A stretch of DNA of 64,000 nt. Origin: Bacteroidaceae bacterium (lineage in GTDB: Bacteria; Bacteroidota; Bacteroidia; Bacteroidales; Bacteroidaceae). The notes under the pieces were generated by a model, which was not told the origin of the DNA, searched no databases, and was given only the letters and a program-made list of their open reading frames with translations. Positions 1 through 64,000 of the stretch are shown one piece after another; within the stretch, counting starts at the first letter, position 1; each line of letters opens with the position of its first letter. Position numbers and translations under genes: made by a program. The stretch is from NCBI GenBank assembly GCA_024398435.1, contig JAKSJD010000001.1, positions 1 through 64,000 on the forward strand. Reading direction: 5' to 3'.

Positions 1-54
1 CGCCGACCCTCTGCTTGTAAGGCAGATGCTCTGAACCAGCTGAGCTAAACGCCC
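1..54 (-). tRNA. tRNA-Val (TAC), 3' part outside the window
   Basis: The 5' end lies at 54 and the 3' portion continues left of position 1. Read on the minus strand, acceptor strand GGGCGTT, D-stem GCTC/GAGC and anticodon stem TCTGC/GCAGA are visible. The seven-base loop CTTACAA puts TAC at positions 34-36, giving a valine tRNA. The T arm and the 3' acceptor strand cannot be seen. It lies about 30 bases after tRNA-Pro on the same strand and is probably co-transcribed with it. Confidence 0.88.
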
Positions 55-84
55 TCTCAGGAATACATCTTCCTTCGTTATTTG

Positions 85-157
85 TCGGGGCAGCGTGACT
101 CGAACACGCGACCGCCTGGTCCCAAACCAGGAACGCTACCAACTGCGCTATACCCCG
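85..157 (-). tRNA. tRNA-Pro (TGG)
   Basis: A complete 73-nt cloverleaf on the minus strand. The acceptor strands CGGGGTA and TGCCCCG pair with one G-T wobble, the anticodon stem is CCTGG/CCAGG with loop TTTGGGA (anticodon TGG), and the T arm is GCGTG-TTCGAGT-CACGC. The discriminator base is A. The CCA tail is not encoded: the next bases read CAA. The CCA-adding enzyme at 47101-48588 would therefore be needed to mature it. Confidence 0.95.
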
Positions 158-187
158 TACTTTGGATGTCTTTTTCCAAAAGCGATG

Positions 188-217
188 CAAAGGTACAAAC
201 TTTTTCCGGACTGACAA
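188..217 (-). promoter_or_regulatory. Promoter of the tRNA-Pro/tRNA-Val unit
   Basis: On the minus strand a -7 box TACCTTTG (188-195) and a -33 TTG (215-217) are separated by 19 bases. The expected start is near 180, about 20 bases before the mature tRNA-Pro. The rest of 218-468 is AT-rich and shows no gene or clear signal. Confidence 0.65.
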
Positions 218-468
218 ACTTTTTAGCAAGTTTTTTTCAAAATATTTTAATCTTTTTGCATCTTTAGCCTATATTACCTCATTTACGAAGGCAATGAACA
301 TAGTTTATGAACGAAAATAGGCTTTTAACGAATTTTGTAATTACACAGAAAATATATGATATTATTACATCTCAAAAGCCGTTTCATGCATAAACAATCT
401 CACTATTCTATGAAAGAAACAATTCAACTAACACAATTCCCTACATGGTTAATCATTTTTGTCGATTA

Positions 469-600
469 TATTCCTTGCTAAACAACGCGATATTCCTTGC
501 TAAACAACGCGATATTCCTTGCTAAACAACGCGAGGTTTCTTGCTAAAGAACGTGATGTTTCTTGCTAAAGAACGCGATGTTTCTTGCTAAAGAACGCGA
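469..600. repeat. Tandem repeat, six units of exactly 22 bp
   Basis: Units start at 469, 491, 513, 535, 557 and 579 with no insertion or deletion. The first three carry TTCCTTGCTAAACAACGCGA; the last three have TTTCTTGCTAAAGAACG instead. The array lies between the end of the ompA-type gene (726) and the tRNA promoter and is not a multiple of three, so it is not coding. Its two half-motifs recur separately in the other 22-bp arrays of this window (see 22877, 35841, 35951). Confidence 0.95.
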
Positions 601-671
601 TGATATTTGGATCCAATACTCTAATGAATAATATTAATATTTGAGAACACCGAGTATTATATAAAATTAAA

Positions 672-697
672 GAGGGTGCTGCGTGAGCAACACCCTC
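672..697 (-). terminator. Rho-independent terminator of the OmpA-family gene
   Basis: An 11-bp stem with one G-T pair (GAGGGTGTTGC / GCAGCACCCTC) and a four-base loop, followed on the minus strand by TTTAATTTTATA. It lies about 30 bases after the stop codon at 726. Confidence 0.85.
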
Positions 698-725
698 ATA
701 ATTATTTATCAAATTAATGTAATTA

Positions 726-1913
726 TTACTTTAATTCAACAACTGCGCGACGGTTCAAGATGTATGGAGATACTTCGTTGATACCACCAACTGCCTTAAC
801 TTCGATGTTGTCAGCGTTTACACCAAGGCGAACGAGTTCGTCCTTAGCTGCGTTAGCACGACCTTCAGAAAGCTTCTGGTTCCAAGCTGAAGAACCAGTC
901 TGGCTATCTGCAGAACCTGTAACGACTACCTTAGCACCTGTTTCCTTAGCAACTGCAGCAACTGCTTCGAGGTTGATGAGATCCTTCTTTGAGTTGATTG
1001 TAGTTGAGTTGAGGTCGAAGAATACAGATGTAGCAGCAGCAGCAACTACCTTTTCAACCTTTGCAGGCTGTGCAGCAGCTGGCTTTGGCTGCTTAGCGAG
1101 TTCAGCGCGGAGGCGAGCGTTTTCAGCACGTTCCTTGTCGAGTTCAGCGCGGAGCTTTGCAAGAGCTTCTTCACTTGCAGCAGCGAGTGCGTTGTAAGCG
1201 TCAAGTGTAACGGCCTTCTGCCATGTGTTGTCACCGAGGTTGAACTGGAGACCGAGTTCAGCAGTTACGTAAGTGTTACACATTGCGTTGTCGTTGTCTC
1301 TTACCTGGAGGTAGCGACCCCAGTGCTGAGTAGTTACGTTGTAAGCAACGTCGAGGTAAAGACCTACAACCTTACCAAGCTTCCAAGTGTTTTCGATACC
1401 ACCACCAAGAACTGGAGTGTAAGCGTTAGCATCAAATACGCGAGTGAAACCAGCGCGAGGATAAACGATGAAGTTCCATACGCGGCTTTCGTTGTAACCA
1501 CAGAACAAGTTGCTGAGGTTGAACTGAACGTCACCATAGATAGCTCCGAAATCAGCGCCTTCACCAACACCGTCAAAGTTTGCTGTCCAAGATGGATGGC
1601 AAGCACAAGCGTGCTGATCAAGAATACCATTTTCCCACTGTGCCTTCAAACGAAGTCCGAGGCCTGGAGTGAACCACTTACCTACTGCGAGGTCTACACC
1701 GAAAGACTTACCCTGGTGGAATACGTTGTCTGACAACTTCTTTGCACCGTAAGGAGCAGAAAGAGTCATGTCAGCACCTACCTGTACGTACCAGTTTGAC
1801 CAGAATGAGTTGGTAGCAACACAGTACTTAGATGGAGTTTCAATTTGAGTGGTCTGAGCGTTAGCTGCAGTACCGAGACCGACAAATGCCAGTGCGATCA
1901 AAATCTTTTTCAT
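726..1913 (-). CDS. OmpA-family outer membrane protein with coiled coil
   Basis: A 395-residue outer membrane protein expected to tie the outer membrane to peptidoglycan. Residues 1-19 are a signal peptide ending in NANA-like AANA before Q20. Residues about 20-235 have the alternating pattern of a beta-barrel. Residues about 243-277 are a charged coiled coil rich in AEL/RAE heptads. Residues about 290-395 are an OmpA C-terminal domain with NQKLSEGRANAAKDEL and NRRAVVEL. The gene is monocistronic, with a promoter about 200 nt upstream and its own terminator, which suits an abundant protein. A related gene lies at 50005-51186. The family call is firm; whether it is a general porin or mainly structural is not visible. 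Confidence 0.9.
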   Translation of the reverse strand: MKKILIALAFVGLGTAANAQTTQIETPSKYCVATNSFWSNWYVQVGADMTLSAPYGAKKLSDNVFHQGKSFGVDLAVGKWFTPGLGLRLKAQWENGILDQHACACHPSWTANFDGVGEGADFGAIYGDVQFNLSNLFCGYNESRVWNFIVYPRAGFTRVFDANAYTPVLGGGIENTWKLGKVVGLYLDVAYNVTTQHWGRYLQVRDNDNAMCNTYVTAELGLQFNLGDNTWQKAVTLDAYNALAAASEEALAKLRAELDKERAENARLRAELAKQPKPAAAQPAKVEKVVAAAATSVFFDLNSTTINSKKDLINLEAVAAVAKETGAKVVVTGSADSQTGSSAWNQKLSEGRANAAKDELVRLGVNADNIEVKAVGGINEVSPYILNRRAVVELK

Positions 1914-2121
1914 AAATACTTTTTTTTAAAATTTTAAAAAATGATAAATAATTTAACTATTACTTTTTGTTTCCTTGTTTATCTACACACACTCGACATG
2001 CTGTTACACATTATCTTATATATATAGAGAGCCGTGATTTTCAGTCTGTTTAACTGCCGAAAGACACCTATTAACTAATAGTTTTGCCTTTGGCACGGAC
2101 ATAATTTTCACTTTTCGAGGG

Positions 2122-2150
2122 CAAAATTAATATTTTTTGTTTACAAACAA
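2122..2150 (-). promoter_or_regulatory. Promoter of the OmpA-family gene
   Basis: -7 box TAATTTTG (2122-2129) and -33 TTG (2148-2150), spacer 18, on the minus strand. This predicts a leader of about 200 nt before the ATG at 1913. The leader (1914-2115) is AT-rich near the start codon and includes a stretch near 2050-2070 resembling the CGGCAGTTAA motif of the repeat cluster at 23180. Confidence 0.55.
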
Positions 2151-2256
2151 ACACTTTTTCTAAAAAAAATTAATGTTTTTTTACATTTTCTGCGTTTTAT
2201 ACCCATTTTGTAAAGTCGAGTTATACAATTGGGGCATTTTTTTGTCTATTTAATGT

Positions 2257-4056
2257 TCATTTGAATTGCTTGTCAATAGTTGTATTGTCAACAACCACAT
2301 AAACCACCATTCCATCTGGAGTAAATTTCGGAGTTGACAAGTCGAAAAGTCGCTCCAAAAGCAACTTAATTTCCTCATCCGACAATACCTGGCCATAAAC
2401 AATTGCTGCAGCACGAGCCATTGTCAGTGCAATTGCCTTGTGTACCTTTTCCTTCACACTACTTCCGGTTTCCATTGCAGATGCCACTAAATCGTGGAGC
2501 AGTTTGATTGGATTGACACCTTCGATACCGGAAGGAACTCCAGTAATCGAGTATGAGCCGCCTCCAAGATTCGTAAGTTCAAAACCTATGCTCTCCAAAT
2601 CTGCTTGAATGTCTTCCAACGTAAGAGTTTCCTGTTTCGTAAACTGGGCAATCTCAGGAAAGAGTGTTCCTTGAGACACGCCTTGTTGTTGGAAGAGGTT
2701 CTCCATGTATTGTTCAAACAAAACCCGGACATGCGCTCTATGCTGATCGATCAACATAATACCAGAAGGAGTCGGTTTCACTATATACCTTCCTTTGTAT
2801 TGGAAATGAGGAGTCGAAAGATCCGGTTTCTCCACTTGTGGATTCTCATTCCATAGAGTTTGCTGAAGCGGTTCTTTTTGTTTTACAATGTTATCAACAT
2901 ACAACGACTCCCAGCCTTCAACATTAGGCTGACGATTTGACGAAGAACTCCTAAATGGATTATAATCAGTCGACACAGCCTTAGGAGGTTGCGGAATGTC
3001 TGTTAAAAGTCCCGGTACCGGAATATCTGGTTTGTCCTGAGTATCGAAATCAATTGTTGGTACATTGCTATATTTTCCAAGAGCTTCTCTTACCGTGGCA
3101 GTTAAAACCTGCCAAATAGGCTGTTCGTTGTCGAACTTGATTTCCGTCTTTGTTGGATGTACATTGACATCAATAGTAGAAGGCTCAACTGAAAGATATA
3201 TGAAATAAGAAACATGCTCACCTACAGGAATCAAGTCCTCATATGCATGCATAACAGCACTATGGAAATAAGGATGGCGCATGTATCTACCATTCACAAA
3301 GAAATATTGATGTGATCCTCTCCTTTTTGAAGTTTCTGGCTTTGCCACATAACCAGTAATTGTGACCAAAGAAGTTTCCACCTCAATCGGAAGTATGTCT
3401 GGATTGATTTTCTTGCCAAACACATCTACTATTCGCTGCCGCAATGAAGCTTGAGGCAACTTGTACATCTCAACCCCATTATTATACAGTTCAAAATGAA
3501 CTTCTGGATGAGTCAATACTATTCTCTCAAAATCTGCCGCCACATTAGAAAGTTCAGTTTGGTTCGATTTGAGGAACTTTCTTCTTGCAGGCACATTGAA
3601 AAACAGATTGTTAACTGAGAAGTTACTGCCAACCGGACAAGCTATTGGTTCTTCCTGTTCCACTTTCGAACCTGAAATACGAATGAATGTACCAAGTTCG
3701 TCTTCTGGGCGACGGGTCTTCAGCTCAACTTGTGCTACTGCAGCAATAGATGCAAGAGCCTCACCTCGGAAACCCATAGTCGTAAGTGCGAACAAATCCG
3801 AAGCTTTAATTATCTTAGATGTAGCATGACGCTCAAAGGCCAAACGGGCATCAGTTTCCGACATACCTTTTCCATCGTCAATGACTTGCACACTTGTACG
3901 TCCTCCATCTATGACAAGTACCTGGATAAGAGTTGCACCAGCATCAAGTGAGTTCTCAACAAGTTCCTTCACTATTGATGCAGGTCGTTGTACGACTTCT
4001 CCCGCAGCTATTTGATTAGCTACCGAATCTGGCAAAAGATGAATAATATCCTCCAT
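2257..4056 (-). CDS. mutL: DNA mismatch repair protein MutL
   Basis: 599 residues. MutL couples mismatch recognition by MutS to strand removal. The N-terminal GHKL ATPase is complete: [12 protein letters not shown] (catalytic Glu about residue 31), DDGKGM near 62 and [12 protein letters not shown] near 95, then the S5-like domain with NGRYMRHP and [12 protein letters not shown]. The C-terminal dimerisation domain covers about 415-599. The usual endonuclease motif DQHAxxExxxxE reads [12 protein letters not shown], so the first metal-binding Glu is Val, and the distal CPHGRP motif reads TPDGMV. It therefore probably lacks latent nicking activity. It is the last gene of the run that starts at 8857, and its ATG follows the preceding stop by one base. 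Confidence 0.97.
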
Positions 4057-4057
4057 A

Positions 4058-4351
4058 TTAGAATACCTGTCCTGTCCATAACCACTTAGCCAGGAATATC
4101 AAGCCAATTATAAGCATTATGATGACTCCGGCATGAAGAGGTTTCTTTCCACTTTCTTTCCTACGTTTCAAATGAGTAGTTGCTCCGACAAATTTTCCCC
4201 TGATGTCCTCTGGGTCGAATTCTTTTGGAGGCAAAAGTCCCAATTCGCGTTTTGCATTCTCGCGAATCTTTTCCAGTTTTTCCTTTCGTGGGTCATAATA
4301 AATATAATTATGCTGGAATCCACGAGGTTTGTTTACACTGAACATTCCCAT
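4058..4351 (-). CDS. Small single-pass membrane protein, Bacteroidota-type, unknown function
   Basis: 97 residues. The N-terminal two thirds are charged and basic ([20 protein letters not shown], later [12 protein letters not shown]). Residues about 72-92 form one hydrophobic helix ([19 protein letters not shown]). No signal peptide, so the charged part is probably cytoplasmic. A second ATG at codon 3 could be the true start. It lies between the OstA-like gene and mutL, with 30 bases to the former and one base to the latter, so it is translated from the same mRNA. I do not recognise a known function; the position suggests an accessory role in envelope assembly, which is inference only. Confidence 0.75.
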
Positions 4352-4381
4352 ATCGAATCGTTTGAATTTAGCGTCAAGTTA

Positions 4382-6034
4382 TCATTTATCAAACTTGCCA
4401 GTCTTCACATTTGAAAGTTTCTGAATAGGAGCCACTCTCGTCTGACTGGCTTTAAGAATATTTTTTGAGTCCTTACCTCGCCATTCGAAAATATCATCCT
4501 TATTAAGAGGACGTATATAATCAAACCAAGCAAAGTTACTCAGATATCTTTTTTCGTTTGGTATCTTCAAAGCGGGATACATGGTTCCCTGCGAAGAAGG
4601 CATCCATATTTTTTCGACTTTCCTCTCTTTCATAAAGATACTCAAGTCAGTTGTTTCTGTATAATTCATGAGAAGACGATTACCGTCATCCTCATCAAAG
4701 AAATATACTACATATACATTTCCATGGGCTTCGTTGTGTTCTATCTCTCCATCCTTGAAGAAACACATCATTTCTTTAGCAGCCACCTGATTATATGATA
4801 CAGAATCTACTTTCTCTATAGTCATGGCTTGCCTTAAGATATGAACCCAATCTATCTTATCTTCAATATTGTATATTCTAATCTCCTCGCCAAACACTTG
4901 CTGTTCTTCGTTCCAAAGAATAGGTTGGCCATACATATATGTACATGAATCAAGTTGGAGAGAAACCAAAGAATCACACACAGCCTGAATGTCGTTTCTA
5001 AAGATGCGAACACGCTTATAAGCATGAAGATTACGATAAACAGAATCAGTATTCATATTAAACGTATACATCCTCAATGTATCGGCATGAACATAGAGAG
5101 TATCTTGTTCTGAATATTCCATAGCCACTGCCCTTCCAGTTGCAAGAGCATTCCCTGTTGAATCCTCATACCAACAATAATCTCCTTTAAGGGCACACAT
5201 ATTTTCATCATCTGTCAGTATTACATCGCCAAAAGCCTCACTAATTCCTCGTTCCTTATCGTAATTGAGACTATCACCTTCAATCCTTCTCATATCTTTA
5301 ATTATATAAGAGCGATTAAGAAGATAAGCTTTTGCTTGTTTGGTATCGTAGTTGCCAGCTTGTCCGTACACAAATGTACCATCATTAGTTGTGATATTTG
5401 TAGGAGTGACAATCTGCGCGACCTCTGTATCGGTATAATAATATAGGGTGTCGCTGACGAGATTGAACTTTGGGTTCTTCAATGTAACATTATCAGTGAA
5501 GAATGCCTCATGAGTCGAAGGAGTATACTGTCCCCAATTTGAGTTAAGTTCATTATCTCCATCATAGAGTGTTCCTCCATCAATATACATTCCGACTCCA
5601 TACATTCTATCATAGTCGAGTTTGTTTGTGAGAAGGCGTGATTTCCTATGAGTCAAAACAACATTACCTCTGGCATGGGCTTGGAGAGCATAACCATCAT
5701 AAAATAAAGAATCACCCTTAAGTGACAAAGTATCACCTTGAACCATCTTCACATGTCCGTATGCATCAAATGAATTGTCCTCGCGGTAAAAACGTGCGCT
5801 GTCGCAATCAAGATAAACTCCTTCATGACTCAACCTAACATTTCCGACGAGAATTTCGGCATGAGGATCGCGAGGCGTCTTATAGAGCAAGTCCGAATGG
5901 ATGAGATATATTCTCGAATCAGTTCTTCTCTTTTGTGCGCCGACTGGTAGAGATAGAAACAAGCAAAGGATGCCCACAAGAAGCATCCTACACCTTATTA
6001 TATATATATTATATAGAAAGTCTCTATTTCTCAC
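4382..6034 (-). CDS. OstA-like protein (LptA/LptD N-terminal fold), LPS transport
   Basis: 550 residues, starting with a signal peptide (hydrophobic MLLVGILCLFLSLPVGAQ). The body repeats the beta-jellyroll pattern of the OstA/LptA family: paired strands such as GNVRLSHEGVYLDCDSARFY, GHVKMVQGDTL, GDVILTDDENMCALKGDY. This family carries lipopolysaccharide across the periplasm. The Bacteroidota versions are much longer than E. coli LptA (about 185 residues). An internal ATG at 5986 gives a standard-length signal peptide and may be the real start. It follows two SurA-type chaperone genes by 26 bases, matching a joint role in outer-membrane assembly. Confidence 0.85.
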   Translation of the reverse strand: MRNRDFLYNIYIIRCRMLLVGILCLFLSLPVGAQKRRTDSRIYLIHSDLLYKTPRDPHAEILVGNVRLSHEGVYLDCDSARFYREDNSFDAYGHVKMVQGDTLSLKGDSLFYDGYALQAHARGNVVLTHRKSRLLTNKLDYDRMYGVGMYIDGGTLYDGDNELNSNWGQYTPSTHEAFFTDNVTLKNPKFNLVSDTLYYYTDTEVAQIVTPTNITTNDGTFVYGQAGNYDTKQAKAYLLNRSYIIKDMRRIEGDSLNYDKERGISEAFGDVILTDDENMCALKGDYCWYEDSTGNALATGRAVAMEYSEQDTLYVHADTLRMYTFNMNTDSVYRNLHAYKRVRIFRNDIQAVCDSLVSLQLDSCTYMYGQPILWNEEQQVFGEEIRIYNIEDKIDWVHILRQAMTIEKVDSVSYNQVAAKEMMCFFKDGEIEHNEAHGNVYVVYFFDEDDGNRLLMNYTETTDLSIFMKERKVEKIWMPSSQGTMYPALKIPNEKRYLSNFAWFDYIRPLNKDDIFEWRGKDSKNILKASQTRVAPIQKLSNVKTGKFDK

Positions 6035-6060
6035 GCACTTTTACTCCTTCCTCTATATAT

Positions 6061-7434
6061 TTATTCCTTCACCCAACCTGGATACTGGAATTCACAATTA
6101 CGCCAGTCTTCATTGATTCGGATGTATGTAGTTTTCTGCTTTTCTTTAATCCACTCTTCAATCTTATCACCATTGAGTTTGTCAATCATGACATTCTGGA
6201 GTTCCTCATAGTCATCAGCCATAGTTGCTCTATGCCCGTTTATACGATTTTTGAGTTTGGCAACTGCAACCACTTCCTTTCCTTGTGTATTCATCATAAG
6301 GAAAGGTTTTGACATTTCACCTACTGCAAGTCCCGATACTGCGCGTGACACTTCAGTTGGCAACTCTTTAAGTTCCATTCTTGAACGGGTTTCCATCGTC
6401 ATCGGATTCTTATAAACCATCAAGCCGTGGTTGTTTCTTGTGTCTTTGTCATCTGAAAGGTATGGTACGCACTCCTCGAAAGTATAATCACCATTCTTTA
6501 TTTCTGCACATACAGAGTCGAGGAAGTTTATGCATGTTTCAATAGCTTCGTCCGAAACCCTTGGTTTACGAAGAATATGTCGAACGTTTATCTTGTCACC
6601 ACGTTTATCAATAAGTTGGATGATATGGAATCCGTATTCCGTTTCGACGATCTTACTCACTGTCTTTGGATCCGTAAGACTGAAAGCCACATTTGCAAAT
6701 TCAGGAACATAATCTCCCCTACTTGCATATCCCAGTTCTCCACCTTTCGATGAAGAAGGGTCTTCACTGTACAATGCAGCAAGAGACGAGAACTGCATCT
6801 GTCCAGAGTTTATTCTCTCTGTGTAGCTGCGCAAATCATCCTTTACTTTATCGATTTCTTCCTGTGTTACAATTGGTTGGCGAACGAAGATTTCGACTTC
6901 GACTCTTGTTGGCACATAAGGTAAGCTATCCTCTGGCATCGACTTGAAATAATTTCTTACTTGTGCTGGAGTTACCTTTGTACCGGTAATCATGTTGCGC
7001 TGCACCTCTTGTGTCAAGAGTTTGCTACGTTCTGAATCGAAGAGAAGTTCTCGGATTTGCGTCTGTGTTTTGCCGAAAGCCATCTCCATTCGTTCTATAG
7101 AGCCAAACTGGTTGTCGATGAATTCCTCTATACGAGCATCTACTGCCTCAAACACTTCGGCATCAGTCACTTCGATTGAGTCCAAAGCTGCTTGATGCAA
7201 GAAGAGTTTCTGAACTGCCAACTGTTCTGGAATAACACAATATGGGTCACCTGGAAGTCGCTGACCTGCTGCTTGATAGTCTTGACGAAGATTCTCAACA
7301 TCTGATTTGTAGATAGCTTCATCACCAACCACCCAAATTACCTCATCTATTACATTGTTTTTTGATTGCGCCATTACATTTGCCACTGGCATAATGGCGG
7401 TCAATGCTATTATTGTGATATTCCTTATATTCAT
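6061..7434 (-). CDS. Periplasmic peptidylprolyl isomerase, SurA type
   Basis: 457 residues with signal peptide (cleavage after NVMA). The N-terminal chaperone region (about 25-165) contains the SurA-like VIDEVIWVVGDEAIYKSDVE and ends before a parvulin domain at about 170-290, recognisable from LAALYSEDPSSSKGGELG, GDYVPEFANVAFSL and ETEYGFHIIQLIDKRG. A second, degenerate parvulin-like segment follows (INVRHILRKPRVSDEAI). The protein should escort outer-membrane proteins. It starts four bases after the stop of the preceding isomerase gene. Confidence 0.9.
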   Translation of the reverse strand: MNIRNITIIALTAIMPVANVMAQSKNNVIDEVIWVVGDEAIYKSDVENLRQDYQAAGQRLPGDPYCVIPEQLAVQKLFLHQAALDSIEVTDAEVFEAVDARIEEFIDNQFGSIERMEMAFGKTQTQIRELLFDSERSKLLTQEVQRNMITGTKVTPAQVRNYFKSMPEDSLPYVPTRVEVEIFVRQPIVTQEEIDKVKDDLRSYTERINSGQMQFSSLAALYSEDPSSSKGGELGYASRGDYVPEFANVAFSLTDPKTVSKIVETEYGFHIIQLIDKRGDKINVRHILRKPRVSDEAIETCINFLDSVCAEIKNGDYTFEECVPYLSDDKDTRNNHGLMVYKNPMTMETRSRMELKELPTEVSRAVSGLAVGEMSKPFLMMNTQGKEVVAVAKLKNRINGHRATMADDYEELQNVMIDKLNGDKIEEWIKEKQKTTYIRINEDWRNCEFQYPGWVKE

Positions 7435-7438
7435 CTGA

Positions 7439-8857
7439 TTAATGATTATTTACAGTTTTCAGCACTTCATTGTCTACGCTGTATGAGTATTTTTTTCTAA
7501 GTGTCTCTACCCAAGCTTTCTCCATTGCATTCTGGTAGTCGGTTGTAACTTGGCCCTTCACGTCCTTATACGATTCTGGTTTCTTGATGAGTCGGCCATA
7601 TATATCAGTTACAGGGAAATCCTTCATTGGTTTCAGTTCTTTCTGTTCGCCAAATGCATAAACATCAACACTTACATTTTCTCCTTGCTTATAAATTCCA
7701 TGTTCGATACGGATATTCTTTACCGAATCAGTATTGAATTCCTTAACGAGAATCTTTCCCCATTCGGCATCGTCCTTCACGCCCTTGATAAGTTTCTTTG
7801 CAGCTTCAGGAGAAGAGCCTTCCTTCATATGCATCACAATACCTTTGAATCGAGGACTATCCCATGCATATTGTTTTTTGTTCTTGTTGAAGTAGTTTTC
7901 AAGTCCAGCCTCATCTTTGGCTGCAACATCCCAAATTTCCTTCTTACAAATTTCATACATGAGTGTTCCGTCATAATATTCCTGTGAAAGGAACTTCATT
8001 TCAGGATCGCTGTTGATCAATTCGTTGAACTTCTCATCAATGACTGCCTCACGTGTGATTCCTTTCATCTTTGCGATAGAATCTACATAATGCTCTGCTG
8101 AAGCTTCCTTAATACCTCTCTGTTCAAGGAACTTAATGATCGATTCGTGATGGAATTCATAAGATTCAAATGGATGGCGATCGTGCATGAGGATGATGTG
8201 CCAACCTACTGTAGACTTAAATGGAGTTGACATTTCGCCTGCCTTAAGAGCATAAGCTGCATTCTCGAAGTCTGGAATCATCATACCCTTACCAAACTGG
8301 CCCAACTGACCACCTTTAGCAGCAGAACCTTTATCATCAGAACATTCCTGTGCCACCTTAGCAAAGTCGGCACCGCCCTTCAATACATTAAATATTGAGT
8401 CGATTCGGTTTTTTGCAGCTGCTTCCTGTTCTGGAGTAGCATCTTGGCGAAGCAACACAAGAATATGGCTTGCCGTGAGCAAGTCCTGACCATCGAAACG
8501 CTTAGCTGTATTCTCATAAGTAGCACGAGCCTCTTTTTCGATAAAGTCGTTATCAACGATTGTTGGCATCACCAGCTGTTCCTTATAGCCACGAAGTTCT
8601 TTCTGCAAACTGGCAATAGTATCATAACGAGCCTCCTCTGCTGCGGCAACCTTCAGTTTGAAATCAACAAAGAGCGGAACATAGTCCTCTATACTCTTTT
8701 TGTCAATCACTCCGTCAGAGTTATTCTTATTGAAACTATATTCAAATTCTGAACGCGTGATCTGTTTGCCATTGATTGTCATCAACACAGGATCACTCTG
8801 TGCCATACATGTTGCAGCCATCATAGCTGCTACAGCCAAAACATTGAATCTTCTCAT
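7439..8857 (-). CDS. Periplasmic peptidylprolyl isomerase with one parvulin domain
   Basis: 472 residues, signal peptide ending CMAQ. N-terminal SurA/PrsA-like helical part (about 25-120), then a parvulin domain at about 125-230: ASHILVLLRQD, ECSDDKGSAAKGGQLGQFG, GMMIPDFENAAYAL, TVGWHIILMHDR. The C-terminal 240 residues have no motif I recognise. First gene of the envelope run ending in mutL. It shares only the isomerase core with the next gene, so the two are old paralogues, not a recent duplication. Probably a chaperone for envelope proteins. Confidence 0.88.
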   Translation of the reverse strand: MRRFNVLAVAAMMAATCMAQSDPVLMTINGKQITRSEFEYSFNKNNSDGVIDKKSIEDYVPLFVDFKLKVAAAEEARYDTIASLQKELRGYKEQLVMPTIVDNDFIEKEARATYENTAKRFDGQDLLTASHILVLLRQDATPEQEAAAKNRIDSIFNVLKGGADFAKVAQECSDDKGSAAKGGQLGQFGKGMMIPDFENAAYALKAGEMSTPFKSTVGWHIILMHDRHPFESYEFHHESIIKFLEQRGIKEASAEHYVDSIAKMKGITREAVIDEKFNELINSDPEMKFLSQEYYDGTLMYEICKKEIWDVAAKDEAGLENYFNKNKKQYAWDSPRFKGIVMHMKEGSSPEAAKKLIKGVKDDAEWGKILVKEFNTDSVKNIRIEHGIYKQGENVSVDVYAFGEQKELKPMKDFPVTDIYGRLIKKPESYKDVKGQVTTDYQNAMEKAWVETLRKKYSYSVDNEVLKTVNNH

Positions 8858-8926
8858 TTATTTATTAATTATTTACAATGTACAATAATATTGCTCCATT
8901 TACTGACAGCCATTAGTTTGCACACA

Positions 8927-10411
<1,485 letters not shown>

Positions 10412-10433
10412 TTACATTTTAATATATTGCGTG

Positions 10434-10441
10434 CAAAGTTA
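10434..10441 (-). promoter_or_regulatory. -7 box of guaB
   Basis: TAACTTTG on the minus strand, 29 bases before the guaB ATG. No TTG stands at the expected -33 distance, so the call rests on the -7 box and its position. Confidence 0.5.
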
Positions 10442-10607
10442 CGAAAAAAAGCAGAATGCTGAATACAGAACACTGAATTATTTTGATTTTTTAACGAATT
10501 TACATCACAATCCTAAACAATCTTTCATTTTTTAAGATTTTTTTATAAATAAAAAAAGTACCTTTCATTTGCATATTCTATTAATTCCATAGATACATAT
10601 ACTCGAT

Positions 10608-10640
10608 AAAAATATGAAAAGGCCTCCATCACGGAGGCCT
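10608..10640 (-). terminator. Rho-independent terminator of the small RNA unit
   Basis: Perfect eight-pair stem AGGCCTCC / GGAGGCCT (10620-10627 and 10633-10640), followed on the minus strand by TTTTCATATTTTTA. No annotated gene ends here: the recQ terminator is 310 bases further upstream and guaB begins 200 bases downstream. Confidence 0.85.
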
Positions 10641-10729
10641 AGTTCTCAAATTACAAATACAGTATAATACTTAAACAATTCTTCAAATGATCAATCGAAC
10701 TTAACTTTAGAATCCCTAAAAGCTAATCG
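10618..10729 (-). ncRNA. Candidate small non-coding RNA, about 110 nt
   Basis: An independent transcription unit with a strong promoter (10736-10766) and a strong terminator (10608-10640) and no open reading frame of useful length. The expected transcript begins near 10729. Close to the 5' end CTTTTAG / CTAAAG can form a short hairpin; the middle is A+U-rich and the 3' end is the terminator stem. It resembles no RNA family I know (not tmRNA, SRP RNA, RNase P RNA or a tRNA). An alternative is an attenuated leader for guaB, but guaB has its own promoter box. Confidence 0.6.
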
Positions 10730-10735
10730 ACGTTG

Positions 10736-10766
10736 CAAAGTTAAGTAATATTTTAGTAACATGCAA
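10736..10766 (-). promoter_or_regulatory. Promoter of the small RNA unit
   Basis: -7 box TAACTTTG (10736-10743), -33 TTG (10764-10766), spacer 20. One of the best promoter matches in the window, with no protein-coding gene immediately downstream. Confidence 0.65.
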
Positions 10767-10870
10767 GTGTTTTTACGATTTTTTTCAATATTTTTTATGA
10801 AACATCTATTTTCCCTAAAGAATTCCACCTCAAATCACAAAACAAGAGCATTAATTACCCATGTTAAAAA

Positions 10871-10947
10871 GACTAGCAAGAAATGACCCAAAACATTGCT
10901 AAACAAAGCCTCTCGAACAGCTAAACATCAGGTCGCGAACAGCTAAG
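10871..10947. repeat. Short repeat array stepping in 22 bp
   Basis: Units begin at 10871, 10893 and 10915, with a partial one at 10937. Motifs are GCAAGAAATGACCC, ATTGCTAAACAAAGC and GAACAGCTAAACATC. The unit sequences are only loosely alike but keep the 22-base step. It sits directly after the recQ terminator. Confidence 0.7.
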
Positions 10948-10950
10948 AAA

Positions 10951-10978
10951 AAGGAGGGCAATTCAAACTGCCCTCCTT
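10951..10978 (-). terminator. Terminator after recQ
   Basis: Ten-pair stem AAGGAGGGCA / TGCCCTCCTT with an eight-base loop, followed on the minus strand by TTTTTCTTAG. It lies 28 bases after the recQ stop and should end the clpP-clpX-recQ transcript. Confidence 0.88.
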
Positions 10979-11005
10979 AATTCTATAAATCATTGATATA
11001 ACGTT

Positions 11006-13180
11006 CTAATTTCCCAAATCCGACAAGAACTTAATTCTAACCAAGCGAATTTCCTCTTCGGAAATATCATCATCAAGATGACGGAAAGCTTCGTCAAGGC
11101 TATCTGTCTGGCTACTACGGAAATAATCAAATATCTCATCTACCTTGTCTTCATCAATTTCCTCATCAATGAAATAGTCGATATTTATCTTCGTACCACT
11201 GTATACAATGGTTTCGAGAATATCCAAAAGTTCATCGAAGTCTATGCCCTGCATTCTTGCAATATCGTCAAGAGCCACTTCGCGGTCGATGCTCTGAATA
11301 ATACTAATTTTGCGTTGCGATTTGTTGGCCACTACCCTAACACGCATATCCACAGGACGTTCTATTTCATTTTCCTCACAATGGCGACGAATAAGTTCGA
11401 CGAATTCCTTTCCATAGCGGCGTGCCTTTCCAACACCAACACCCGGAATATTCTGGAGTTCATCAATGGTGATTGGATAGAACGTAGTCATCGCATCGAT
11501 GGATGGATCTTGGAAGATAATGTATGGTGGCACATTGAAACGTTTTGCTATGCGACTGCGAAGGTCGAGAAGCATTTTGTGGAGTGCTTCATCGAGAGCA
11601 TTGGATTGCTCACCGCCATCATCAACATATACATCGTCGAATTCCGTATTCTCCACAACATAGAATGGTACTGGTTTCTTAATGTATTTCTTACCTTCTT
11701 TTGTAAGGCTAAGCACTCCATAGTTTTCCACTTCTTTGTTGATGTAACCCGACATCATCGCCTGATTGAGCACTGCACTCCAATATGAAGGCTCCTTATC
11801 TGCACCTTCCCCAAAGAGTTCGAGGTTTTCATGCTTATGAGCAGTAACGAGTTCGGTTTCGTTGCCTCTCAAGAAGTCGATTATATATTCGAGTTTAAAG
11901 TTTTCCTTCGTAATCTGGATAGCACGAAGTGCCAATTGAAGTTGCTGGTCAGCACGAACTCGCTGCTTTGGATGGAGGCAATTATCGCATCGTTCACATG
12001 AATCCTCTCCATATTCCTCGCCGAAATAATGCAACAAGAGTTTACGGCGGCATACTGATGACTCGCAATAGTTAGCTGTCTCCTTGAGGAGTTGACGGCC
12101 AATATCCTGCTCTGCCACTGGTTTGCCTTCCATAAATTTCTCAAGTTTTTGGAGGTCTTTGCGAGTATAGAATGCTATACAACGACCCTCTCCTCCGTCG
12201 CGACCAGCACGACCGGTTTCTTGATAATAACCTTCAAGGCTCTTTGGTATATCGTAATGAATCACGAAACGCACATCAGGTTTGTCAATTCCCATTCCGA
12301 ATGCGATAGTGGCTACGATGACATCAATTCGTTCCATAAGGAAGTCGTCCTGCGTAGCACTTCTTACAGCTGTTTCAAGTCCGGCATGATAGGCAGCAGC
12401 ACGTATATCGTTAACCTTGAGAGTCTCTGCAAGAGTTTCTACTTTCTTACGACTTAAGCAGTAGATAATACCACTTTTGCCAGGATTCGACTTTATATAT
12501 TTAATAATGTCTTTATCTACATCCTTTGTTTTCTGGCGTACTTCGTAGTATAAGTTTGGTCGGTTGAATGAAGATTTAAATTCAGCGGCATCAACGATTC
12601 CGAGATTCTTCTTAATGTCAGTACGCACCTTATCCGTAGCTGTAGCAGTAAGAGCAATAATCGGAGCTTGAGCAATCTCATTGATTATCGGACGAATTCG
12701 ACGATATTCTGGTCGGAAATCATGTCCCCATTCTGAAATGCAATGAGCCTCATCTATAGCATAAAATGAAATTTTTACCGACTTCAGGAAATCGATATAT
12801 TCCTGTTTCGTCAGCGACTCCGGAGCAACATACAAGAGTTTTGTCTTGCCACTTACTATATCATCCTTGACTTGGGAGATGCTTGCCCTATTGAGCGACG
12901 AATTTATGAAGTGAGCAACATTATCGTCCTCGCTTATATGCTTGATGGCATCTACCTGATTTTTCATCAGTGCAATCAAAGGCGAGATAACGATTGCAGT
13001 ACCTTCCATAAGAAGGGCTGGCAACTGATAGCAAAGAGACTTACCTCCACCTGTAGGCATAAGAACAAATGTATCATGCCCTGCCATAAGGTTTTGGATT
13101 ATCGCTTCCTGATCGCCCTTGAATGTATCGAATCCGAAGTAGTACTTCAATGATTCTTGTAATGTCATTTTATGCTTCAT
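11006..13180 (-). CDS. recQ: ATP-dependent DNA helicase RecQ
   Basis: 724 residues, a 3'-5' helicase for recombination and repair. The helicase core shows PTGGGKS (Walker A, about residue 42), DEAHCISEWGHDFRPEYRRI and QETGRAGRDGG. The RQC zinc site has four Cys in CESSVCRRK and CERCDNC (about 370-405). The HRDC domain is at about 535-610 (SIDAMTTFYPITIDELQNIPGVG... region). A further C-terminal part of about 110 residues is longer than in E. coli RecQ (609 residues) and common in Bacteroidota. It starts 11 bases after clpX; a second ATG at codon 5 is possible. Confidence 0.96.
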   Translation of the reverse strand: MKHKMTLQESLKYYFGFDTFKGDQEAIIQNLMAGHDTFVLMPTGGGKSLCYQLPALLMEGTAIVISPLIALMKNQVDAIKHISEDDNVAHFINSSLNRASISQVKDDIVSGKTKLLYVAPESLTKQEYIDFLKSVKISFYAIDEAHCISEWGHDFRPEYRRIRPIINEIAQAPIIALTATATDKVRTDIKKNLGIVDAAEFKSSFNRPNLYYEVRQKTKDVDKDIIKYIKSNPGKSGIIYCLSRKKVETLAETLKVNDIRAAAYHAGLETAVRSATQDDFLMERIDVIVATIAFGMGIDKPDVRFVIHYDIPKSLEGYYQETGRAGRDGGEGRCIAFYTRKDLQKLEKFMEGKPVAEQDIGRQLLKETANYCESSVCRRKLLLHYFGEEYGEDSCERCDNCLHPKQRVRADQQLQLALRAIQITKENFKLEYIIDFLRGNETELVTAHKHENLELFGEGADKEPSYWSAVLNQAMMSGYINKEVENYGVLSLTKEGKKYIKKPVPFYVVENTEFDDVYVDDGGEQSNALDEALHKMLLDLRSRIAKRFNVPPYIIFQDPSIDAMTTFYPITIDELQNIPGVGVGKARRYGKEFVELIRRHCEENEIERPVDMRVRVVANKSQRKISIIQSIDREVALDDIARMQGIDFDELLDILETIVYSGTKINIDYFIDEEIDEDKVDEIFDYFRSSQTDSLDEAFRHLDDDISEEEIRLVRIKFLSDLGN

Positions 13181-13191
13181 AATCCTATGGG

Positions 13192-14421
13192 TTATCTATT
13201 AATTGCTAATCGATTGGCACCTGATTTACCGAGTTGCTCCTTGGCATAATCGAGTGTAATCGTCAGATGCTTGATACGCTTCGATGGCGACTCAAACATC
13301 TTGTCCATCATAATAGTTTCAACAATTGAACGGAGGCCACGTGCTCCAAGATTAAATTCAACTGCTTTATCTACTATAAAATCGAGTACCTCTGGTTCGA
13401 ACTCAAGACGAATGCCATCAAGTTCGAAAAGACGTATGTATTGTTTTACTATCGAATTCTTTGGTTCTGTGAGTATATTGCGCAATGCCGACTTGTCAAG
13501 CGGTTCAAGGTGTGTGAGAATAGGCATTCGGCCGATAATCTCAGGAATGAGTCCAAATGATTTGAGATCCATTGGTGCAATATATTGCATAAGATTCTTT
13601 TTGTCAACCTGAGCTGCATTTTCCACTGCTCCATATCCCACAACATGAGTGTTGAGTCGTTGTGCAATACGCTTTTCAATACCATCAAACGCTCCTCCGC
13701 AAATAAACAGAATGTTACGAGTATCTACCTCAATAAATTTCTGTTCAGGATGCTTTCGGCCACCATATGGAGGTACGTTGATTTTTGAGCCTTCAAGCAA
13801 TTTGAGGAGGCCTTGCTGAACACCTTCGCCACTGACATCACGAGTGATTGAAGGATTATCGCTCTTTCGAGCTATCTTGTCAATTTCATCAATAAATACA
13901 ATTCCGCGCTCAGCAGCTTTTACATCATAATTAGCAACCTGGAGCAATCTTGACAGGATGCTTTCTACATCCTCACCAACATAACCAGCCTCTGTCAGTA
14001 CGGTGGCATCTACTATTGTGAAAGGAACAACAAGCATTTTGGCAATGGTGCGCGCAAGAAGAGTCTTGCCTGTACCAGTGCTACCAACCATTATGATATT
14101 TGATTTCTCTATCTCCACATCATTGGCATCGGATTTTGACGACTCATATTCAAGACGTTTATAGTGGTTATAAACAGCCACAGACATGGCTATCTTGGCA
14201 TCGTCCTGTCCAATGACATATTGGTCGAGATATTCTTTTATTTCTTTAGGTTTCGGAAGTTTGTTCATCTTGAAAGAATCCTGCGACTTGCTGTTTTCCA
14301 AAACCACTCGATTGGCTTCGCGGGCACAGTCGTCACAAATACAAGCATTGAGGCCAGTAATCATAAGATTGACCTCACTGCCGCTTCTTCCGCAGAACGA
14401 ACATCTTTTTTGCTTGTCCAT
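13192..14421 (-). CDS. clpX: ClpX, ATPase subunit of the ClpXP protease
   Basis: 409 residues. Unfolds tagged substrates and feeds them to ClpP. The N-terminal zinc-binding domain has [12 protein letters not shown] and CICDDC (four Cys). The AAA+ core has [12 protein letters not shown] (Walker A), [12 protein letters not shown] (Walker B), the pore loop [11 protein letters not shown] and the sensor-2 ARGLRSIVE. The length is normal. It lies nine bases after clpP and 11 before recQ, one operon read from the promoter at 15154. Confidence 0.97.
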
Positions 14422-14430
14422 ACTTTCGGT

Positions 14431-15108
14431 TTATTTCTTTCTCATCAAAACATCATCAATCATTCCATACTCTTTTGCCTCTAGAGCTGTCATCCAATAG
14501 TCGCGGTCGGAATCGTTCCAAACCTTGTCAAATGGCTGATGAGAATGGTCTGCGATGATTGTGTAAAGTTCCTTTTTGAGTTTTTGAATCTCGCGAGCTG
14601 TGATTTCGATATCACTTGCCTGTCCCTGAGCTCCGCCCATTGGCTGATGAATCATAATGCGGCTATGTGGCAATGCACTACGCTTACCTTCCTTTCCGGC
14701 AACGAGCAGAACTGCAGCCATAGATGCTGCCATACCCGTACAAATAGTCTGCACATCACTATTCACAAACTGCATTGTGTCATAGATGCCAAGGCCTGCA
14801 TATACACTTCCACCTGGAGAATTGATGTACACACTGATATCTTTACCAGAATCTACTGAATCCAGATATAGCATCTGTGCCTGAAGCACATTTGCTGTAT
14901 AGTCATTTATTTCTGTTCCAAGGAAAATGATGCGGTCCATCATGAGACGTGAGAACACGTCCAACTGAGTCACGTTAAGTTGACGTTCCTCAAGAATGTA
15001 AGGATTCAAATATCCAGCCTGAGCCTTTACGACATCGTCGAGCACTAGGCTATTGATTCCGCAATGTTTTGTAGCATACTTTTTAAAATCTTCTACCATC
15101 ATAATCAT
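14431..15108 (-). CDS. clpP: ClpP, serine peptidase subunit of the Clp protease
   Basis: 225 residues. Forms the peptidase chamber used by ClpX. The catalytic Ser lies in [12 protein letters not shown], the His in [14 protein letters not shown], and the Asp in the following helix region ([19 protein letters not shown]). The start could be 15108 or the ATG three codons later (MVEDFKKY). The N-terminus is about 30 residues longer than E. coli mature ClpP, as usual in this phylum. First gene of clpP-clpX-recQ; trigger factor, the usual neighbour, is separated by two extra genes. Confidence 0.96.
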
Positions 15109-15153
15109 TAAATTTTATATAGGTTAAACAGTTTTCAGTTCCTATTCGTAAAG

Positions 15154-15183
15154 CAAAGGTATAATTTTTTTTCTTATTTCCAA
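15154..15183 (-). promoter_or_regulatory. Promoter of clpP-clpX-recQ
   Basis: -7 box TACCTTTG (15154-15161) and -33 TTG (15181-15183), spacer 19. The start should fall near 15147, giving a 40-nt leader. Confidence 0.65.
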
Positions 15184-15194
15184 AGAGTTTTTAG

Positions 15195-16703
15195 TTATTT
15201 TTTATATATATCTGCCATTTTTGCATCTTTTTCGATGACATCAGCTATCTCACGAGGGGAAATTTTCACTGGTTCGACTGTCAACTCAGGTAAATTAAAC
15301 GACTTCATCAGCTTTTTGTTATAAAGCGGATCGCGTTGTGGAAGAGGGAACGCTTTGAAATCGCGACCTTGACGGTCGAAGTAACCTATATATAGACGTG
15401 TATAAGTTGCATCTTCCTTTCGTGTACTGAACACAATCCAACGTCCATTACTGCTCCAAACGTGATAGCTCTCTGCCTGTTCCGTACTCATATTGCTGAG
15501 TTTTTGAAGCGAATCGGTGCGAAGGTCTTTCATCCATAGGTCGCTATTTGTATGGTGGAGTTGGAAATTGCCATAATCTCCAAGAGAGAACAAGAGATAT
15601 CGGCCATCAGGACTTACACGAGGATGGGTGGCACTCTTATGGATGGCACTGGCACGGAACACTGTATCAGGATCGCCAAACTGACTTGTAGCCACATCAT
15701 AGCTCTGACGAATTATGTCGTAATATATGCTATCGTAGTGGTTGCCCAAAGCGAAATGGTGGGCAGTTCCCTCTATTGGATAATATGCCGAACAATAATA
15801 TAATGTATCCCCTGTAGGATCCCAAGATGGATAAGTCTCATAACTATCAATTGAGTTTTGAACTATCTGAACCTCATTCGTATCAACATGATAAAGAACA
15901 AGGTCGCTCAATGTATCGAGCACTTCTATCTTATGATCTGCATCGCCTATGAGGAAGCATTGAACAGTATGATTGAGGGAGTATGCAATTAGCGGTTCGG
16001 TAGGATGCCAAGATGTGTATACTCCATTACCGATAGTTTCGTCTGTCTTTATATTGATTTTAGACAGTTTGCCATCATGATACAGCACTGTTCCTCCTTT
16101 ATATTGACGCACATGCAATTGGAAATTGTCAGTATGATAGTTCTGATAGCTGTGGCAATTCACGCATTGGTATGTATTGGCAATATCCACCTCATTTTTC
16201 TGCAGATTGCTGTATATGAGTTCCTCATCAAAATTCGTGAGGTTGCGCTGACAGATAGAGAGTTCGCGATAGTTAACATATCCTGGTTCAATATATCTAT
16301 ATGAGAGATATTCATCAATTGGTTCCTCTGCAACAGTGCAGCATATTGGTTTATATTGAGTCCATTTGCCATCCTGACACACATATATAGTAAACGAAAG
16401 TTGCTTGCCTTTGTTTGCATCGAGCAGGTTATGCCATTCATCTACATCAAACATTGCATCCTGACCTCCCACAATAATTTCGGTACCATCGGTGCCCTCC
16501 ACTTTGGTAACATAATCATCTGCATTGTCAATGTCGATATGGAAGTTGAGTGGAGCTATGTTGCAAGGCACAACAACATCGGAATAGTCGGGATAAGTCG
16601 GCACTACTTCATCCACAATCTTCGCATCTTTTGGAATCGATGCAGTGCATGCTGCCATGAGGAATGGCAAACACATTATTATATATTTATAGAAATGCTT
16701 CAT
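15195..16703 (-). CDS. Beta-propeller (PD40/TolB-like) lipoprotein with a CXXCH heme-c motif
   Basis: 502 residues. The signal sequence ends in the lipobox LMAAC (Cys19), so it should be an envelope lipoprotein. CVNCH at 180-184 is a c-type heme attachment motif. Downstream, repeated strands of TolB-like propeller type are visible: SWHPTEPLIAYSLN, YPSWDPTGDTLYYCS, THPRVSPDGRYLLFSLG, HVWSSNGRWIVFSTRK. Similar Bacteroidota proteins are loosely labelled cytochrome c biosynthesis or TolB proteins, without proven function. It follows the DUF6057-like membrane protein gene by 21 bases, so the two probably act together at the membrane. A redox or sensing role is inference. Confidence 0.75.
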   Translation of the reverse strand: MKHFYKYIIMCLPFLMAACTASIPKDAKIVDEVVPTYPDYSDVVVPCNIAPLNFHIDIDNADDYVTKVEGTDGTEIIVGGQDAMFDVDEWHNLLDANKGKQLSFTIYVCQDGKWTQYKPICCTVAEEPIDEYLSYRYIEPGYVNYRELSICQRNLTNFDEELIYSNLQKNEVDIANTYQCVNCHSYQNYHTDNFQLHVRQYKGGTVLYHDGKLSKINIKTDETIGNGVYTSWHPTEPLIAYSLNHTVQCFLIGDADHKIEVLDTLSDLVLYHVDTNEVQIVQNSIDSYETYPSWDPTGDTLYYCSAYYPIEGTAHHFALGNHYDSIYYDIIRQSYDVATSQFGDPDTVFRASAIHKSATHPRVSPDGRYLLFSLGDYGNFQLHHTNSDLWMKDLRTDSLQKLSNMSTEQAESYHVWSSNGRWIVFSTRKEDATYTRLYIGYFDRQGRDFKAFPLPQRDPLYNKKLMKSFNLPELTVEPVKISPREIADVIEKDAKMADIYKK

Positions 16704-16724
16704 TGGCTTCGGAATTTCCTTGAA

Positions 16725-18548
16725 TTAATCAAATACCATTGGTTGGCGGGCATCATAGAAGAAATAGCTCCAATATGTACCCGGGCAGATAGAGAGCAAT
16801 GTATTTACATCACTGTCCATTGGTTGGGTCAGCAAACGAACGATAATATCTTGAATGCGTTCAAATTGCTGGCAAACTTCTCCTTCAGGACCTACCATCA
16901 ACTTGATTTGGTTGTACAGCTGAGGATTCTGCTTGAGAAAGGCAAACAGCAGAGCGGCTTCTTGAACATGCTTTGGCAAAGGTTGGTTCGGATTCTGCTG
17001 ATATCGGGCAAGACACAGTTTCCAAAACACATCTTGATTGGCTGCCACCATTGCATTGGCTATCGAAAGGTCGTTGCGTTGCACCGATGTCACCTGAAGG
17101 TTCATGAAATGCTTCATCAGCATGTATTCACACATTTCCGTATTGTCAATTGCTCCTTTCGGAACAAACGCAATTTGGCGATGACGCTGATAAAGATTGT
17201 CGTTATGCATCAACTCCTTATCATAAAGTTTACGAATGTCCTTCGCGCAATCCTTGTAATAGAGAGTATTGTCGAGCAAACTAAGATATCGTTCGGCAAG
17301 CACCTTTTCTTGATTGTAAACGGAAGCTGCCGCCATCATTTTCGTATCGATATTTGAATACTTGTATCTTACCGATCTCTCCATTGCCCATCTATATGCA
17401 AAGTTAAAGAAACCATGTTTGAAGTACACGCGTGATGCGGTTATCCATGTATTGCTGCAGAAACCGTTACACTTGATGTCACTCGAAACCCATGAATAGT
17501 TGAACATATGGTCGAGCAGTTGATTCCTGCGGAATAGTTCTATATTTCGATACTGAATGATTGAACGGATTGGATTCTTTTCTTGAAGGCAGAGGTCGAA
17601 TACTCGATCGTCTTCACCATCTTCGTAAGCATGTTCAATTGCAAGAAGTGTGCGGAAATTGGAATCGGAATTTGCCTTGATTGGTACAAGAATCATGACT
17701 ATCAAAGTCAATGCTGCCGATACAATCAATCTCATCCTGTCATATTTCAACATATTTAGGAGTTTTCCTGCTACAGGAATCAAAACGGTAGCAACGATTG
17801 CAATATAGAGAGGGGTCTTTATGTTGGCATCTTCTCCAAAATCCAAATATGGAAGTCCAGCACTTGCAAGGAACATTGTATTGAATTTGACGAAGAAATA
17901 TCTCGATGCGATGAATGGCACTGCCACTGCAAGGACAACTGCCATGACAGCCATAATCCAATCGAATCGCTTACTTTCAAAAATATCATGGAGCAATGCC
18001 ATAACAACAGTACCAAATGCATAGATTCCTACGAGTGGATATCCAATGGCAATCACAAGAATTGTCCACACATAACGCATCCATCTGCACCCTATCCTAA
18101 CATACCAAGCGGCAAGAGACGCCATCGTGAGGCATCCAACTATCGGCGAGAAAAGATTGCCATAATGACGCATGGCAAACACATTGTAATCCCACCCCGA
18201 CACGTACATCATAATAAGCAAGGAAGGAATCAAGGCAATGGATGTAGCTTCTGCCGAAATCTTGAATCCCCATTTCAACAACCATGCCAACAATATCAGA
18301 AGAGCAACAAACAGCAAAATGCCAAGCATTGGATGGAAGGCAAACTGGCCGAGAAAACTACCGACATAACGAAGCATGAACCCTGGCTCGATAATCATTT
18401 GGAGGAAGTAGGAAACATCGTATCTGAACATGTCCTGCATCTGCACCACATACATCAAGTCCTGATATCTTATAGCCATATATACGAATGCCGCGATGGC
18501 AAACACAATAAATGGCAGTATGTTGAAAAGTAATCGCTTCATGTGCAT
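16725..18548 (-). CDS. Multi-pass membrane protein, DUF6057-like, unknown function
   Basis: 607 residues. The first 320 or so hold about ten hydrophobic helices (LLFNILPFIVFAIAAFVYMA, MLGILLFVALLILLAWLL, IMAVMAVVLAVAVPFIA and others). The C-terminal 280 residues are soluble and helical with repeat-like segments (FNYSWVSSDIKCNGFCSN, YNQEKVLAERYLSLLDN) reminiscent of tetratricopeptide arrays. I assign it to the DUF6057 type from memory of the pattern, not by search. A second ATG at codon 3 is possible. A promoter lies just upstream and the heme-motif lipoprotein gene follows, so this is a two-gene unit set between tig and clpP. Confidence 0.7.
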   Translation of the reverse strand: MHMKRLLFNILPFIVFAIAAFVYMAIRYQDLMYVVQMQDMFRYDVSYFLQMIIEPGFMLRYVGSFLGQFAFHPMLGILLFVALLILLAWLLKWGFKISAEATSIALIPSLLIMMYVSGWDYNVFAMRHYGNLFSPIVGCLTMASLAAWYVRIGCRWMRYVWTILVIAIGYPLVGIYAFGTVVMALLHDIFESKRFDWIMAVMAVVLAVAVPFIASRYFFVKFNTMFLASAGLPYLDFGEDANIKTPLYIAIVATVLIPVAGKLLNMLKYDRMRLIVSAALTLIVMILVPIKANSDSNFRTLLAIEHAYEDGEDDRVFDLCLQEKNPIRSIIQYRNIELFRRNQLLDHMFNYSWVSSDIKCNGFCSNTWITASRVYFKHGFFNFAYRWAMERSVRYKYSNIDTKMMAAASVYNQEKVLAERYLSLLDNTLYYKDCAKDIRKLYDKELMHNDNLYQRHRQIAFVPKGAIDNTEMCEYMLMKHFMNLQVTSVQRNDLSIANAMVAANQDVFWKLCLARYQQNPNQPLPKHVQEAALLFAFLKQNPQLYNQIKLMVGPEGEVCQQFERIQDIIVRLLTQPMDSDVNTLLSICPGTYWSYFFYDARQPMVFD

Positions 18549-18564
18549 TTTTTAAATATCCGGT

Positions 18565-18592
18565 CAAAGATACAAAAAATAACGAAACCCAA
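18565..18592 (-). promoter_or_regulatory. Promoter of the membrane protein/heme-lipoprotein pair
   Basis: -7 box TATCTTTG (18565-18572) with a possible -33 TTG at 18590-18592; the spacer of 17 is short. Confidence 0.45.
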
Positions 18593-18650
18593 TACTAAAA
18601 CACCGACTTTTTTTTAATATTTACATCATAAACACAACAAACTCATAAAA

Positions 18651-18716
18651 ACATTATAAGAAACGACCCAAAACATTATAAGAAATTGGGGCAAACATTA
18701 TAATACTTTTTTCGCA
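18651..18716. repeat. Repeat array, three units of 22 bp
   Basis: Units at 18651, 18673 and 18695, each beginning ACATTATA. The first two read ACATTATAAGAAA followed by CGACCC or TTGGGG. The reverse complement of this motif (CTTATAATGTTT) is the core of the array at 23070-23179. It lies between the tig terminator and the promoter of the next gene. Confidence 0.85.
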
Positions 18717-18733
18717 TGCAAAATAAAGCAAAA

Positions 18734-18763
18734 AAGGTAACCTCAACGATTTGAGATTACCTT
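18734..18763 (-). terminator. Terminator of tig
   Basis: Stem AAGGTAA-x-CTCAA / TTGAG-x-TTACCTT with one mismatch and a four-base loop. On the minus strand it is followed by TTTTTTGC. It lies 26 bases after the tig stop. Confidence 0.85.
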
Positions 18764-18788
18764 CATATTTCAATTGTTCCTAAAGGAA

Positions 18789-20126
18789 TTATTCTTCGAA
18801 AAGTTTGTTGAATTCCTCTGGAGTTACTGCCTTGTTCTTGAGTGTAACGATTTCCTTGATAGCATTGCCGAGCTTAACCTCGATGCAGCGGTCGATGAGG
18901 TTGTCGACTGTTTCACGCTTCTTCATCATTTCCTTTACACTGCCCTCGAGATACTCGTCAGGAATGTTGAGCATTCCGTATTGAGCAAACTGCATGCGAG
19001 TGACTTCCTTTGCCATTTCGACAACATCCTTATCATCAACCTTCACGCCTGTCTGTTCAACGAGTTTTTCCTTGATGAGGTGCCATGTAAGTTCTTCGAT
19101 ACTCTTTTCATAGTTGGCATCAACCTTCTCTGTATCGCCCTTTGCATTGGCAGTCATAATCTTCTTAAGCTTCTCGTCTGGGAATTCGAGTTTGCCAATC
19201 TTCTTTGTAAGATGGTTGCGAACATCGATGAGGAAACGGTAGTCGGAATCCTTCTTGAACTGTGCTTCAATTGCTTCGCGAATCTTTGCAGAGAATTCTT
19301 CAGCTGTCTTGATGCCTGCTCCTGGATAAACCTGCTCAAAGAGTGCTTCATCGAGAGGACCTGCTACATAGCGAGTGATTTCTGTAATCTGGAAGTTGAA
19401 GTCGCCCTTGTGTTCAGCAACCTTTTCCTTGTCGACCTTGAGGAGAGAAGAGAGTTCTGACTCGCTTCCATCATATGCAACTGAAGGGTTGAACTTGATG
19501 ATATCGTTAACCTTAGCATCTGCGAAGAGAGCTTTCTGGTCGTCGTTCTTGAAATACTTTGGCAACATTACAACGTCTTCTGCTGTAAGAGCATCTTCCT
19601 TATCAAGTTCGGTGATGATACCCTTTACCATATCGTTGTCCTGATAAGAATCTACCTTATCATACTTGCCACCACGCTGACGGTACATTTCAATCTGATT
19701 GTTTACCATTTCGTCGCTTACTGTAACGTCATAGTATTCAACCTTATCTTTCTTTGTAAGTTCCGCCTTGAATTCAGGAGCAAGTGCAAGTTCGAACTTG
19801 AAAGTGAAAGTATTACCCATCTGAAGGTCGATTTCATTGTTGTCCTCTGTTGGGAGAGGTTCGCCAAGCATATTGACCTTATTATCGTTGATATATTTGT
19901 AGAGGCTTTCCTGAAGCAACTTGTTCACTTCTTCTGCAAGGATAGAAGTTCCGTACTGCTTGCGGATAAGTCCTTCTGGTACCATTCCTGGACGGAAACC
20001 TGGCATCTTAGCCTTTTTACGAAAATCCTTGACTGCTTTATTTACGTTCTCTTCATAGTCAGCAGGAATGATTTCTGCTGTAATTGTTGCATTGATTGCG
20101 TCAATGTTCTGTAATGTGATATTCAT
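18789..20126 (-). CDS. tig: Trigger factor, ribosome-associated chaperone
   Basis: 445 residues. Binds the ribosomal exit tunnel and shields nascent chains. The ribosome-binding domain (about 1-145) includes the signature loop in MPGFRPGMVPEGLIRKQYG. The middle, where other bacteria have an FKBP-type isomerase domain (about 150-245), has no FKBP consensus here (KGIITELDKEDALTAEDVV region), so isomerase activity is doubtful. The long helical C-terminal chaperone domain follows (about 250-445). Own promoter and terminator. The usual tig-clpP-clpX order is interrupted by two genes. Confidence 0.93.
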   Translation of the reverse strand: MNITLQNIDAINATITAEIIPADYEENVNKAVKDFRKKAKMPGFRPGMVPEGLIRKQYGTSILAEEVNKLLQESLYKYINDNKVNMLGEPLPTEDNNEIDLQMGNTFTFKFELALAPEFKAELTKKDKVEYYDVTVSDEMVNNQIEMYRQRGGKYDKVDSYQDNDMVKGIITELDKEDALTAEDVVMLPKYFKNDDQKALFADAKVNDIIKFNPSVAYDGSESELSSLLKVDKEKVAEHKGDFNFQITEITRYVAGPLDEALFEQVYPGAGIKTAEEFSAKIREAIEAQFKKDSDYRFLIDVRNHLTKKIGKLEFPDEKLKKIMTANAKGDTEKVDANYEKSIEELTWHLIKEKLVEQTGVKVDDKDVVEMAKEVTRMQFAQYGMLNIPDEYLEGSVKEMMKKRETVDNLIDRCIEVKLGNAIKEIVTLKNKAVTPEEFNKLFEE

Positions 20127-20190
20127 CGCGTTAATATGTTATTTATTATTTTTTACCTTAAATAATCTCGGCATAAATGCTTTGAGCGTG

Positions 20191-20220
20191 CAAAGGTACA
20201 AAAAATTGCTCATTGAACAA
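20191..20220 (-). promoter_or_regulatory. Promoter of tig
   Basis: -7 box TACCTTTG (20191-20198), -33 TTG (20218-20220), spacer 19; a leader of about 58 nt. Confidence 0.65.
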
Positions 20221-20291
20221 TGTAGAAAGTTGAAATATTTGATTATTTCGGCAAAAATAGACTTTGCTCATGGTTATTTGCAACGCTAACA

Positions 20292-20326
20292 GTGAACCGT
20301 GAACCGATAACCATGAACCGTGAACC
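20292..20326. repeat. Heptanucleotide repeat, five units
   Basis: Five 7-bp units at 20292-20326: GTGAACC twice, GATAACC, ATGAACC, GTGAACC. It ends four bases from the mlaF stop codon, in the gap between mlaF and the tig promoter. Confidence 0.8.
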
Positions 20327-20330
20327 GCTA

Positions 20331-21095
20331 TCAGCCTTGAGCATCGTGTGCTTCCTTCACCTGACGAAGAATATCGGAAGCAAAGATAAAGTCTTCAAGT
20401 CGAGGATTCCTGGCATCCATGATTTCGAGATTCGAGCCCTGCCACTCGGCTTTGCCTTCACAGATAAATATGATGTTCTCGCCTATTCCCATCACGGAAT
20501 TCATATCGTGGGTATTGACGATTGTAGTAATATTGTCCTCATGAGTGATTCCTTGGATGAGTTCGTCAATCACGATACTTGTCTTTGGATCAAGGCCTGA
20601 ATTTGGTTCATCACAGAACAAATACTTTGGCTCAAGCACAATGGCACGGGCAATAGCTACACGCTTCTGCATACCACCACTCAATTCTTTTGGGAATTTA
20701 CCTTCAGTTCCTGCCAGATTCACACGAGCCAAGCATTCCTTTGCCCTCTTCACACGGTCTTCGTACGACTTGTCGGAAAACATATTCAAAGGGAACATCA
20801 CATTATCAAGCACTGACATTGAATCAAACAAAGCCGCACTCTGGAATATCATTCCCATCTCTCTGCGGAGCAATATCTTATCGCGCTTGCTGAGGGCAAC
20901 AAAGTCCCTGTCGTCATAGAATATGTTTCCTCTGTCGGGAGTAAGCAAACCTACAATATTATTCATGAACACAGTCTTTCCCGAACCACTTTGTCCGATG
21001 ATAAGGTTCACCCTACCATTCTCGAAGGTGGCATTGATGTCTGTGAGGACCATTCGGTCGTCGAACGACTTATATAAATGTTCTACCTTAATCAT
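20331..21095 (-). CDS. mlaF: ABC transporter ATP-binding protein, MlaF type
   Basis: 254 residues. Powers phospholipid transport between the membranes together with an MlaE permease. Walker A GQSGSGKT (about 34-41), ABC signature LSGGMQKRVAIARAI (about 140), Walker B YLFCDEPNSGLDP with the Glu, and switch His in VNTHDMNSV. Unlike the Gram-negative consensus, the D-loop reads SGLDP as in Mla/Mce ATPases. It follows mlaE by 16 bases in the same orientation. The MlaD (MCE) partner is not in this window. Confidence 0.88.
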   Translation of the reverse strand: MIKVEHLYKSFDDRMVLTDINATFENGRVNLIIGQSGSGKTVFMNNIVGLLTPDRGNIFYDDRDFVALSKRDKILLRREMGMIFQSAALFDSMSVLDNVMFPLNMFSDKSYEDRVKRAKECLARVNLAGTEGKFPKELSGGMQKRVAIARAIVLEPKYLFCDEPNSGLDPKTSIVIDELIQGITHEDNITTIVNTHDMNSVMGIGENIIFICEGKAEWQGSNLEIMDARNPRLEDFIFASDILRQVKEAHDAQG

Positions 21096-21111
21096 TTCTC
21101 GCGATTGGGAA

Positions 21112-21858
21112 TTATGTTAATATCTGTGTTAGGAATATATCTGCAAAGAGAATGAGTACACTGCTTGTTACAACAGCATCAGTACTGGCCTTACCTACCT
21201 CTACCGAACCACCGACAACCGTATAGCCCTTATAGGCGGAAACGCTTGTGATGATGAAGGCATAAACCACAGCCTTGATGATTCCGCACCAGAAGAACCA
21301 TTGATTGAATTCATAATGGAATCCTACGGTAAGTTCCTCAACGGTTGTTGTGCCAAGGAATGAAGTACAATATGCACCTATGATACCAGATGCCACACTG
21401 AATGTCACCAATATAGGCATGATAGTGATAAGTCCTGCCACCTTTGGCAGAATCAGATAGTTTGCTGAATTCACACCCATAATGTCGAGGGCATCAATCT
21501 GTTGTGTAATTCGCATAGTACCCAATTCGGAAGCGATATTCGAACCGACCTTTCCTGCAAGTATCAGACACATTATAGAGGAAGAGAACTCCAAGAGCAT
21601 AATTTCTCGGGTAGTGTATCCAACCACCATCTCCGGCATCCAAGGACTTTGGATATTCAGTTTGATCTGCAAACAAATTACCGCTCCGATGAAGAAAGAT
21701 ATAATCAAGACGATGCCGATAGAGTTGTATCCGAGTTGGAACATCTCCGTCACATACTGACGATAGAACATACGCCATCTATCGGGACGCGAAAGCGTGC
21801 GCCCCATCAGCATCACATACTTGCCTGTTCCTCTTAATGCACTTTCAAATGTCAGCAT
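21112..21858 (-). CDS. mlaE: ABC transporter permease, MlaE type
   Basis: 248 residues of the MlaE permease family. About five to six hydrophobic helices, with family features GIVLIISFFIGAVICLQ near the N-terminus, the conserved stretch LAGKVGSNIASELGTMRITQQIDAL (Glu and Arg conserved), and GYTVVGGSVEVGKAST in the C-terminal part. Forms the membrane channel for MlaF. It diverges from lptB across about 150 bases. Confidence 0.9.
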   Translation of the reverse strand: MLTFESALRGTGKYVMLMGRTLSRPDRWRMFYRQYVTEMFQLGYNSIGIVLIISFFIGAVICLQIKLNIQSPWMPEMVVGYTTREIMLLEFSSSIMCLILAGKVGSNIASELGTMRITQQIDALDIMGVNSANYLILPKVAGLITIMPILVTFSVASGIIGAYCTSFLGTTTVEELTVGFHYEFNQWFFWCGIIKAVVYAFIITSVSAYKGYTVVGGSVEVGKASTDAVVTSSVLILFADIFLTQILT

Positions 21859-21981
21859 ATTCTTCCATTTTGCAAAGGTTTCACACCTCTTACAGGTTGC
21901 AAATTTAATAAAAAAAGAAGAAAAAGAAGGGCAACCGCAAAGTTTTTTACGATTAAAGTCGACTTATCAGCAAACAATTTG

Positions 21982-21989
21982 TAATTTTG
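21982..21989 (+). promoter_or_regulatory. -7 box of lptB
   Basis: TAATTTTG, 18 bases before the ATG at 22008. The predicted start leaves a leader of only about 12 nt. No TTG at the ideal distance. Confidence 0.45.
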
Positions 21990-22007
21990 CAACAAATAAC
22001 AACGCTT

Positions 22008-22868
22008 ATGAACTCTGACGAACAGAAAAAAAACATAATCACGAATGCCGGCGACGAAACGATTCCTGAGTTTTCTGACGATAGAATGACCCTCTACACT
22101 CGCAATCTTTTCAAGACCTACGGCAAGCGAACTGTTGTAAACGATGTTTCCATCCATGTACGCCAAGGCGAAATCGTAGGATTGCTTGGCCCTAATGGTG
22201 CAGGAAAAACTACAAGTTTCTACATGACTACCGGTCTTGTTGTGCCAAATGGCGGACGAGTTTTCCTAAACGATATGGAAATCACGAACGACCCTGTGGC
22301 TCAGCGTGCCCGCAAAGGTGTGGGTTATCTTGCACAGGAAGCATCCGTTTTCCGCACAATGAGTGTGGAAGACAACATTATGACAGTTCTCGAAATGACT
22401 GGCAAACCACGCGAATATCAAAAGGAAAAACTTGAAAGCCTTCTCGATGAGTTCCGTCTGCAAAAGGTAAGGAAAAACAAAGGTAATCAACTTTCGGGTG
22501 GCGAGCGCCGTCGTTGTGAGATTGCCCGTTGCCTTGCAATCGATCCAAAGTTCATCATGCTCGACGAACCATTTGCAGGAGTCGACCCAATTGCCGTTGA
22601 AGATATTCAGTATATCGTTTGGAAACTGAAAGACAGAAACATCGGTATTCTCATTACCGACCATAATGTTCAGGAAACTCTTTGCATCACCGACCGTGCA
22701 TACCTACTGTTCGAAGGCCGAATTCTTTTCAAAGGCACACCTCCAGAACTTGCAGCCAACAAAATTGTTCGCGACAAATATCTCGGCAGCAACTTCGTTC
22801 TCCGTCCAAAGGACTTCCAACTTATCGAAGAAAAGAAACTCCGCGAAGCAGAGGAAGAAAATATGTAA
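22008..22868 (+). CDS. lptB: LPS export ABC transporter ATP-binding protein LptB
   Basis: 286 residues from the ATG at 22008. Hydrolyses ATP to pull lipopolysaccharide from the inner membrane. Walker A GPNGAGKT, signature [16 protein letters not shown], Walker [14 protein letters not shown] and switch His in [11 protein letters not shown] are all intact, and [26 protein letters not shown] is the LptB C-terminal hallmark region. About 26 extra N-terminal residues before [15 protein letters not shown] are unusual compared with E. coli LptB (241 residues). Single gene on the plus strand; no neighbouring lptF/G. Confidence 0.93.
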
Positions 22869-22876
22869 CTTCCAAA

Positions 22877-22986
22877 AACATCGCGCTTCGTGAAGCAAAA
22901 CATCGCGCTTCGTGAAGCAAAACATCGCGCTTCGTGAGGTCAAACACCGCGCTTCGAAGGGGCTTGAAGCGCGCTTCGTGATGCAA
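22877..22986. repeat. Tandem repeat, five units of 22 bp
   Basis: Units at 22877, 22899, 22921, 22943 and 22965. The first two are identical and contain AACATCGCGCTTCGTGAAGC; later ones vary outside CGCGCTTCG. GCTTC-GT-GAAGC inside the unit is a small inverted repeat. The array starts eight bases after the lptB stop. It is the left edge of a gene-free stretch (22869-23724). Confidence 0.95.
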
Positions 22987-23011
22987 TTCCTATAGGTTCA
23001 CTGCCAAATTT

Positions 23012-23069
23012 CTTGGACAAGCCAAGCGACAAGTCGATAACTTGGATGAACCAAGCGACAAGTCGATAT
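23012..23069. repeat. Direct repeat, two units of 29 bp
   Basis: Two copies (23012-23040 and 23041-23069) of CTTGG-x5-CCAAGCGACAAGTCGATA. The CCAAG/CTTGG parts are complementary and could pair across units. It leads directly into the 22-bp array at 23070. Confidence 0.85.
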
Positions 23070-23289
23070 CTTATAATGTTTAGCTTCATTCCTTATGGTT
23101 CGTGAGGCATTTTCTTATAAGACTTGACCCCATTCCTTATAATGTTTCAGCCCTTTCCTTATAATGTTTTTCTGCATTAGCAGTTAAGTGTTCGGCAGTT
23201 TTGCGCTTGGTAGTTCTGCGTCAGCAGTTAAGTGTACGGCAGTTTTGCGCTTGGTAGTTCTGCGTCAGCAGTTAAGTGTTCGGCTGTTC
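23070..23289. repeat. Ten consecutive 22-bp units from two sequence families
   Basis: Units start every 22 bases from 23070 to 23268 without a single indel. Units one to five are built on CTTATAATGTTT or CTTATAAGACTTG. Units six, eight and ten share GCAGTTAAGTGTTCGGC; units seven and nine are identical and start TGCGCTTGGTAG. The last five therefore form a 44-bp higher-order repeat. Relatives of GTTTAGTGTTCG also occur at 23624 and 23691. Confidence 0.9.
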
Positions 23290-23328
23290 TGCTGCCGAAA
23301 AAAAAGAGTTTTGCTATTTTTGGCTTTT

Positions 23329-23585
23329 CCTTCAGTTTTATGAGATAACACCCTATAACACAACACCTTACAGGCTGAAGGCTGAGTCTAAAACCTTCAG
23401 TTTTCCTTCAGCCTTCCTTCAGTTTCCTTCAGCCAAAACGGTTTCGTTGCCTGCATGAATAGTAGAGGGGAAACCATACAAATCCTGAAGGTGGCTGAAG
23501 GTAGCTGAAGGTAGCTGAAGGTAAATAGATTTACCTTCAGCTTATACCACCCTGATTATCACCCACTTACAAGCAAAACTGAAGG
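23329..23585. repeat. Cluster of twelve CTGAAGG/CCTTCAG heptamers with helical phasing
   Basis: CCTTCAG occurs at 23329, 23394, 23405, 23416, 23426 and 23534; CTGAAGG at 23375, 23485, 23495, 23505, 23515 and 23579. Four forward copies are spaced 11, 11 and 10 bases and four inverted copies 10, 10 and 10 bases, so each set sits on one face of the helix. The two sets face each other around an AT-rich centre of about 50 bases and could also pair as RNA. Confidence 0.85.
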
Positions 23586-23648
23586 AATGAAGGTTTTTTC
23601 GAAATTTTATATTTTTCGCGTTAGCGGTTTAGTGTTCGACAGTCGAAA

Positions 23649-23686
23649 GAAGCCCCTCGGTCATCATTTTTAGACCAAGAGGCTTC
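23649..23686 (-). terminator. Terminator of the first BspA-like gene
   Basis: Imperfect stem from GAAGCC...GGTC and GACC...GGCTTC around a ten-base loop, followed on the minus strand by TTTCG. It lies about 38 bases after the stop at 23725. The T-run is weak. Confidence 0.6.
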
Positions 23687-23724
23687 GTCATTTGAGTGTT
23701 CGGCAGTTTCGCTGCCAAATGAAG

Positions 23725-26028
23725 TTATTTAATCAGCACCTTCTTGCCATTAACTATATAGACACCTTGCTTCAATGTTGACAAATCGATGTTTGAATCG
23801 CGACTGATCAATCTGCCTTGCATATCATATACTCCTTGAATTGTTCGTTCAGGAACTGCATCAACCGTGATTTCTTCGATTCCGTCAGTGTAAGGAGTCT
23901 TAAATGTGACTGTTTCACCATAAACTGTTTTGCTTGATGTCTTCACATATGCTCGGACATTGTATGAAGTATTATATTTCAAACCTTCCAGCGTTACAGT
24001 CATCAACTGTCCCGTTGCACTCACTCGCTTTGGCTCTGCACTAGAACCAACTTCGCTATATTCAAAGCCCTGTTCGTCCAAGTCATCCGTACCTGCAACT
24101 GCATATCCTCTTACCTTCACACTGTTGCTTGTCTGTGCTGATGCCATTGCGTATGTATGAACTGTTGGTTCAAAGTAAGAAAAATCGCTTGGGTCGAAAC
24201 CTACCCATTCGCCATAGTACTTCTTTCCTTCTCGTGATTCATAATAAGCACGAACCTTATAATAACTATCTGTTTGCAGATTCATTATCTTTCCTTCCAT
24301 TCGGCCATTATATATTACAGCACCACCAGATTTTGAAGGAATCTCTTCTGGAGCATCTATCTTTCTCCATTCAAAACCTACAGAAACCTCATCATCAGGA
24401 ATGTTAGTTGTAGCTGCAACTACTGCACTTTTACTGTTTACGACTTTCGGAGTTTCTGTTTTCAGTGTCAAGCTATATGTATCTACATAAGTGCTACCTC
24501 CTTCGTAATCATCCTTTCCTGTTCCATAATACACTCTATACGGGATATAATATGATGAGTTGGGTGTAAGATTTGTCAATCGCAAAGCTCCTCCAGTTAC
24601 ATATTCGCTTGTAATCGGATTCCACACTTCAGTTTTAACAACTTTAGCGTCCTCTTCCAGATAAGAAACTGAGGATATTATGATTTGAGTTGGATTTGAT
24701 TCATAATTAAGGTTTGGCAACAAACTCTTGGTTGTAAATGAAACATTATTAGATTGATAAATAAGTGTTCCATTACAATAAACTTTACAAGGGCTAGAAT
24801 AAGACTTATTAGGCTTACCTTTTACAATTATTATACCATCAGGTTCATCTGCCTCAGAATCATTAATCTTCACCTTTATTCCTGCACTTGAAGTAAATAT
24901 TGTGTTTGTTTTAAATTTAGCATACATCTGGCCGACTTCCAATCGCTTACATTCAAACACTTTGCAGCCATCAAACGCATGAGAGCCAACCTCCTGGATA
25001 TTTGCAGACATTTCTATTGATTTCAATCCAGAACAATTATTAAATGCATAATCTTTTATGCTAGTCAGGGAATTAGGGATTATTATTGAAGTCAAACCGC
25101 CACAACTACCAAATGCATATTTACCAATGCTAGTGACAGAATTAGGAATTGAGATTGATGTCAAACCACTACAACCAGAGAATGTATAATCTTCAATACT
25201 TGACACAGAATTTGAAATGGAAACAGTTGTCAAACTTCTGCAATTCTCAAAGGCATTAGAGCCAATGTCAGTTACTGAATTAGGTATTTCTATTGAAGTC
25301 AAGCTACTACAACCAAAGAATGCTCGTTCTCCTATGTTCGTCACAGAATTTGGTATATTTATTGAAACTAAGCTACTGCAGCCATTAAAGCCATCTATGC
25401 TGGCGATATCATTTCCTAATATTACAGTTTTAAGTTTATCTCTACAATACTGAATGAGACAAGTTGGAGAAATATTCGAATTCCAACACAATGTTTCTGT
25501 GCCCCCACAACCAAAGAAAGCATTTTCCTCTATAATGGTAACAGAATTCGGTATCGTAATTGAGGTCAAGCCACTACAACCAGAGAAGGCGGAGGGTCCT
25601 ATGCTAGTAACGTTATCAGGTATCAAAACAGATGTTAAGTCTGTGCAACCAGAGAAGGCGAAGGGTCCTATGCTCGTTACAGAATTAGGCATAGTGATTG
25701 AAGCCAAATCACTGCAACAATAAAATGCATAACCGCCAATGTTAGTAACAGAATTTGGAATAGTTATAGATTTCAAATTGCGGCATTTATCAAATGCTAC
25801 TAATCCAATGCTGTCTACAGGTCCCTCAAATTTAATGATTCCTTTCCCATTTGAGTATTCGTTCGAAACAATATTTACTCCAAACGCAGAAGTGACTGCC
25901 GGCTTAACTATTGCTCCATTTGTACTTGTATACCAAATTTCATTATTTGGAATTTCGTCCGCCATTGCTACTGAACCTATCACAGCCCAAAAGCTAATTA
26001 AAGTAACTATTTTAATTGTTCTTTTCAT
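23725..26028 (-). CDS. BspA-like leucine-rich repeat surface protein with T9SS sorting domain
   Basis: About 767 residues from the ATG at 26028, whose MKRTIK start matches the next paralogue; an ATG four codons upstream is weaker. Signal peptide to AMA. Then about a dozen 23-residue LRR_5 repeats (pattern [19 protein letters not shown]) to about residue 365. Residues about 430-690 hold beta-sandwich repeats with a FN3-like look (YKVRAYYES, YNVRAYVKTSSKTVYGETV). The C-terminal 50 residues (IQGVYDMQGRL..., LKQGVYIVNGKKVLIK) match a type IX secretion sorting domain. Expected at the cell surface, binding host or substrate. It lies next to a paralogue upstream. Confidence 0.85.
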   Translation of the reverse strand: MKRTIKIVTLISFWAVIGSVAMADEIPNNEIWYTSTNGAIVKPAVTSAFGVNIVSNEYSNGKGIIKFEGPVDSIGLVAFDKCRNLKSITIPNSVTNIGGYAFYCCSDLASITMPNSVTSIGPFAFSGCTDLTSVLIPDNVTSIGPSAFSGCSGLTSITIPNSVTIIEENAFFGCGGTETLCWNSNISPTCLIQYCRDKLKTVILGNDIASIDGFNGCSSLVSINIPNSVTNIGERAFFGCSSLTSIEIPNSVTDIGSNAFENCRSLTTVSISNSVSSIEDYTFSGCSGLTSISIPNSVTSIGKYAFGSCGGLTSIIIPNSLTSIKDYAFNNCSGLKSIEMSANIQEVGSHAFDGCKVFECKRLEVGQMYAKFKTNTIFTSSAGIKVKINDSEADEPDGIIIVKGKPNKSYSSPCKVYCNGTLIYQSNNVSFTTKSLLPNLNYESNPTQIIISSVSYLEEDAKVVKTEVWNPITSEYVTGGALRLTNLTPNSSYYIPYRVYYGTGKDDYEGGSTYVDTYSLTLKTETPKVVNSKSAVVAATTNIPDDEVSVGFEWRKIDAPEEIPSKSGGAVIYNGRMEGKIMNLQTDSYYKVRAYYESREGKKYYGEWVGFDPSDFSYFEPTVHTYAMASAQTSNSVKVRGYAVAGTDDLDEQGFEYSEVGSSAEPKRVSATGQLMTVTLEGLKYNTSYNVRAYVKTSSKTVYGETVTFKTPYTDGIEEITVDAVPERTIQGVYDMQGRLISRDSNIDLSTLKQGVYIVNGKKVLIK

Positions 26029-26043
26029 ATATAGATTCATATT

Positions 26044-27261
26044 TTAATGCGAAAGTATAAAGTTATAAATCATCATGGCATCTGTAGCATTGACTTTTCC
26101 GTCACCATTGACGTCACATTGTTTCAGTTCTTTCTCGTATTGGGATTCCTCTGAACTGACCTCTTCAATATTCATAAAATCAATCCATACCGGAGCCACC
26201 ATATACATTGTTGAAGTACCTTGTGGGACATACAATGTACAAGCATTTTTATCAACACGCGCAAACACGTCACTCGGTACTGACAATGGTCTCTTCCAAT
26301 TAACTGTTATCGAAGTTAAGCCGCTACAACCATCGAATGCATAAATTCCTATGCTTGTCACAGAATTCGGAATCTCTATTGAAATTAAGCTATTGCAACC
26401 TGAAAACGCATAATTACCTATGCTTGTTACGGAATTTGGTATCATTATTGAGGTTAAACCGCTACAACTAGAGAAGGCATTATCTCCTATGCTCGTGACA
26501 GAAGTTGGAATCTCTATTGACATCACACTGCGGCAATCAAAGAATGTCCAATTTCCAATACTGGTGACGGAATTTGGTATGTTAATTGAAGCCAAAATAC
26601 TGCAACCAGAGAATGCACTACTGCCTATGCTTGTTACAGAAGAAGGTATTGTAATTGATGCCAAACTGCTGCAACCTGAGAATGCACTACTGCCTATGCT
26701 TGTTACAGAAGAAGGTATTGTAATTGATGTCAAACCACTGCAACCATTGAATGTATAAGTTTCTATGCTTGTAACAGAATTTGGTATTTCAATTGATTTC
26801 AAACTACTGCATCTGGAAAATGCAGAATTTCCAATACTTACTACTGAATTCGGAATCTCTATTGAGGTCATACCACAGCAATCACTAAATGCCCTAGATC
26901 CAATGCTGATGACGGTATTCGGAATCTCTATTGAGGACAAACTACAGCAGCCTGAAAACGCATAACTTCCTATACTTGTTACGGAATTTGGAATTTCGAT
27001 CGATGTTAAACTAATACAACAATAGAAAGCAGTTTTGCCTATGCTTGTCACTGTTCCATCAAATATAATGATTCCTTTCCCATTGGAATATGTATTAGAG
27101 ACGATATCTGCACCATAAACACCTCTATCATATGGTTCTACAACATTTCCATCAGTACTTGTATACCAAATCTCATTGTTTGGAATTTCTTCAGCGTAAA
27201 TACTATTGCCTAACAAACATAATAGGCACAATAAAATTGTTTGTTGAATAGTTCTTTTCAT
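26044..27261 (-). CDS. BspA-like leucine-rich repeat protein with dockerin-like tail
   Basis: 405 residues. Signal peptide ending SIYA. The N-terminal module [19 protein letters not shown] and the string of about 11 LRR_5 repeats ([19 protein letters not shown]) closely match the neighbouring gene, indicating a duplication. After the repeats comes a short linker and one calcium-loop motif [12 protein letters not shown] followed by [10 protein letters not shown], half of a type I dockerin pair. Such tails are common in this order; a real cellulosome is not implied. It lies 17 bases after the DUF2971 gene and 15 before the next BspA gene, so the three may share a transcript. Confidence 0.83.
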
Positions 27262-27278
27262 GATTATTTTGTTTTAAA

Positions 27279-28148
27279 TTAGCGATAAGGCACTGTTGAT
27301 TGCGTAATCTTAATATTTTTTATTCCATAGTTTGCTAATTCCATCCGAAGCACCCTTTCAACAACATCGAAATCACAACAAGGTCCTATTATTATCTCGG
27401 TAATTGCACTTACTGGTAGAGGACACTCTTTATATGGAATAATATTCCCAGATGAACTAACCCGAAACTTAATATTCTTATCTGCCGCATTGACTAATAG
27501 AATGCGCTCTTCATCTTCGTATTTATATGCATCATGTTTAACCATCGGACACACATAAGCACATAACATTGCAAAAAATTGCAATTTGTGAAGTTCATCC
27601 CAATTAACATATTCCTTACAAATCAATAAATACGCTTTTTTAAAATAGCATTTTAACATATCTAAATCAGCAGTATTTAATGTTATGCCATTACCCGATT
27701 CGTGAACATAAACGACTTTTTCTAGTATTCCAAGATTCTGCAATTCACTCTTATTGTACTTAATCACTATTCCGTTACCATTTTTGCCATACATGGACCA
27801 CATTGGCATAAAATCTCGTATATTTGAAAATGATATCACAAAACTTCTTATATTAATACCAGGAATAGCTTCTTTAAATATCTCTATTAGCTTTGTTTGA
27901 CCGTCATTCTGTTCAAGTAACTCACCTATTCCAACATTTCTATCAGAATCTATTTCCTGCTCAACTTGTTTTATCAATTGAGTTATCAAGTCATATCCAA
28001 TAAATACCTCTTTGGGGTCGTTTAATGAAAAAACATCTGAAGCATAAAAGATAAGTTTATTTTCTTCAGACAATGTTCCCAATATATTATGCCAATTCTC
28101 TATTGTTGTATAGTGATATAAAAAATCAGAATCCATAATTGCTAACAT
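27279..28148 (-). CDS. DUF2971 family protein
   Basis: 289 residues, soluble, no signal peptide. Family features are the N-terminal FLYHYTTIENWHNIL, FYASDVFSLNDPKE, the central MWSMYGKNGNGIVIKYN and C-terminal YEDEERILL. DUF2971 has no established activity; members turn up in variable islands and some defence-like contexts. ATG at 28148 is used here; the fifth codon (28136) is an equally good start. The gene is visibly AT-rich compared with housekeeping genes nearby, suggesting transfer. Directly upstream is a structured RNA candidate read in the same direction. Confidence 0.75.
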   Translation of the reverse strand: MLAIMDSDFLYHYTTIENWHNILGTLSEENKLIFYASDVFSLNDPKEVFIGYDLITQLIKQVEQEIDSDRNVGIGELLEQNDGQTKLIEIFKEAIPGINIRSFVISFSNIRDFMPMWSMYGKNGNGIVIKYNKSELQNLGILEKVVYVHESGNGITLNTADLDMLKCYFKKAYLLICKEYVNWDELHKLQFFAMLCAYVCPMVKHDAYKYEDEERILLVNAADKNIKFRVSSSGNIIPYKECPLPVSAITEIIIGPCCDFDVVERVLRMELANYGIKNIKITQSTVPYR

Positions 28149-28188
28149 TCTGCCTATTGCACCCCAGATTCGGCATTAAGTTAGTATG

Positions 28189-28450
28189 AAAAGGAAAACG
28201 TGGGTACTGTACTTGCCTATCCCACTTTCAGGCCTTCGCATTGCCCCTATACAAGGATAAGCCACCCAGTTAGCCCACGCATTGAGAGTATTAAAAACCT
28301 GTAAAGGCATAATACACCAAACGCAGACATCCCGATGCACTATCTTCTTGTATAGTTCTAAGTTGCGAAGTTAGAAAGTAGAAGATAACGTTCGTAAACG
28401 TCCTTTTTAATCAATAAAATGGTGCCCCACTTGCCCTAAAGCTAACTGAG
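28189..28450 (-). ncRNA. Structured non-coding RNA candidate, about 260 nt
   Basis: Three hairpins can be drawn. One is a long interrupted stem at 28199-28279: CGTGGG/CCCACG, CTG/CAG and GCTTATCC/GGATAGGC, the last with a T-G pair that exists only on the minus strand. The second is GTATTA/TAATAC with inner CCT/AGG. The third is ATCTTCT/AGAAGAT with inner TTCTAA/TTAGAA. The first stem is followed on the minus strand by TTTTCCTTTTC, terminator-like, and a -7 box lies at 28457. The promoter-to-terminator layout suits an independent RNA such as 6S or the Bacteroidales-1 family, but I cannot confirm either. A plus-strand reading is less likely. It could also be the leader of the DUF2971 gene. Confidence 0.5.
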
Positions 28451-28456
28451 ACGATG

Positions 28457-28464
28457 CAAAGATA
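28457..28464 (-). promoter_or_regulatory. -7 box upstream of the structured RNA
   Basis: TATCTTTG followed by CA, as at cca and tsaB. The nearest upstream TTG (28490-28492, within TTGACA) is 25 bases away, longer than usual. Confidence 0.5.
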
Positions 28465-28815
28465 TGAAATAATTTATAATGCAGGATGTCAAATTGAGAA
28501 TTATTTGCATTTTTTGCTAATAACTATTTCACTTTCATTGAAAATTAACTCATCCAACTAATATTATTCGTAAATTAAAAGTTAATTACTATCCGGATGG
28601 AATTTGTTTCTAATATTGTCAGCCAAATGGAAGGCTTGGCACAAGACTTTGAGGATTATGCTTCGGGCCATCATCTGCAAGTCAACGCTTGTAAAAGGAT
28701 GGAACGGAGCAGAATACTCTGGGCTGGCAATCGATTAATTTATGATAATTTGGGGAGAGAAAAAAGCATTAGTGTCATTAAGTAAATAACTACCTAATAT
28801 ATAACCATAAACAAT
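28465..28815. other. Intergenic stretch without a supported gene
   Basis: AT-rich spacer between the RNA promoter and the terminator at 28816. It contains one 62-codon frame on the plus strand (28597-28785) without a recognisable domain or start signal. I see no repeat, RNA or promoter that I can support. Confidence 0.5.
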
Positions 28816-28849
28816 AAAGGGAGCTACATCAATTGATGCAACTCCCTTT
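28816..28849 (-). terminator. Terminator after the small lipoprotein gene
   Basis: Stem AAAGGGAG / CTCCCTTT extended by TTGCATCAATTGATGTAG-type pairing in the loop. On the minus strand it is followed by ATTGTTTATGG. It lies 64 bases after the stop at 28914. Confidence 0.75.
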
Positions 28850-28913
28850 ACTGTTATTACGGTTCGTTCACATTGCCATAAGCAACACGGGAACAGGAAC
28901 TATGCTATGTTTT

Positions 28914-29360
28914 CTACTCTACAATTCTTAGTTTCCAACCATCTCCGGTATTTACTACCTTCTGCAAATGGCTTTCACGCGTACCATTATTGTATGTAAG
29001 GGTATAAGAAACTACTGCAACGCTATCAGAATCAAACGTAACTCCTGTTGTTGCCACTTGTTTCATTCCGCCTATTTCGCTTACCTGATGCACATGCCTG
29101 CTAAGTAATGATTCGATTATTCGGGTGTGGAGAGTGTCAAGTTCCACTCCATAGTCGGCACTTGCCATATATGACTGTATGTCGCCTTGATACAATGCGG
29201 TCAAGGAATTTTCAACAAGTTGGCACTGTTCCTCACCTATCCTATCCTTATCATCACTGCAACTACATGCTGAGATGAAGAAGGAAAGCACTATACTCAC
29301 CCCTACTGCTAACCGGGAGTATATTGTATGGAAGTTATGACCCAAACGACTATGCTGCAT
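28914..29360 (-). CDS. Small lipoprotein, DUF4878-like
   Basis: 149 residues from the ATG at 29360, one base after the der stop codon; a frame extending upstream into der is ignored. The signal sequence ends in lipobox FISAC followed by SCSDDKD, an acidic start typical of surface-exposed Bacteroidota lipoproteins. The mature part has the NTF2-like pattern of DUF4878: VENSLTALYQGDIQSYM, GGMKQVATTGV, VSYTLTYNNGTRESH and the ending GDGWKLRIVE. No catalytic residues known. Tail gene of the era-der transcript. Confidence 0.75.
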   Translation of the reverse strand: MQHSRLGHNFHTIYSRLAVGVSIVLSFFISACSCSDDKDRIGEEQCQLVENSLTALYQGDIQSYMASADYGVELDTLHTRIIESLLSRHVHQVSEIGGMKQVATTGVTFDSDSVAVVSYTLTYNNGTRESHLQKVVNTGDGWKLRIVE

Positions 29361-29361
29361 A

Positions 29362-30675
29362 CTATTTCTGGCGAACATAAATATTGATTGGAGTACCACA
29401 GAAGTTCCAATGTTCACGAATTTGGTTTTCAAGGAAACGCTTGTATGGATCTTTTACATACTGCGGAAGATTTGCATAGAACACAAATGAAGGTACATAA
29501 GTTGCTGGCAACTGCATACAATACTTAATCTTGATGTACTTTCCCTTGATTGATGGAGGTGGAGTTGCCTCAATAATTGGAAGCATCACTTCATTGAGTT
29601 TGTGGGTAGAAACTCGATTCACACGACTCTTATATGTATTCTTTGCCTCTTCAAGTACCTTGAATATGCGCTGCTTTGTAACAGCTGATGCAAATATAAC
29701 CTTGAAATCGGTAAATGGAGCAAAACGACTGCGGATTGTACTTTCAAAGTATTTGATAGCTTCCTGGCTCTTGTCTTCTACCAAATCCCACTTATTTACT
29801 ACTACAACAAGTCCTTTTTGGTTTTTCTGTATTACCTGGAATATATTCAAATCCTGACCTTCGACTCCTCTCGTTGCATCTATCATAAGGATACAAACAT
29901 CGGAATTCTCTATTGCACGGATGCTTCGCATTACTGAATAGTATTCCAAATCTTCATTCACCTTATTCTTCTTGCGAATACCAGCTGTATCGACGAGATA
30001 GAAGTCGAATCCAAACTTATCATATTTCGTATAGATTGAATCACGGGTAGTTCCGGCAAGGTCTGTAACCACATTACGATCATCATCAAGGAATGCGTTG
30101 ATGATAGACGACTTACCAGCATTTGGACGACCTACAACAGCTATACGAGGAATATCTTCTTCGATAACATCCGACATTTCCTTAGTGAACTTGCTAACTA
30201 TCAAATCAAGCAAATCACCAGTTCCACTACCTGTTTGGGCACTGATGCAAATAGGATCGCCAAGACCAAGTGAATAGAACTCAGCACTGCCATAACGCAA
30301 TTCATTGCTATCCGTCTTGTTGCAACAAAGAATTGTAGGCACTTTCGCTCTGCGAAGTATTTCTGCTACTTGAGCATCGAGATCGGTAACACCCGTCATA
30401 ACGTCAACCATGAACAGGATCACATCACACTCCTCGATTGCTATCAACACCTGCTTGCGGATTTCTTCCTCGAATATATCTTCGGAATTTACAACCCAAC
30501 CTCCTGTGTCGACTACGGAGAACTGCTTGTTTCCCCACTCACACTTTCCATATTGGCGGTCGCGAGTTGTTCCGGCTTCATCACTTACAATGGCATGACG
30601 TGTTTGAGTCAAGCGATTGAAAAGTGTTGACTTGCCCACATTTGGGCGACCTACTATTGCTAATAAATTTGCCAT
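29362..30675 (-). CDS. der: Ribosome assembly GTPase Der (EngA)
   Basis: 437 residues from [17 protein letters not shown] at 30675; the frame is open further upstream but without support. Two tandem G domains: the first with [13 protein letters not shown] and NKTD (about 1-165), the second with [13 protein letters not shown] and NKWD (about 178-350), then the KH-like C-terminal domain ending NIYVRQK. Needed for late 50S assembly. It starts 54 bases after era and is followed by a lipoprotein gene. Confidence 0.96.
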
Positions 30676-30728
30676 ATTGATTTCTTGTATTTCTCGTTGG
30701 AACTGCTTCTGCTTTGTTCTCCCTACTC

Positions 30729-31610
30729 TTACTGCGGGTTGTAACCAAAGAGATTCAACTCCTTGTCTGAATTGCGCCAATCCTTATCTACCTTAACGTA
30801 TGTTTCAAGATAGATTGTCTTGTCGAAGAACTTCTCCAAAGCCTTGCGTGATTCGGTTGCGACTTTCTTCAAAGCCTTTCCCTGGTGGCCAATGATAATA
30901 CCTTTCTGACTGTCACGCTCCACATAGATAACTGCATTAATCTTTATGAGTTTATCACTTTCCTCAAAGCGTTCAACTCCAACTTCCACGGAATAAGGGA
31001 TTTCCTTATCGTAATAGAGAAGAATCTTCTCACGAATAATCTCGCTCACGAAGAAGCGGGCTGGCTTATCTGTCAATTGGTCTTTGTCGAAATATGGAGG
31101 GCATTCTGGAATCAGTTCCTTGACGCGCTTCAAAACATTATCTACATTGAACTTACATGTGGCCGAAACTGGAATGATTTCTGCCTGTGGCAATACGGAA
31201 TGCCACTCTTCGACCAACTCAATGAGCTTTTGCTGATCGGTAAGGTCAATCTTATTGATAAGTACCAGCACTGGCACTGTCATCTTTGCCACTTTCTGCA
31301 GGAACTCATTGTTCTTATCGATTTTCTCCACAGGGTCGGTGACATAAAGCAACACATCGGCATCGTCGAGAGCACTTTCGGAAAAGGCGAGCATAGACTC
31401 CTGCAACTTGTAGTTTGGTTTCAATACACCTGGAGTGTCACTGAACACAATCTGCACGTCATCATCGTTTATGATTCCAATAATGCGATGACGTGTGGTC
31501 TGAGCCTTAAATGTTGCAATGGAGATGCGTTCCCCTACGAAGAGGTTCATCAATGTGGACTTACCTACATTTGGGTTGCCCACTATGTTTACGAAGCCTG
31601 ATTTGTGCAT
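30729..31610 (-). CDS. era: GTPase Era, 16S rRNA-binding
   Basis: 293 residues. Helps 30S maturation by binding the 3' end of 16S rRNA. G motifs: [21 protein letters not shown], and SATCKFNVD (G5). C-terminal KH domain with [19 protein letters not shown], the RNA-contact GXXG loop, at about 235-260. Length normal. Followed by der. A terminator-like hairpin separates it from rpmF upstream, so it may rely on read-through or on a weak promoter not identified here. Confidence 0.96.
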
Positions 31611-31629
31611 AGCGTTGGTTGGTTATAAA

Positions 31630-31661
31630 AAACGCACCGTATTGTTGAATGCGATGCGTTT
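31630..31661 (-). terminator. Terminator-like hairpin between rpmF and era
   Basis: Stem AAACGCA / TGCGTTT with an 18-base loop that can pair partly, followed on the minus strand by TTTATAA. Possibly partial, since era lies just 20 bases beyond. Confidence 0.55.
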
Positions 31662-31674
31662 GTTTTTGTGTGGT

Positions 31675-31860
31675 TTAGATTGCTTCTTCCTTTACGATTG
31701 CAACCTTGCCTCTGTAATATCCACATGCTGGGCATACTGTGTGATATACATAGAATTCACCGCAATTTGGACATACTGCCAATGTTGGAGCTACTGCAGC
31801 GTCGTGACTTCTTCTGAGGCGACCTCTAGTCTTTGACTGTCTTCTTTTAGGATGTGCCAT
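31675..31860 (-). CDS. rpmF: Ribosomal protein bL32
   Basis: 61 residues. Basic N-terminus (MAHPKRRQSKTRGRLRRS) and a zinc ribbon with CPNC and CPAC (VCPNCGEF-like and TVCPACGYYRG), so the four-Cys zinc-binding form is encoded. It follows the DUF177 gene by 54 bases, the standard pairing. The plsX-fabH genes that often follow rpmF are absent. Confidence 0.96.
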   Translation of the reverse strand: MAHPKRRQSKTRGRLRRSHDAAVAPTLAVCPNCGEFYVYHTVCPACGYYRGKVAIVKEEAI

Positions 31861-31914
31861 AACTTTTCTTTACTTATTTGATTTTGATTTAAACATTTTC
31901 ATTTTTGGGTCTAA

Positions 31915-32397
31915 TCATTCTGTCTCTTCGTCGTCTTCACCGCTTCGGGCGGAAAGATGCTCTTCTAACTTGGCTATCATAGCTTCATCACATTTCCCAG
32001 GTTCGTGAATCAGCTTCAAAGGCAAACTCAGAGCTATGAATTCATAGATAAACTGCGAGAGGTCGATCATTCCGTCTTTTTCGGGAACTACAACTACTTC
32101 GCCTTCGTCGGAGTATTCATCTCCAAGCTTTACAGAAATGCTGTCAGTGGTATCAATCCGCAATTCGATATCTGCCAAGCATCTGTCGCATGGTGCGAAG
32201 ACTGTTCCGACTGAATGGATTTCGAACACTACCATCGAACTGGCGCTTCCCTGAGCATGAATCGTTGTATGGATCTGACCACGCTGGATTAAGCCGTCAA
32301 TCTCTTGAAAGAACTTGTCGTCGATTTCGTATTCGGCTGTCATTCCGTTTATGTTTCGGCCGAGCAAGTCGATCTTGTATGTATTGTTCTTATCCAT
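31915..32397 (-). CDS. DUF177 (YceD-like) protein
   Basis: 160 residues, acidic. DUF177 proteins are linked to 23S rRNA maturation and always sit by rpmF. Visible features: the beta-rich first half (AEYEIDDKFFQEIDG), central CDRCLADIELRI with the conserved CxRCL, and the C-terminal acidic tail (SARSGEDDEETE). A promoter lies nine bases before the ATG, so the leader is nearly absent. Confidence 0.85.
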   Translation of the reverse strand: MDKNNTYKIDLLGRNINGMTAEYEIDDKFFQEIDGLIQRGQIHTTIHAQGSASSMVVFEIHSVGTVFAPCDRCLADIELRIDTTDSISVKLGDEYSDEGEVVVVPEKDGMIDLSQFIYEFIALSLPLKLIHEPGKCDEAMIAKLEEHLSARSGEDDEETE

Positions 32398-32405
32398 TTG
32401 GGGTG

Positions 32406-32435
32406 CAAAGTTAATACATTTTTTATTAATGACAA
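32406..32435 (-). promoter_or_regulatory. Promoter of the DUF177-rpmF unit
   Basis: -7 box TAACTTTG (32406-32413), -33 TTG (32433-32435), spacer 19. The -7 box ends eight bases before the ATG at 32397, so the transcript starts at or within a few bases of the start codon. Confidence 0.65.
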
Positions 32436-32533
32436 AATTTTTTCTTTATTAACTTGCAGTTTCTTTGTGTTTGAAGGCAAAAACTTCTTAAATGGCTGAG
32501 TGTTGGTTCAAATATGAGTCTTTGCTTTGCAAA

Positions 32534-32564
32534 AATAAGGTGCTCCACGAAGGAACACCTTATT
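32534..32564 (-). terminator. Terminator of the rplM-rpsI-rpsB-tsf operon
   Basis: Nine-pair stem AATAAGGTG / CACCTTATT with inner TCC/GGA pairing, followed on the minus strand by TTTTGC. It lies 44 bases after the tsf stop. Confidence 0.88.
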
Positions 32565-32607
32565 CGTATTTTTATGTTTCGATATTCTCGATTTGCTGGG
32601 CGAAGAA

Positions 32608-33600
32608 TTATTCAGCACGGAGAGTGAAGCGCTTGAAGTCACAGATTGTGAGATCCTTGTCGACGCTCTGGAGATACTGAGCAACGCTTACCTTGCTGTC
32701 GTCGATGTATGCCTGTTCGAGGAGACAAGACTCCTTGTAGAACTTGTTGAGCATACCCTGAGCGATGTTCTGAATCATCTGCTCTGGAAGGTTAGCTGCC
32801 TTTTCTTCTGCAACCTTAGCCTTGATTTCGCGTGCCTGCTGTGCAACTTCAGGAGTGATCCAACCCTTCTTTGTGTTAGATTCGATATGGTCTTCTGAGT
32901 CAACGTGTGCAGGGTTGATGCCAGCTTTCTTGAGTGCTGCTTCAACTGCCTTGTTGATTTGGTTCTGCTTTGCCTTTTCAACGTCTGCTGCGAGTTCAGC
33001 GTCCTTTACAGACTGTGGAACTGACTTTTCGTCGAGTGCAACTGGTGACATTGCTGCTACCTGCATTGCTACGTTCTTTGCTACGTCTGCATCGCATGGC
33101 TTGTTCATTGCTACGAGTGTGCAGAGGAAGTTCTGGTTCATGTGGTTGTAAGCGCATACATAGTCGCCTTCAACTGTCATGTAGCCGTCGAGTTCCATCT
33201 TTTCACCTGTAACGCCTGAACGTTCTGTAACTGCGTCTGTTACCAACTTACCGTCGATTGTGAGGGCCTTTACTTCGTCGAGTGTCTTGCACTTGTTTGC
33301 AACAGCTGCGTCGATGATCTTTGTAGCGAGTGCTACGAAGTCGGCGTTCTTTGCTACGAAGTCGGTTTCACACTTGAGGGCGATCATTGCTGCGAAGTTG
33401 CCGTCGACTCTTGCGAGTACGCAACCTTCAGCTGCTTCACGGTCGGAACGCTTTGCTGCTACGAGCTGACCCTTCTTGCGGAGGATTTCCATAGCTGCTT
33501 CCATATCGCCGTTGGCTTCTGTGAGGGCCTTCTTGCAATCCATGAGACCTGCTTGTGTCTTCTGGCGGAGTGCATTGATTTCTGCTAATGTGATTGCCAT
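32608..33600 (-). CDS. tsf: Translation elongation factor EF-Ts
   Basis: 330 residues. Nucleotide exchange factor for EF-Tu. N-terminal UBA-like domain with LRQKTQAGLMDCKKALTEANGDMEAAMEILRKKG, then the conserved TDFVAKN contact motif (about residue 80) and the two core subdomains. Longer than E. coli EF-Ts (283 residues), as normal in this phylum. Codon choice looks strongly biased, as expected for high expression. It follows rpsB by 36 bases. Confidence 0.96.
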   Translation of the reverse strand: MAITLAEINALRQKTQAGLMDCKKALTEANGDMEAAMEILRKKGQLVAAKRSDREAAEGCVLARVDGNFAAMIALKCETDFVAKNADFVALATKIIDAAVANKCKTLDEVKALTIDGKLVTDAVTERSGVTGEKMELDGYMTVEGDYVCAYNHMNQNFLCTLVAMNKPCDADVAKNVAMQVAAMSPVALDEKSVPQSVKDAELAADVEKAKQNQINKAVEAALKKAGINPAHVDSEDHIESNTKKGWITPEVAQQAREIKAKVAEEKAANLPEQMIQNIAQGMLNKFYKESCLLEQAYIDDSKVSVAQYLQSVDKDLTICDFKRFTLRAE

Positions 33601-33636
33601 AATTATGTTTGTTTCTTTTTGTCTGTAATTAATGGA

Positions 33637-34497
33637 TTATTCTTCTGCTGCTGGTGCTTCTTCTGCTGCTGGAGCCTCTTCTACTGGAGCTTCTTCTGCA
33701 GTTTCTTCTTCAGCCTTGCGAGTCTTGCGTGGACGGCGTGGGCGTTCTGCCTTTGGTGCAGCTTCTTCCTCTGCCTGTTCACCTGCTGCTTCCATGTCGA
33801 TCTTCTCTACCTTGCGTTCTTCGAGTCCTTCTGCGATTGCCTTGCAGCATGCGTCGAGGATTACTTCAACTGACTTTGAAGCGTCGTCGTTTGCTGGGAT
33901 TACGAAGTCAACGTTGTCTGGGTTTGAGTTTGTATCTACGATTGCGAATACAGGAATACCGAGGCGGTTTGCTTCGTGGACTGCAATGTTTTCTTTCATT
34001 ACGTCTACTACGAAGAGTGCTGATGGAAGGCGAGTAAGGTCGGCGATTGACCCGAGGTTCTTCTCGAGCTTTTCTCTCTTGCGGCGAATCTGGAGGTTCT
34101 CACGCTTTGAGAGCTTGTCGTATGTTCCGTCTGCAAAGAGCTTGTCGATGTTTGCCATCTTCTTGACTGCCTTGCGGATTGTTGGGAAGTTTGTGAGCAT
34201 ACCACCTGGCCAGCGTTCGATTACGTATGGCATTCCGACTGACTGTGCCTTTTCTGCTACGATGTCCTTAGCTTGCTTCTTTGTTGCTACGAAGAGTACG
34301 CGCTTGCCTGACTTTGCGATCTGCTTGAGTGCGTCTGCAGCTACGTCGATGTGTGCTACGGTTTGGTTGAGGTCGATGATGTGAATACCATTGCGCTCCA
34401 TGAAGATATAAGGAGCCATTGCTGGATTCCACTTTCTCTTGAGGTGGCCGAAGTGGCAACCTGCTTCGAGTAATTGTTCAAAATTAGTTCTTGACAT
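33637..34497 (-). CDS. rpsB: Ribosomal protein uS2
   Basis: 286 residues. The core (1-235) has GCHFGHLKRKWNPAMAPYIF, the central coiled-coil hairpin KLSKRENLQIRRKREKLEKNLG, and GIPVFAIVDTNSNPDNVDFVIPANDDA. The last 50 residues are an extension rich in Ala and Glu with a basic patch (RPRRPRKTRK), seen in Bacteroidota S2 proteins. The 145-base gap to rpsI holds a small inverted repeat (GTTG/CAAC near 34587) but no convincing leader fold. Confidence 0.96.
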   Translation of the reverse strand: MSRTNFEQLLEAGCHFGHLKRKWNPAMAPYIFMERNGIHIIDLNQTVAHIDVAADALKQIAKSGKRVLFVATKKQAKDIVAEKAQSVGMPYVIERWPGGMLTNFPTIRKAVKKMANIDKLFADGTYDKLSKRENLQIRRKREKLEKNLGSIADLTRLPSALFVVDVMKENIAVHEANRLGIPVFAIVDTNSNPDNVDFVIPANDDASKSVEVILDACCKAIAEGLEERKVEKIDMEAAGEQAEEEAAPKAERPRRPRKTRKAEEETAEEAPVEEAPAAEEAPAAEE

Positions 34498-34642
34498 AAT
34501 TTGATTTTTGTTTTGTTTGTTTACGTTCTTTTTAGTTTTGTTTTAAAACCAACCGCTGAGTAGTTCACCTGCTTTTCGTTTGAGAAGTTGGGAAATCTCA
34601 ACCAGTTTAGATGCTAAACGATAAATCCGTGGATTCCGAATA

Positions 34643-35029
34643 TTAACGCTTACTGAACTGGAATCTGCGGCGTGCCTTTGGCTGACCTGGCTTCTTGCGC
34701 TCAACGATACGAGGGTCGCGAGTGATGAATCCTTCAGCGCGAAGTGCTTTCTTGTCGTCTGCATTGATTTTCACTAATGCGCGGGCAATAGCGAGACGGA
34801 GAGCTTGTGACTGTCCTGTGAAACCGCCACCATAGAGGTTTACTTTCACGTCGTACTTGTCGGCAACATTGAGGAGGTTCAATGGTTGCTTAACGACGAA
34901 CTGTACGAGTTCTGATGGGAAATAGTCCTTAAGATCTCTCTTGTTGATAGTGATCTTACCTGTACCTTCTGTAAGATATACGCGTGCTACTGCAGCCTTA
35001 CGACGACCTATTGCGTTAATCATTTCCAT
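34643..35029 (-). CDS. rpsI: Ribosomal protein uS9
   Basis: 128 residues. MEMINAIGRRKAAVARVYL at the start, GGGFTGQSQALRLAIARAL in the middle, and the C-terminal RKKPGQPKARRRFQFSKR whose final Lys-Arg reaches the P site. Follows rplM by 13 bases, the standard L13-S9 pair. Confidence 0.97.
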   Translation of the reverse strand: MEMINAIGRRKAAVARVYLTEGTGKITINKRDLKDYFPSELVQFVVKQPLNLLNVADKYDVKVNLYGGGFTGQSQALRLAIARALVKINADDKKALRAEGFITRDPRIVERKKPGQPKARRRFQFSKR

Positions 35030-35042
35030 ATATCTTCTTTAT

Positions 35043-35504
35043 TTATTTCAGTGAGTTAATATCGATTTCTTTTGGTTGCTGAGCCTGCTGCTTGTGCTCT
35101 GCACCTTCGTAGATGTAGAGGTTGTCGAGCAACTGAGTTCCGAGATGGCCCTTTGTGAGCATACCCTTTACTGCATGGCGAAGGATTCTTTCATATCCGT
35201 GAGGACGCTTTGCCATTTCAGCTGGGCTTGCCTTGTGCTGGCCGCCTGGATAACCTGAATAAGTGAGATACTGCTTGGCAGTCCACTTCTGACCTGAGAA
35301 CTTTACCTTGCTTGCGTTGATGATAATTACGTTGTCGCCGCAATCCATGTTTGGAGTGAAGCATGGCTTGTACTTACCGCGCAAGATCTTTGCTACTTTT
35401 GAGCTTAAACGACCTACTGTCTGGTCGGTTGCATCTACAACGACCCACTGCTTGTTAGCTTCTTCTGTTGTTACGAAGCGGGTCTTGGCACTTAATGTAT
35501 TCAT
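35043..35504 (-). CDS. rplM: Ribosomal protein uL13
   Basis: 153 residues from MNTLSAKTRFVTTEEANKQW; the frame is open upstream but that part lies in the leader. Conserved WVVVDATDQTVGRLSSKVA, KYKPCFTPNMDCGDNVIIINA and AEMAKRPHGYERILRHAVKGMLTKG. First gene of the rplM-rpsI-rpsB-tsf operon. The C-terminal end (EHKQQAQQPKEIDI) is longer than in E. coli (142 residues). Confidence 0.97.
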   Translation of the reverse strand: MNTLSAKTRFVTTEEANKQWVVVDATDQTVGRLSSKVAKILRGKYKPCFTPNMDCGDNVIIINASKVKFSGQKWTAKQYLTYSGYPGGQHKASPAEMAKRPHGYERILRHAVKGMLTKGHLGTQLLDNLYIYEGAEHKQQAQQPKEIDINSLK

Positions 35505-35690
35505 TTTTCTTTGTTTAGTTATAACCATAATAATACACTCCCTATCTGTCGCTCCCTGCTCTCTGGAGAGCTGGAGTTTCAGCGGAGATGTTGTTTGTTT
35601 CGAGCGATTCACAGACCACATTGCCGGCCAAAGCTAATGCTATCTACACGCTGCTAAGGAGGTTCATCTTATGCCTCCTTGATAATAATC
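35505..35690 (-). promoter_or_regulatory. Structured leader of the rplM operon
   Basis: A leader of about 185 nt is expected from the promoter at 35697. Near its 5' end AAGGAGG (35674-35680) can pair with CCTCCTT (35656-35662). The same AAGGAGG stands six bases before an ATG (35665-35667) that opens a seven-codon frame MNLLSSV ending at 35644. Further down, GCTCTC-CA-GAGAGC with flanking CTCC/GGAG forms a second hairpin (about 35558-35582). This could be an autoregulatory L13 site; that is inference. Confidence 0.5.
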
Positions 35691-35696
35691 GGCTTG

Positions 35697-35726
35697 CAAA
35701 GGTACTACTTTTTTTTTATGTGCCAA
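35697..35726 (-). promoter_or_regulatory. Promoter of rplM-rpsI-rpsB-tsf
   Basis: -7 box TACCTTTG (35697-35704), -33 TTG (35724-35726), spacer 19. Confidence 0.68.
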
Positions 35727-35840
35727 ACATTTTTTCATCTTTTTTCGTCTTCGAATCAATATTATTTGACTTTACCGGCTGAAAATCCCACTTCGGAATA
35801 CAATGTTGCTTTCAATTTGTCATTTGTGGCCGAAGAAAAA

Positions 35841-36038
35841 AACAACGCGTTTCGCGACTCAAAACAACGCGTTTCGAAGGGTAAAACTTCGCGTTCCTCT
35901 GCCTCAAACTTCGCGCTTCGTAACCATCGAAAAAAGTATTGCAAGAAATGAGGTCATTTCTTGCTAAACTCAGGGTCATTTCTTGCTAAACTCGGCCCTA
36001 TTTCTTGCTAAACTTTTTCAGGCACATTGCTAACTCTT
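35841..36038. repeat. Nine consecutive 22-bp units between divergent operons
   Basis: Units start every 22 bases from 35841 to 36017. Units one and two contain AACAACGCGTTTCG, three and four AACTTCGCG, five GCAAGAAATG, and six to eight (T)CATTTCTTGCTAAAC; unit nine keeps ACATTGCTAA. So both half-motifs of the array at 469 appear here as separate units in one unbroken frame. It lies between the rplM promoter (minus) and the yicC promoter (plus). Confidence 0.92.
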
Positions 36039-36169
36039 TTTTGCCCGTTTTCGCGCGCATATAATATATAAACAATGTGTAGCAAATCAAATATTTGCAA
36101 GTAACAGATTATTTTCGGGGAAATCCACAACTTTTAATGAGGTTTTAGCTATATGTCCCAAAAATTTAG

Positions 36170-36177
36170 TAACTTTG
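36170..36177 (+). promoter_or_regulatory. -7 box of yicC-gmk-nadD
   Basis: TAACTTTG followed by CA, about 70 bases before the yicC ATG. No TTG at the ideal -33 distance. Confidence 0.5.
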
Positions 36178-36248
36178 CAAATCAAACAAACCGAACAACC
36201 GTCGGCTTGTCTATGAAAGAAGAAAGAATTCTATAACACGACTGAAAT

Positions 36249-37124
36249 ATGATACAATCAATGACTGGCTACGGAAAAAGCGTAGCTGAATTTTGCGGAA
36301 AGAAAATCCATGTGGAAATCAAGTCGCTCAACAGTAAGGCACTTGACCTCTCCACTCGTATTGCACCTCTTTACAGAGAAAAGGAAATCGAAGTCAGAAG
36401 CTTGATTGCTGCCGAACTCGAACGCGGAAAGGTGGATTTCAGCATCTGGATTGAGAAGGACGAAAGCGGAGCCGCTGCCCCTATCAACCAAGCCATCATC
36501 AACGACTACTATCAGCAAATTCAGAATATCAGCCTGCAAACAGGCATTCCAATGCCAAACGACTGGTTCTCCATCCTCCTCCGACTTCCTGACGTAACCA
36601 CAAAGACAGAAGTGGAAGAACTGAGCGAAGAAGAATGGAATGTAGTATTGGCCACTGTCAAAGAGGCCCTCGGAAAACTCGTCGAATTCCGCAAACAGGA
36701 AGGACAAGCTCTTGCAGCCAAGTTCACACAAAAGATTGAGAATATCACAGCACTCCTCGCCAGCATCGAGCCATACGAGAAAGAACGAGTTGAGAAGATT
36801 CGCCAACGCATCGTCACTGCACTCGAGCAGATTCCAGAAGCCGAATACGACAAGAACCGTCTCGAGCAGGAAATGATTTATTACATCGAGAAACTCGATA
36901 TTTCGGAAGAAAAGCAACGCCTCACCAACCACCTCAAATACTTCATGGAAACAATGAAGGACGGAAAGGGACAAGGCAAGAAACTCGGATTCATCGCTCA
37001 GGAAATGGGAAGAGAAATCAACACCACAGGCAGCAAGTCGAATCTCGCAGAAATGCAGAACATCGTGGTAAAGATGAAAGACGAACTCGAGCAAATCAAG
37101 GAACAGGTACTAAACGTAATGTAA
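36249..37124 (+). CDS. YicC family endoribonuclease
   Basis: 291 residues. N-terminal MIQSMTGYGKSVAEFCGKKIHVEIKSLNSKALDL and C-terminal EMGREINTTGSKSNLAEMQNIVVKMKDELEQIKEQ are the two hallmark blocks; the middle is helical. YicC proteins are stress-linked ribonucleases acting on RNA in E. coli and Bacillus relatives. The gene starts an operon with gmk (three bases later), a pairing seen widely. Confidence 0.9.
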   Translation: MIQSMTGYGKSVAEFCGKKIHVEIKSLNSKALDLSTRIAPLYREKEIEVRSLIAAELERGKVDFSIWIEKDESGAAAPINQAIINDYYQQIQNISLQTGIPMPNDWFSILLRLPDVTTKTEVEELSEEEWNVVLATVKEALGKLVEFRKQEGQALAAKFTQKIENITALLASIEPYEKERVEKIRQRIVTALEQIPEAEYDKNRLEQEMIYYIEKLDISEEKQRLTNHLKYFMETMKDGKGQGKKLGFIAQEMGREINTTGSKSNLAEMQNIVVKMKDELEQIKEQVLNVM

Positions 37125-37127
37125 GCA

Positions 37128-37691
37128 ATGAAAGGCAAATTACTGATATTCGCAGCACCATCAGGTTCGGGAAAGTCAACTCTCGTACAATACCTTATGG
37201 ACAAAGGGCTCAACCTCCATTTCTCGATTTCCACAACAACACGCCAACCTCGTGGAACCGAGCAAAACGGAGTGGAATACTACTTCATCACCCCTAAAGA
37301 ATTCCGCCAACACATTGCCAACGACGACTTCGTGGAATACGAGGAAGTTTATGCCGACAGATTCTATGGGACACTGAAATCAGAGGTAGAGCGCCAACGC
37401 GAAGAGGGACAAAACATCATATTCGACGTTGACGTAAACGGAGGAAAGAACATAAAGAAACATTACGGAGAAGAAGCAAAGAGCATATTCATTATGCCGC
37501 CAAGCATCGAAGAACTCCGAAACCGTCTGGTCAAGCGAGCTACAGATGCGCCAGAAGTAATCGAACAAAGAATTGCAAGAGCCGAATACGAAATCAGCCA
37601 GGCAAAATACTTCGACCATATCGTCATCAACGACGACCTCGAAACAGCAAAGCAGGAAGTGCTTCAAATCGTTGCCGACTTCCTCAGATAA
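37128..37691 (+). CDS. gmk: Guanylate kinase
   Basis: 187 residues. Phosphorylates GMP to GDP with ATP. P-loop APSGSGKST (about 10-18), GMP-binding STTTRQPRG and GVEYYFI, then FDVDVNGGKNIK and lid region NRLVKRATDAPEVIEQRIARA. Length slightly shorter than E. coli (207). Three bases after yicC and 15 before nadD. Confidence 0.96.
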   Translation: MKGKLLIFAAPSGSGKSTLVQYLMDKGLNLHFSISTTTRQPRGTEQNGVEYYFITPKEFRQHIANDDFVEYEEVYADRFYGTLKSEVERQREEGQNIIFDVDVNGGKNIKKHYGEEAKSIFIMPPSIEELRNRLVKRATDAPEVIEQRIARAEYEISQAKYFDHIVINDDLETAKQEVLQIVADFLR

Positions 37692-37706
37692 TTCAAGACA
37701 AGCAAC

Positions 37707-38321
37707 ATGCGGATAGGCATTTACGGAGGAACATACAACCCAATCCACATTGGGCACACATCGCTCGCCAATTCACTCGTACAACAAGGATTGGTCGATG
37801 AAGTATGGCTCCTAGTTTCGCCACAAAACCCTTTAAAGGGCAACAATTCCGCATCTTACACCGACCGTTTCCGAATGGCACAACTCGCCACAGAAGGAAT
37901 GGAACACATAAAGGCATCCGACTTTGAACTTCATCTCCCCGTGCCTTCATATACAATCACGACCCTAACCGAATTGTCGAAAGAATTCCCCGAACACCAA
38001 TTCACACTCATCATCGGTGCCGACAATTGGAAGAACTTCAACAGATGGTATAAGGCCGACGAAATTAAGGCAAACTACAGAATCATCGTCTATCCACGCC
38101 CTGGTTATGAAGAACCCATAGAAGCAAACGAATCCAACAATACGCCCAAGTTCAAAGTAGGAAGCAAGCGAAACAAGCCTATCCTTCTTGGTCAGACAGA
38201 AAACGAAGAAATTCCACTCTTCGATATAAGCAGTACAGAAATAAGAAACGGGGAAAAGCTTGAAATGCTCCACCCCGCTGTCCTTAAATACATTCGCGAC
38301 AACAAATTGTACGAACTGTAA
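37707..38321 (+). CDS. nadD: Nicotinate-nucleotide adenylyltransferase
   Basis: 204 residues. Makes deamido-NAD from nicotinate mononucleotide and ATP. Nucleotidyltransferase signature GIYGGTYNPIHIGH with the HxGH motif at the N-terminus, FTLIIGADNWKNFNRWY in the middle, and ISSTEIRNGEK near the C-terminus. An insert around residues 140-165 (ANESNNTPKFKVGSKRNKP) is longer than usual. It is convergent with thiL, the two stops being 20 bases apart with no clear terminator. Confidence 0.93.
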   Translation: MRIGIYGGTYNPIHIGHTSLANSLVQQGLVDEVWLLVSPQNPLKGNNSASYTDRFRMAQLATEGMEHIKASDFELHLPVPSYTITTLTELSKEFPEHQFTLIIGADNWKNFNRWYKADEIKANYRIIVYPRPGYEEPIEANESNNTPKFKVGSKRNKPILLGQTENEEIPLFDISSTEIRNGEKLEMLHPAVLKYIRDNKLYEL

Positions 38322-38341
38322 TCCTATTACATCTATTACAA

Positions 38342-39412
38342 TTATTCCTTGTCTTTTTCCTCACTCAAAGGATTCCATCCCTGAGCCTTCAACTGGAACT
38401 CATTACCATCACGAGTGACTAATACCTTGCCCTCATCTTCATTAGTAACAAATCCAATCATCGTAACATCCTCAATCTTTTCAATCTTGTCCTTATCACT
38501 CATAGGAACTGTGAAAAGCAACTCATAATCTTCTCCGCCATTGAGGGCACAAGTTGTCACGTTCATATTGAACTCCTCTGCCTGAGCTGCAGTTTCGTAG
38601 TCGAGAGGAATATGCTCTTCATAAACCCTACAACCAGTATGGCTATCTGTACAAATATGAAGCAACTCACTCGAAAGGCCGTCACTGATATCCATCATTG
38701 AGGTTGGTTGAATGCCAAGTTCGCGCAAACGGAGAATCACATCCCTTCGAGCTTCTGGGCGCAATTGACGTTGAAGAAGATATTCTCTTCCAGCAAAGTC
38801 GGGTTCTGCCATTTCCAATGTAGCATTACCCTTATTTTCCTTCAACTGCTGATAATAAACAATCTTCTCACGCTCAAGCAACTGAAGGCCCATATAAGCT
38901 GCACCGAGATTACCGCTCACACAGATAATGTCAGTTGGTTTTGCCCCATTGCGATAAATCGCCTTACCTTTCTCTACATCACCAATGCAAGTGATACTGA
39001 TAGTCAACCCCGTCATGGAACTTGTTGTGTCTCCACCAACAATATCAACTCCATGAGCATCGCATGCAAGACGCAAACCATCATAGAACTGTTCCATATC
39101 CTCAAGTGTGAAACGCTTGGAAAGTCCCAAACTCACTGTTATTTGGCGAGGCATGCCTCCCATCGCATAGACATCGCTGAGATTCACCATTGCCGACTTA
39201 TAGCCAAGATGCTTAAGCGGGACATAGGTCAAATCAAAATGAACGCCTTCGAGCAACAAGTCGGTTGTTACCAACACCTCCCTATCCTGTGGATAAGCCA
39301 AAACAGCACAATCATCACCCACACCTTTCAGTGAGGATTCATTCTTCAACTCGATAGATTCAGTGAGATGTTTTATCAATCCAAACTCACCTAATTCCTG
39401 TATTGTTGCCAT
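38342..39412 (-). CDS. thiL: Thiamine-monophosphate kinase
   Basis: 356 residues. Converts thiamine monophosphate to the diphosphate cofactor. AIRS/PurM-like fold: GVGDDCAVL (metal-binding Asp pair, about 31-39), SDVYAMGGMPRQITVSLGL, GGDTTSS, and DISDGLSSELLHI. Last gene of sppA-lpxK-punA-thiL, seven bases after punA. Confidence 0.93.
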   Translation of the reverse strand: MATIQELGEFGLIKHLTESIELKNESSLKGVGDDCAVLAYPQDREVLVTTDLLLEGVHFDLTYVPLKHLGYKSAMVNLSDVYAMGGMPRQITVSLGLSKRFTLEDMEQFYDGLRLACDAHGVDIVGGDTTSSMTGLTISITCIGDVEKGKAIYRNGAKPTDIICVSGNLGAAYMGLQLLEREKIVYYQQLKENKGNATLEMAEPDFAGREYLLQRQLRPEARRDVILRLRELGIQPTSMMDISDGLSSELLHICTDSHTGCRVYEEHIPLDYETAAQAEEFNMNVTTCALNGGEDYELLFTVPMSDKDKIEKIEDVTMIGFVTNEDEGKVLVTRDGNEFQLKAQGWNPLSEEKDKE

Positions 39413-39419
39413 AATGGGA

Positions 39420-40229
39420 TTAAACTTCCTTAATCAATTCTTTCATAAGTGCGGTCATGCGTGGCTGAGCAGCATCTGCAGCTGCCTGAACCTCCTCATG
39501 ACTTACACTGACTGCCTCTGCAAAACCTCCAAGGTCGGTAATTACGGAAATACCGAACACCTTCATACCTTGATGTACAGCCACAATCACCTCTGGAACT
39601 GTTGACATTCCGACTGCATCTGCACCCATTCCACGGAACATTCTGTATTCTGCTGGAGTTTCGTATGTAGGGCCTTGAGTTCCGATATAAACACCTTTCT
39701 GAACCTTTATGCCAAGACGCTCTGCTGCTGCTTCAACTATCTTGATAAATCCATGGTCGAATGCTTCGTGCATACTTGGGAAACGAGGACCTGTAGGGAA
39801 GTTCTTTCCGCGAAGAGGATTGTCAGGGAACATGTTGATTTGGTCTTCGATAATCATCAAGTCACCAACGCTGAATGCAGGATTCATACCACCTGCTGCA
39901 TTGCTGACGAAAAGATTCTTGATGCCAAGTTCGTGCATAACACGGATTGGGAATGTTACTTCCTTCATCGAATAACCTTCATAATAGTGGAAACGTCCTT
40001 GCATAGCCATGATTTCCTTATCGCCAAGGCGACCGAAAAGGAGCTTGCCACTGTGTCCCTCTACTGTACTAACTGGCATGTGAGGAATATCCGCATAAGA
40101 TATTTCTGTCTCTACATCGAGTTCTTCTACCAAACGGCCAAGTCCTGAACCAAGGATAATGGCTGTCTCTGGTTTATTTGGCATTCTTTCACGAATGAAT
40201 GCTGCTGCTTCTTGAATGTTTTCGTACAT
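39420..40229 (-). CDS. punA: Purine-nucleoside phosphorylase (PNP-I family)
   Basis: 269 residues. Phosphorolyses purine nucleosides for salvage. IILGSGLGRLVEEL at the N-terminus, GRFHYYEGYSMKEVTFPIRVM (Arg/His phosphate and ribose contacts), FVSNAAGGMNP, the purine-site TYETPAEYRMFRGMGADAVGMSTVPE and EVQAAAD near the end. Trimeric type by length and motifs. Its ATG lies inside the lpxK coding region with a 41-base overlap in another frame. Confidence 0.93.
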   Translation of the reverse strand: MYENIQEAAAFIRERMPNKPETAIILGSGLGRLVEELDVETEISYADIPHMPVSTVEGHSGKLLFGRLGDKEIMAMQGRFHYYEGYSMKEVTFPIRVMHELGIKNLFVSNAAGGMNPAFSVGDLMIIEDQINMFPDNPLRGKNFPTGPRFPSMHEAFDHGFIKIVEAAAERLGIKVQKGVYIGTQGPTYETPAEYRMFRGMGADAVGMSTVPEVIVAVHQGMKVFGISVITDLGGFAEAVSVSHEEVQAAADAAQPRMTALMKELIKEV

Positions 40230-41244
40230 AATCTAATATTTGTTTGTTGAATACTGTTTGTTCGTCTCTTAAAAATTCTACTTCAATCGGAACTGAATAA
40301 ACTGAATTTGATGTTACTTGCAATTTTGAAACATCTAGCCTTGCCGCATCCTTTTCTGTTGTCACGATAATGCGAGGCTTATCTTCTGGCATTTGCTCAT
40401 ACAAAGCAGAGATTTGCTTATAGTCAGCATCCGAGAACTGATGGTGGTCGGAATAGTTGATATACGAATACTGAACATATTTGCTCAATTCTTCTTCCAA
40501 TGGTTTTGGATTGGCAATGCCTGTAACCAACAGGACATTATACTTATCCAACTCTTCAAGAGGAATATCCGATATGCTGCCAACCAACTGGCCATAACTG
40601 AATCGAGTGAAATAGATATCCTGATTCATTTGTATATCGAGCTTGTCGAAATACATTCGTGCGGTTCCGTCCCCCACCTCTTTTTTCAACTTAGAGGCAA
40701 TAATGATGTCAGCACGACTGATTCCTCGCTTGTTTTCGCGCAATCTTCCTGCAGGCAACACATAATCTTTCCATATCGGACGATTTGAATCCATCAGCAC
40801 TATATTCAATCCGGCTTTCACCTTACGATGCTGGAATGCATCATCAAGAAGAATCACATCGGGATTGCTTTCCTCCACCAAACGGCTTATGCCTTCCCTT
40901 CTATCTGCACACACTGCCACTTCAGCTTTCGGGAACTTTCGTTTCATCTGCAAAGGTTCGTCTCCAATTTCTTCTGCTGTTGATGATTCCGTTGCGAGGA
41001 CGAATCCCTCTGTCTTACGCTTATACCCCCTACTCAATACTGCCACCTTATATCCTTCTGATTGCAATAGGCGAATAAGATATTCGGTGTGAGGAGTTTT
41101 TCCTGTTCCGCCAACAGTAATGTTACCTATGCATATAACTGGCAAATCATAGCTTACTGATGAGAGTAAGCCATGATTGTACATGAAGTTGCGGACACTT
41201 GTCACAACGTCATAGAGCCATGCAAAAGGATATAATATCAGCAA
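40189..41244 (-). CDS. lpxK: Tetraacyldisaccharide 4'-kinase
   Basis: 351 residues. Adds the 4'-phosphate in lipid A synthesis at the inner membrane. GNITVGGTGKTPHTEYLI (P-loop), LSRGYKRKTEGFVL, and ILLDDAFQHRKVKAGLNIVLMD (DDAFQHR hallmark) are intact. The last 13 codons overlap the start of punA. It starts 17 bases after sppA. Confidence 0.94.
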   Translation of the reverse strand: MLILYPFAWLYDVVTSVRNFMYNHGLLSSVSYDLPVICIGNITVGGTGKTPHTEYLIRLLQSEGYKVAVLSRGYKRKTEGFVLATESSTAEEIGDEPLQMKRKFPKAEVAVCADRREGISRLVEESNPDVILLDDAFQHRKVKAGLNIVLMDSNRPIWKDYVLPAGRLRENKRGISRADIIIASKLKKEVGDGTARMYFDKLDIQMNQDIYFTRFSYGQLVGSISDIPLEELDKYNVLLVTGIANPKPLEEELSKYVQYSYINYSDHHQFSDADYKQISALYEQMPEDKPRIIVTTEKDAARLDVSKLQVTSNSVYSVPIEVEFLRDEQTVFNKQILDYVRKHSRSSSIHS

Positions 41245-41261
41245 TCCTTATATTCTTTGGT

Positions 41262-43043
41262 TTAGAGGTTGAACTTGAGATAGTATGGCATTGCTGCCTG
41301 TACATGATCCTTGCGAGCCATATTTGTTACAGAGTTGAACACTCCATAGAATTCGCCGAGGCTTTCCTTGAGCTTAGCATCTGCATAGCTGTTGCCCTTA
41401 ACCTGATTGATCAACTGGTCAAATACGTTCTGCTTTGCTGGATAGCTCTTGACTGTATAGTCGTCAATCTTTGCCTTCTTCTTTGCTACTTCAATAGCAT
41501 CATCAAGATTTCCAAGTTGGTCGACAAGACCGATCTTCTTTGCATGAACGCCCGCCCAAACACGTCCTTCTGCAATTGCCTTGATGCTATCCTGTGAAAC
41601 ATGACGACCATCGGCACAACGCTTTGTAAAGAGTTCATAACCACGATTGATGTAGCCTTGCAATGCAGCTGCCTCATTGTCACTAACCTTGCGAGAAAGG
41701 TCGCCAAAGTCGGCAAATTCGTTTGTCTTTACTGTTACGAAGTTCAATCCAAGCTTATCGTTGATGAGTTTGCTTGCCTCTGGGAACATACCGAAGATAC
41801 CGATAGAGCCTGTGAGAGTTGTTGGTTCAGCCACAATCCAATCAGCTGCACATGAAATGTAGTAGCCGCCTGAAGCTGCATAACCACCCATTGATACGAT
41901 GATTGGCTTGTTTGCCTTGATGTTCATGACCTGATTCCAGATTTGTTCTGAAGCATAAGCACTTCCACCTGGAGAGTTGACGCGAAGAACAACAGCCTTT
42001 ACATCTTCGTCTTCAGCAAGTTCCTTCAAGTCTTCCACGACCTTTGGACCTACAATGCTTGCTCCCTGTGCGAGCATGCTTGCTGATTCTTCCTGTACGA
42101 TTTCGCCTTCAGCATAGTAAACTGCAATGAGATTGCCGCTTGTGCTCTTTGGCTTTGACTGTGCGAGAGCTGTTACGTCAGCTACATTTGTTGTGTTGTA
42201 GTCATCCTTCTCGCATTCCATCATGTTTGCAAGAATCTGTGGAACTGCATCTGTATATGCAATCTTATCAACGAGATTGTTCTTCTTATAGAACTTGGCA
42301 CTCTTGAACATAAGTGCGCTATCGGTCAATGCGTTGAGTTCTTCGGCCTTCATATTGCGCGACTTGCTGACATCCTTCAACATCTTATTCCAGATTTCGG
42401 ATTCGAAAGTAGTGATTTGTTCACGGTTTGCATCGCTCATATCGTCGAGCAAATATGGTTCAACGGCTGACTTGTATGTACCAACCTTAAACACTTGCAT
42501 GCTTATGCCAACTTTTTCGAGAAGGTTCTTGTAGTAGATTGTCTGTAAAGCCAGACCCTTCCATTCAAGCATTCCTTGTGGATTGATGACGAGTGAATCG
42601 GCTGTACTGCAAAGATAATATGTTCCTTGTGTGTAGTTGTCGGCATAAGCCATGATGAACTTGCCTGATGTCTTGAAATCCAACAAAGCATTGCGAAGTT
42701 CTTCGAGAGTGGCTGGAGTGGCTCCTGCGAGAGCTCCACCTTCGAGATAGATACCCTTTATCTTATCACTTTCCTTTGCACACTTGATTGATGCGAGAAG
42801 GTCGTCAAGACCTGATTCCTGTGCCTCGTCGCCGAGGAATTGTGCAAATGGATTTTCCTGAGCCCGCTCAGAAATTGTTCCGTCAAGTTTTATTACCAAT
42901 ACAGAATTGTCGAGAACTGGAGAGGCAGATGAATCCATTGATGCAATGCCTACTAATGTGAGCAGTGAGAACACTGAGATGATAAGTGCAACAACTATTA
43001 TACCAGCAATTGTTGCCAACATGTACTTCAAAAAATCTTTCAT
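41262..43043 (-). CDS. sppA: Signal peptide peptidase SppA, 67K type
   Basis: 593 residues. Membrane-bound Ser/Lys protease degrading leftover signal peptides. One N-terminal helix (MLATIAGIIVVALIISVFSLL). The catalytic Lys is in VGTYKSAVEP (about residue 200) and the nucleophile Ser in SMGGYAASGGYYIS; the oxyanion region LRVNSPGGSAYASEQIW is conserved. Both halves of the duplicated fold are present. First gene of the sppA-lpxK-punA-thiL run. Confidence 0.95.
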   Translation of the reverse strand: MKDFLKYMLATIAGIIVVALIISVFSLLTLVGIASMDSSASPVLDNSVLVIKLDGTISERAQENPFAQFLGDEAQESGLDDLLASIKCAKESDKIKGIYLEGGALAGATPATLEELRNALLDFKTSGKFIMAYADNYTQGTYYLCSTADSLVINPQGMLEWKGLALQTIYYKNLLEKVGISMQVFKVGTYKSAVEPYLLDDMSDANREQITTFESEIWNKMLKDVSKSRNMKAEELNALTDSALMFKSAKFYKKNNLVDKIAYTDAVPQILANMMECEKDDYNTTNVADVTALAQSKPKSTSGNLIAVYYAEGEIVQEESASMLAQGASIVGPKVVEDLKELAEDEDVKAVVLRVNSPGGSAYASEQIWNQVMNIKANKPIIVSMGGYAASGGYYISCAADWIVAEPTTLTGSIGIFGMFPEASKLINDKLGLNFVTVKTNEFADFGDLSRKVSDNEAAALQGYINRGYELFTKRCADGRHVSQDSIKAIAEGRVWAGVHAKKIGLVDQLGNLDDAIEVAKKKAKIDDYTVKSYPAKQNVFDQLINQVKGNSYADAKLKESLGEFYGVFNSVTNMARKDHVQAAMPYYLKFNL

Positions 43044-43071
43044 AACTTTTCTTTATATCTAATACCTTTTA

Positions 43072-44187
43072 TTATTTATCAAGATACTTGTAATACTCGC
43101 ATGCTGCCAAGAGCCAAGCTCCGGTGCCGAAAGGCTGTTGTGAGCGGGCATCAACGGTTCGGGTTGGATCTGGCTTTTCGCCTATTGGCTGAACGTATCC
43201 GATGGTTCCGTCTGGTTGAAGAGCCACTGTTGTCAGGTATTTCCAAGCCTTATCAATTGTTGGCTTGTACTCACTTTCCTTGAGAAGTCCGTTGTTTACG
43301 CCCCAAAGCATTCCGTATGTGAAGAATGCAGTTCCACTGGTTTCGTATCCAGGAGCTTCGTCTTCGCAAAGCATCGAACGGCTCCAATAGCCTCCTTCTT
43401 GCTGGCATTCTGCCACCGCCTTTGCGAATTGACGGAATCTCTCAACATAGAATGGACGATATTGGCTGTCTTTTGGAAGGTCTTGAAGCACTCGTGCCAA
43501 ACCTGCGAGAACCCATCCGTCGCCTCTTGCCCAGAAACTCTTGCCTTTGTTGCAGACAGTCGTAACCTTTGGATAGACGTATTTTGCATCGCGATAATAC
43601 AGATGTTCGTCCTTATCATAGAGGAGGTCGTCGGTATATTTGAAGCATTCGTACTGCTTATCGAGCAAATTCTGCTTGTGGGTTACGGTATAGAGTTTCG
43701 TGAAGATTGGGAATCCCATATAGAGGGCATCCGACCACCACCAATAGTCATTTTCCTTTGTACGAGCTTGTTCACACATCACCTCCAACGCTCTTTGAAT
43801 GCGTTCAGCTCTGTGTTCGAGTTTGTAGAGGTCGATGTAAACCTGGAAGCAAATCTGCCAATCTGCGAAGAACACGTGATTGTCGTCTTCTCCATAGGTC
43901 TTGTACTCCCATTTCGACTTATCTGTCTGCTTTGCGCCTTTCCACTGGTTGAAATTTGCCCACGCAAGAGCATAGTCGAGATATTCCTGACGCTTTGTGA
44001 GTTCATAAGCCGCCTGATTGCCCGTGAAATAAGTTGCATTGTCCCAGAAAGCCCTGCATTGAGGTCGGTGGTTTGCCTGCCAAACATTATTCACTCTTTC
44101 TATCATTGCGACTAATTCCTGCTTTGTTTGACCATAAGACGCCAATGCCAACAGAAAAACTACACTTGCAACCAATATTTTTTTCAT
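43072..44187 (-). CDS. GH105-type unsaturated glucuronyl/galacturonyl hydrolase
   Basis: 371 residues with a signal peptide (cleaved after SYG). An alpha/alpha-barrel hydrolase of the GH88/GH105 clan, which removes unsaturated uronic acids left by pectin or other polysaccharide lyases. Motifs: DNATYFTGNQAAYELT, DYWWWSDALYMGFPIFTKLY with the probable catalytic Asp, GKSFWARGDGWVLAGLARVL with the second Asp, and YETSGTAFFTYGMLWGVNNGLL. No sus genes nearby. A -7 box TATATTTG lies at 44231. Family is clear; exact linkage specificity is not. Confidence 0.88.
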   Translation of the reverse strand: MKKILVASVVFLLALASYGQTKQELVAMIERVNNVWQANHRPQCRAFWDNATYFTGNQAAYELTKRQEYLDYALAWANFNQWKGAKQTDKSKWEYKTYGEDDNHVFFADWQICFQVYIDLYKLEHRAERIQRALEVMCEQARTKENDYWWWSDALYMGFPIFTKLYTVTHKQNLLDKQYECFKYTDDLLYDKDEHLYYRDAKYVYPKVTTVCNKGKSFWARGDGWVLAGLARVLQDLPKDSQYRPFYVERFRQFAKAVAECQQEGGYWSRSMLCEDEAPGYETSGTAFFTYGMLWGVNNGLLKESEYKPTIDKAWKYLTTVALQPDGTIGYVQPIGEKPDPTRTVDARSQQPFGTGAWLLAACEYYKYLDK

Positions 44188-44230
44188 GATCGTAAAATTT
44201 AATATTTACACATACTATTATTTAAACGTG

Positions 44231-44238
44231 CAAATATA
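44231..44238 (-). promoter_or_regulatory. -7 box of the GH105 gene
   Basis: TATATTTG about 44 bases before the ATG. The nearest TTG (44264-44266) is 25 bases upstream, long for a -33 element. Confidence 0.4.
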
Positions 44239-44477
44239 CAATATTTTTACTTATCTCGTCTCTCAAAAGCCAAATATTTATCAATCAGCAACGAAAATCA
44301 CATGCTTTTCAACCAATTGACGTTTCTTTGCCAATTTTCATCGTAATTAAGCACTATACAAAAACATCAAGAATCCCCTCACAATTTTTGGCAATTTTCT
44401 CGCCAACAATCATTTTATGATTCCTCCACAAACATTTCCTGTTTTCAACGGCTTAAAAACATTAAACCTTTGGCTTA

Positions 44478-44574
44478 AAAAGTAAAATTATGTACATTGC
44501 GGTTAATAATTATGTCAATATTATTAATAATTATGCACATGATTAATATTAATTATGTACAATATTTTACTTTT
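44478..44574. repeat. Long inverted repeat in the intergenic gap
   Basis: Arms 44478-44495 and 44557-44574 match at 16 of 18 positions (AAAAGTAAAAT ... GTAC). The 61-base centre contains three partly repeated TTAATAATTATG-like stretches. The surrounding 44188-44854 gap is AT-rich and otherwise holds only the two divergent promoters. Function unknown: regulator site, RNA hairpin or decayed mobile element are all possible. Confidence 0.6.
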
Positions 44575-44821
44575 ACATCCAAAGAAAACATAAAATACAT
44601 CAAGAAAAATCAGGTTTTTCTTCAAGGCTTCGGAAATTAGTTATTCTTGCTTACTGTCTTTTCTTGCTTTTCCCATATACAATTATCTCAAAGATAAAAA
44701 AACTCAAAAACAATCTGCCTCGGAACGGAAATATACACCAATAATCATGGCAATTCTAAAAAAATATCATAAAATGATAAAAAAAGTTAATAAGTATGAT
44801 ACTTCGTATTGAAAAAAATAT

Positions 44822-44829
44822 TAACTTTG
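44822..44829 (+). promoter_or_regulatory. -7 box of the fasciclin gene
   Basis: TAACTTTG, 26 bases before the ATG at 44855. No TTG at the proper distance. Confidence 0.5.
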
Positions 44830-44854
44830 CGACGGAAATTAATACTTACAAACA

Positions 44855-46909
44855 ATGAAAATAAAAAAATTACTTACTCCAGTATGCTGCTCACTACTTA
44901 TTGCAGCTACTTGCGTTCAACAAAGTTGCTCTGAAAAGATTGACGATTCAGCATTGTACACATTTGTTGGCGAAATGATGATCGATCACTTTACAAACGA
45001 CACCGCTACTTACAGCGACTACCTCGTTTTGTTGGATCAAGTACACCCAAGCAAGAAGTCTCCTTCTACAATGCGAGCTCTTCTCGCTGCACGTGGTAAC
45101 TACACCTGCTTTGCACCAACCAACGAAGCTATCAGACACCATCTCGATTCATTGTTGGTAATCGGCGAAGTCAGCTCAACCGACATCCATCAGGTTCCTG
45201 ACTCAGTTGCAGAATCAATCGTCTTCAACTCAATCATTGAAAACGGAGACAACCCAGCATTTGCAACTACCGATTTCGTAGAAGGTGCATTGACCACTAC
45301 AAACATGAATGACCGTTACGTCAACATCAGCTACGGAAACGACAGCACTGGCGCAACTCTCATCTTTGTAAACACCAACTCAATCATCATCGAAAAGGAC
45401 ATCGAAGTTGAGAACGGTTACATCCACACAATCGACAAAGTGCTCTCTCCTTCAACAGCAACACTTGCCGACCTCATCGAAACAACAGAAAACCTCACAT
45501 TCTTCGGCGACCTTCTCAAGCTCACAGGCCTCGAGTCAAAGCTCCTTGCTTATAAGGACTATGACTACGAAGACAACGAAAAGGCCGGAGCAATCGGAAC
45601 TAACGTAAACGGTGGTTCAGGATGGAACGGAACATTCCCAGAACACAGATACTTCGGTTTTACAGCATTCGTTGAAACCGACTCTGTATTCGCAGAAAAG
45701 GGCATCAACAACATCGAAGACCTCAAGAATTATATTAAGGAAAACGCATACTACGACGAGAACACAAGCTATGGCGACGACTATTATAATCCAAACAACG
45801 CCATCTATCAGTTCGTAGCATACCACCTCCTCCCTGAACGTCTTATCTGGAACCGCCTCGTAATCTACAGCAACGAAAAGGGATTCTACAGTGGTTCACC
45901 AAACGACGGAACCAAGTTCGGCGTAAACGTATGGGAATACTACGAGACAATGGACCCTAACCGTCGCTCTATTAAGATCACAGGTATCCGCAACGGAAAG
46001 AAGATCAACCGACTCTCAAGGTATAACATGCTTTCATATCGTGAAATCAGTCCAGCTCCAATCGAAGGTGTAAACATCAACGCCAACAACGGACAGTTTG
46101 ACAACAACGCAATGAACGGCTACTACTATCCAATCGACGACATCCTCCTCTGGACAGAAGACGTTCCTACACGCGTACTTAATGAAAGAATGAGATACGA
46201 CGTATCATCACTTCTCCCAGAAATGATGACAAACAACCACCGCCACCACAGAACTCAGGCTTGGTACTACACTCCTGACTACTTCACATCAAAGAACGGC
46301 GGTTCAGGCGCAATCCCTATCATGTCAGAAGAAACAGACTTCGCATACCTCTCTAACTATCAGAACGAAGGTAGCCAAGGCACATGGACAAACTTCCAGA
46401 TGGACGAATTCAATATTCGTGGTATCTACGACTTCGTACTCCGTCTCCCACCAGTTCCTTACACAGGTACATACGAAATCCGTTATGGTGTAAATGCAAA
46501 CAACAACCGTGGTATGGGTCAGATCTACATCGGAACAAATCCTAACAACCTCCCAGCAGTTGGTATTCCAATCGACCTCCGTCTCACAGGTAGCTCTTCA
46601 ATGATCAACTGGGCAAGCGACTCATCACTTGGTACAGACGAAGCAATCGAGGATAAGGACAAGGCAATGCGCCACAATGGCTACATGAAGGGCCCTAAGT
46701 ACTTCTATCCAGCAAACAACGTTTCAGGACGCGATTGCGAAATCTGCTTGCGTAAGGTTATCTTCACAGGACAGCTCGAAGCTGGCAAGACATACTATGT
46801 TCGCTTCAAGTCAGTACTCGAAAGTAGTTCAACTCAGTTCTTCTTCGACTACCTCGAATTCGTTCCTAAGTCAGTTTACAATGGAGATGAACCAGAAGAC
46901 AAGTGGTAA
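44855..46909 (+). CDS. Fasciclin-domain surface lipoprotein
   Basis: 684 residues. A lipoprotein signal sequence with candidate Cys20 or Cys25 (CSEKIDD, an acidic start fitting export to the cell surface). The first FAS1 domain spans about 32-205 (NYTCFAPTNEAIRHHLDS, NGYIHTIDKVLSP); a second FAS1-like domain spans about 210-440 (LADLIETTENLTFFGDLLKLTG, FTAFVETDSVF). The C-terminal 240 residues look like a beta-sandwich (YDFVLRLPPVPYTGTYEIRYG, YYVRFKSVLESSSTQFFFDYLEF). Such proteins usually accompany SusC/SusD systems, but none is adjacent. Third-position C preference (AAC, CTC, GAC) is stronger than in neighbours, suggesting high expression. Probably glycan or matrix binding. Confidence 0.83.
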   Translation: MKIKKLLTPVCCSLLIAATCVQQSCSEKIDDSALYTFVGEMMIDHFTNDTATYSDYLVLLDQVHPSKKSPSTMRALLAARGNYTCFAPTNEAIRHHLDSLLVIGEVSSTDIHQVPDSVAESIVFNSIIENGDNPAFATTDFVEGALTTTNMNDRYVNISYGNDSTGATLIFVNTNSIIIEKDIEVENGYIHTIDKVLSPSTATLADLIETTENLTFFGDLLKLTGLESKLLAYKDYDYEDNEKAGAIGTNVNGGSGWNGTFPEHRYFGFTAFVETDSVFAEKGINNIEDLKNYIKENAYYDENTSYGDDYYNPNNAIYQFVAYHLLPERLIWNRLVIYSNEKGFYSGSPNDGTKFGVNVWEYYETMDPNRRSIKITGIRNGKKINRLSRYNMLSYREISPAPIEGVNINANNGQFDNNAMNGYYYPIDDILLWTEDVPTRVLNERMRYDVSSLLPEMMTNNHRHHRTQAWYYTPDYFTSKNGGSGAIPIMSEETDFAYLSNYQNEGSQGTWTNFQMDEFNIRGIYDFVLRLPPVPYTGTYEIRYGVNANNNRGMGQIYIGTNPNNLPAVGIPIDLRLTGSSSMINWASDSSLGTDEAIEDKDKAMRHNGYMKGPKYFYPANNVSGRDCEICLRKVIFTGQLEAGKTYYVRFKSVLESSSTQFFFDYLEFVPKSVYNGDEPEDKW

Positions 46910-46944
46910 TCAACAAAACAGACAAGCTAAAAACATCATAAATG

Positions 46945-46980
46945 AAAGAGTGGTACACAACAATCCGTGTACCACTCTTT
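46945..46980 (+). terminator. Terminator of the fasciclin gene
   Basis: Perfect 14-pair stem AAAGAGTGGTACAC / GTGTACCACTCTTT with an eight-base loop, followed by TTTCTTCC. Confidence 0.92.
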
Positions 46981-47088
46981 TTCTTCCACTGCCCTCCACC
47001 TACACATTATATTATATATTATATATAGAAAACAACTCCAATCAAACATTTTTGTCAACCTCATACACTCCATTTAGCAATAATTTCG

Positions 47089-47096
47089 TATCTTTG
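47089..47096 (+). promoter_or_regulatory. -7 box of cca, directly before the start codon
   Basis: TATCTTTG followed by CA; the ATG begins at 47101, four bases after the box. The transcript should begin at or inside the start codon. Confidence 0.55.
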
Positions 47097-47100
47097 CACT

Positions 47101-48588
47101 ATGAAACTCCTCACTGACCAAGAGCTCATACAATCGCTCAACAAACAAATATTCCATCAGATATCCGAAGCTGCCGACAGCCTCGGACTCGAATGCTATG
47201 TTATTGGAGGTTTCGTAAGAGACCTATTCCTTGAGCGACCAAGCAATGATATCGATGTTGTAGTATGCCACAACAACGGCAACACATCAAGCGAAGAAGG
47301 AGAACACAAAGACGAAACCAACAAGACCAATATACGTCATTCCATTCTTATAGCAGAAGAACTCAAGAAGAAACTCGGAAAGAAAGCACATCTTTCCGTC
47401 TTCAAGAACTTCGGAACAGCACAACTCAAATACGGAGGAATGGAAGTGGAGTTCGTTGGAGCAAGAAAGGAAAGCTACAGCCACGATTCCAGAAAGCCCT
47501 ATGTAGAAGACGGAACCATCGAAGACGATCAAGACCGCCGCGACTTCACAATCAATGCAATGGCTCTTTGTCTCAATTCGGCTCGCTTTGGAGAACTTGT
47601 CGATCCATTCTATGGCCTTTACGACCTTGAAGACAGAATCATACGAACACCACTCGATCCTGATATCACATTCAGCGACGACCCTCTCCGAATGATGCGT
47701 TGCATCCGCTTTGCCACACAACTCAACTTCTATATCGAAGACGAGACATTTGAAGCAATCGAGCGAAACAAAGAACGAATCAAGATAATTTCAGGAGAAC
47801 GTATAGCTGAAGAACTCAACAAGATTATTCTTTCCCCTACTCCTTCAAAGGGATTTATCGACCTAGAGAGATGTGGACTCCTGGAAATTATCTTCCCAGA
47901 GCTGTATGCATTGGAAGGAGTCGAAACACATAATGGCAAGGCACATAAGGACAATTTCTATCATACCCTTGAAGTTCTTGACAATGTAGCCAAAAACAGC
48001 AACGACCTTTGGCTTCGTTGGGCCGCCATTCTTCATGATATAGGAAAGCCAAAGAGCAAGAAGTGGGACAATCAGAATGGATGGACATTCCACAACCACA
48101 ATCTTATCGGAGAACGAATGGTATCGAACATCTTCCGAAGGATGAAGTTGCCAATGAACGAGAAGATGAAATACGTGGAGAAACTGGTTGGCCTCCACAT
48201 GCGTCCAATCGTTATAGCAGATGATGAAGTGACCGATTCTGCTGTTCGACGATTACTGTTCGAGGCAGGAGATGATATTGACGACCTCATGATTCTCTGC
48301 AATGCCGACATCACATCAAAGAATGAGGTTAGGAAGCAGCAATTCCGTCAGAACTTTGTTTTGGTTAAGGAAAAGCTCATTGCCATCGAGGAAAAGGACC
48401 GAATCCGCAATATGAAGTTTGCCGTCGATGGAGATGAAATCATGCAAATGTTCAATCTCACCCCAAGCAAGGAAGTTGGTATATTGAAGAATGCAATGAA
48501 GGAAGCCATACTCGACGGTCAAATTCGTAACGAACATGATGAATGTGTGGAATTCCTAAAGCAAACATTTGCCGAAATCAAAGCATAA
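47101..48588 (+). CDS. cca: CCA-adding/poly(A) polymerase family tRNA nucleotidyltransferase with HD domain
   Basis: 495 residues. Adds or repairs the CCA end of tRNAs; tRNA-Pro here lacks an encoded CCA. The nucleotidyltransferase head has ECYVIGGFVRDLFLERPSNDIDVV (GGxVRD and DxD), then GTAQLKYGGMEVEFVGARKESY, RRDFTINAMAL and DPLRMMRCIRFA. An HD hydrolase domain follows (about 290-400) with HILHDIGKPKSKK-type residues (ILHDIGKPKSKKW). The start is fixed by the family N-terminus and the close promoter. It is convergent with the histidine kinase. Confidence 0.94.
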   Translation: MKLLTDQELIQSLNKQIFHQISEAADSLGLECYVIGGFVRDLFLERPSNDIDVVVCHNNGNTSSEEGEHKDETNKTNIRHSILIAEELKKKLGKKAHLSVFKNFGTAQLKYGGMEVEFVGARKESYSHDSRKPYVEDGTIEDDQDRRDFTINAMALCLNSARFGELVDPFYGLYDLEDRIIRTPLDPDITFSDDPLRMMRCIRFATQLNFYIEDETFEAIERNKERIKIISGERIAEELNKIILSPTPSKGFIDLERCGLLEIIFPELYALEGVETHNGKAHKDNFYHTLEVLDNVAKNSNDLWLRWAAILHDIGKPKSKKWDNQNGWTFHNHNLIGERMVSNIFRRMKLPMNEKMKYVEKLVGLHMRPIVIADDEVTDSAVRRLLFEAGDDIDDLMILCNADITSKNEVRKQQFRQNFVLVKEKLIAIEEKDRIRNMKFAVDGDEIMQMFNLTPSKEVGILKNAMKEAILDGQIRNEHDECVEFLKQTFAEIKA

Positions 48589-48620
48589 ATCACATACAAC
48601 CTTATACTGACCAAAAGAAG

Positions 48621-48659
48621 AAAGAGCCTAAATCATCAGTGTTATGATTCAGGCTCTTT
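48621..48659. terminator. Bidirectional terminator between cca and the histidine kinase gene
   Basis: Stem AAAGAGCCT / AGGCTCTTT with inner AATCAT/ATGATT pairing and A/T-runs on both sides, serving the two convergent genes. Confidence 0.88.
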
Positions 48660-48675
48660 TCGTATGCTTTGCAGA

Positions 48676-49839
48676 TTATTTAGTTCGAGGAATCTCAATG
48701 CAGAAGGTTGTTCCCTTGCCGATTTCCGATGATTTAACATAAATCTTACCCTTATGATATTCCTCCACAATTCGCTTTGCCAATGAAAGTCCAAGTCCCC
48801 ATCCACGTTTCTTTGTGGTAAAACCTGGCTTAAAGACTGTCTTGAAATGAGATTTCTGCATTCCCTTACCATTATCTTTCACATCGAGGATTATCATTTT
48901 AGGAGTTTGTTCCAAATAGAGGTCAATCTTGCCAGACCCGTCCATTGCGTCCACGGCATTCTTGCAAAGGTTCTCAACAACCCATTCAAACAATGAAGCA
49001 ACCATTCGAGTTTCCACATGTTCGTTAGGAAAATGAGTTGTAATCACCACCTTGTTCGATGTACGATGGTCAATATATTCCACAACTCGGTTGATAACTT
49101 CCACCACATCAACAGGTTTCAGTTCTGGGATAGAACCAATCTTAGAGAATCGTTCGGCTATTCTTTCCAGTCGCTTAACATCCTTCTCCATTTCTGGCAA
49201 CATTTCATCATCCGGATAAGTTTCGCGAATCACTTCAGTCCAAGCCATAAGCGAACTTATAGGAGTGCCGAGTTGGTGAGCTGTTTCCTTTGAAAGACCG
49301 ACCCAAACCTTGTTTTGTTCTGACTTCATAGATGTGAACAAAGCAAAGAGAGCCAAGAGAACAAAGATTACAACAACGCTCAATTGGATGTAAGGATAAA
49401 TGGTCAATCGCTTCAGCATCAACGATTCATCATAGCAAATGTCTATCACATCGCCATCCTCATCAAGATTGAAACTAATCACATGATGTGCGGCCTTCAT
49501 CTCTGAAGCCATTTGCTTTATGACAGGAATTGAATCTTCCGTTTCCTTGAACTTAACTCCAAGATTTCTCGATGCCTGCACTTCTCCATCTTTATCAAGG
49601 ACAACAACTGGAATTGTGTTGTTTCCGTTGATTACACTGAATACAAGTGAGAGGTCGGTGGTTTCGTCTGCTTGACGAAGCGAACGCATTGCCTCTGCCC
49701 AAACATTCATCTTATTGATTTCCTCACGCTTCAAGTCTTGTATGAGGAAGTTGGATGTAAGCAAGGACATGATTGCGATTACGATAGCAACCACAATAAG
49801 GAGAATCTTTACATTTCGTATGCGTTCAAACCATTTCAT
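48676..49839 (-). CDS. Orphan sensor histidine kinase
   Basis: 387 residues. Two membrane helices (about 11-32 and 150-170) bracket a periplasmic sensor of about 115 residues with no domain I recognise. No HAMP is visible. The dimerisation helix has the phospho-acceptor His in KETAHQLGTPISSL. The ATPase domain has N-box VVENLCKNAVDAM, G1 DVKDNGKGM, F-box FKPGFTTKKRG and G2 GWGLGLSL. No response regulator gene is adjacent. Signal and target are unknown. Confidence 0.9.
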   Translation of the reverse strand: MKWFERIRNVKILLIVVAIVIAIMSLLTSNFLIQDLKREEINKMNVWAEAMRSLRQADETTDLSLVFSVINGNNTIPVVVLDKDGEVQASRNLGVKFKETEDSIPVIKQMASEMKAAHHVISFNLDEDGDVIDICYDESLMLKRLTIYPYIQLSVVVIFVLLALFALFTSMKSEQNKVWVGLSKETAHQLGTPISSLMAWTEVIRETYPDDEMLPEMEKDVKRLERIAERFSKIGSIPELKPVDVVEVINRVVEYIDHRTSNKVVITTHFPNEHVETRMVASLFEWVVENLCKNAVDAMDGSGKIDLYLEQTPKMIILDVKDNGKGMQKSHFKTVFKPGFTTKKRGWGLGLSLAKRIVEEYHKGKIYVKSSEIGKGTTFCIEIPRTK

Positions 49840-49902
49840 ATCTAACTTAATAACGAATGCAAGGCTCTTTTATTGTATTTCGCCATAAAAAGAGGAAAAA
49901 GA

Positions 49903-49936
49903 ATCTCCCTTCGGACGAAACCATCCAAAGGGAGAT
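49903..49936 (-). terminator. Terminator of the second OmpA-family gene
   Basis: Stem ATCTCCCTT / AAGGGAGAT with a partly paired GG/CC loop, followed on the minus strand by TCTTTTTCC. It lies 69 bases after the stop. Confidence 0.8.
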
Positions 49937-50004
49937 AAATCAATTAGCCTGCTGATTTTTCTAGGCTTTCTATTATTTATAAAAGCACCAGAAGGGGCCG
50001 GATA

Positions 50005-51186
50005 TTACTTGTTTTCCTCGAGGAATACGCAAACACGGTTCCAATCGTTTTCTGGGAATACATCAGCTGTAGCGCCAAGGCCTTCGCATTTGAGGCGGTT
50101 TGCACTGATCTTGTATGTATTGACAAGCATGTTGTAAACTGATTGAGCACGGTTTTCAGAAAGTTTCTGATTGAGTTCTGCATTGCCTTCTGGTGAAGCA
50201 TAACCCTTGATAGTAACCTTGCTTTCTGGATGATTCTTCATATATGTAGCAATCATCTGAACTGAAGGCTGCTGAGCCTTATTGATTGTGCTCTTGCCCT
50301 GGTCGAAGATAACAACTGGAGCAAGCTGAGTTGTAGTTTGAACCACTTCAGTCTTGTTTACAACGACTGTCTTGTCCTTTGCTCTTTCAGCTGCAAGTTC
50401 TGCCTGAAGGTCAGCAATAGTCTTGTTCTTGCTTGCAAGCTGTCCGTCGAAATCTGCACGCATTGCATTGATGCGGGCATTCATTTCGTCCATCTGAGCC
50501 TGTGTGAACTTCTTGTTGCAATATACGAAATGGTGAGTACCATTGCTGTTCTTGAACTTGTAAGTGAAACCTGCTGTGAGGTTGAGAACGCTCTGATTTA
50601 CATCGAGGAACATTGGGTTGTTGCCATTAAGCAATGCATAAGAGATAGCTGGCTTGAGGTTGATTGCCCATGCATCAGAAACGTTGAAATTGAGAGCAAG
50701 GCCGAAATTAGCTGTTGCAAAGTTCTTGTCAGCCTTTGCAAGATAGTTGAGACCATAAAGGTGTCCCCATCCGATTCCAGCTTCTGCAACGAGTTCAGCT
50801 ACTCTTGGCTGGCCCTTGTAACCACCGAAAAGATTGCTGAGATTGATGAGACCATTGAGGCCAACATTTGAGAAGTCGACAACTGTCTTTGTGCCAAACA
50901 TCTGTGCAGGTGTGAAGGCATGAGACTTGATATTAGCATTGTTTGCATTGAAACCTGCAGTTCCGTAGATGCTTGCACCAATTGCAGGAGTGAACCACTT
51001 GCCAATCTCGAGGCGAGTCATTCCTCGCATATCACCGAAGATGCTCTGACCTACTGTTGGTTCATAAACTCCACCTTGAAGGCTGACGAACATATTGTCG
51101 AAAGTCTTGCTGTTTACTGTGGCCTGCTGCGCATTTGCAGTAGCCATACAAGCTGCCATTGCAGCTAAAAGAATAATCTTTTTCAT
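50005..51186 (-). CDS. OmpA-family outer membrane protein
   Basis: 393 residues with signal peptide ending TANAQ. Beta-barrel-like region about 20-220, a coiled-coil linker about 230-275 (MNARINAMRADFDGQLASKNKT region), and a C-terminal OmpA domain with YASPEGNAELNQKLSENRAQSVYNML and NDWNRVCVF. The usual NRRV end of the peptidoglycan-binding site is replaced by NRVCVF. Organised like the protein at 726-1913 but clearly diverged. Monocistronic, with promoter at 51221 and own terminator. Confidence 0.88.
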   Translation of the reverse strand: MKKIILLAAMAACMATANAQQATVNSKTFDNMFVSLQGGVYEPTVGQSIFGDMRGMTRLEIGKWFTPAIGASIYGTAGFNANNANIKSHAFTPAQMFGTKTVVDFSNVGLNGLINLSNLFGGYKGQPRVAELVAEAGIGWGHLYGLNYLAKADKNFATANFGLALNFNVSDAWAINLKPAISYALLNGNNPMFLDVNQSVLNLTAGFTYKFKNSNGTHHFVYCNKKFTQAQMDEMNARINAMRADFDGQLASKNKTIADLQAELAAERAKDKTVVVNKTEVVQTTTQLAPVVIFDQGKSTINKAQQPSVQMIATYMKNHPESKVTIKGYASPEGNAELNQKLSENRAQSVYNMLVNTYKISANRLKCEGLGATADVFPENDWNRVCVFLEENK

Positions 51187-51220
51187 CTTTTTATTTTCTC
51201 ATTTACGTTAAAAACGGGTG

Positions 51221-51250
51221 CAAAGGTACGAATAATTTGAGAAACAGCAA
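51221..51250 (-). promoter_or_regulatory. Promoter of the second OmpA-family gene
   Basis: -7 box TACCTTTG (51221-51228), -33 TTG (51248-51250), spacer 19. Confidence 0.66.
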
Positions 51251-51394
51251 TCATTATTGATGAATTTTAGACAAATCTTCCGTTCTTGGCGACAGATATT
51301 CCACTTATCAAATCCATGTTGATACAATGCAATGAAACGAAGCCGACATTCATTCATTTTGCTTCTCCAGAGAATTTCTATTGTTCCATTCAGA

Positions 51395-51456
51395 ATACGA
51401 TCATTATCGTATGGCCATACGATAATGATCGTATAGGCTTACGAACATGATCGTAT
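51395..51456. promoter_or_regulatory. Nested 40-bp perfect palindrome, operator-like
   Basis: 51395-51434 is a perfect 40-base palindrome around GGCC. Each half is itself a dyad ATACGAT-n4-ATCGTAT, so the heptamer appears four times in alternating orientation, and a further ATGATCGTAT stands at 51447-51456. This looks like two adjacent 18-bp sites for a dimeric regulator plus a half site. It lies about 145 bases upstream of the ompA promoter and just after the peptidase terminator. It has no U-run, so it is not a simple terminator. Confidence 0.6.
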
Positions 51457-51464
51457 AAACAAAA

Positions 51465-51496
51465 CACCTATAGACTTTTTCGGAAGCCTATAGGTG
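51465..51496 (-). terminator. Terminator of the dipeptidyl peptidase gene
   Basis: Nine-pair stem CACCTATAG / CTATAGGTG with a 14-base loop, followed on the minus strand by TTTTGTTTA. Confidence 0.85.
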
Positions 51497-51525
51497 CCCT
51501 ATATATAATATATAAATATGTGTGG

Positions 51526-53718
51526 CTATTTCTTCAGATTCTCGTCGAGGAAGTTCTCCATTCGAGTGAAGAGGTGCATGCGAGTGTTGCCTCCGGAAAT
51601 ACCGTGATTACGGTTTACATAGAACTGACTCTCGAACTGAATTCCAAGCTGAACATAAGCTTCAGTCAGTTCGGCCATATTCTGGAAATGTACATTATCG
51701 TCCGCATATCCATGACAAAGAAGAACTCGTCCGTGAAGTTTACTTGCTCTTGCAATCGGACAATCCGCATAACCTTCGACATTGTCCTTTGGAAGTCCCA
51801 TATAACGCTCTGTATAGGCACTGTCATAGAATCTGTAAGATGTGACTGGAGCAACGGCAATACCGCAATTGAAGACTGGACGGCCCTCTGACATCGACAT
51901 CAATGTGTTCCAACCTCCATACGACCAACCCCAAATGGCAATTCTATCCTTATCAATGTAAGGAAGGCTGCCCAAATACATTGCCGCCTCCACTTGGTCC
52001 TTCGACTCCTTGTCTCCAAGATGAAGGTAAGTACATTTCTTCCAATCAGCACCTCGGCCACCAGTGCCTCGGCCGTCAACACATGTGACAATATAGCCCT
52101 TTTGTGCAAGATGATGCTCCCAGATAAGGCCTCCGAAATGGCCATTGCCCCAATGATTCATCACCTGTTGGTCGCCAGGACCTGAATACTGATACATAAG
52201 CACTGGATACTTCTTTGATGGGTCGAAGTCGGCTGGCTTCACCATCCAACCATTGAGTTCAACGCCTTCGCTTGTTGTGAAATGGAAAAGTTCTGGCTTT
52301 GCAATATTGAGCGATGCATAAGCATCCTTCAATCTCTGGTTGGTTTCGAGCACCTTCAAGAGTGTTCCATCAGACGCATAGAGAGTATAGACAGATGGCT
52401 GTTCCATGCTTGAATACTGATTGAGGAAGTATTTGCAACCATTGCTGAATGTAGCATCATTGCAACCCTTATCAGGAGTCAGGATAGTTTTCTTGCCTTT
52501 CATATCAACTCTGTAGACATTGATTTCGAGAGGCGACTGCTCATGACTTGAATAGTAGAAGTACTTTCCCTTTTCGTCTTGTCCATAATAAGTGTCAACA
52601 TCATAATCGCCCTTTTCGAGTTGGCGGACAAGTTCGCCTGTAACAGTCGAATAAAGATACATGTGCATGAATCCGTCTCTATCAGAAAGAACGATAAACT
52701 TGTCGCGAGAAAAGTCGAGATTCTTGTAGAGGTCGGTTTCGATATACTTGTTTCCATTTTCAGTCATAAGGAGTTTCACGTCTCCATTGTGAGGATTCAC
52801 CATATAAATCTTAAGGCAATTCTGCAAACGGTTGAGGGTAATCACGCCTAAACGGTCCTTATCATATGTAAACTGAATGCGAGGAATATAGCCATCTTCA
52901 TCGAGAGGAACTGTCAAGGTCTTTGTTGTCTTTGCATCAATATCATAAGCCAAAAGCTGAACCTTCGAGTTTTCTTCGCCTGCCTTTGGGTACTTATACT
53001 CGTAGTTGCCAGTATATACAGCATATTCAGTCATTGCAGGAGCCATTCCCTGATACCAAGGGAAAGAGAAAGTTCTGACGTTTGTCTCGTCAAATCTCAC
53101 CCATGCAAGCACTTTGCTATCGGCACTGAAATCGAAAGCACGATTATATTCGAATTCCTCTTCATAAACCCAATCTAGCTTTCCGTTGATAATGAAGTTG
53201 AACTTTCCATCAGTTGTGACCTGAGTTTCCTCCATTGTTGCCACATCTACTATAAATAAATTATTATCGCGCACGAAACCAACCTTCTTACTATCAGGTG
53301 AGAACAAAGGACATTCCTGACTTCCATTCTTCGAAAGTGGCTGAATCTGCTTTGTATCAGCATTGTAGAGGTAATAGTCGGAAGTGGCACTTCGACGATA
53401 AATTGCCTGACGATTTGTCTCAATGAGCATGTGACGGGCATCAGGAGCCATAATGTAGTCGTATATGCTTCGAGGTTTTTCGCCTTGAGCTTCGGCAAGG
53501 TCGAGTACCACACCTGTTGGTTCGCCTGTCTTAAACGAGCAACGGATAATCTTGCCACCCTCAATGCGTGAAAAACTTTCACCATCTTCGAGAGGTGTCA
53601 TTCCAGAAACTCCTACCTGACGATAACGGCCACGAATTACATCCTGTAATGATATTTCCTGTGCCATAAGGGTCATTGTAGCCACAAATAGCAAAATGCT
53701 TACTGATATTTTCTTCAT
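51526..53718 (-). CDS. Dipeptidyl peptidase IV family serine peptidase (S9)
   Basis: 730 residues from the ATG at 53718, which opens a signal peptide (MKKISVSILLFVATMTLMAQ); a GTG ten codons upstream is less likely. The N-terminal beta-propeller (about 40-480) includes the substrate-anchoring double-Glu region in DWVYEEEFEYNRAFDFS. The hydrolase domain has the nucleophile in GWSYGGW, Asp in HGYADDNVHF and His in NRNHGIS. It should release Xaa-Pro dipeptides in the periplasm, feeding peptide use. Single gene. Confidence 0.93.
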   Translation of the reverse strand: MKKISVSILLFVATMTLMAQEISLQDVIRGRYRQVGVSGMTPLEDGESFSRIEGGKIIRCSFKTGEPTGVVLDLAEAQGEKPRSIYDYIMAPDARHMLIETNRQAIYRRSATSDYYLYNADTKQIQPLSKNGSQECPLFSPDSKKVGFVRDNNLFIVDVATMEETQVTTDGKFNFIINGKLDWVYEEEFEYNRAFDFSADSKVLAWVRFDETNVRTFSFPWYQGMAPAMTEYAVYTGNYEYKYPKAGEENSKVQLLAYDIDAKTTKTLTVPLDEDGYIPRIQFTYDKDRLGVITLNRLQNCLKIYMVNPHNGDVKLLMTENGNKYIETDLYKNLDFSRDKFIVLSDRDGFMHMYLYSTVTGELVRQLEKGDYDVDTYYGQDEKGKYFYYSSHEQSPLEINVYRVDMKGKKTILTPDKGCNDATFSNGCKYFLNQYSSMEQPSVYTLYASDGTLLKVLETNQRLKDAYASLNIAKPELFHFTTSEGVELNGWMVKPADFDPSKKYPVLMYQYSGPGDQQVMNHWGNGHFGGLIWEHHLAQKGYIVTCVDGRGTGGRGADWKKCTYLHLGDKESKDQVEAAMYLGSLPYIDKDRIAIWGWSYGGWNTLMSMSEGRPVFNCGIAVAPVTSYRFYDSAYTERYMGLPKDNVEGYADCPIARASKLHGRVLLCHGYADDNVHFQNMAELTEAYVQLGIQFESQFYVNRNHGISGGNTRMHLFTRMENFLDENLKK

Positions 53719-53735
53719 ATCTAAAATATTTTTAT

Positions 53736-53743
53736 TACTTTTG
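53736..53743 (+). promoter_or_regulatory. -7 box of the DUF4230 pair
   Basis: TACTTTTG, 30 bases before the ATG at 53774. A minus-strand TAAATTTG at 53748-53755 overlaps this space and may serve the divergent peptidase gene. Confidence 0.4.
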
Positions 53744-53773
53744 CCCACAAATTTAATGAATTAACTTCAAACA

Positions 53774-54370
53774 ATGAACATCGAATTAAAGAAATATCTC
53801 TATACAAGCATCTTTTCCTCATTATTGCTATTGATAGTGGGGTGTAAGGATGCAACTCCCGATGCCAATACTTTGCTGTCGCAAATCCAACAGGAAGCAG
53901 ATATTGTGACTACAGAACTCACAATCCGCAAGATTGCCATCTACGACTCCAACCAACACGAACACATTTCGCTTACCGACCCTTCCACATGGAAATATGG
54001 AGAGAGAAAGTGTATTGTGCCAGTGGAAGTAACAATCAAATACGGTTATGATTTGCGCGAAATGACAATGGAAAGCATCAAGATAGATGACGAGAGCAAG
54101 GGTGTGGAAATCACATTGCCAGAGGCAAAAGTAATCGACTCGAGCTACAACACTTATGTTGACCCAAGCACTATCACAAGCATTTCAACAGGACTTCGCG
54201 ATGAAATCGGCCACGAAACCATCGAAGCTGTTCGCCAGAAAGCTTATGATGAAGTGATGAAGGAAGATTTCGAGCAAATCGTTGGCAAGGAAATCCGCTA
54301 CAATGCCGAAACCGTCTTGGCTTCACTCGTTAGGGGGATGGGATTTAAAGATGTGAGAATCAACGACTAA
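53774..54370 (+). CDS. DUF4230 lipoprotein
   Basis: 198 residues. Lipobox LLIVGC (Cys24) after a short charged N-terminus. DUF4230 pattern: an N-terminal ELTIRKIAIYD strand, CIVPVEVTIKYGYDLREM, KGVEITLPEAKVIDSSYN, and a C-terminal helix RQKAYDEVMKEDF, ending in GFKDVRI. Family function unknown. It is followed after 27 bases by a second DUF4230 gene; the pair probably works together at the envelope. Confidence 0.8.
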   Translation: MNIELKKYLYTSIFSSLLLLIVGCKDATPDANTLLSQIQQEADIVTTELTIRKIAIYDSNQHEHISLTDPSTWKYGERKCIVPVEVTIKYGYDLREMTMESIKIDDESKGVEITLPEAKVIDSSYNTYVDPSTITSISTGLRDEIGHETIEAVRQKAYDEVMKEDFEQIVGKEIRYNAETVLASLVRGMGFKDVRIND

Positions 54371-54397
54371 AGCAATCAAAACAAGAGGAATATCATC

Positions 54398-55027
54398 ATG
54401 CAGGAACGACTGAAACAAATATTGAATTGGATATTGAAAGGCAGTTCGCTTATTGTCCTTCTTCTCATCATTTGTTGTCTTTCACTGACAATTATTATCC
54501 TGAAAAAATGTGCAGGAGATTCCAATTCCGACAACATTTCGATAGAAAACACACCTTCTGCCATCATCAGCATATTGCCAAAGAACGAGATATATGTGGC
54601 CACAGCCGTAATCGAAGATTACACTTCAAAGCAAGCAACTGAATATCATCTTGGTTTCTTCCCCGAAGAGCATTCTTGCGTTCAGGTTCTTCGCCAAAAA
54701 GTCAGCTATAAGGTCAATCTTGCCGACGTGAAATATAATCTCACAGAAGATGGGAAAATGGAGGTGACAATGCCAGAACCAGTATATACTGCATCGACTC
54801 AAGCTTCGCCATTCATATCAGACAATGAAGAATTCTGGAGTCACGAACTTACTTCAACCAATAGTATGAAGCGGAAAGTTGAGATGCAAATCCGAGAAAG
54901 ATTCGATACAAGGGAAAACAAGGACAAGGCTCGAATCTATGCAGAAGAAGCCATTTCGCACATTCTTTCACAACTTGGATACGAAGCCATATTCATTCCA
55001 AAAACAATCGAATCAAAGAAAGAATAA
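54398..55027 (+). CDS. DUF4230 membrane-anchored protein
   Basis: 209 residues. Instead of a lipobox it keeps one N-terminal membrane helix (about 15-36, SSLIVLLLIICCLSLTIIIL). The outer part follows the DUF4230 plan: NEIYVATAVIEDY, RQKVSYKVNLADVKYNLTEDGKMEVTMPEPVY, and a C-terminal helix DKARIYAEEAISHILSQLGYEAIFI. It is a diverged paralogue of the gene before it, one anchored in the inner membrane and the other lipidated. Ends 14 bases from the convergent radical SAM gene. Confidence 0.8.
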   Translation: MQERLKQILNWILKGSSLIVLLLIICCLSLTIIILKKCAGDSNSDNISIENTPSAIISILPKNEIYVATAVIEDYTSKQATEYHLGFFPEEHSCVQVLRQKVSYKVNLADVKYNLTEDGKMEVTMPEPVYTASTQASPFISDNEEFWSHELTSTNSMKRKVEMQIRERFDTRENKDKARIYAEEAISHILSQLGYEAIFIPKTIESKKE

Positions 55028-55041
55028 GCCAGCAATTCTTG

Positions 55042-55917
55042 CTATAAATGTTTCCTCACTTTCTCCACGAACTCATAATTCTTCAATCCCCAACCGGGAA
55101 CAGCAAGAAGTGATGCAGGCGATTGGCTCACAAAGCGTTCGAAGATGAGATCCGAACGTGAATGGCGAATGAAATCAACTATAAGATCAACATATTCATC
55201 GGCCGTCATTCGAAGGAAATCTTCCGGACATTCGGCAAATTCCTCAGCCATTCGAGTGCCTTTTATCAGTTGGAGCTGATGGAGTTTTATAGTAGTCAAA
55301 GGTAGTTCGGAAAGGATTTCTGCTTCTCGCAAAATATCGTCCTTGGTTTCGCCTGGCAAACCAAGAATGACATGACCGCCAACAGGCAATCCTCTTTGAG
55401 CCGTTTTCATTATTGCCTCGGCCGTTGTAAGGAAATCATGACCTCGGTTTATTCGGGTCAAAGTACGGTCGAAAACACTCTCAATTCCATATTCTACAAG
55501 GATAAACGTACGCTTTGAAAGTTCTTGCAGATAGTCGAGCAAAGCATCATTGACACAATCAGGACGAGTGGCAATCACAAGTCCTACAACATCTTCTACC
55601 CCAAGTGCTTCTTCATACTTTTCCTTCAATTCATCAATGCCAGCATACGTATTAGTATATGCCTGAAAATAAGCGAGATACTTCATATCCGGATACTTCT
55701 TGCTAAAGAATTGCTTGCCTTCCTCCAATTGCTGTGAAATGGATTTTTCAGTACGACAATATTCGGGATTGAAGGTCTGATTATTGCAATAAGTGCAACC
55801 ACCAACACCTACTCTTCCGTCTCTGTTTGGACATGTAAAACCCGCATTGATTGAAATCTTCTGTGCCTTACATCCCAACTGTTGAGTCAGCCATGTTCCG
55901 AAATCCTTGTATTCCAT
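55042..55917 (-). CDS. Radical SAM protein, YhcC/TIGR01212 type
   Basis: 291 residues. The N-terminus has NAGFTCPNRDGRVGVGGCTYCNN, the unusual wide-spaced iron-sulfur cysteine pattern of this family, followed by YFQAYTNTYAGIDELKEKYEEAL and GLVIATRPDCVND. The middle and end carry EYGIESVFDRTLTRINRGHD and GGHVILGLPGETKDDI. Substrate unknown; relatives include predicted tRNA or rRNA modifiers. Single gene. Confidence 0.88.
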   Translation of the reverse strand: MEYKDFGTWLTQQLGCKAQKISINAGFTCPNRDGRVGVGGCTYCNNQTFNPEYCRTEKSISQQLEEGKQFFSKKYPDMKYLAYFQAYTNTYAGIDELKEKYEEALGVEDVVGLVIATRPDCVNDALLDYLQELSKRTFILVEYGIESVFDRTLTRINRGHDFLTTAEAIMKTAQRGLPVGGHVILGLPGETKDDILREAEILSELPLTTIKLHQLQLIKGTRMAEEFAECPEDFLRMTADEYVDLIVDFIRHSRSDLIFERFVSQSPASLLAVPGWGLKNYEFVEKVRKHL

Positions 55918-55935
55918 ATTTTTCGCATTTTAGTG

Positions 55936-55943
55936 CAAAGGTA
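55936..55943 (-). promoter_or_regulatory. -7 box of the radical SAM gene
   Basis: TACCTTTG, 18 bases before the ATG at 55917; no TTG at the ideal distance. Confidence 0.48.
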
Positions 55944-56027
55944 CAAAATAATGCAGAAAGCATGGTAACGGAAGATGTTTTTTGTAATTTTTTTTCATTT
56001 CCGCATTCTGTTTTCGGTATTTTTTTG

Positions 56028-56035
56028 TATCTTTG
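56028..56035 (+). promoter_or_regulatory. -7 box of the GH9 gene
   Basis: TATCTTTG, 28 bases before the ATG at 56064; no clear TTG upstream. Confidence 0.48.
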
Positions 56036-56063
56036 TAGTCACTAATCAAATTACAAGAATATC

Positions 56064-57719
56064 ATGCACGCAGAAAAGAAATTCGCTTTCATAATCTCAC
56101 TCATTCTCCTGTCAATTCCAATGATTGGACATTGTGCAGAAGTTCCTGACATTGTCGTCAATTCCATCGGTTTCTACCCTAACGACCAGAAACAAGCAGT
56201 AGTTATAGGTCGACACGGAGGAGAAGAATTCAAGGTTGTAAATGCTACAAACGGGAAGACGGTTTTCACTGGCAAACTGTCTGATGCTCAATGGTGTGAA
56301 GATGTTAAACAAGACCTTTGTATAGCCGATTTCTCTGCCTTCAAGAAGAGTGGCCGATATAAGATTGTGGCAAACAATGGAAAGGAATCGTGCGAATTCA
56401 ATATCGGTAAAACCGTATATAAAGATGCCTACACAACTGCAATGCGGGCATTCTACCTTTGGAGATGCGGAATGGCTGTGGAAACCACATACAACGGGCA
56501 TCGTTATCAGACGACCGCGGCTTGCCACACAAAAGATGGCTACACCAAATATCTTGGAGAAGAGCAAGATTGGAGAGACGGAACCGGTGGTTGGCACGAT
56601 GCCGGCGACTATGGCAAATATACCGTAAATGCTGGAGTCACAGTGGGTGTCTTGTTTATGGCTTGGCAACATTTCCAGAAGCAGCTCAATTCCGTTGACC
56701 TCAATCTGCCCGAAACAGCAAAGGGATTTCCTGAGTTTCTTAAAGAGATAAAGTGGGAAACAGATTTCCTTCTGAAGATGCAATATGCCGATGGGAGCGG
56801 AAGAGTTTCGCACAAACTTACACGTACAGAATTCTCCGGCTTCATTATGCCGGAAACCGATGATGGCAAACGTTATTTCACTGAATGGAGTTCGGCTGCA
56901 ACAGCAGATTTTGCCGCAATGATGGCTATGGCTTCAAGGATTTTCGAACCTTATGACAAAGAGTATTCCGAACGTATTTTGAGTGCTGCCCGTCTCAGTT
57001 ATGATGCATTGAAAAAGTATGGAAGAAAGAACTTTATGCAGGGAGATTTCAGCACAGGCGGCTATCAAACAGGAGATGACGATGATATAGTGTGGGCGGC
57101 AGTTGAAATGTGGGAAGCAACTGGCGAACAGCAATACCTCACTGATGCCGAACAACGCCTCGGCAGTCAATGGAATCTCATCGATTCGAATTGGGATTGG
57201 GGAGATGTTTCCAATCTTGGTGCCTACACATATATATTATCTAACCGAGAAGGTAAGAATGCCGAACTCGAAAACAAGTTGAAGGCAGCAATGATAAAGG
57301 ATGCCAACCAGCTGGCTGACAATTCTTTAAGCGACCCATTTGGACGTGCTTTGAACCAGTATTATTGGGGTTGCAACGGAACCGTTTGCCGTCAAGCTCT
57401 CAACCTCCACATGGCAGACATTCTCGCTCCAAATGCAAAATATCAAACAGCAATCAAGAGAATTGCAGGTTATGTTCTCGGCAACAACATCTATGGTCGC
57501 TCATTTGTCACTGGAATTGGAGTGAATCCTCCGATGCATCCACATGACCGTCGTTCGGGTGCCGACGGAATTGATGACCCTTGGCCAGGTTACATTGTTG
57601 GCGGGGGACATTCAGCCACAGATTGGGTGGATGAGCAAGACGACTATTCACGCAATGAAATTGCCATCAATTGGCAGGCAGGTCTTGTATATCTGCTTTC
57701 AGCAGCTTTGGCAGAATAG
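56064..57719 (+). CDS. Glycoside hydrolase family 9 cellulase with N-terminal Ig-like domain
   Basis: 551 residues. Signal peptide to about residue 25. An immunoglobulin-like CelD_N domain (about 28-115) begins VPDIVVNSIGFYPNDQKQAVV. The catalytic alpha/alpha barrel follows, with the base motif GGWHDAGDYGKY (Asp179 and Asp182), the His motif NPPMHPHDRRSGADG and the acid Glu532 in DDYSRNEIAINW. All expected residues are present, so activity on beta-1,4-glucans is likely. No carbohydrate-binding module, dockerin or T9SS tail. Single gene with own promoter and terminator. Confidence 0.92.
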   Translation: MHAEKKFAFIISLILLSIPMIGHCAEVPDIVVNSIGFYPNDQKQAVVIGRHGGEEFKVVNATNGKTVFTGKLSDAQWCEDVKQDLCIADFSAFKKSGRYKIVANNGKESCEFNIGKTVYKDAYTTAMRAFYLWRCGMAVETTYNGHRYQTTAACHTKDGYTKYLGEEQDWRDGTGGWHDAGDYGKYTVNAGVTVGVLFMAWQHFQKQLNSVDLNLPETAKGFPEFLKEIKWETDFLLKMQYADGSGRVSHKLTRTEFSGFIMPETDDGKRYFTEWSSAATADFAAMMAMASRIFEPYDKEYSERILSAARLSYDALKKYGRKNFMQGDFSTGGYQTGDDDDIVWAAVEMWEATGEQQYLTDAEQRLGSQWNLIDSNWDWGDVSNLGAYTYILSNREGKNAELENKLKAAMIKDANQLADNSLSDPFGRALNQYYWGCNGTVCRQALNLHMADILAPNAKYQTAIKRIAGYVLGNNIYGRSFVTGIGVNPPMHPHDRRSGADGIDDPWPGYIVGGGHSATDWVDEQDDYSRNEIAINWQAGLVYLLSAALAE

Positions 57720-57750
57720 CAGACAAATAGCAACCAAAAATATGCAATTG

Positions 57751-57783
57751 GGCTTGTACTCTCGGGTGCAAGCCTATCTTTTT
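57751..57783 (+). terminator. Terminator of the GH9 gene
   Basis: Stem GGCTTG / CAAGCC with a 12-base loop, followed by TATCTTTTTG. It lies 32 bases after the stop. Confidence 0.75.
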
Positions 57784-57805
57784 GTTAATTATTATAAATA
57801 ATAAG

Positions 57806-57835
57806 TTGTAGATAAGGAATAATTTCGTATCTTTG
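57806..57835 (+). promoter_or_regulatory. Promoter of tsaB
   Basis: -33 TTG (57806-57808), spacer 19, -7 box TATCTTTG (57828-57835); ATG 20 bases further at 57856. Confidence 0.68.
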
Positions 57836-57855
57836 CAAAGTTAAATTGGATTATT

Positions 57856-58557
57856 ATGTCTTGTATACTACATATCGAAACATCAACCGACGTTTGTTCG
57901 GTGGCTGTAAGCCAAGATGGAGCCAATATATTCCACACTGAGGAGATGAATGGGCCTTCACATGCCCAAAAGTTGGGAAGCATGGTGGATGAAGCACTTT
58001 CATTCACCGACAATCACGCCATTCCGTTCGATGCAGTGGCCGTAAGCAGCGGTCCTGGAAGCTACACGGGATTGAGAATTGGAGTAAGCATGGCCAAAGG
58101 AGTTTGCTATGCTCGCAATCTCAAGCTCATTGCATTGCCAACTCTCCAAGTGATGTGCGTGCCAGTTTTGCTCCGAAACGAAGAATTGCCCGACGATGCG
58201 CTCCTCTGTCCTATGATTGATGCCCGCAGGATGGAAGTCTATACAGCACTTTACGACAGAGCCCTCCGCCCAATAATCGACCTTCAGGCATTGGTGGTTG
58301 ACGGACATTCGTTTGAAGAACAGCTTGCCGAGCATCCAATCTATTTCTTCGGAAATGGAGCAGATAAATGCAAGGAGACAATCACTCATCCAAATGCACA
58401 TTTCATTGCAGACATTAAGCCTCTCGCAAAATGGATGTCGCCACTTGCAGAGAAAGCACATGCAAGAGAGGAATTCGTGGATGTTGCATATTTCGAGCCA
58501 AACTACCTGAAAGAGTTCGTTGCCCTCAAGCCGAAAAACCCTTTCGCAAACATATAA
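57856..58557 (+). CDS. tsaB: tRNA threonylcarbamoyladenosine biosynthesis protein TsaB
   Basis: 233 residues. Partner of TsaD in making t6A37 of ANN-reading tRNAs. ASKHA fold start ILHIETSTDVCSVAVSQDG, then VAVSSGPGSYTGLRIGVSMAKGVCYA, the hallmark block, and DARRMEVYTALYD. Length normal. Separated from the DUF4290 gene by 135 bases that contain a 22-bp repeat set, so they may or may not be co-transcribed. Confidence 0.94.
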   Translation: MSCILHIETSTDVCSVAVSQDGANIFHTEEMNGPSHAQKLGSMVDEALSFTDNHAIPFDAVAVSSGPGSYTGLRIGVSMAKGVCYARNLKLIALPTLQVMCVPVLLRNEELPDDALLCPMIDARRMEVYTALYDRALRPIIDLQALVVDGHSFEEQLAEHPIYFFGNGADKCKETITHPNAHFIADIKPLAKWMSPLAEKAHAREEFVDVAYFEPNYLKEFVALKPKNPFANI

Positions 58558-58575
58558 AATACAAACGAAAAAAAA

Positions 58576-58641
58576 GAACGCGGTTCGAAGGCAAAAGTTT
58601 CGCAAGAAATGACCTTGAGTTTCGCGGTTCATTTTTCAAAG
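58576..58641. repeat. Repeat array, three units of 22 bp
   Basis: Units at 58576, 58598 and 58620: GAACGCGGTTCGAAGG, TTTCGCAAGAAATGACC and TTTCGCGGTTCATTTTTC. The middle one carries the AAGAAATGACC motif seen at 10871; the outer ones carry the CGCG-TTCG motif seen at 35841. Confidence 0.75.
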
Positions 58642-58692
58642 GCAATATAACAATATTTTTCAACAGAAGAAAACAATAAAAGAATATAGAAT

Positions 58693-59319
58693 ATGATGGA
58701 AAAGCAAACAGAAAGAAAAATCGACTACAACACTGAACGTGCCAAACTTGTCTTACCAGAGTATGGCCGATGCATCCAACAGATGGTCGACTATGCAATG
58801 ACAATCGAAGACAAGAAAGAGCGCCAGCGTTGTGCCTTCACCATAATCGACCTTATGGCCAACATGCAGGATTACACAGGAGATGCTGATGATTTTTACC
58901 AAAAACTTTGGAACCATCTGGCACTCATATCCGACTACAAGCTCGATATTGACTATCCAGTGGAGATTCAGCATCAAGACGAACAAGGCATGAAACGCGA
59001 AATTGTGCCTTACCCACAAAAGGCAATCAACAAGCGCCACTATGGTGCAATCGTCGAAAAACTCACACAAACTCTCTGCGAGATGGAGCCAGGACCTGAG
59101 AGAGACGAACTCACATTGCTCGTCGCCAACCAGATGAAGCGTTCACTTGCCAACTGGAACAGCAATGCACTCGATGATGAGAAGATTCTCGAAGACCTTG
59201 CCGAGTTCACAAACGGAAAGATTTCCCTCCTTCCAAACGAAATCGAACTCATAAGCGACAAGGAAATCATGGCCGAACTCCAACAAACCGGTGTGGGCAA
59301 GAAAAAGAAGAAGAAATAG
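58693..59319 (+). CDS. DUF4290 family protein
   Basis: 208 residues, soluble. Start is ATG at 58693 or the next codon. DUF4290 features: DYNTERAKLVLPEYGRCIQQMVDYAMTIEDKKERQRCA, KLWNHLALISDYKLDIDYPVEI, and YGAIVEKLTQTLCEME. A Lys-rich tail (GKKKKKK) ends it. Restricted to Bacteroidota and always beside murA; role unknown, though placement suggests a link to wall synthesis or ribosome maturation. Confidence 0.88.
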   Translation: MMEKQTERKIDYNTERAKLVLPEYGRCIQQMVDYAMTIEDKKERQRCAFTIIDLMANMQDYTGDADDFYQKLWNHLALISDYKLDIDYPVEIQHQDEQGMKREIVPYPQKAINKRHYGAIVEKLTQTLCEMEPGPERDELTLLVANQMKRSLANWNSNALDDEKILEDLAEFTNGKISLLPNEIELISDKEIMAELQQTGVGKKKKKK

Positions 59320-59368
59320 GCAACAAGCTGAACCATTTCTTCATTAACAACAAGAAAACCAACTCAAA

Positions 59369-60676
59369 ATGGCATCATTCATAATAGAAGGAGGACATCC
59401 ACTGCATGGAGAAATCACACCTCAAGGAGCTAAGAACGAGGCTCTCGAAGTGATTTGTGCCACTTTGCTCACCGACGAGCCAATCAAAATGAGCAATGTG
59501 CCAAACATTCTCGACGTGAACAATCTCATCCAATTGCTCGGAAATATGGGAGTGGCCATCCAGCAAGAGACGAAAGACACTTGGATTTTCCAAGCAAAAT
59601 CGCTCGACATGGATTATCTCCAAAGCGATGAATTCATACAAAAATGTGCTGCCCTTCGCGGTTCGATTCTTACGTTAGGTCCATTGCTCGGACGCTACCA
59701 TAAGGCATTTGTAGCCAAACCTGGAGGCGACCAAATCGGAAGAAGACGACTCGACACCCACTTCCTCGGAATCAACGAACTCGGAGCACAATTCACCTAT
59801 AATGCAGAAAGAGGCATCTACGAAATCGAAGCCACTCATCTGAAAGGCAAATACATGCTTCTCGACGAAGCTTCGGTCACAGGAACCGCCAACATCATTA
59901 TGGCTGCAGTACTTGCCGAAGGTACAACCCAAATCTACAATGCCGCTTGCGAACCATACATTCAGCAGCTCTGCAAGATGCTCAACCGCATGGGAGCAAA
60001 GATTTCAGGAATTGCATCGAACCTCCTTACCATCGAAGGAGTAGCCAAACTTCACGGAACCGAACACCGAATCCTGCCAGACATGATTGAAGTGGGCAGT
60101 TTCATCGGAATGGCAGCAATGACAGGTTCGGAAATCACAATCAAGAATGTTTCTTACGACAATCTCGGAATCATTCCTGATTCGTTCCGAAAATTAGGCA
60201 TACAGATTGAACTCCGAGGCGACGACCTCTTCATTCCAAAGCACGAGCACTATGAAGTCGGCAGTTTTATGGACGGAAGCATTATGGCATTCAGCGATGC
60301 TCCTTGGCCAGGACTTACCCCCGATCTTCTCAGCGTTCTGCTTGTTGTGGCCACCCAGGCAAAGGGTTCTGTCCTTATCCATCAAAAAATGTTTGAGAGC
60401 AGATTGTTCTTTGTGGACAAGCTCATCGATATGGGAGCACAAATCATTCTTTGCGACCCTCACCGAGCAGTTGTAGTAGGTCACGACCGACGCCTCCGCC
60501 TCAAAGGTTCAAGAATGTCGAGCCCTGATATCAGAGCCGGAATCGCACTTCTCATTGCCGCAATGAGTGCCGAAGGACCAAGCCGCATCAGCAACATCGA
60601 GCAGATTGACCGCGGCTACGAAAACATCGAAGCACGCCTCACTGCCCTTGGAGCCAAAATCAAGAGAGTGGACTAA
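59369..60676 (+). CDS. murA: UDP-N-acetylglucosamine 1-carboxyvinyltransferase
   Basis: 435 residues. First committed step of peptidoglycan synthesis: transfer of enolpyruvate to UDP-GlcNAc. Conserved GGHPLHGEITPQGAKNEAL (catalytic Lys region), ALRGSILTLGPLLGR, and DMIEVGSFIGMAAMTG. The active-site loop reads KPGGDQIGRRRLDTHF, so residue 121, equivalent to Cys115 of E. coli, is Asp. Enzymes with Asp there stay active and are not alkylated by fosfomycin. It follows DUF4290 by 49 bases and precedes rimM by 27. Confidence 0.96.
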   Translation: MASFIIEGGHPLHGEITPQGAKNEALEVICATLLTDEPIKMSNVPNILDVNNLIQLLGNMGVAIQQETKDTWIFQAKSLDMDYLQSDEFIQKCAALRGSILTLGPLLGRYHKAFVAKPGGDQIGRRRLDTHFLGINELGAQFTYNAERGIYEIEATHLKGKYMLLDEASVTGTANIIMAAVLAEGTTQIYNAACEPYIQQLCKMLNRMGAKISGIASNLLTIEGVAKLHGTEHRILPDMIEVGSFIGMAAMTGSEITIKNVSYDNLGIIPDSFRKLGIQIELRGDDLFIPKHEHYEVGSFMDGSIMAFSDAPWPGLTPDLLSVLLVVATQAKGSVLIHQKMFESRLFFVDKLIDMGAQIILCDPHRAVVVGHDRRLRLKGSRMSSPDIRAGIALLIAAMSAEGPSRISNIEQIDRGYENIEARLTALGAKIKRVD

Positions 60677-60703
60677 AATTGATGATAGAAAATCGAAACT
60701 GCA

Positions 60704-61225
60704 ATGATAAAGAAAGAAGACACATATAAGATTGGACAAATCGGAAAGCCCCACGGATTGAAGGGCGAAGTCATCTTCAACTTCACCGACGACATTTTCG
60801 ACCGAGTAGATTGCCCCTATCTCATTTGCGAGGTTGAAGGAATCTTGGTGCCATTCTTTCTCGAAGAATACAGATTTAAGACCGATTCTTCTGCCCTTCT
60901 AAAGTTCGACGGTATTGATTCGGTTGAAGACACTCGCCAAATTGTTGGAAGTGACGTATTCTTCGAAAACAAATTCATTGAAGAAAGTGATGAGGAAGAA
61001 GTGTCCCTCAGCTATTTCGTCGGATTCAATGCAATTGATAGCGAAGGCAACGCGATTGGTGAAATAGTTGATATCGACGACAACACAGAGAATTGGCTCT
61101 TTGTTGTTGAAGATTCGGAAGGCAAGGAAATACTCATTCCTGCCCACGAAGAATTCATCATTGATATCAACCACAAAAAGAAAACTATAGAAATGGACCT
61201 TCCTGAAGGCCTGTTAGAATTATGA
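60704..61225 (+). CDS. rimM: Ribosome maturation factor RimM
   Basis: 173 residues. Helps assemble the 30S head by binding S19. N-terminal RimM domain IGQIGKPHGLKGEVIFNF and C-terminal PRC barrel (about 100-173) with VGFNAIDSEGNAIGEIVDI and EILIPAHEEFIIDINHKKKTIEMDLPEGLLEL. Its stop codon overlaps the dxr start (ATGA), so the two are translationally coupled. Confidence 0.95.
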   Translation: MIKKEDTYKIGQIGKPHGLKGEVIFNFTDDIFDRVDCPYLICEVEGILVPFFLEEYRFKTDSSALLKFDGIDSVEDTRQIVGSDVFFENKFIEESDEEEVSLSYFVGFNAIDSEGNAIGEIVDIDDNTENWLFVVEDSEGKEILIPAHEEFIIDINHKKKTIEMDLPEGLLEL

Positions 61226-62370
61226 ATAATAAGAAAAAGATAGCAATTCTCGGTTCGACCGGTTCGATAGGAACTCAAGCCCTCGATGTGATTGAGCAGC
61301 AAAGCCATCTATACGAAGCTTACGTTCTTACCGCCAACAACAGCGTCGACCGACTTCTAGAGCAAGCAAGGAAATTTGTTCCTGCCACCGTGGTTATTGC
61401 CAATGAAGCACACTATGAGAAGGTGAAGGAAGCATTAAGCGACCTCCCAATCAAGGTATTTGCAGGTGAAGAGGCTCTATGCCAAGTGGTTCAGGATGAA
61501 AATGTTGATATCGTTTTGGCTTCAATGGTAGGTTTCGCTGGCTTACGCCCAACAATTAGTGCCATAAAGGCAAAGAAAGTGATTGCATTGGCCAACAAAG
61601 AAACACTCGTTGTTGCTGGCGAACTTATCAACAAACTTGCACAAGAATATCAAGTACCGATATTGCCTGTTGACAGTGAGCATTCTGCAATATTCCAATG
61701 TCTTGAACCAGGGAACAAGATTGAAAAGATTCTTCTCACATGCAGTGGAGGACCTTTCCGTCGCCTTCCTGCTGAAGAGTTGGCTAAAGTAACAAAATCT
61801 GATGCCCTCGCTCATCCAACCTGGAATATGGGAGCAAAGATTACTATTGATTCTGCCACTCTCATGAACAAGGGATTTGAAGTAATCGAAGCTAAATGGT
61901 TGTTTGGAGTTCGACCTGAGCAAATACAAGTAATCGTTCATCCTCAGTCGGTTATCCATTCCATGGTACAATTCGAGGATGGTGCAGTCAAGGCTCAACT
62001 TGGAGTACCGGATATGAGATTGCCAATTCAATATGCATTCAGTTATCCGGTTCGTCTGAAGGCTTCTTTCGATAGAGTAGATTTCTTCAAGATGAAAGAC
62101 CTCACATTCGAACAGCCAGATACTAATAGATTCCGTTGTCTTGCCCTTGCTTATGAAGCATTGAACAAAGGCGGCAATATGCCTTGCATTGTGAATGCAG
62201 CAAACGAGATTGCAAATCGAGCCTTTATCGACGATAGAATCTCATTCAACAAGATTAGCGAAATCATCGAGCAGTCAATGAATCACATTAGTTTTTCAAC
62301 CGACTCTTCGCTCGACACATATCTTCAGACAGATAAAGAAACGCGCCTTTACGCAGAATCATTATTATAG
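61222..62370 (+). CDS. dxr: 1-deoxy-D-xylulose-5-phosphate reductoisomerase
   Basis: 382 residues. Second step of the MEP isoprenoid route, NADPH-dependent. Cofactor site AILGSTGSIGTQALDVI, then ANKETLVVAGELI, metal and substrate site VDSEHSAIFQCL, and TIDSATLMNKGFEVIEAKWLFG. Intact and of normal length. Together with murA and rseP it forms the conserved envelope/isoprenoid block. Confidence 0.96.
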   Translation: MNNKKKIAILGSTGSIGTQALDVIEQQSHLYEAYVLTANNSVDRLLEQARKFVPATVVIANEAHYEKVKEALSDLPIKVFAGEEALCQVVQDENVDIVLASMVGFAGLRPTISAIKAKKVIALANKETLVVAGELINKLAQEYQVPILPVDSEHSAIFQCLEPGNKIEKILLTCSGGPFRRLPAEELAKVTKSDALAHPTWNMGAKITIDSATLMNKGFEVIEAKWLFGVRPEQIQVIVHPQSVIHSMVQFEDGAVKAQLGVPDMRLPIQYAFSYPVRLKASFDRVDFFKMKDLTFEQPDTNRFRCLALAYEALNKGGNMPCIVNAANEIANRAFIDDRISFNKISEIIEQSMNHISFSTDSSLDTYLQTDKETRLYAESLL

Positions 62371-62432
62371 GAAACAGAATAAACAAGCAATCAAGCATTG
62401 CCAATAATCATAAAAGGAAAGAAAAATTAGTT

Positions 62433-63986
62433 GTGGAAACAGTCATCATAAAAATAGCCCAAGTAGTAGTAGCATTCGCTCTTCTAATCGTACTTCATGA
62501 AGGAGGACACTTTGTATGTGCAAAACTATTCAAGATAAGAGTTGAGAAATTCTATCTTTTCTTCGATTTCCCTATTGTCAGCAATAGTCCCCTTTTCTCT
62601 CTATTTGCATATCGAAACAAAAAATTTGCCTTCATTCGCTACATTAAGTTCATAAAGATTGAAGATGAAAGCAATGATGATGACAAGAAGAAAGATCCAG
62701 AATACACAATGGATGTTTTCTCTCTTGCCAAATTTGAAAACGGTAAATGGAGTTTCTGTAATTGGGAAAGAGGTCTTTCCACAAAGGACCCAGAGGCCGA
62801 TTGCGAAACATACCACACAGAATATGGTGCAGGTTGGTTGCCACTTGGCGGTTACGTTAATATTACGGGTATGATTGACGAATCCACTCAAGAATTAAGC
62901 AGTGAACCTAAGCCTTGGGAATTCCGTACCAAACCTGCTTGGCAACGCCTTATCGTAATGCTTGGAGGTATTATTGTCAACTTCATAACTGCATTCGTAA
63001 TCTATATTGCCGTTCTCTTCACTTGGGGCGAAAGCTACATCAAGCCAACAGATATGACCCATGGTCTTAAATTCAGTGAAGCTGCCATTGCTGATGGATT
63101 CCGAGATGGAGACATCATTGTCAAAACAGATGATAAGGAAATAAAGGCTTGGAATGTAAATGTTCTCCGCGATATTTCGAATGCGGACGAAGTTACAATC
63201 TTGCGTGATGGACAGGAAGAAGTTCTCAAGATGCCGGCAAAGATGAATATGCTCGATATGATTCAGAGCAATCCACCTTATGCAGAACCTTTGCTTCCAT
63301 TCTGCATCGACAGCATTATGCCAAATTCTCCTGCAGAACAAATTGGACTTAAGAAAGGCGATGTAATTAATGCCATCAATGGAATCGAAGTCGACAACTT
63401 CAATGAATTCGCTCATCAATTGTCTGTTCTTGGCGAACCTCTTACAGAGAATTCCACTGCAGCCGACAGCCTTAGACTTCGAACAATCACATTGTTAGTC
63501 AACAATACAGACTCATTGGAAGTTGTACTTACACCTGAATTCACATTAGGATTCCAAAACAAAGCACCTGAATACAAAATCACTAACGAAGAGTTCTCTC
63601 TTCTCCAAAGCATTCCTGCTGGATGTTCTTATGGATGGGAAAAGCTTGGCAGTTATGTGAACGACCTCAAATATCTCTTCACTGCCCAAGGAGCTAAGAG
63701 CGTTTCTGGTGTTGTTGGTATTACAAACATATTCCCTGATGTATGGGATTGGCAGAAGTTCTGGTTGCTGACCGCATTGCTTTCCATCGCACTCGGTGTG
63801 ATGAACGTGCTCCCTATTCCAGCACTCGATGGCGGACATGCTGTATTTGCGATTTATGAGATTATTACCAGAAGAAAGCCAAGTGATAAAGTTCTCGCAA
63901 CTGCACAATACATTGGTGTATTCCTTTTGATTGCATTGATGATATTTGCCACATGGAACGACATTACACGACTGTTGGGAATGTAA
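62433..63986 (+). CDS. rseP: RIP metalloprotease RseP (site-2 protease)
   Basis: 517 residues from a GTG start at 62433; no in-frame ATG lies nearby and the family N-terminus begins here. Cuts membrane-spanning substrates within the bilayer, such as anti-sigma factors. Zinc motif VLHEGGHFVCAKL in the first helix, a second helix LGGIIVNFITAFVIYIAVLF, two PDZ-like domains (about 215-400, with ADGFRDGDIIVKTDD and AEQIGLKKGDVINAINGIE), and LDGGHAVF (the LDG motif) before the last helices. An insert of about 60 residues after the first helix (KIEDESNDDDKKKDPEYT) is typical of this phylum. Ends 14 bases before the window edge. Confidence 0.95.
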   Translation: METVIIKIAQVVVAFALLIVLHEGGHFVCAKLFKIRVEKFYLFFDFPIVSNSPLFSLFAYRNKKFAFIRYIKFIKIEDESNDDDKKKDPEYTMDVFSLAKFENGKWSFCNWERGLSTKDPEADCETYHTEYGAGWLPLGGYVNITGMIDESTQELSSEPKPWEFRTKPAWQRLIVMLGGIIVNFITAFVIYIAVLFTWGESYIKPTDMTHGLKFSEAAIADGFRDGDIIVKTDDKEIKAWNVNVLRDISNADEVTILRDGQEEVLKMPAKMNMLDMIQSNPPYAEPLLPFCIDSIMPNSPAEQIGLKKGDVINAINGIEVDNFNEFAHQLSVLGEPLTENSTAADSLRLRTITLLVNNTDSLEVVLTPEFTLGFQNKAPEYKITNEEFSLLQSIPAGCSYGWEKLGSYVNDLKYLFTAQGAKSVSGVVGITNIFPDVWDWQKFWLLTALLSIALGVMNVLPIPALDGGHAVFAIYEIITRRKPSDKVLATAQYIGVFLLIALMIFATWNDITRLLGM

Positions 63987-64000
63987 TAGACTTGACTTGT

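Follow-up and report, generated by a model that had tools for sequence, protein, structure and literature searches.

Arrays of short units with a 22-base step, dispersed in the gene gaps of a Bacteroidaceae bacterium, are most likely read by HU-HIG proteins. We give odds of about two in three to the proposal that dimers of these proteins occupy phased 22 bp lattices, regulate their own genes and mark dispersed sites. The arrays are associated with HU-HIG genes, and some of the dispersed arrays use the same sequence words as HU-HIG promoters. In proteins of the HU-HIG family (PF18291), an HU domain is joined to a winged helix, Ig or Gly-rich motif. The family was reportedly named by Burroughs and others in 2017 and we know of no experimental test of its function.

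Repeats with a 22-base step in the window, the genome and the family

The window is a 64,000-nucleotide stretch of the source genome. Within it, lag 22 is the top repeat period. Counting exact self-matches of at least 10 bases, there were 15 runs (275 bases) at lag 22, compared with nine at lag 44, six at 69, five at 66 and four at 21. Note that lag 69 probably results from period-69 repeats in open reading frames (ORFs) at 25538-27051. The original prediction, of seven loci with a 22-base step, was borne out; all seven are present, at about the positions given (Table 1). However, the list was incomplete, since two further 22-step arrays, of families B and C, are found in the window. Two loci also need redrawing. 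That at 10871 is a mixed array. That at 23070 begins as a lag-22 array, but continues as a 44-base repeat with a weaker 15-base period.

Table 1. Positions of the repeat features in the window.
Feature	Position	Strand	Remarks
Class A lattice, roughly 6 22-base units	469..602	.	ATTCCT-TGCT-AAACAA and AAAGAA-CGCG-ATGTTT dyads
Class A mixed array	10871..10947	.	just past terminator-like hairpin behind recQ; half-sites AGAAAT, AAACAT, GCGAAC
Class A array, AAACAT-TATA-AGAAAT units	18649..18710	.	3' of trigger factor gene
Class A array, AAACAT-CGCG-CTTCGT units	22875..22990	.	starts 6 bases past stop codon
K element	23003..23069	.	CTTGG-N5-CCAAG and CGAC-AA-GTCG dyads; two copies, step 31
Class A array, ATTCCT-TATA-ATGTTT type units	23070..23175	.	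lag 22
44-base repeat (2 x 22)	23170..23292	.	2.8 copies
Class A array, AAACAA-CGCG-TTTCGA type units	35839..35925	.	
Class A array, ATTTCT-TGCT-AAACTC units	35940..36016	.	
Family C element, AATTATGTACAT dyads	44482..44590	+	21/22 steps
Family B array, ATACGATCATTATCGTAT dyads	51388..51468	.	step 22
Class A short mixed array	58573..58641	.	

As had been claimed, the arrays sit between likely genes; for that at 58573, the sole overlapping ORF runs antisense to the TsaB gene. No array has an Rfam match at gathering score, where the whole window has only two tRNA matches and one L13 leader. Among 33 array loci that could be scored for gene context, 14 are in divergent, 13 in tandem and 6 in convergent gaps, which account for 31, 58 and 11% of gap length, respectively. 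The K element is dispersed in the source genome and also present in another genus (genome G026). The family C pattern has 30 matches, at 21 places in the genome, one being the promoter of HU-HIG gene L233. Family B words also occur upstream of HU-HIG gene L226.

The excess at lag 22 extends beyond the window and is also present in the sampled remainder of the genome. It is the strongest repeat period in 453 kb of the source genome, and 44 dispersed arrays were counted in about a fifth of that genome. In 20 other genomes of the same family we found 38 lag-22 arrays outside ORFs, with 13 arrays at lag 11 and 12 at lag 16; a further 8 lag-22 arrays, overlapping predicted ORFs, were left out. Eight genomes of other families had one lag-22 array, and ten genomes of other orders had none. 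Prior to the cross-genome count we dropped the all-N contig L060 and tiny contigs L110, L111, L114 and L115, so that genomes G051 and G055 are absent from it. Between species, array words change while the step of 22 is constant. Spacing among dissimilar palindromes gave a weak signal.

A modular set of half-sites on an exact lattice

The seven loci first reported use one modular set of half-sites (class A), on a lattice that is exact to the base. That motifs recur between loci, in both orientations, is evident from the distances between pairs of six hexamers in the non-ORF DNA of the 453 kb. Inward-facing pairs peak at 10 bases (37 pairs) and 32 bases (28), outward-facing pairs at 12 (36) and 34 (23), and same-strand pairs at 22 (69) and 44 (49). 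Distances within four bases of these peaks have 0 to 3 pairs each. No such peaks were found in ORFs, and 20 sets of shuffled hexamers gave 0 or 1 pair at distance 10. Note that, because the hexamers were picked from the arrays, their enrichment is circular; the pair geometry is not. In most class A units the two half-sites are not complementary to each other.

A scan of a wider contig collection for a class A double word, from which the source genome may have been excluded, returned 4 scattered and unrelated records. The source-genome array was seen in no sister species, either in the recQ gap (full matches in 15 species, of which one is cut at a contig end) or behind tig (13 species; the G013 and G014 gaps yielded no sequence). 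This comparison used one genome per species, and the orthologous gaps diverge widely. The gap behind tig in G015 has a repeat with, by eye, a step of 21.

Arrays upstream of HU-HIG genes

Two protein families were tried as partners for the arrays, HU-HIG being the second. We scored an upstream array if its step was 20-24 and it lay no more than 350 bp 5' of the gene. In the source genome, all 10 HU-HIG genes examined have an upstream array, with a step of 21 or 22, compared with 40 of 323 ORFs (Fisher 2.5e-9). The equivalent figures are 17/24 against 15/298 in seven sister species (1.8e-14) and 5/19 against 1/147 in three other genera (6.5e-5). In G059, from another family, two of five HU-HIG genes have one, and pooling all species gives 34 of 59. 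HU-HIG genes with no detected upstream array include 11 of 13 in G021, 3 of 4 in G024, 4 of 8 in G010 and 2 of 3 in G012. The sole strong HU-HIG match in Prevotella sp. oral taxon 299 also has none upstream, although three arrays are found in 100 kb of its sequence. Genome G017 has 6 HU-HIG genes and no array in the 66 kb scanned.

Genomes in the family of the source bacterium have up to 15 HU-HIG genes, and all 22 aligned proteins match PF18291. Against PDB sequences, the HU-HIG profile matched chains named HU, IHF, transcription factor 1 or histone family protein; none of these 22 matches is named HU-HIG. A structure of L227, predicted from its single sequence, was too poor for use (mean pLDDT 39). 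Of 29 HU-HIG cases, 18 have a -7-like motif (TAnnTTTG) where the array starts, compared with 3/42 and 6/42 for the two sides of dispersed arrays. In the source genome, each HU-HIG gene has a private word, and several of these words recur in dispersed arrays; the exception is the pair of near-identical paralogs, L228 and L230, which have one word in common.

In dyadic arrays, dyads are conserved while spacers drift

Strong dyad symmetry was detected in 27 of 85 arrays, where permuting columns gave a mean of 6.5 and a maximum of 11 (50 runs). In dyadic arrays the dyad is kept and the spacer drifts freely. Identity between neighbouring units is 0.71-0.79 over distances of 0-6 bp to the dyad, falling to 0.66 at 7 bp and then to 0.54, 0.48 and 0.50 at 8, 9 and 10 bp. 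Changes to dyads, between units, are one-sided in 129 cases and compensatory in 14.

The same pattern is seen in an element of about 270 bp from the sister species G012. Forty candidate elements were scored, and unit number varies among the dispersed homologous copies. In the 30 best-matching copies, steps between units of the same type are 22 (175 cases) or 44 (2 cases), with no others. The 192 parsimony substitutions are commoner with distance from the dyad; TGTACA is without any change and the 88-bp core without an indel. The ends of the copies vary and, by eye, some have a tail-like stretch in common. The two word types of this element are absent upstream of the three HU-HIG genes examined in G012.

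As the origin of the step, the original prediction named either a mechanism of copying or selection through a protein that binds DNA or shapes its architecture. Our results support selection, because the dyad is conserved in dyadic arrays, indels are near absent despite many substitutions and private arrays precede many HU-HIG genes. Copying is needed to explain identical neighbouring units (469-602 and 22875-22956) and dispersed copies (the G012 element and family C), but alone it misses the conservation pattern. Taken to its limit, the copying explanation has the arrays as selfish minisatellites or MITE-like elements, with the 22-base unit a product of copying and a host protein unnecessary. 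BrickBuilt, of Porphyromonas gingivalis, is such an element in the account covered here (PMC4596501). Identical neighbours, dispersed copies of variable unit number, and sister-species recQ and tig gaps without the source-genome array all fit. Conversely, copying would wear dyads and spacers equally and permit indels, while the steps observed are exact. Nor do the class A flank matches inspected point to a shared leader or tail; they are other short repeats, chiefly K. Copying would not predict private arrays at HU-HIG genes either. We consider purely selfish elements rather unlikely.

HU-HIG promoters and some dispersed arrays have words in common

By BLAST, 17 of the 44 sampled source-genome arrays match a HU-HIG promoter, two of these being the promoter itself; one of the 17 (L013_15885) has a 15-base match and is probably not of the promoter's family. 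With reversed promoters as a control, 1 of 44 matched. The other 27 arrays, including most of class A, have no BLAST match to any HU-HIG promoter. Families B, C, D, E and G, and part of A, have a word common to a promoter and dispersed arrays, as does one family each in G018, G021 and G024. Among HU-HIG promoters, only those of L228 and L230 have class A half-sites on the lattice, with 3 pairs each; 15 of 323 ordinary ORFs have at least two.

Proteins that are 94-98% identical have an array in common, while source-genome paralogs with 53-66% identity do not. Across all 276 pairs, protein identity and array similarity correlate weakly (rho 0.18); values for L229/L266 (1.00) and L232/L254 (0.60) were alignment artefacts, due to free end gaps, and were not used. 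The number of HU-HIG genes correlates with array density (rho 0.62, 28 genomes), and within the family the value is 0.43 (p 0.058, 20 genomes), although kinship confounds this comparison. Genome G030 (5.8 kb) was left out.

Might another dimeric regulator, such as a helix-turn-helix protein, read the dyads, with HU-HIG genes merely frequent targets? Many arrays are without a HU-HIG partner, and HU-HIG binding is itself only inferred. A common regulator would give all HU-HIG genes one word. In the source genome the paralogs differ in word, with one near-identical pair sharing, and this counts against such a regulator, which we judge quite improbable.

A third explanation, that the units act as RNA hairpins in transcripts, is very unlikely. 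All 5 of the G012 elements folded are much more stable than their shuffled versions on both strands (z from -8 to -18), z is about -6 to -7 for two arrays of family B, and for 6 of 16 class A arrays one strand or both give z below -3. However, the other 10 are above -3 on both strands, and in most class A units the half-sites cannot pair. We rejected hairpins as the common denominator on the basis of class A folding and the excess of one-sided changes, though some arrays do fold. Finally, movement of REP-type sequences by a RAYT (Y1) transposase, suggested by palindromic, dispersed, intergenic and species-specific arrays, was rejected as scarcely credible, since PF01797 is absent from the source genome (78% complete) and from array-bearing G005, G018, G021, G023, G024 and G025, while most sampled genomes of other families have PF01797 matches with no 22-step arrays in the sampled stretches.

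A model for HU-HIG lattices

For HU-HIG proteins as readers, we infer binding, dimer spacing, autoregulation and any role of the dispersed copies from sequence. Each unit would comprise a short core flanked by a half-site on either side, about 16 bp in all, and a free spacer of about 6 bp; dimers would therefore be placed every 22 bp. Neighbouring dimers, two helical turns apart, would lie on nearly the same DNA face and be in contact. Each source-genome paralog would read its own word, with the near-identical pair reading one word jointly. Because a HU-HIG gene carries an array of its own word, in many cases shortly after a promoter-like motif, it is probably autoregulated. Lattices of the same word in gene gaps over the genome could be architectural or regulatory marks. 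In class A, L228 and L230 may read ATTTCT/ATTCCT half-sites; the others (AAACAT, GAGTTT, GCGAAC and ACGAAG) might be read by further partners, perhaps in heterodimers.

More tentatively, and with the odds somewhat against it, each genome of the clade may have several orthogonal lattice systems (about nine here). Dimers of HU-derived paralogs would line up with a 22-bp spacing, each on its private half-site words; some would be heterodimers, reading half-sites in a combinatorial code (class A). They would be autoregulated, and would serve to package or insulate the gaps in which dispersed arrays lie. Co-evolution of words and proteins would be rapid enough for most words to differ among species of a single genus, with the 22-bp geometry fixed by contact between dimers. 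If each paralog does own a readable word, simply scanning a genome at lag 22 could list the target sites. It would then be possible to test directly for a class of HU relatives that are sequence-specific and whose specificity changes fast while the geometry stays fixed. Some of the intergenic repeats of the family that otherwise make no sense would also be accounted for, as perhaps would BrickBuilt.

Comparison with known systems

Our literature searches returned no direct account of these arrays; among the papers listed, the nearest were on BrickBuilt and a MITE review. Searching for the HU-HIG name gave only unrelated papers. Hence, while HU-HIG is a known protein family, private 22-base lattices at its genes appear to have no account in the literature searched. 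P. gingivalis and the source bacterium belong to the same order. In the parts of PMC4596501 covered, BrickBuilt is a minisatellite/MITE with tandem 23-nt units and 19 dispersed intergenic copies; it is also treated in PMC5771137 and is a subject of PMC10969869. Whole units are gained or lost, and each has conserved and variable positions (PMC4596501). BrickBuilt_14 adjoins PGN_0872, listed as a DNA-binding protein (PF00216) (PMC4596501). As far as those parts go, the likeness is of a tandem unit of 22-23 nt that is intergenic and dispersed. The step is 23 rather than 22, and BrickBuilt is one sequence family, with a leader, tail and terminal inverted repeats, whereas here many unrelated words per genome have one step (PMC4596501). 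Unlike BrickBuilt, so far as described there, class A showed no common ends in the flank matches inspected, and arrays here stand before HU-HIG genes. The sections covered propose no specific protein reader (PMC4596501).

Two other systems bear comparison. In REP/RAYT, too, intergenic palindromes are repeated in a species-specific manner and co-vary with a protein, but the arrays here keep a strict 22-bp lattice and the source genome has no Y1 transposase match. Operator arrays of autoregulated DNA-binding proteins, and plasmid iterons, likewise place sites in tandem beside the gene of their binder, with a spacing of about two helical turns. Here, in contrast, the source genome has about ten paralogs, almost every one of which has a word to itself, and many dispersed arrays, mostly away from a promoter-like motif.

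A 22 bp step recurs throughout the genome

The source genome comprises 32 contigs totalling 2.3 Mb and is 78% complete; its proteins and an L13-Bacteroidia leader place it in Bacteroidales. All seven loci that the original prediction described as stepping by 22 bp are present in the window. Here, lag 22 is commonest (15 runs, counting exact self-matches 10 bases or longer), followed by lag 44 (9 runs). The suspected excess at lag 22 extends beyond the window; 20 other stretches of the genome contain 53 such runs, compared with 25 at lag 7 and 23 at lag 21. With window and stretches pooled (452,819 bases), there are 68 runs at lag 22, 31 at lag 44, and 27 at lag 21. Each remaining lag between 10 and 60 has 16 or fewer. 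The array scan of this genome used 33-base windows and 66% identity. None of the 44 lag-22 arrays in the window and stretches overlaps a predicted ORF.

One modular set of half-sites, class A, is common to all seven loci. Six hexamers (AAACAT, GAGTTT, GCGAAC, ATTTCT, ATTCCT, and ACGAAG) face inward over a 4 bp core and outward over a 6 bp spacer. In the non-ORF parts of 453 kb, inward pairs number 37 at distance 10 and 28 at 32, outward pairs 36 at 12 and 23 at 34, and same-strand pairs 69 at 22 and 49 at 44. Distances up to four bases off these peaks have 0 to 3 pairs each. Peaks at these distances were absent from ORFs, and shuffled hexamers gave 0 or 1 pair. Since the six hexamers generate 11 unordered pair types over the core, nine joining different hexamers, class A looks like a combinatorial half-site code.

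At several loci, class A arrays are adjoined by a dispersed dyad repeat, the K element, also found in stretches L018, L013, L024, L025, L003, and L007. Another genus (G026; L030, L033, L035, and L037) has it too, at 80-89% identity.

Words change between relatives and the geometry is kept

About 1 Mb from 20 further genomes of the family yielded 38 non-ORF arrays at lag 22, with 19 at lag 44, 13 at lag 11, and 12 at lag 16. Other families of the order contributed one lag-22 array (8 genomes, about 0.32 Mb); the class outside the order had none in 0.36 Mb scanned (10 genomes). Three lag-22 arrays occur in 100 kb of Prevotella sp. oral taxon 299 (NC_022111.1), a named relative. In 50 kb of Parabacteroides distasonis, and in a few relatives, the step is 23 instead, or 21 in some arrays. 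In stretches L046-L049 of genome G007, intergenic repeat steps are chiefly multiples of 8.

The words, or unit sequences, in relatives are unlike those of the source genome, and include AAGGTGTACACCTT, TTGAATCGATTCAA, GACCTAGGTC, AAACAATATTGTTT, and GTTTCCC-N4-GGGAAAC, among others. The ATGTTT half-site is also present in genomes G012 and G023. Between relatives, words change and the 22 bp geometry is constant.

Strong dyads (a mean of at least 5 of 7 pairs) occur in 27 of 85 arrays; 50 column permutations averaged 6.5 such arrays and never exceeded 11. Among these 27, identity between neighbouring units is 0.71-0.79 within 0-6 bp of the dyad and 0.66 at 7 bp. At spacer positions 8, 9, and 10 bp away, it is 0.54, 0.48, and 0.50. 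One-sided pair changes number 129 and compensatory changes 14. Because the dyad is conserved, the spacer drifts, and one-sided changes exceed compensatory ones, this is the signature of DNA half-sites rather than a paired stem. As RNA, 6 of 16 class A arrays fold with z below -3 on one strand or both; 10 do not.

Sister species G012 has a lattice independent of that in the source genome, in a non-coding dispersed element of about 270 bp (L176-L205; 91 matched pieces). We scored 40 candidates and counted steps in the best 30 copies. In these, the middle holds four GTGT/ACAC dyads (six in one copy), with GAGC/GCTC dyads on either side. Same-type steps are 22 (175 times) or 44 (twice), and nothing else; between-type steps are 22 (37), 23 (11), and 44 (9). 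All 30 are ungapped over an 88 bp core, allowing up to 2 mismatches per 8-base dyad. Core divergence averages 24%, with 192 parsimony substitutions that become more frequent with distance from the dyad, and TGTACA is invariant in the 30 copies. RNA folding is strong, far below shuffles, in 5/5 tested. The dyad arrays on the two sides have opposite orientation.

The closest published object we found is BrickBuilt of P. gingivalis (PMC4596501), a 23-nt minisatellite inside a MITE; Table 1 of that paper has a PF00216 protein gene adjoining one copy. The source genome differs in its step of 22, its many words, and a protein family tied to several of them.

HU-HIG genes are associated with arrays

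Two candidate reader families were tried. RAYT transposase had no match in the source genome and no association with arrays. The other, HU-like PF18291 proteins (HU-HIG), occurs in 34 of 37 genomes of the same bacterial family, which have as many as 15 copies. Of 24 genomes from other bacterial families 6 have it, with many copies in G047 (9) and G059 (15; all E up to 1e-10). The source genome has 14 matches at E up to 0.001, and we read upstream of 10 (L225-L234). Each of the 10 is preceded, no more than 350 bp upstream, by an array of step 21 or 22, against a background of 40/323 ORFs. The other four are weak, mostly short HU-like frames; two were checked upstream and had no array.

Of 24 HU-HIG genes examined across seven sister species, 17 have a step 20-24 array (background 15/298 ORFs, from an overlapping but not identical species set). 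The figures are 5/19 for genomes G021, G024, and G018 (background 1/147), 2/5 for G059, from another family, and 0/1 for Prevotella oral taxon 299. Pooling all species gives 34/59. Genes examined, out of those present at E up to 1e-10, were G010 8/13, G013 4/8, G006 2/7, G015 2/3, G016 2/3, G012 3/3, G005 3/4, G024 4/6, G018 2/14, and G059 5/15; for G021, 13 ORFs represent 14 of 15 matches. The motif TAnnTTTG, -7-like and presumably the Bacteroidetes -7 element, starts 18 of 29 HU-HIG arrays. It adjoins dispersed arrays at 3/42 on one side and 6/42 on the other, and dispersed copies mostly have no promoter-like motif alongside.

Promoters of the source genome's HU-HIG genes carry words of several families: B (L226), D (L227), E (L232), C (L233), and G (L234). 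Those of L228 and L230, 97% identical, have the class A half-site ATTTCT; L229 and L231 each have their own word, and that of L225 is A-rich and of low complexity. By BLAST, 17 of 44 sampled arrays match these ten promoters, compared with 1 of 44 for reversed promoters; the 17 include two that are the L225 promoter itself and one 15-base match that is probably not of its family. Genomes G018, G021, and G024 each have one dispersed word family found again at an HU-HIG promoter. Three HU-HIG pairs with 94-98% protein identity have a common array, and one at 80% a partly common array. Four paralog pairs of the source genome (53-66%) have unrelated arrays, and a G010/G013 pair at 66% has a common one. 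Over all 276 pairs, protein identity and array similarity correlate weakly (rho 0.18). Array words appear, in part, to track HU-HIG proteins.

HU-HIG dimers may occupy the dyads

Judged from sequence, the simplest account is that a dimeric HU-HIG protein would bind each dyad, with neighbouring dimers in contact every 22 bp. Proteins with the HU/IHF/TF1 fold form dimers and bend DNA. The HU-HIG profile matches HU, IHF, and TF1, so both properties are expected. Sequence reading could stem from an additional winged helix or tail. Since the array stands upstream of the HU-HIG gene, autoregulation may occur. Against this account, most class A arrays and G012 words have no HU-HIG protein assigned, and many HU-HIG genes of other genomes lack a detected array.

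Other repeats and elements

The family C element occurs at 21 places genome-wide; further sampled loci are in L010, L011, L012, L019, and L027. In 6/6 sampled loci a gene start lies 114-303 bp away, and in 5/6 the element is oriented toward that gene. Neighbouring genes include fasciclin, MATE, RsfS, and DsbD-like. CCTTCAG/CTGAAGG repeats are also near further arrays, in L002 and L022.

Locations of further repeats and elements
Feature	Sequence stretch	Position	Description
K element	window	23003-23069	CTTGG-N5-CCAAG and CGAC-AA-GTCG dyads, step 31
CCTTCAG/CTGAAGG repeats	window	23394-23523	steps 10-11 and 21
L13-Bacteroidia ribosomal protein leader (RF03127)	window	35606-35678, minus strand	ahead of ORF 35043-35621
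Family C element	window	44482-44590	about 115 bp
Heptad repeats CTATCTT, GGTTAGT	source genome (G000), L020	19306	
Heptad repeats CTATCTT, GGTTAGT	source genome (G000), L025	339-490	
Step-23 arrays of like style, other Bacteroidales families	Parabacteroides distasonis, L132	6636, 29673	
Step-23 arrays of like style, other Bacteroidales families	genome G054, L112	8225, 9627	
Step-23 array of like style, other Bacteroidales families	genome G038, L103	153
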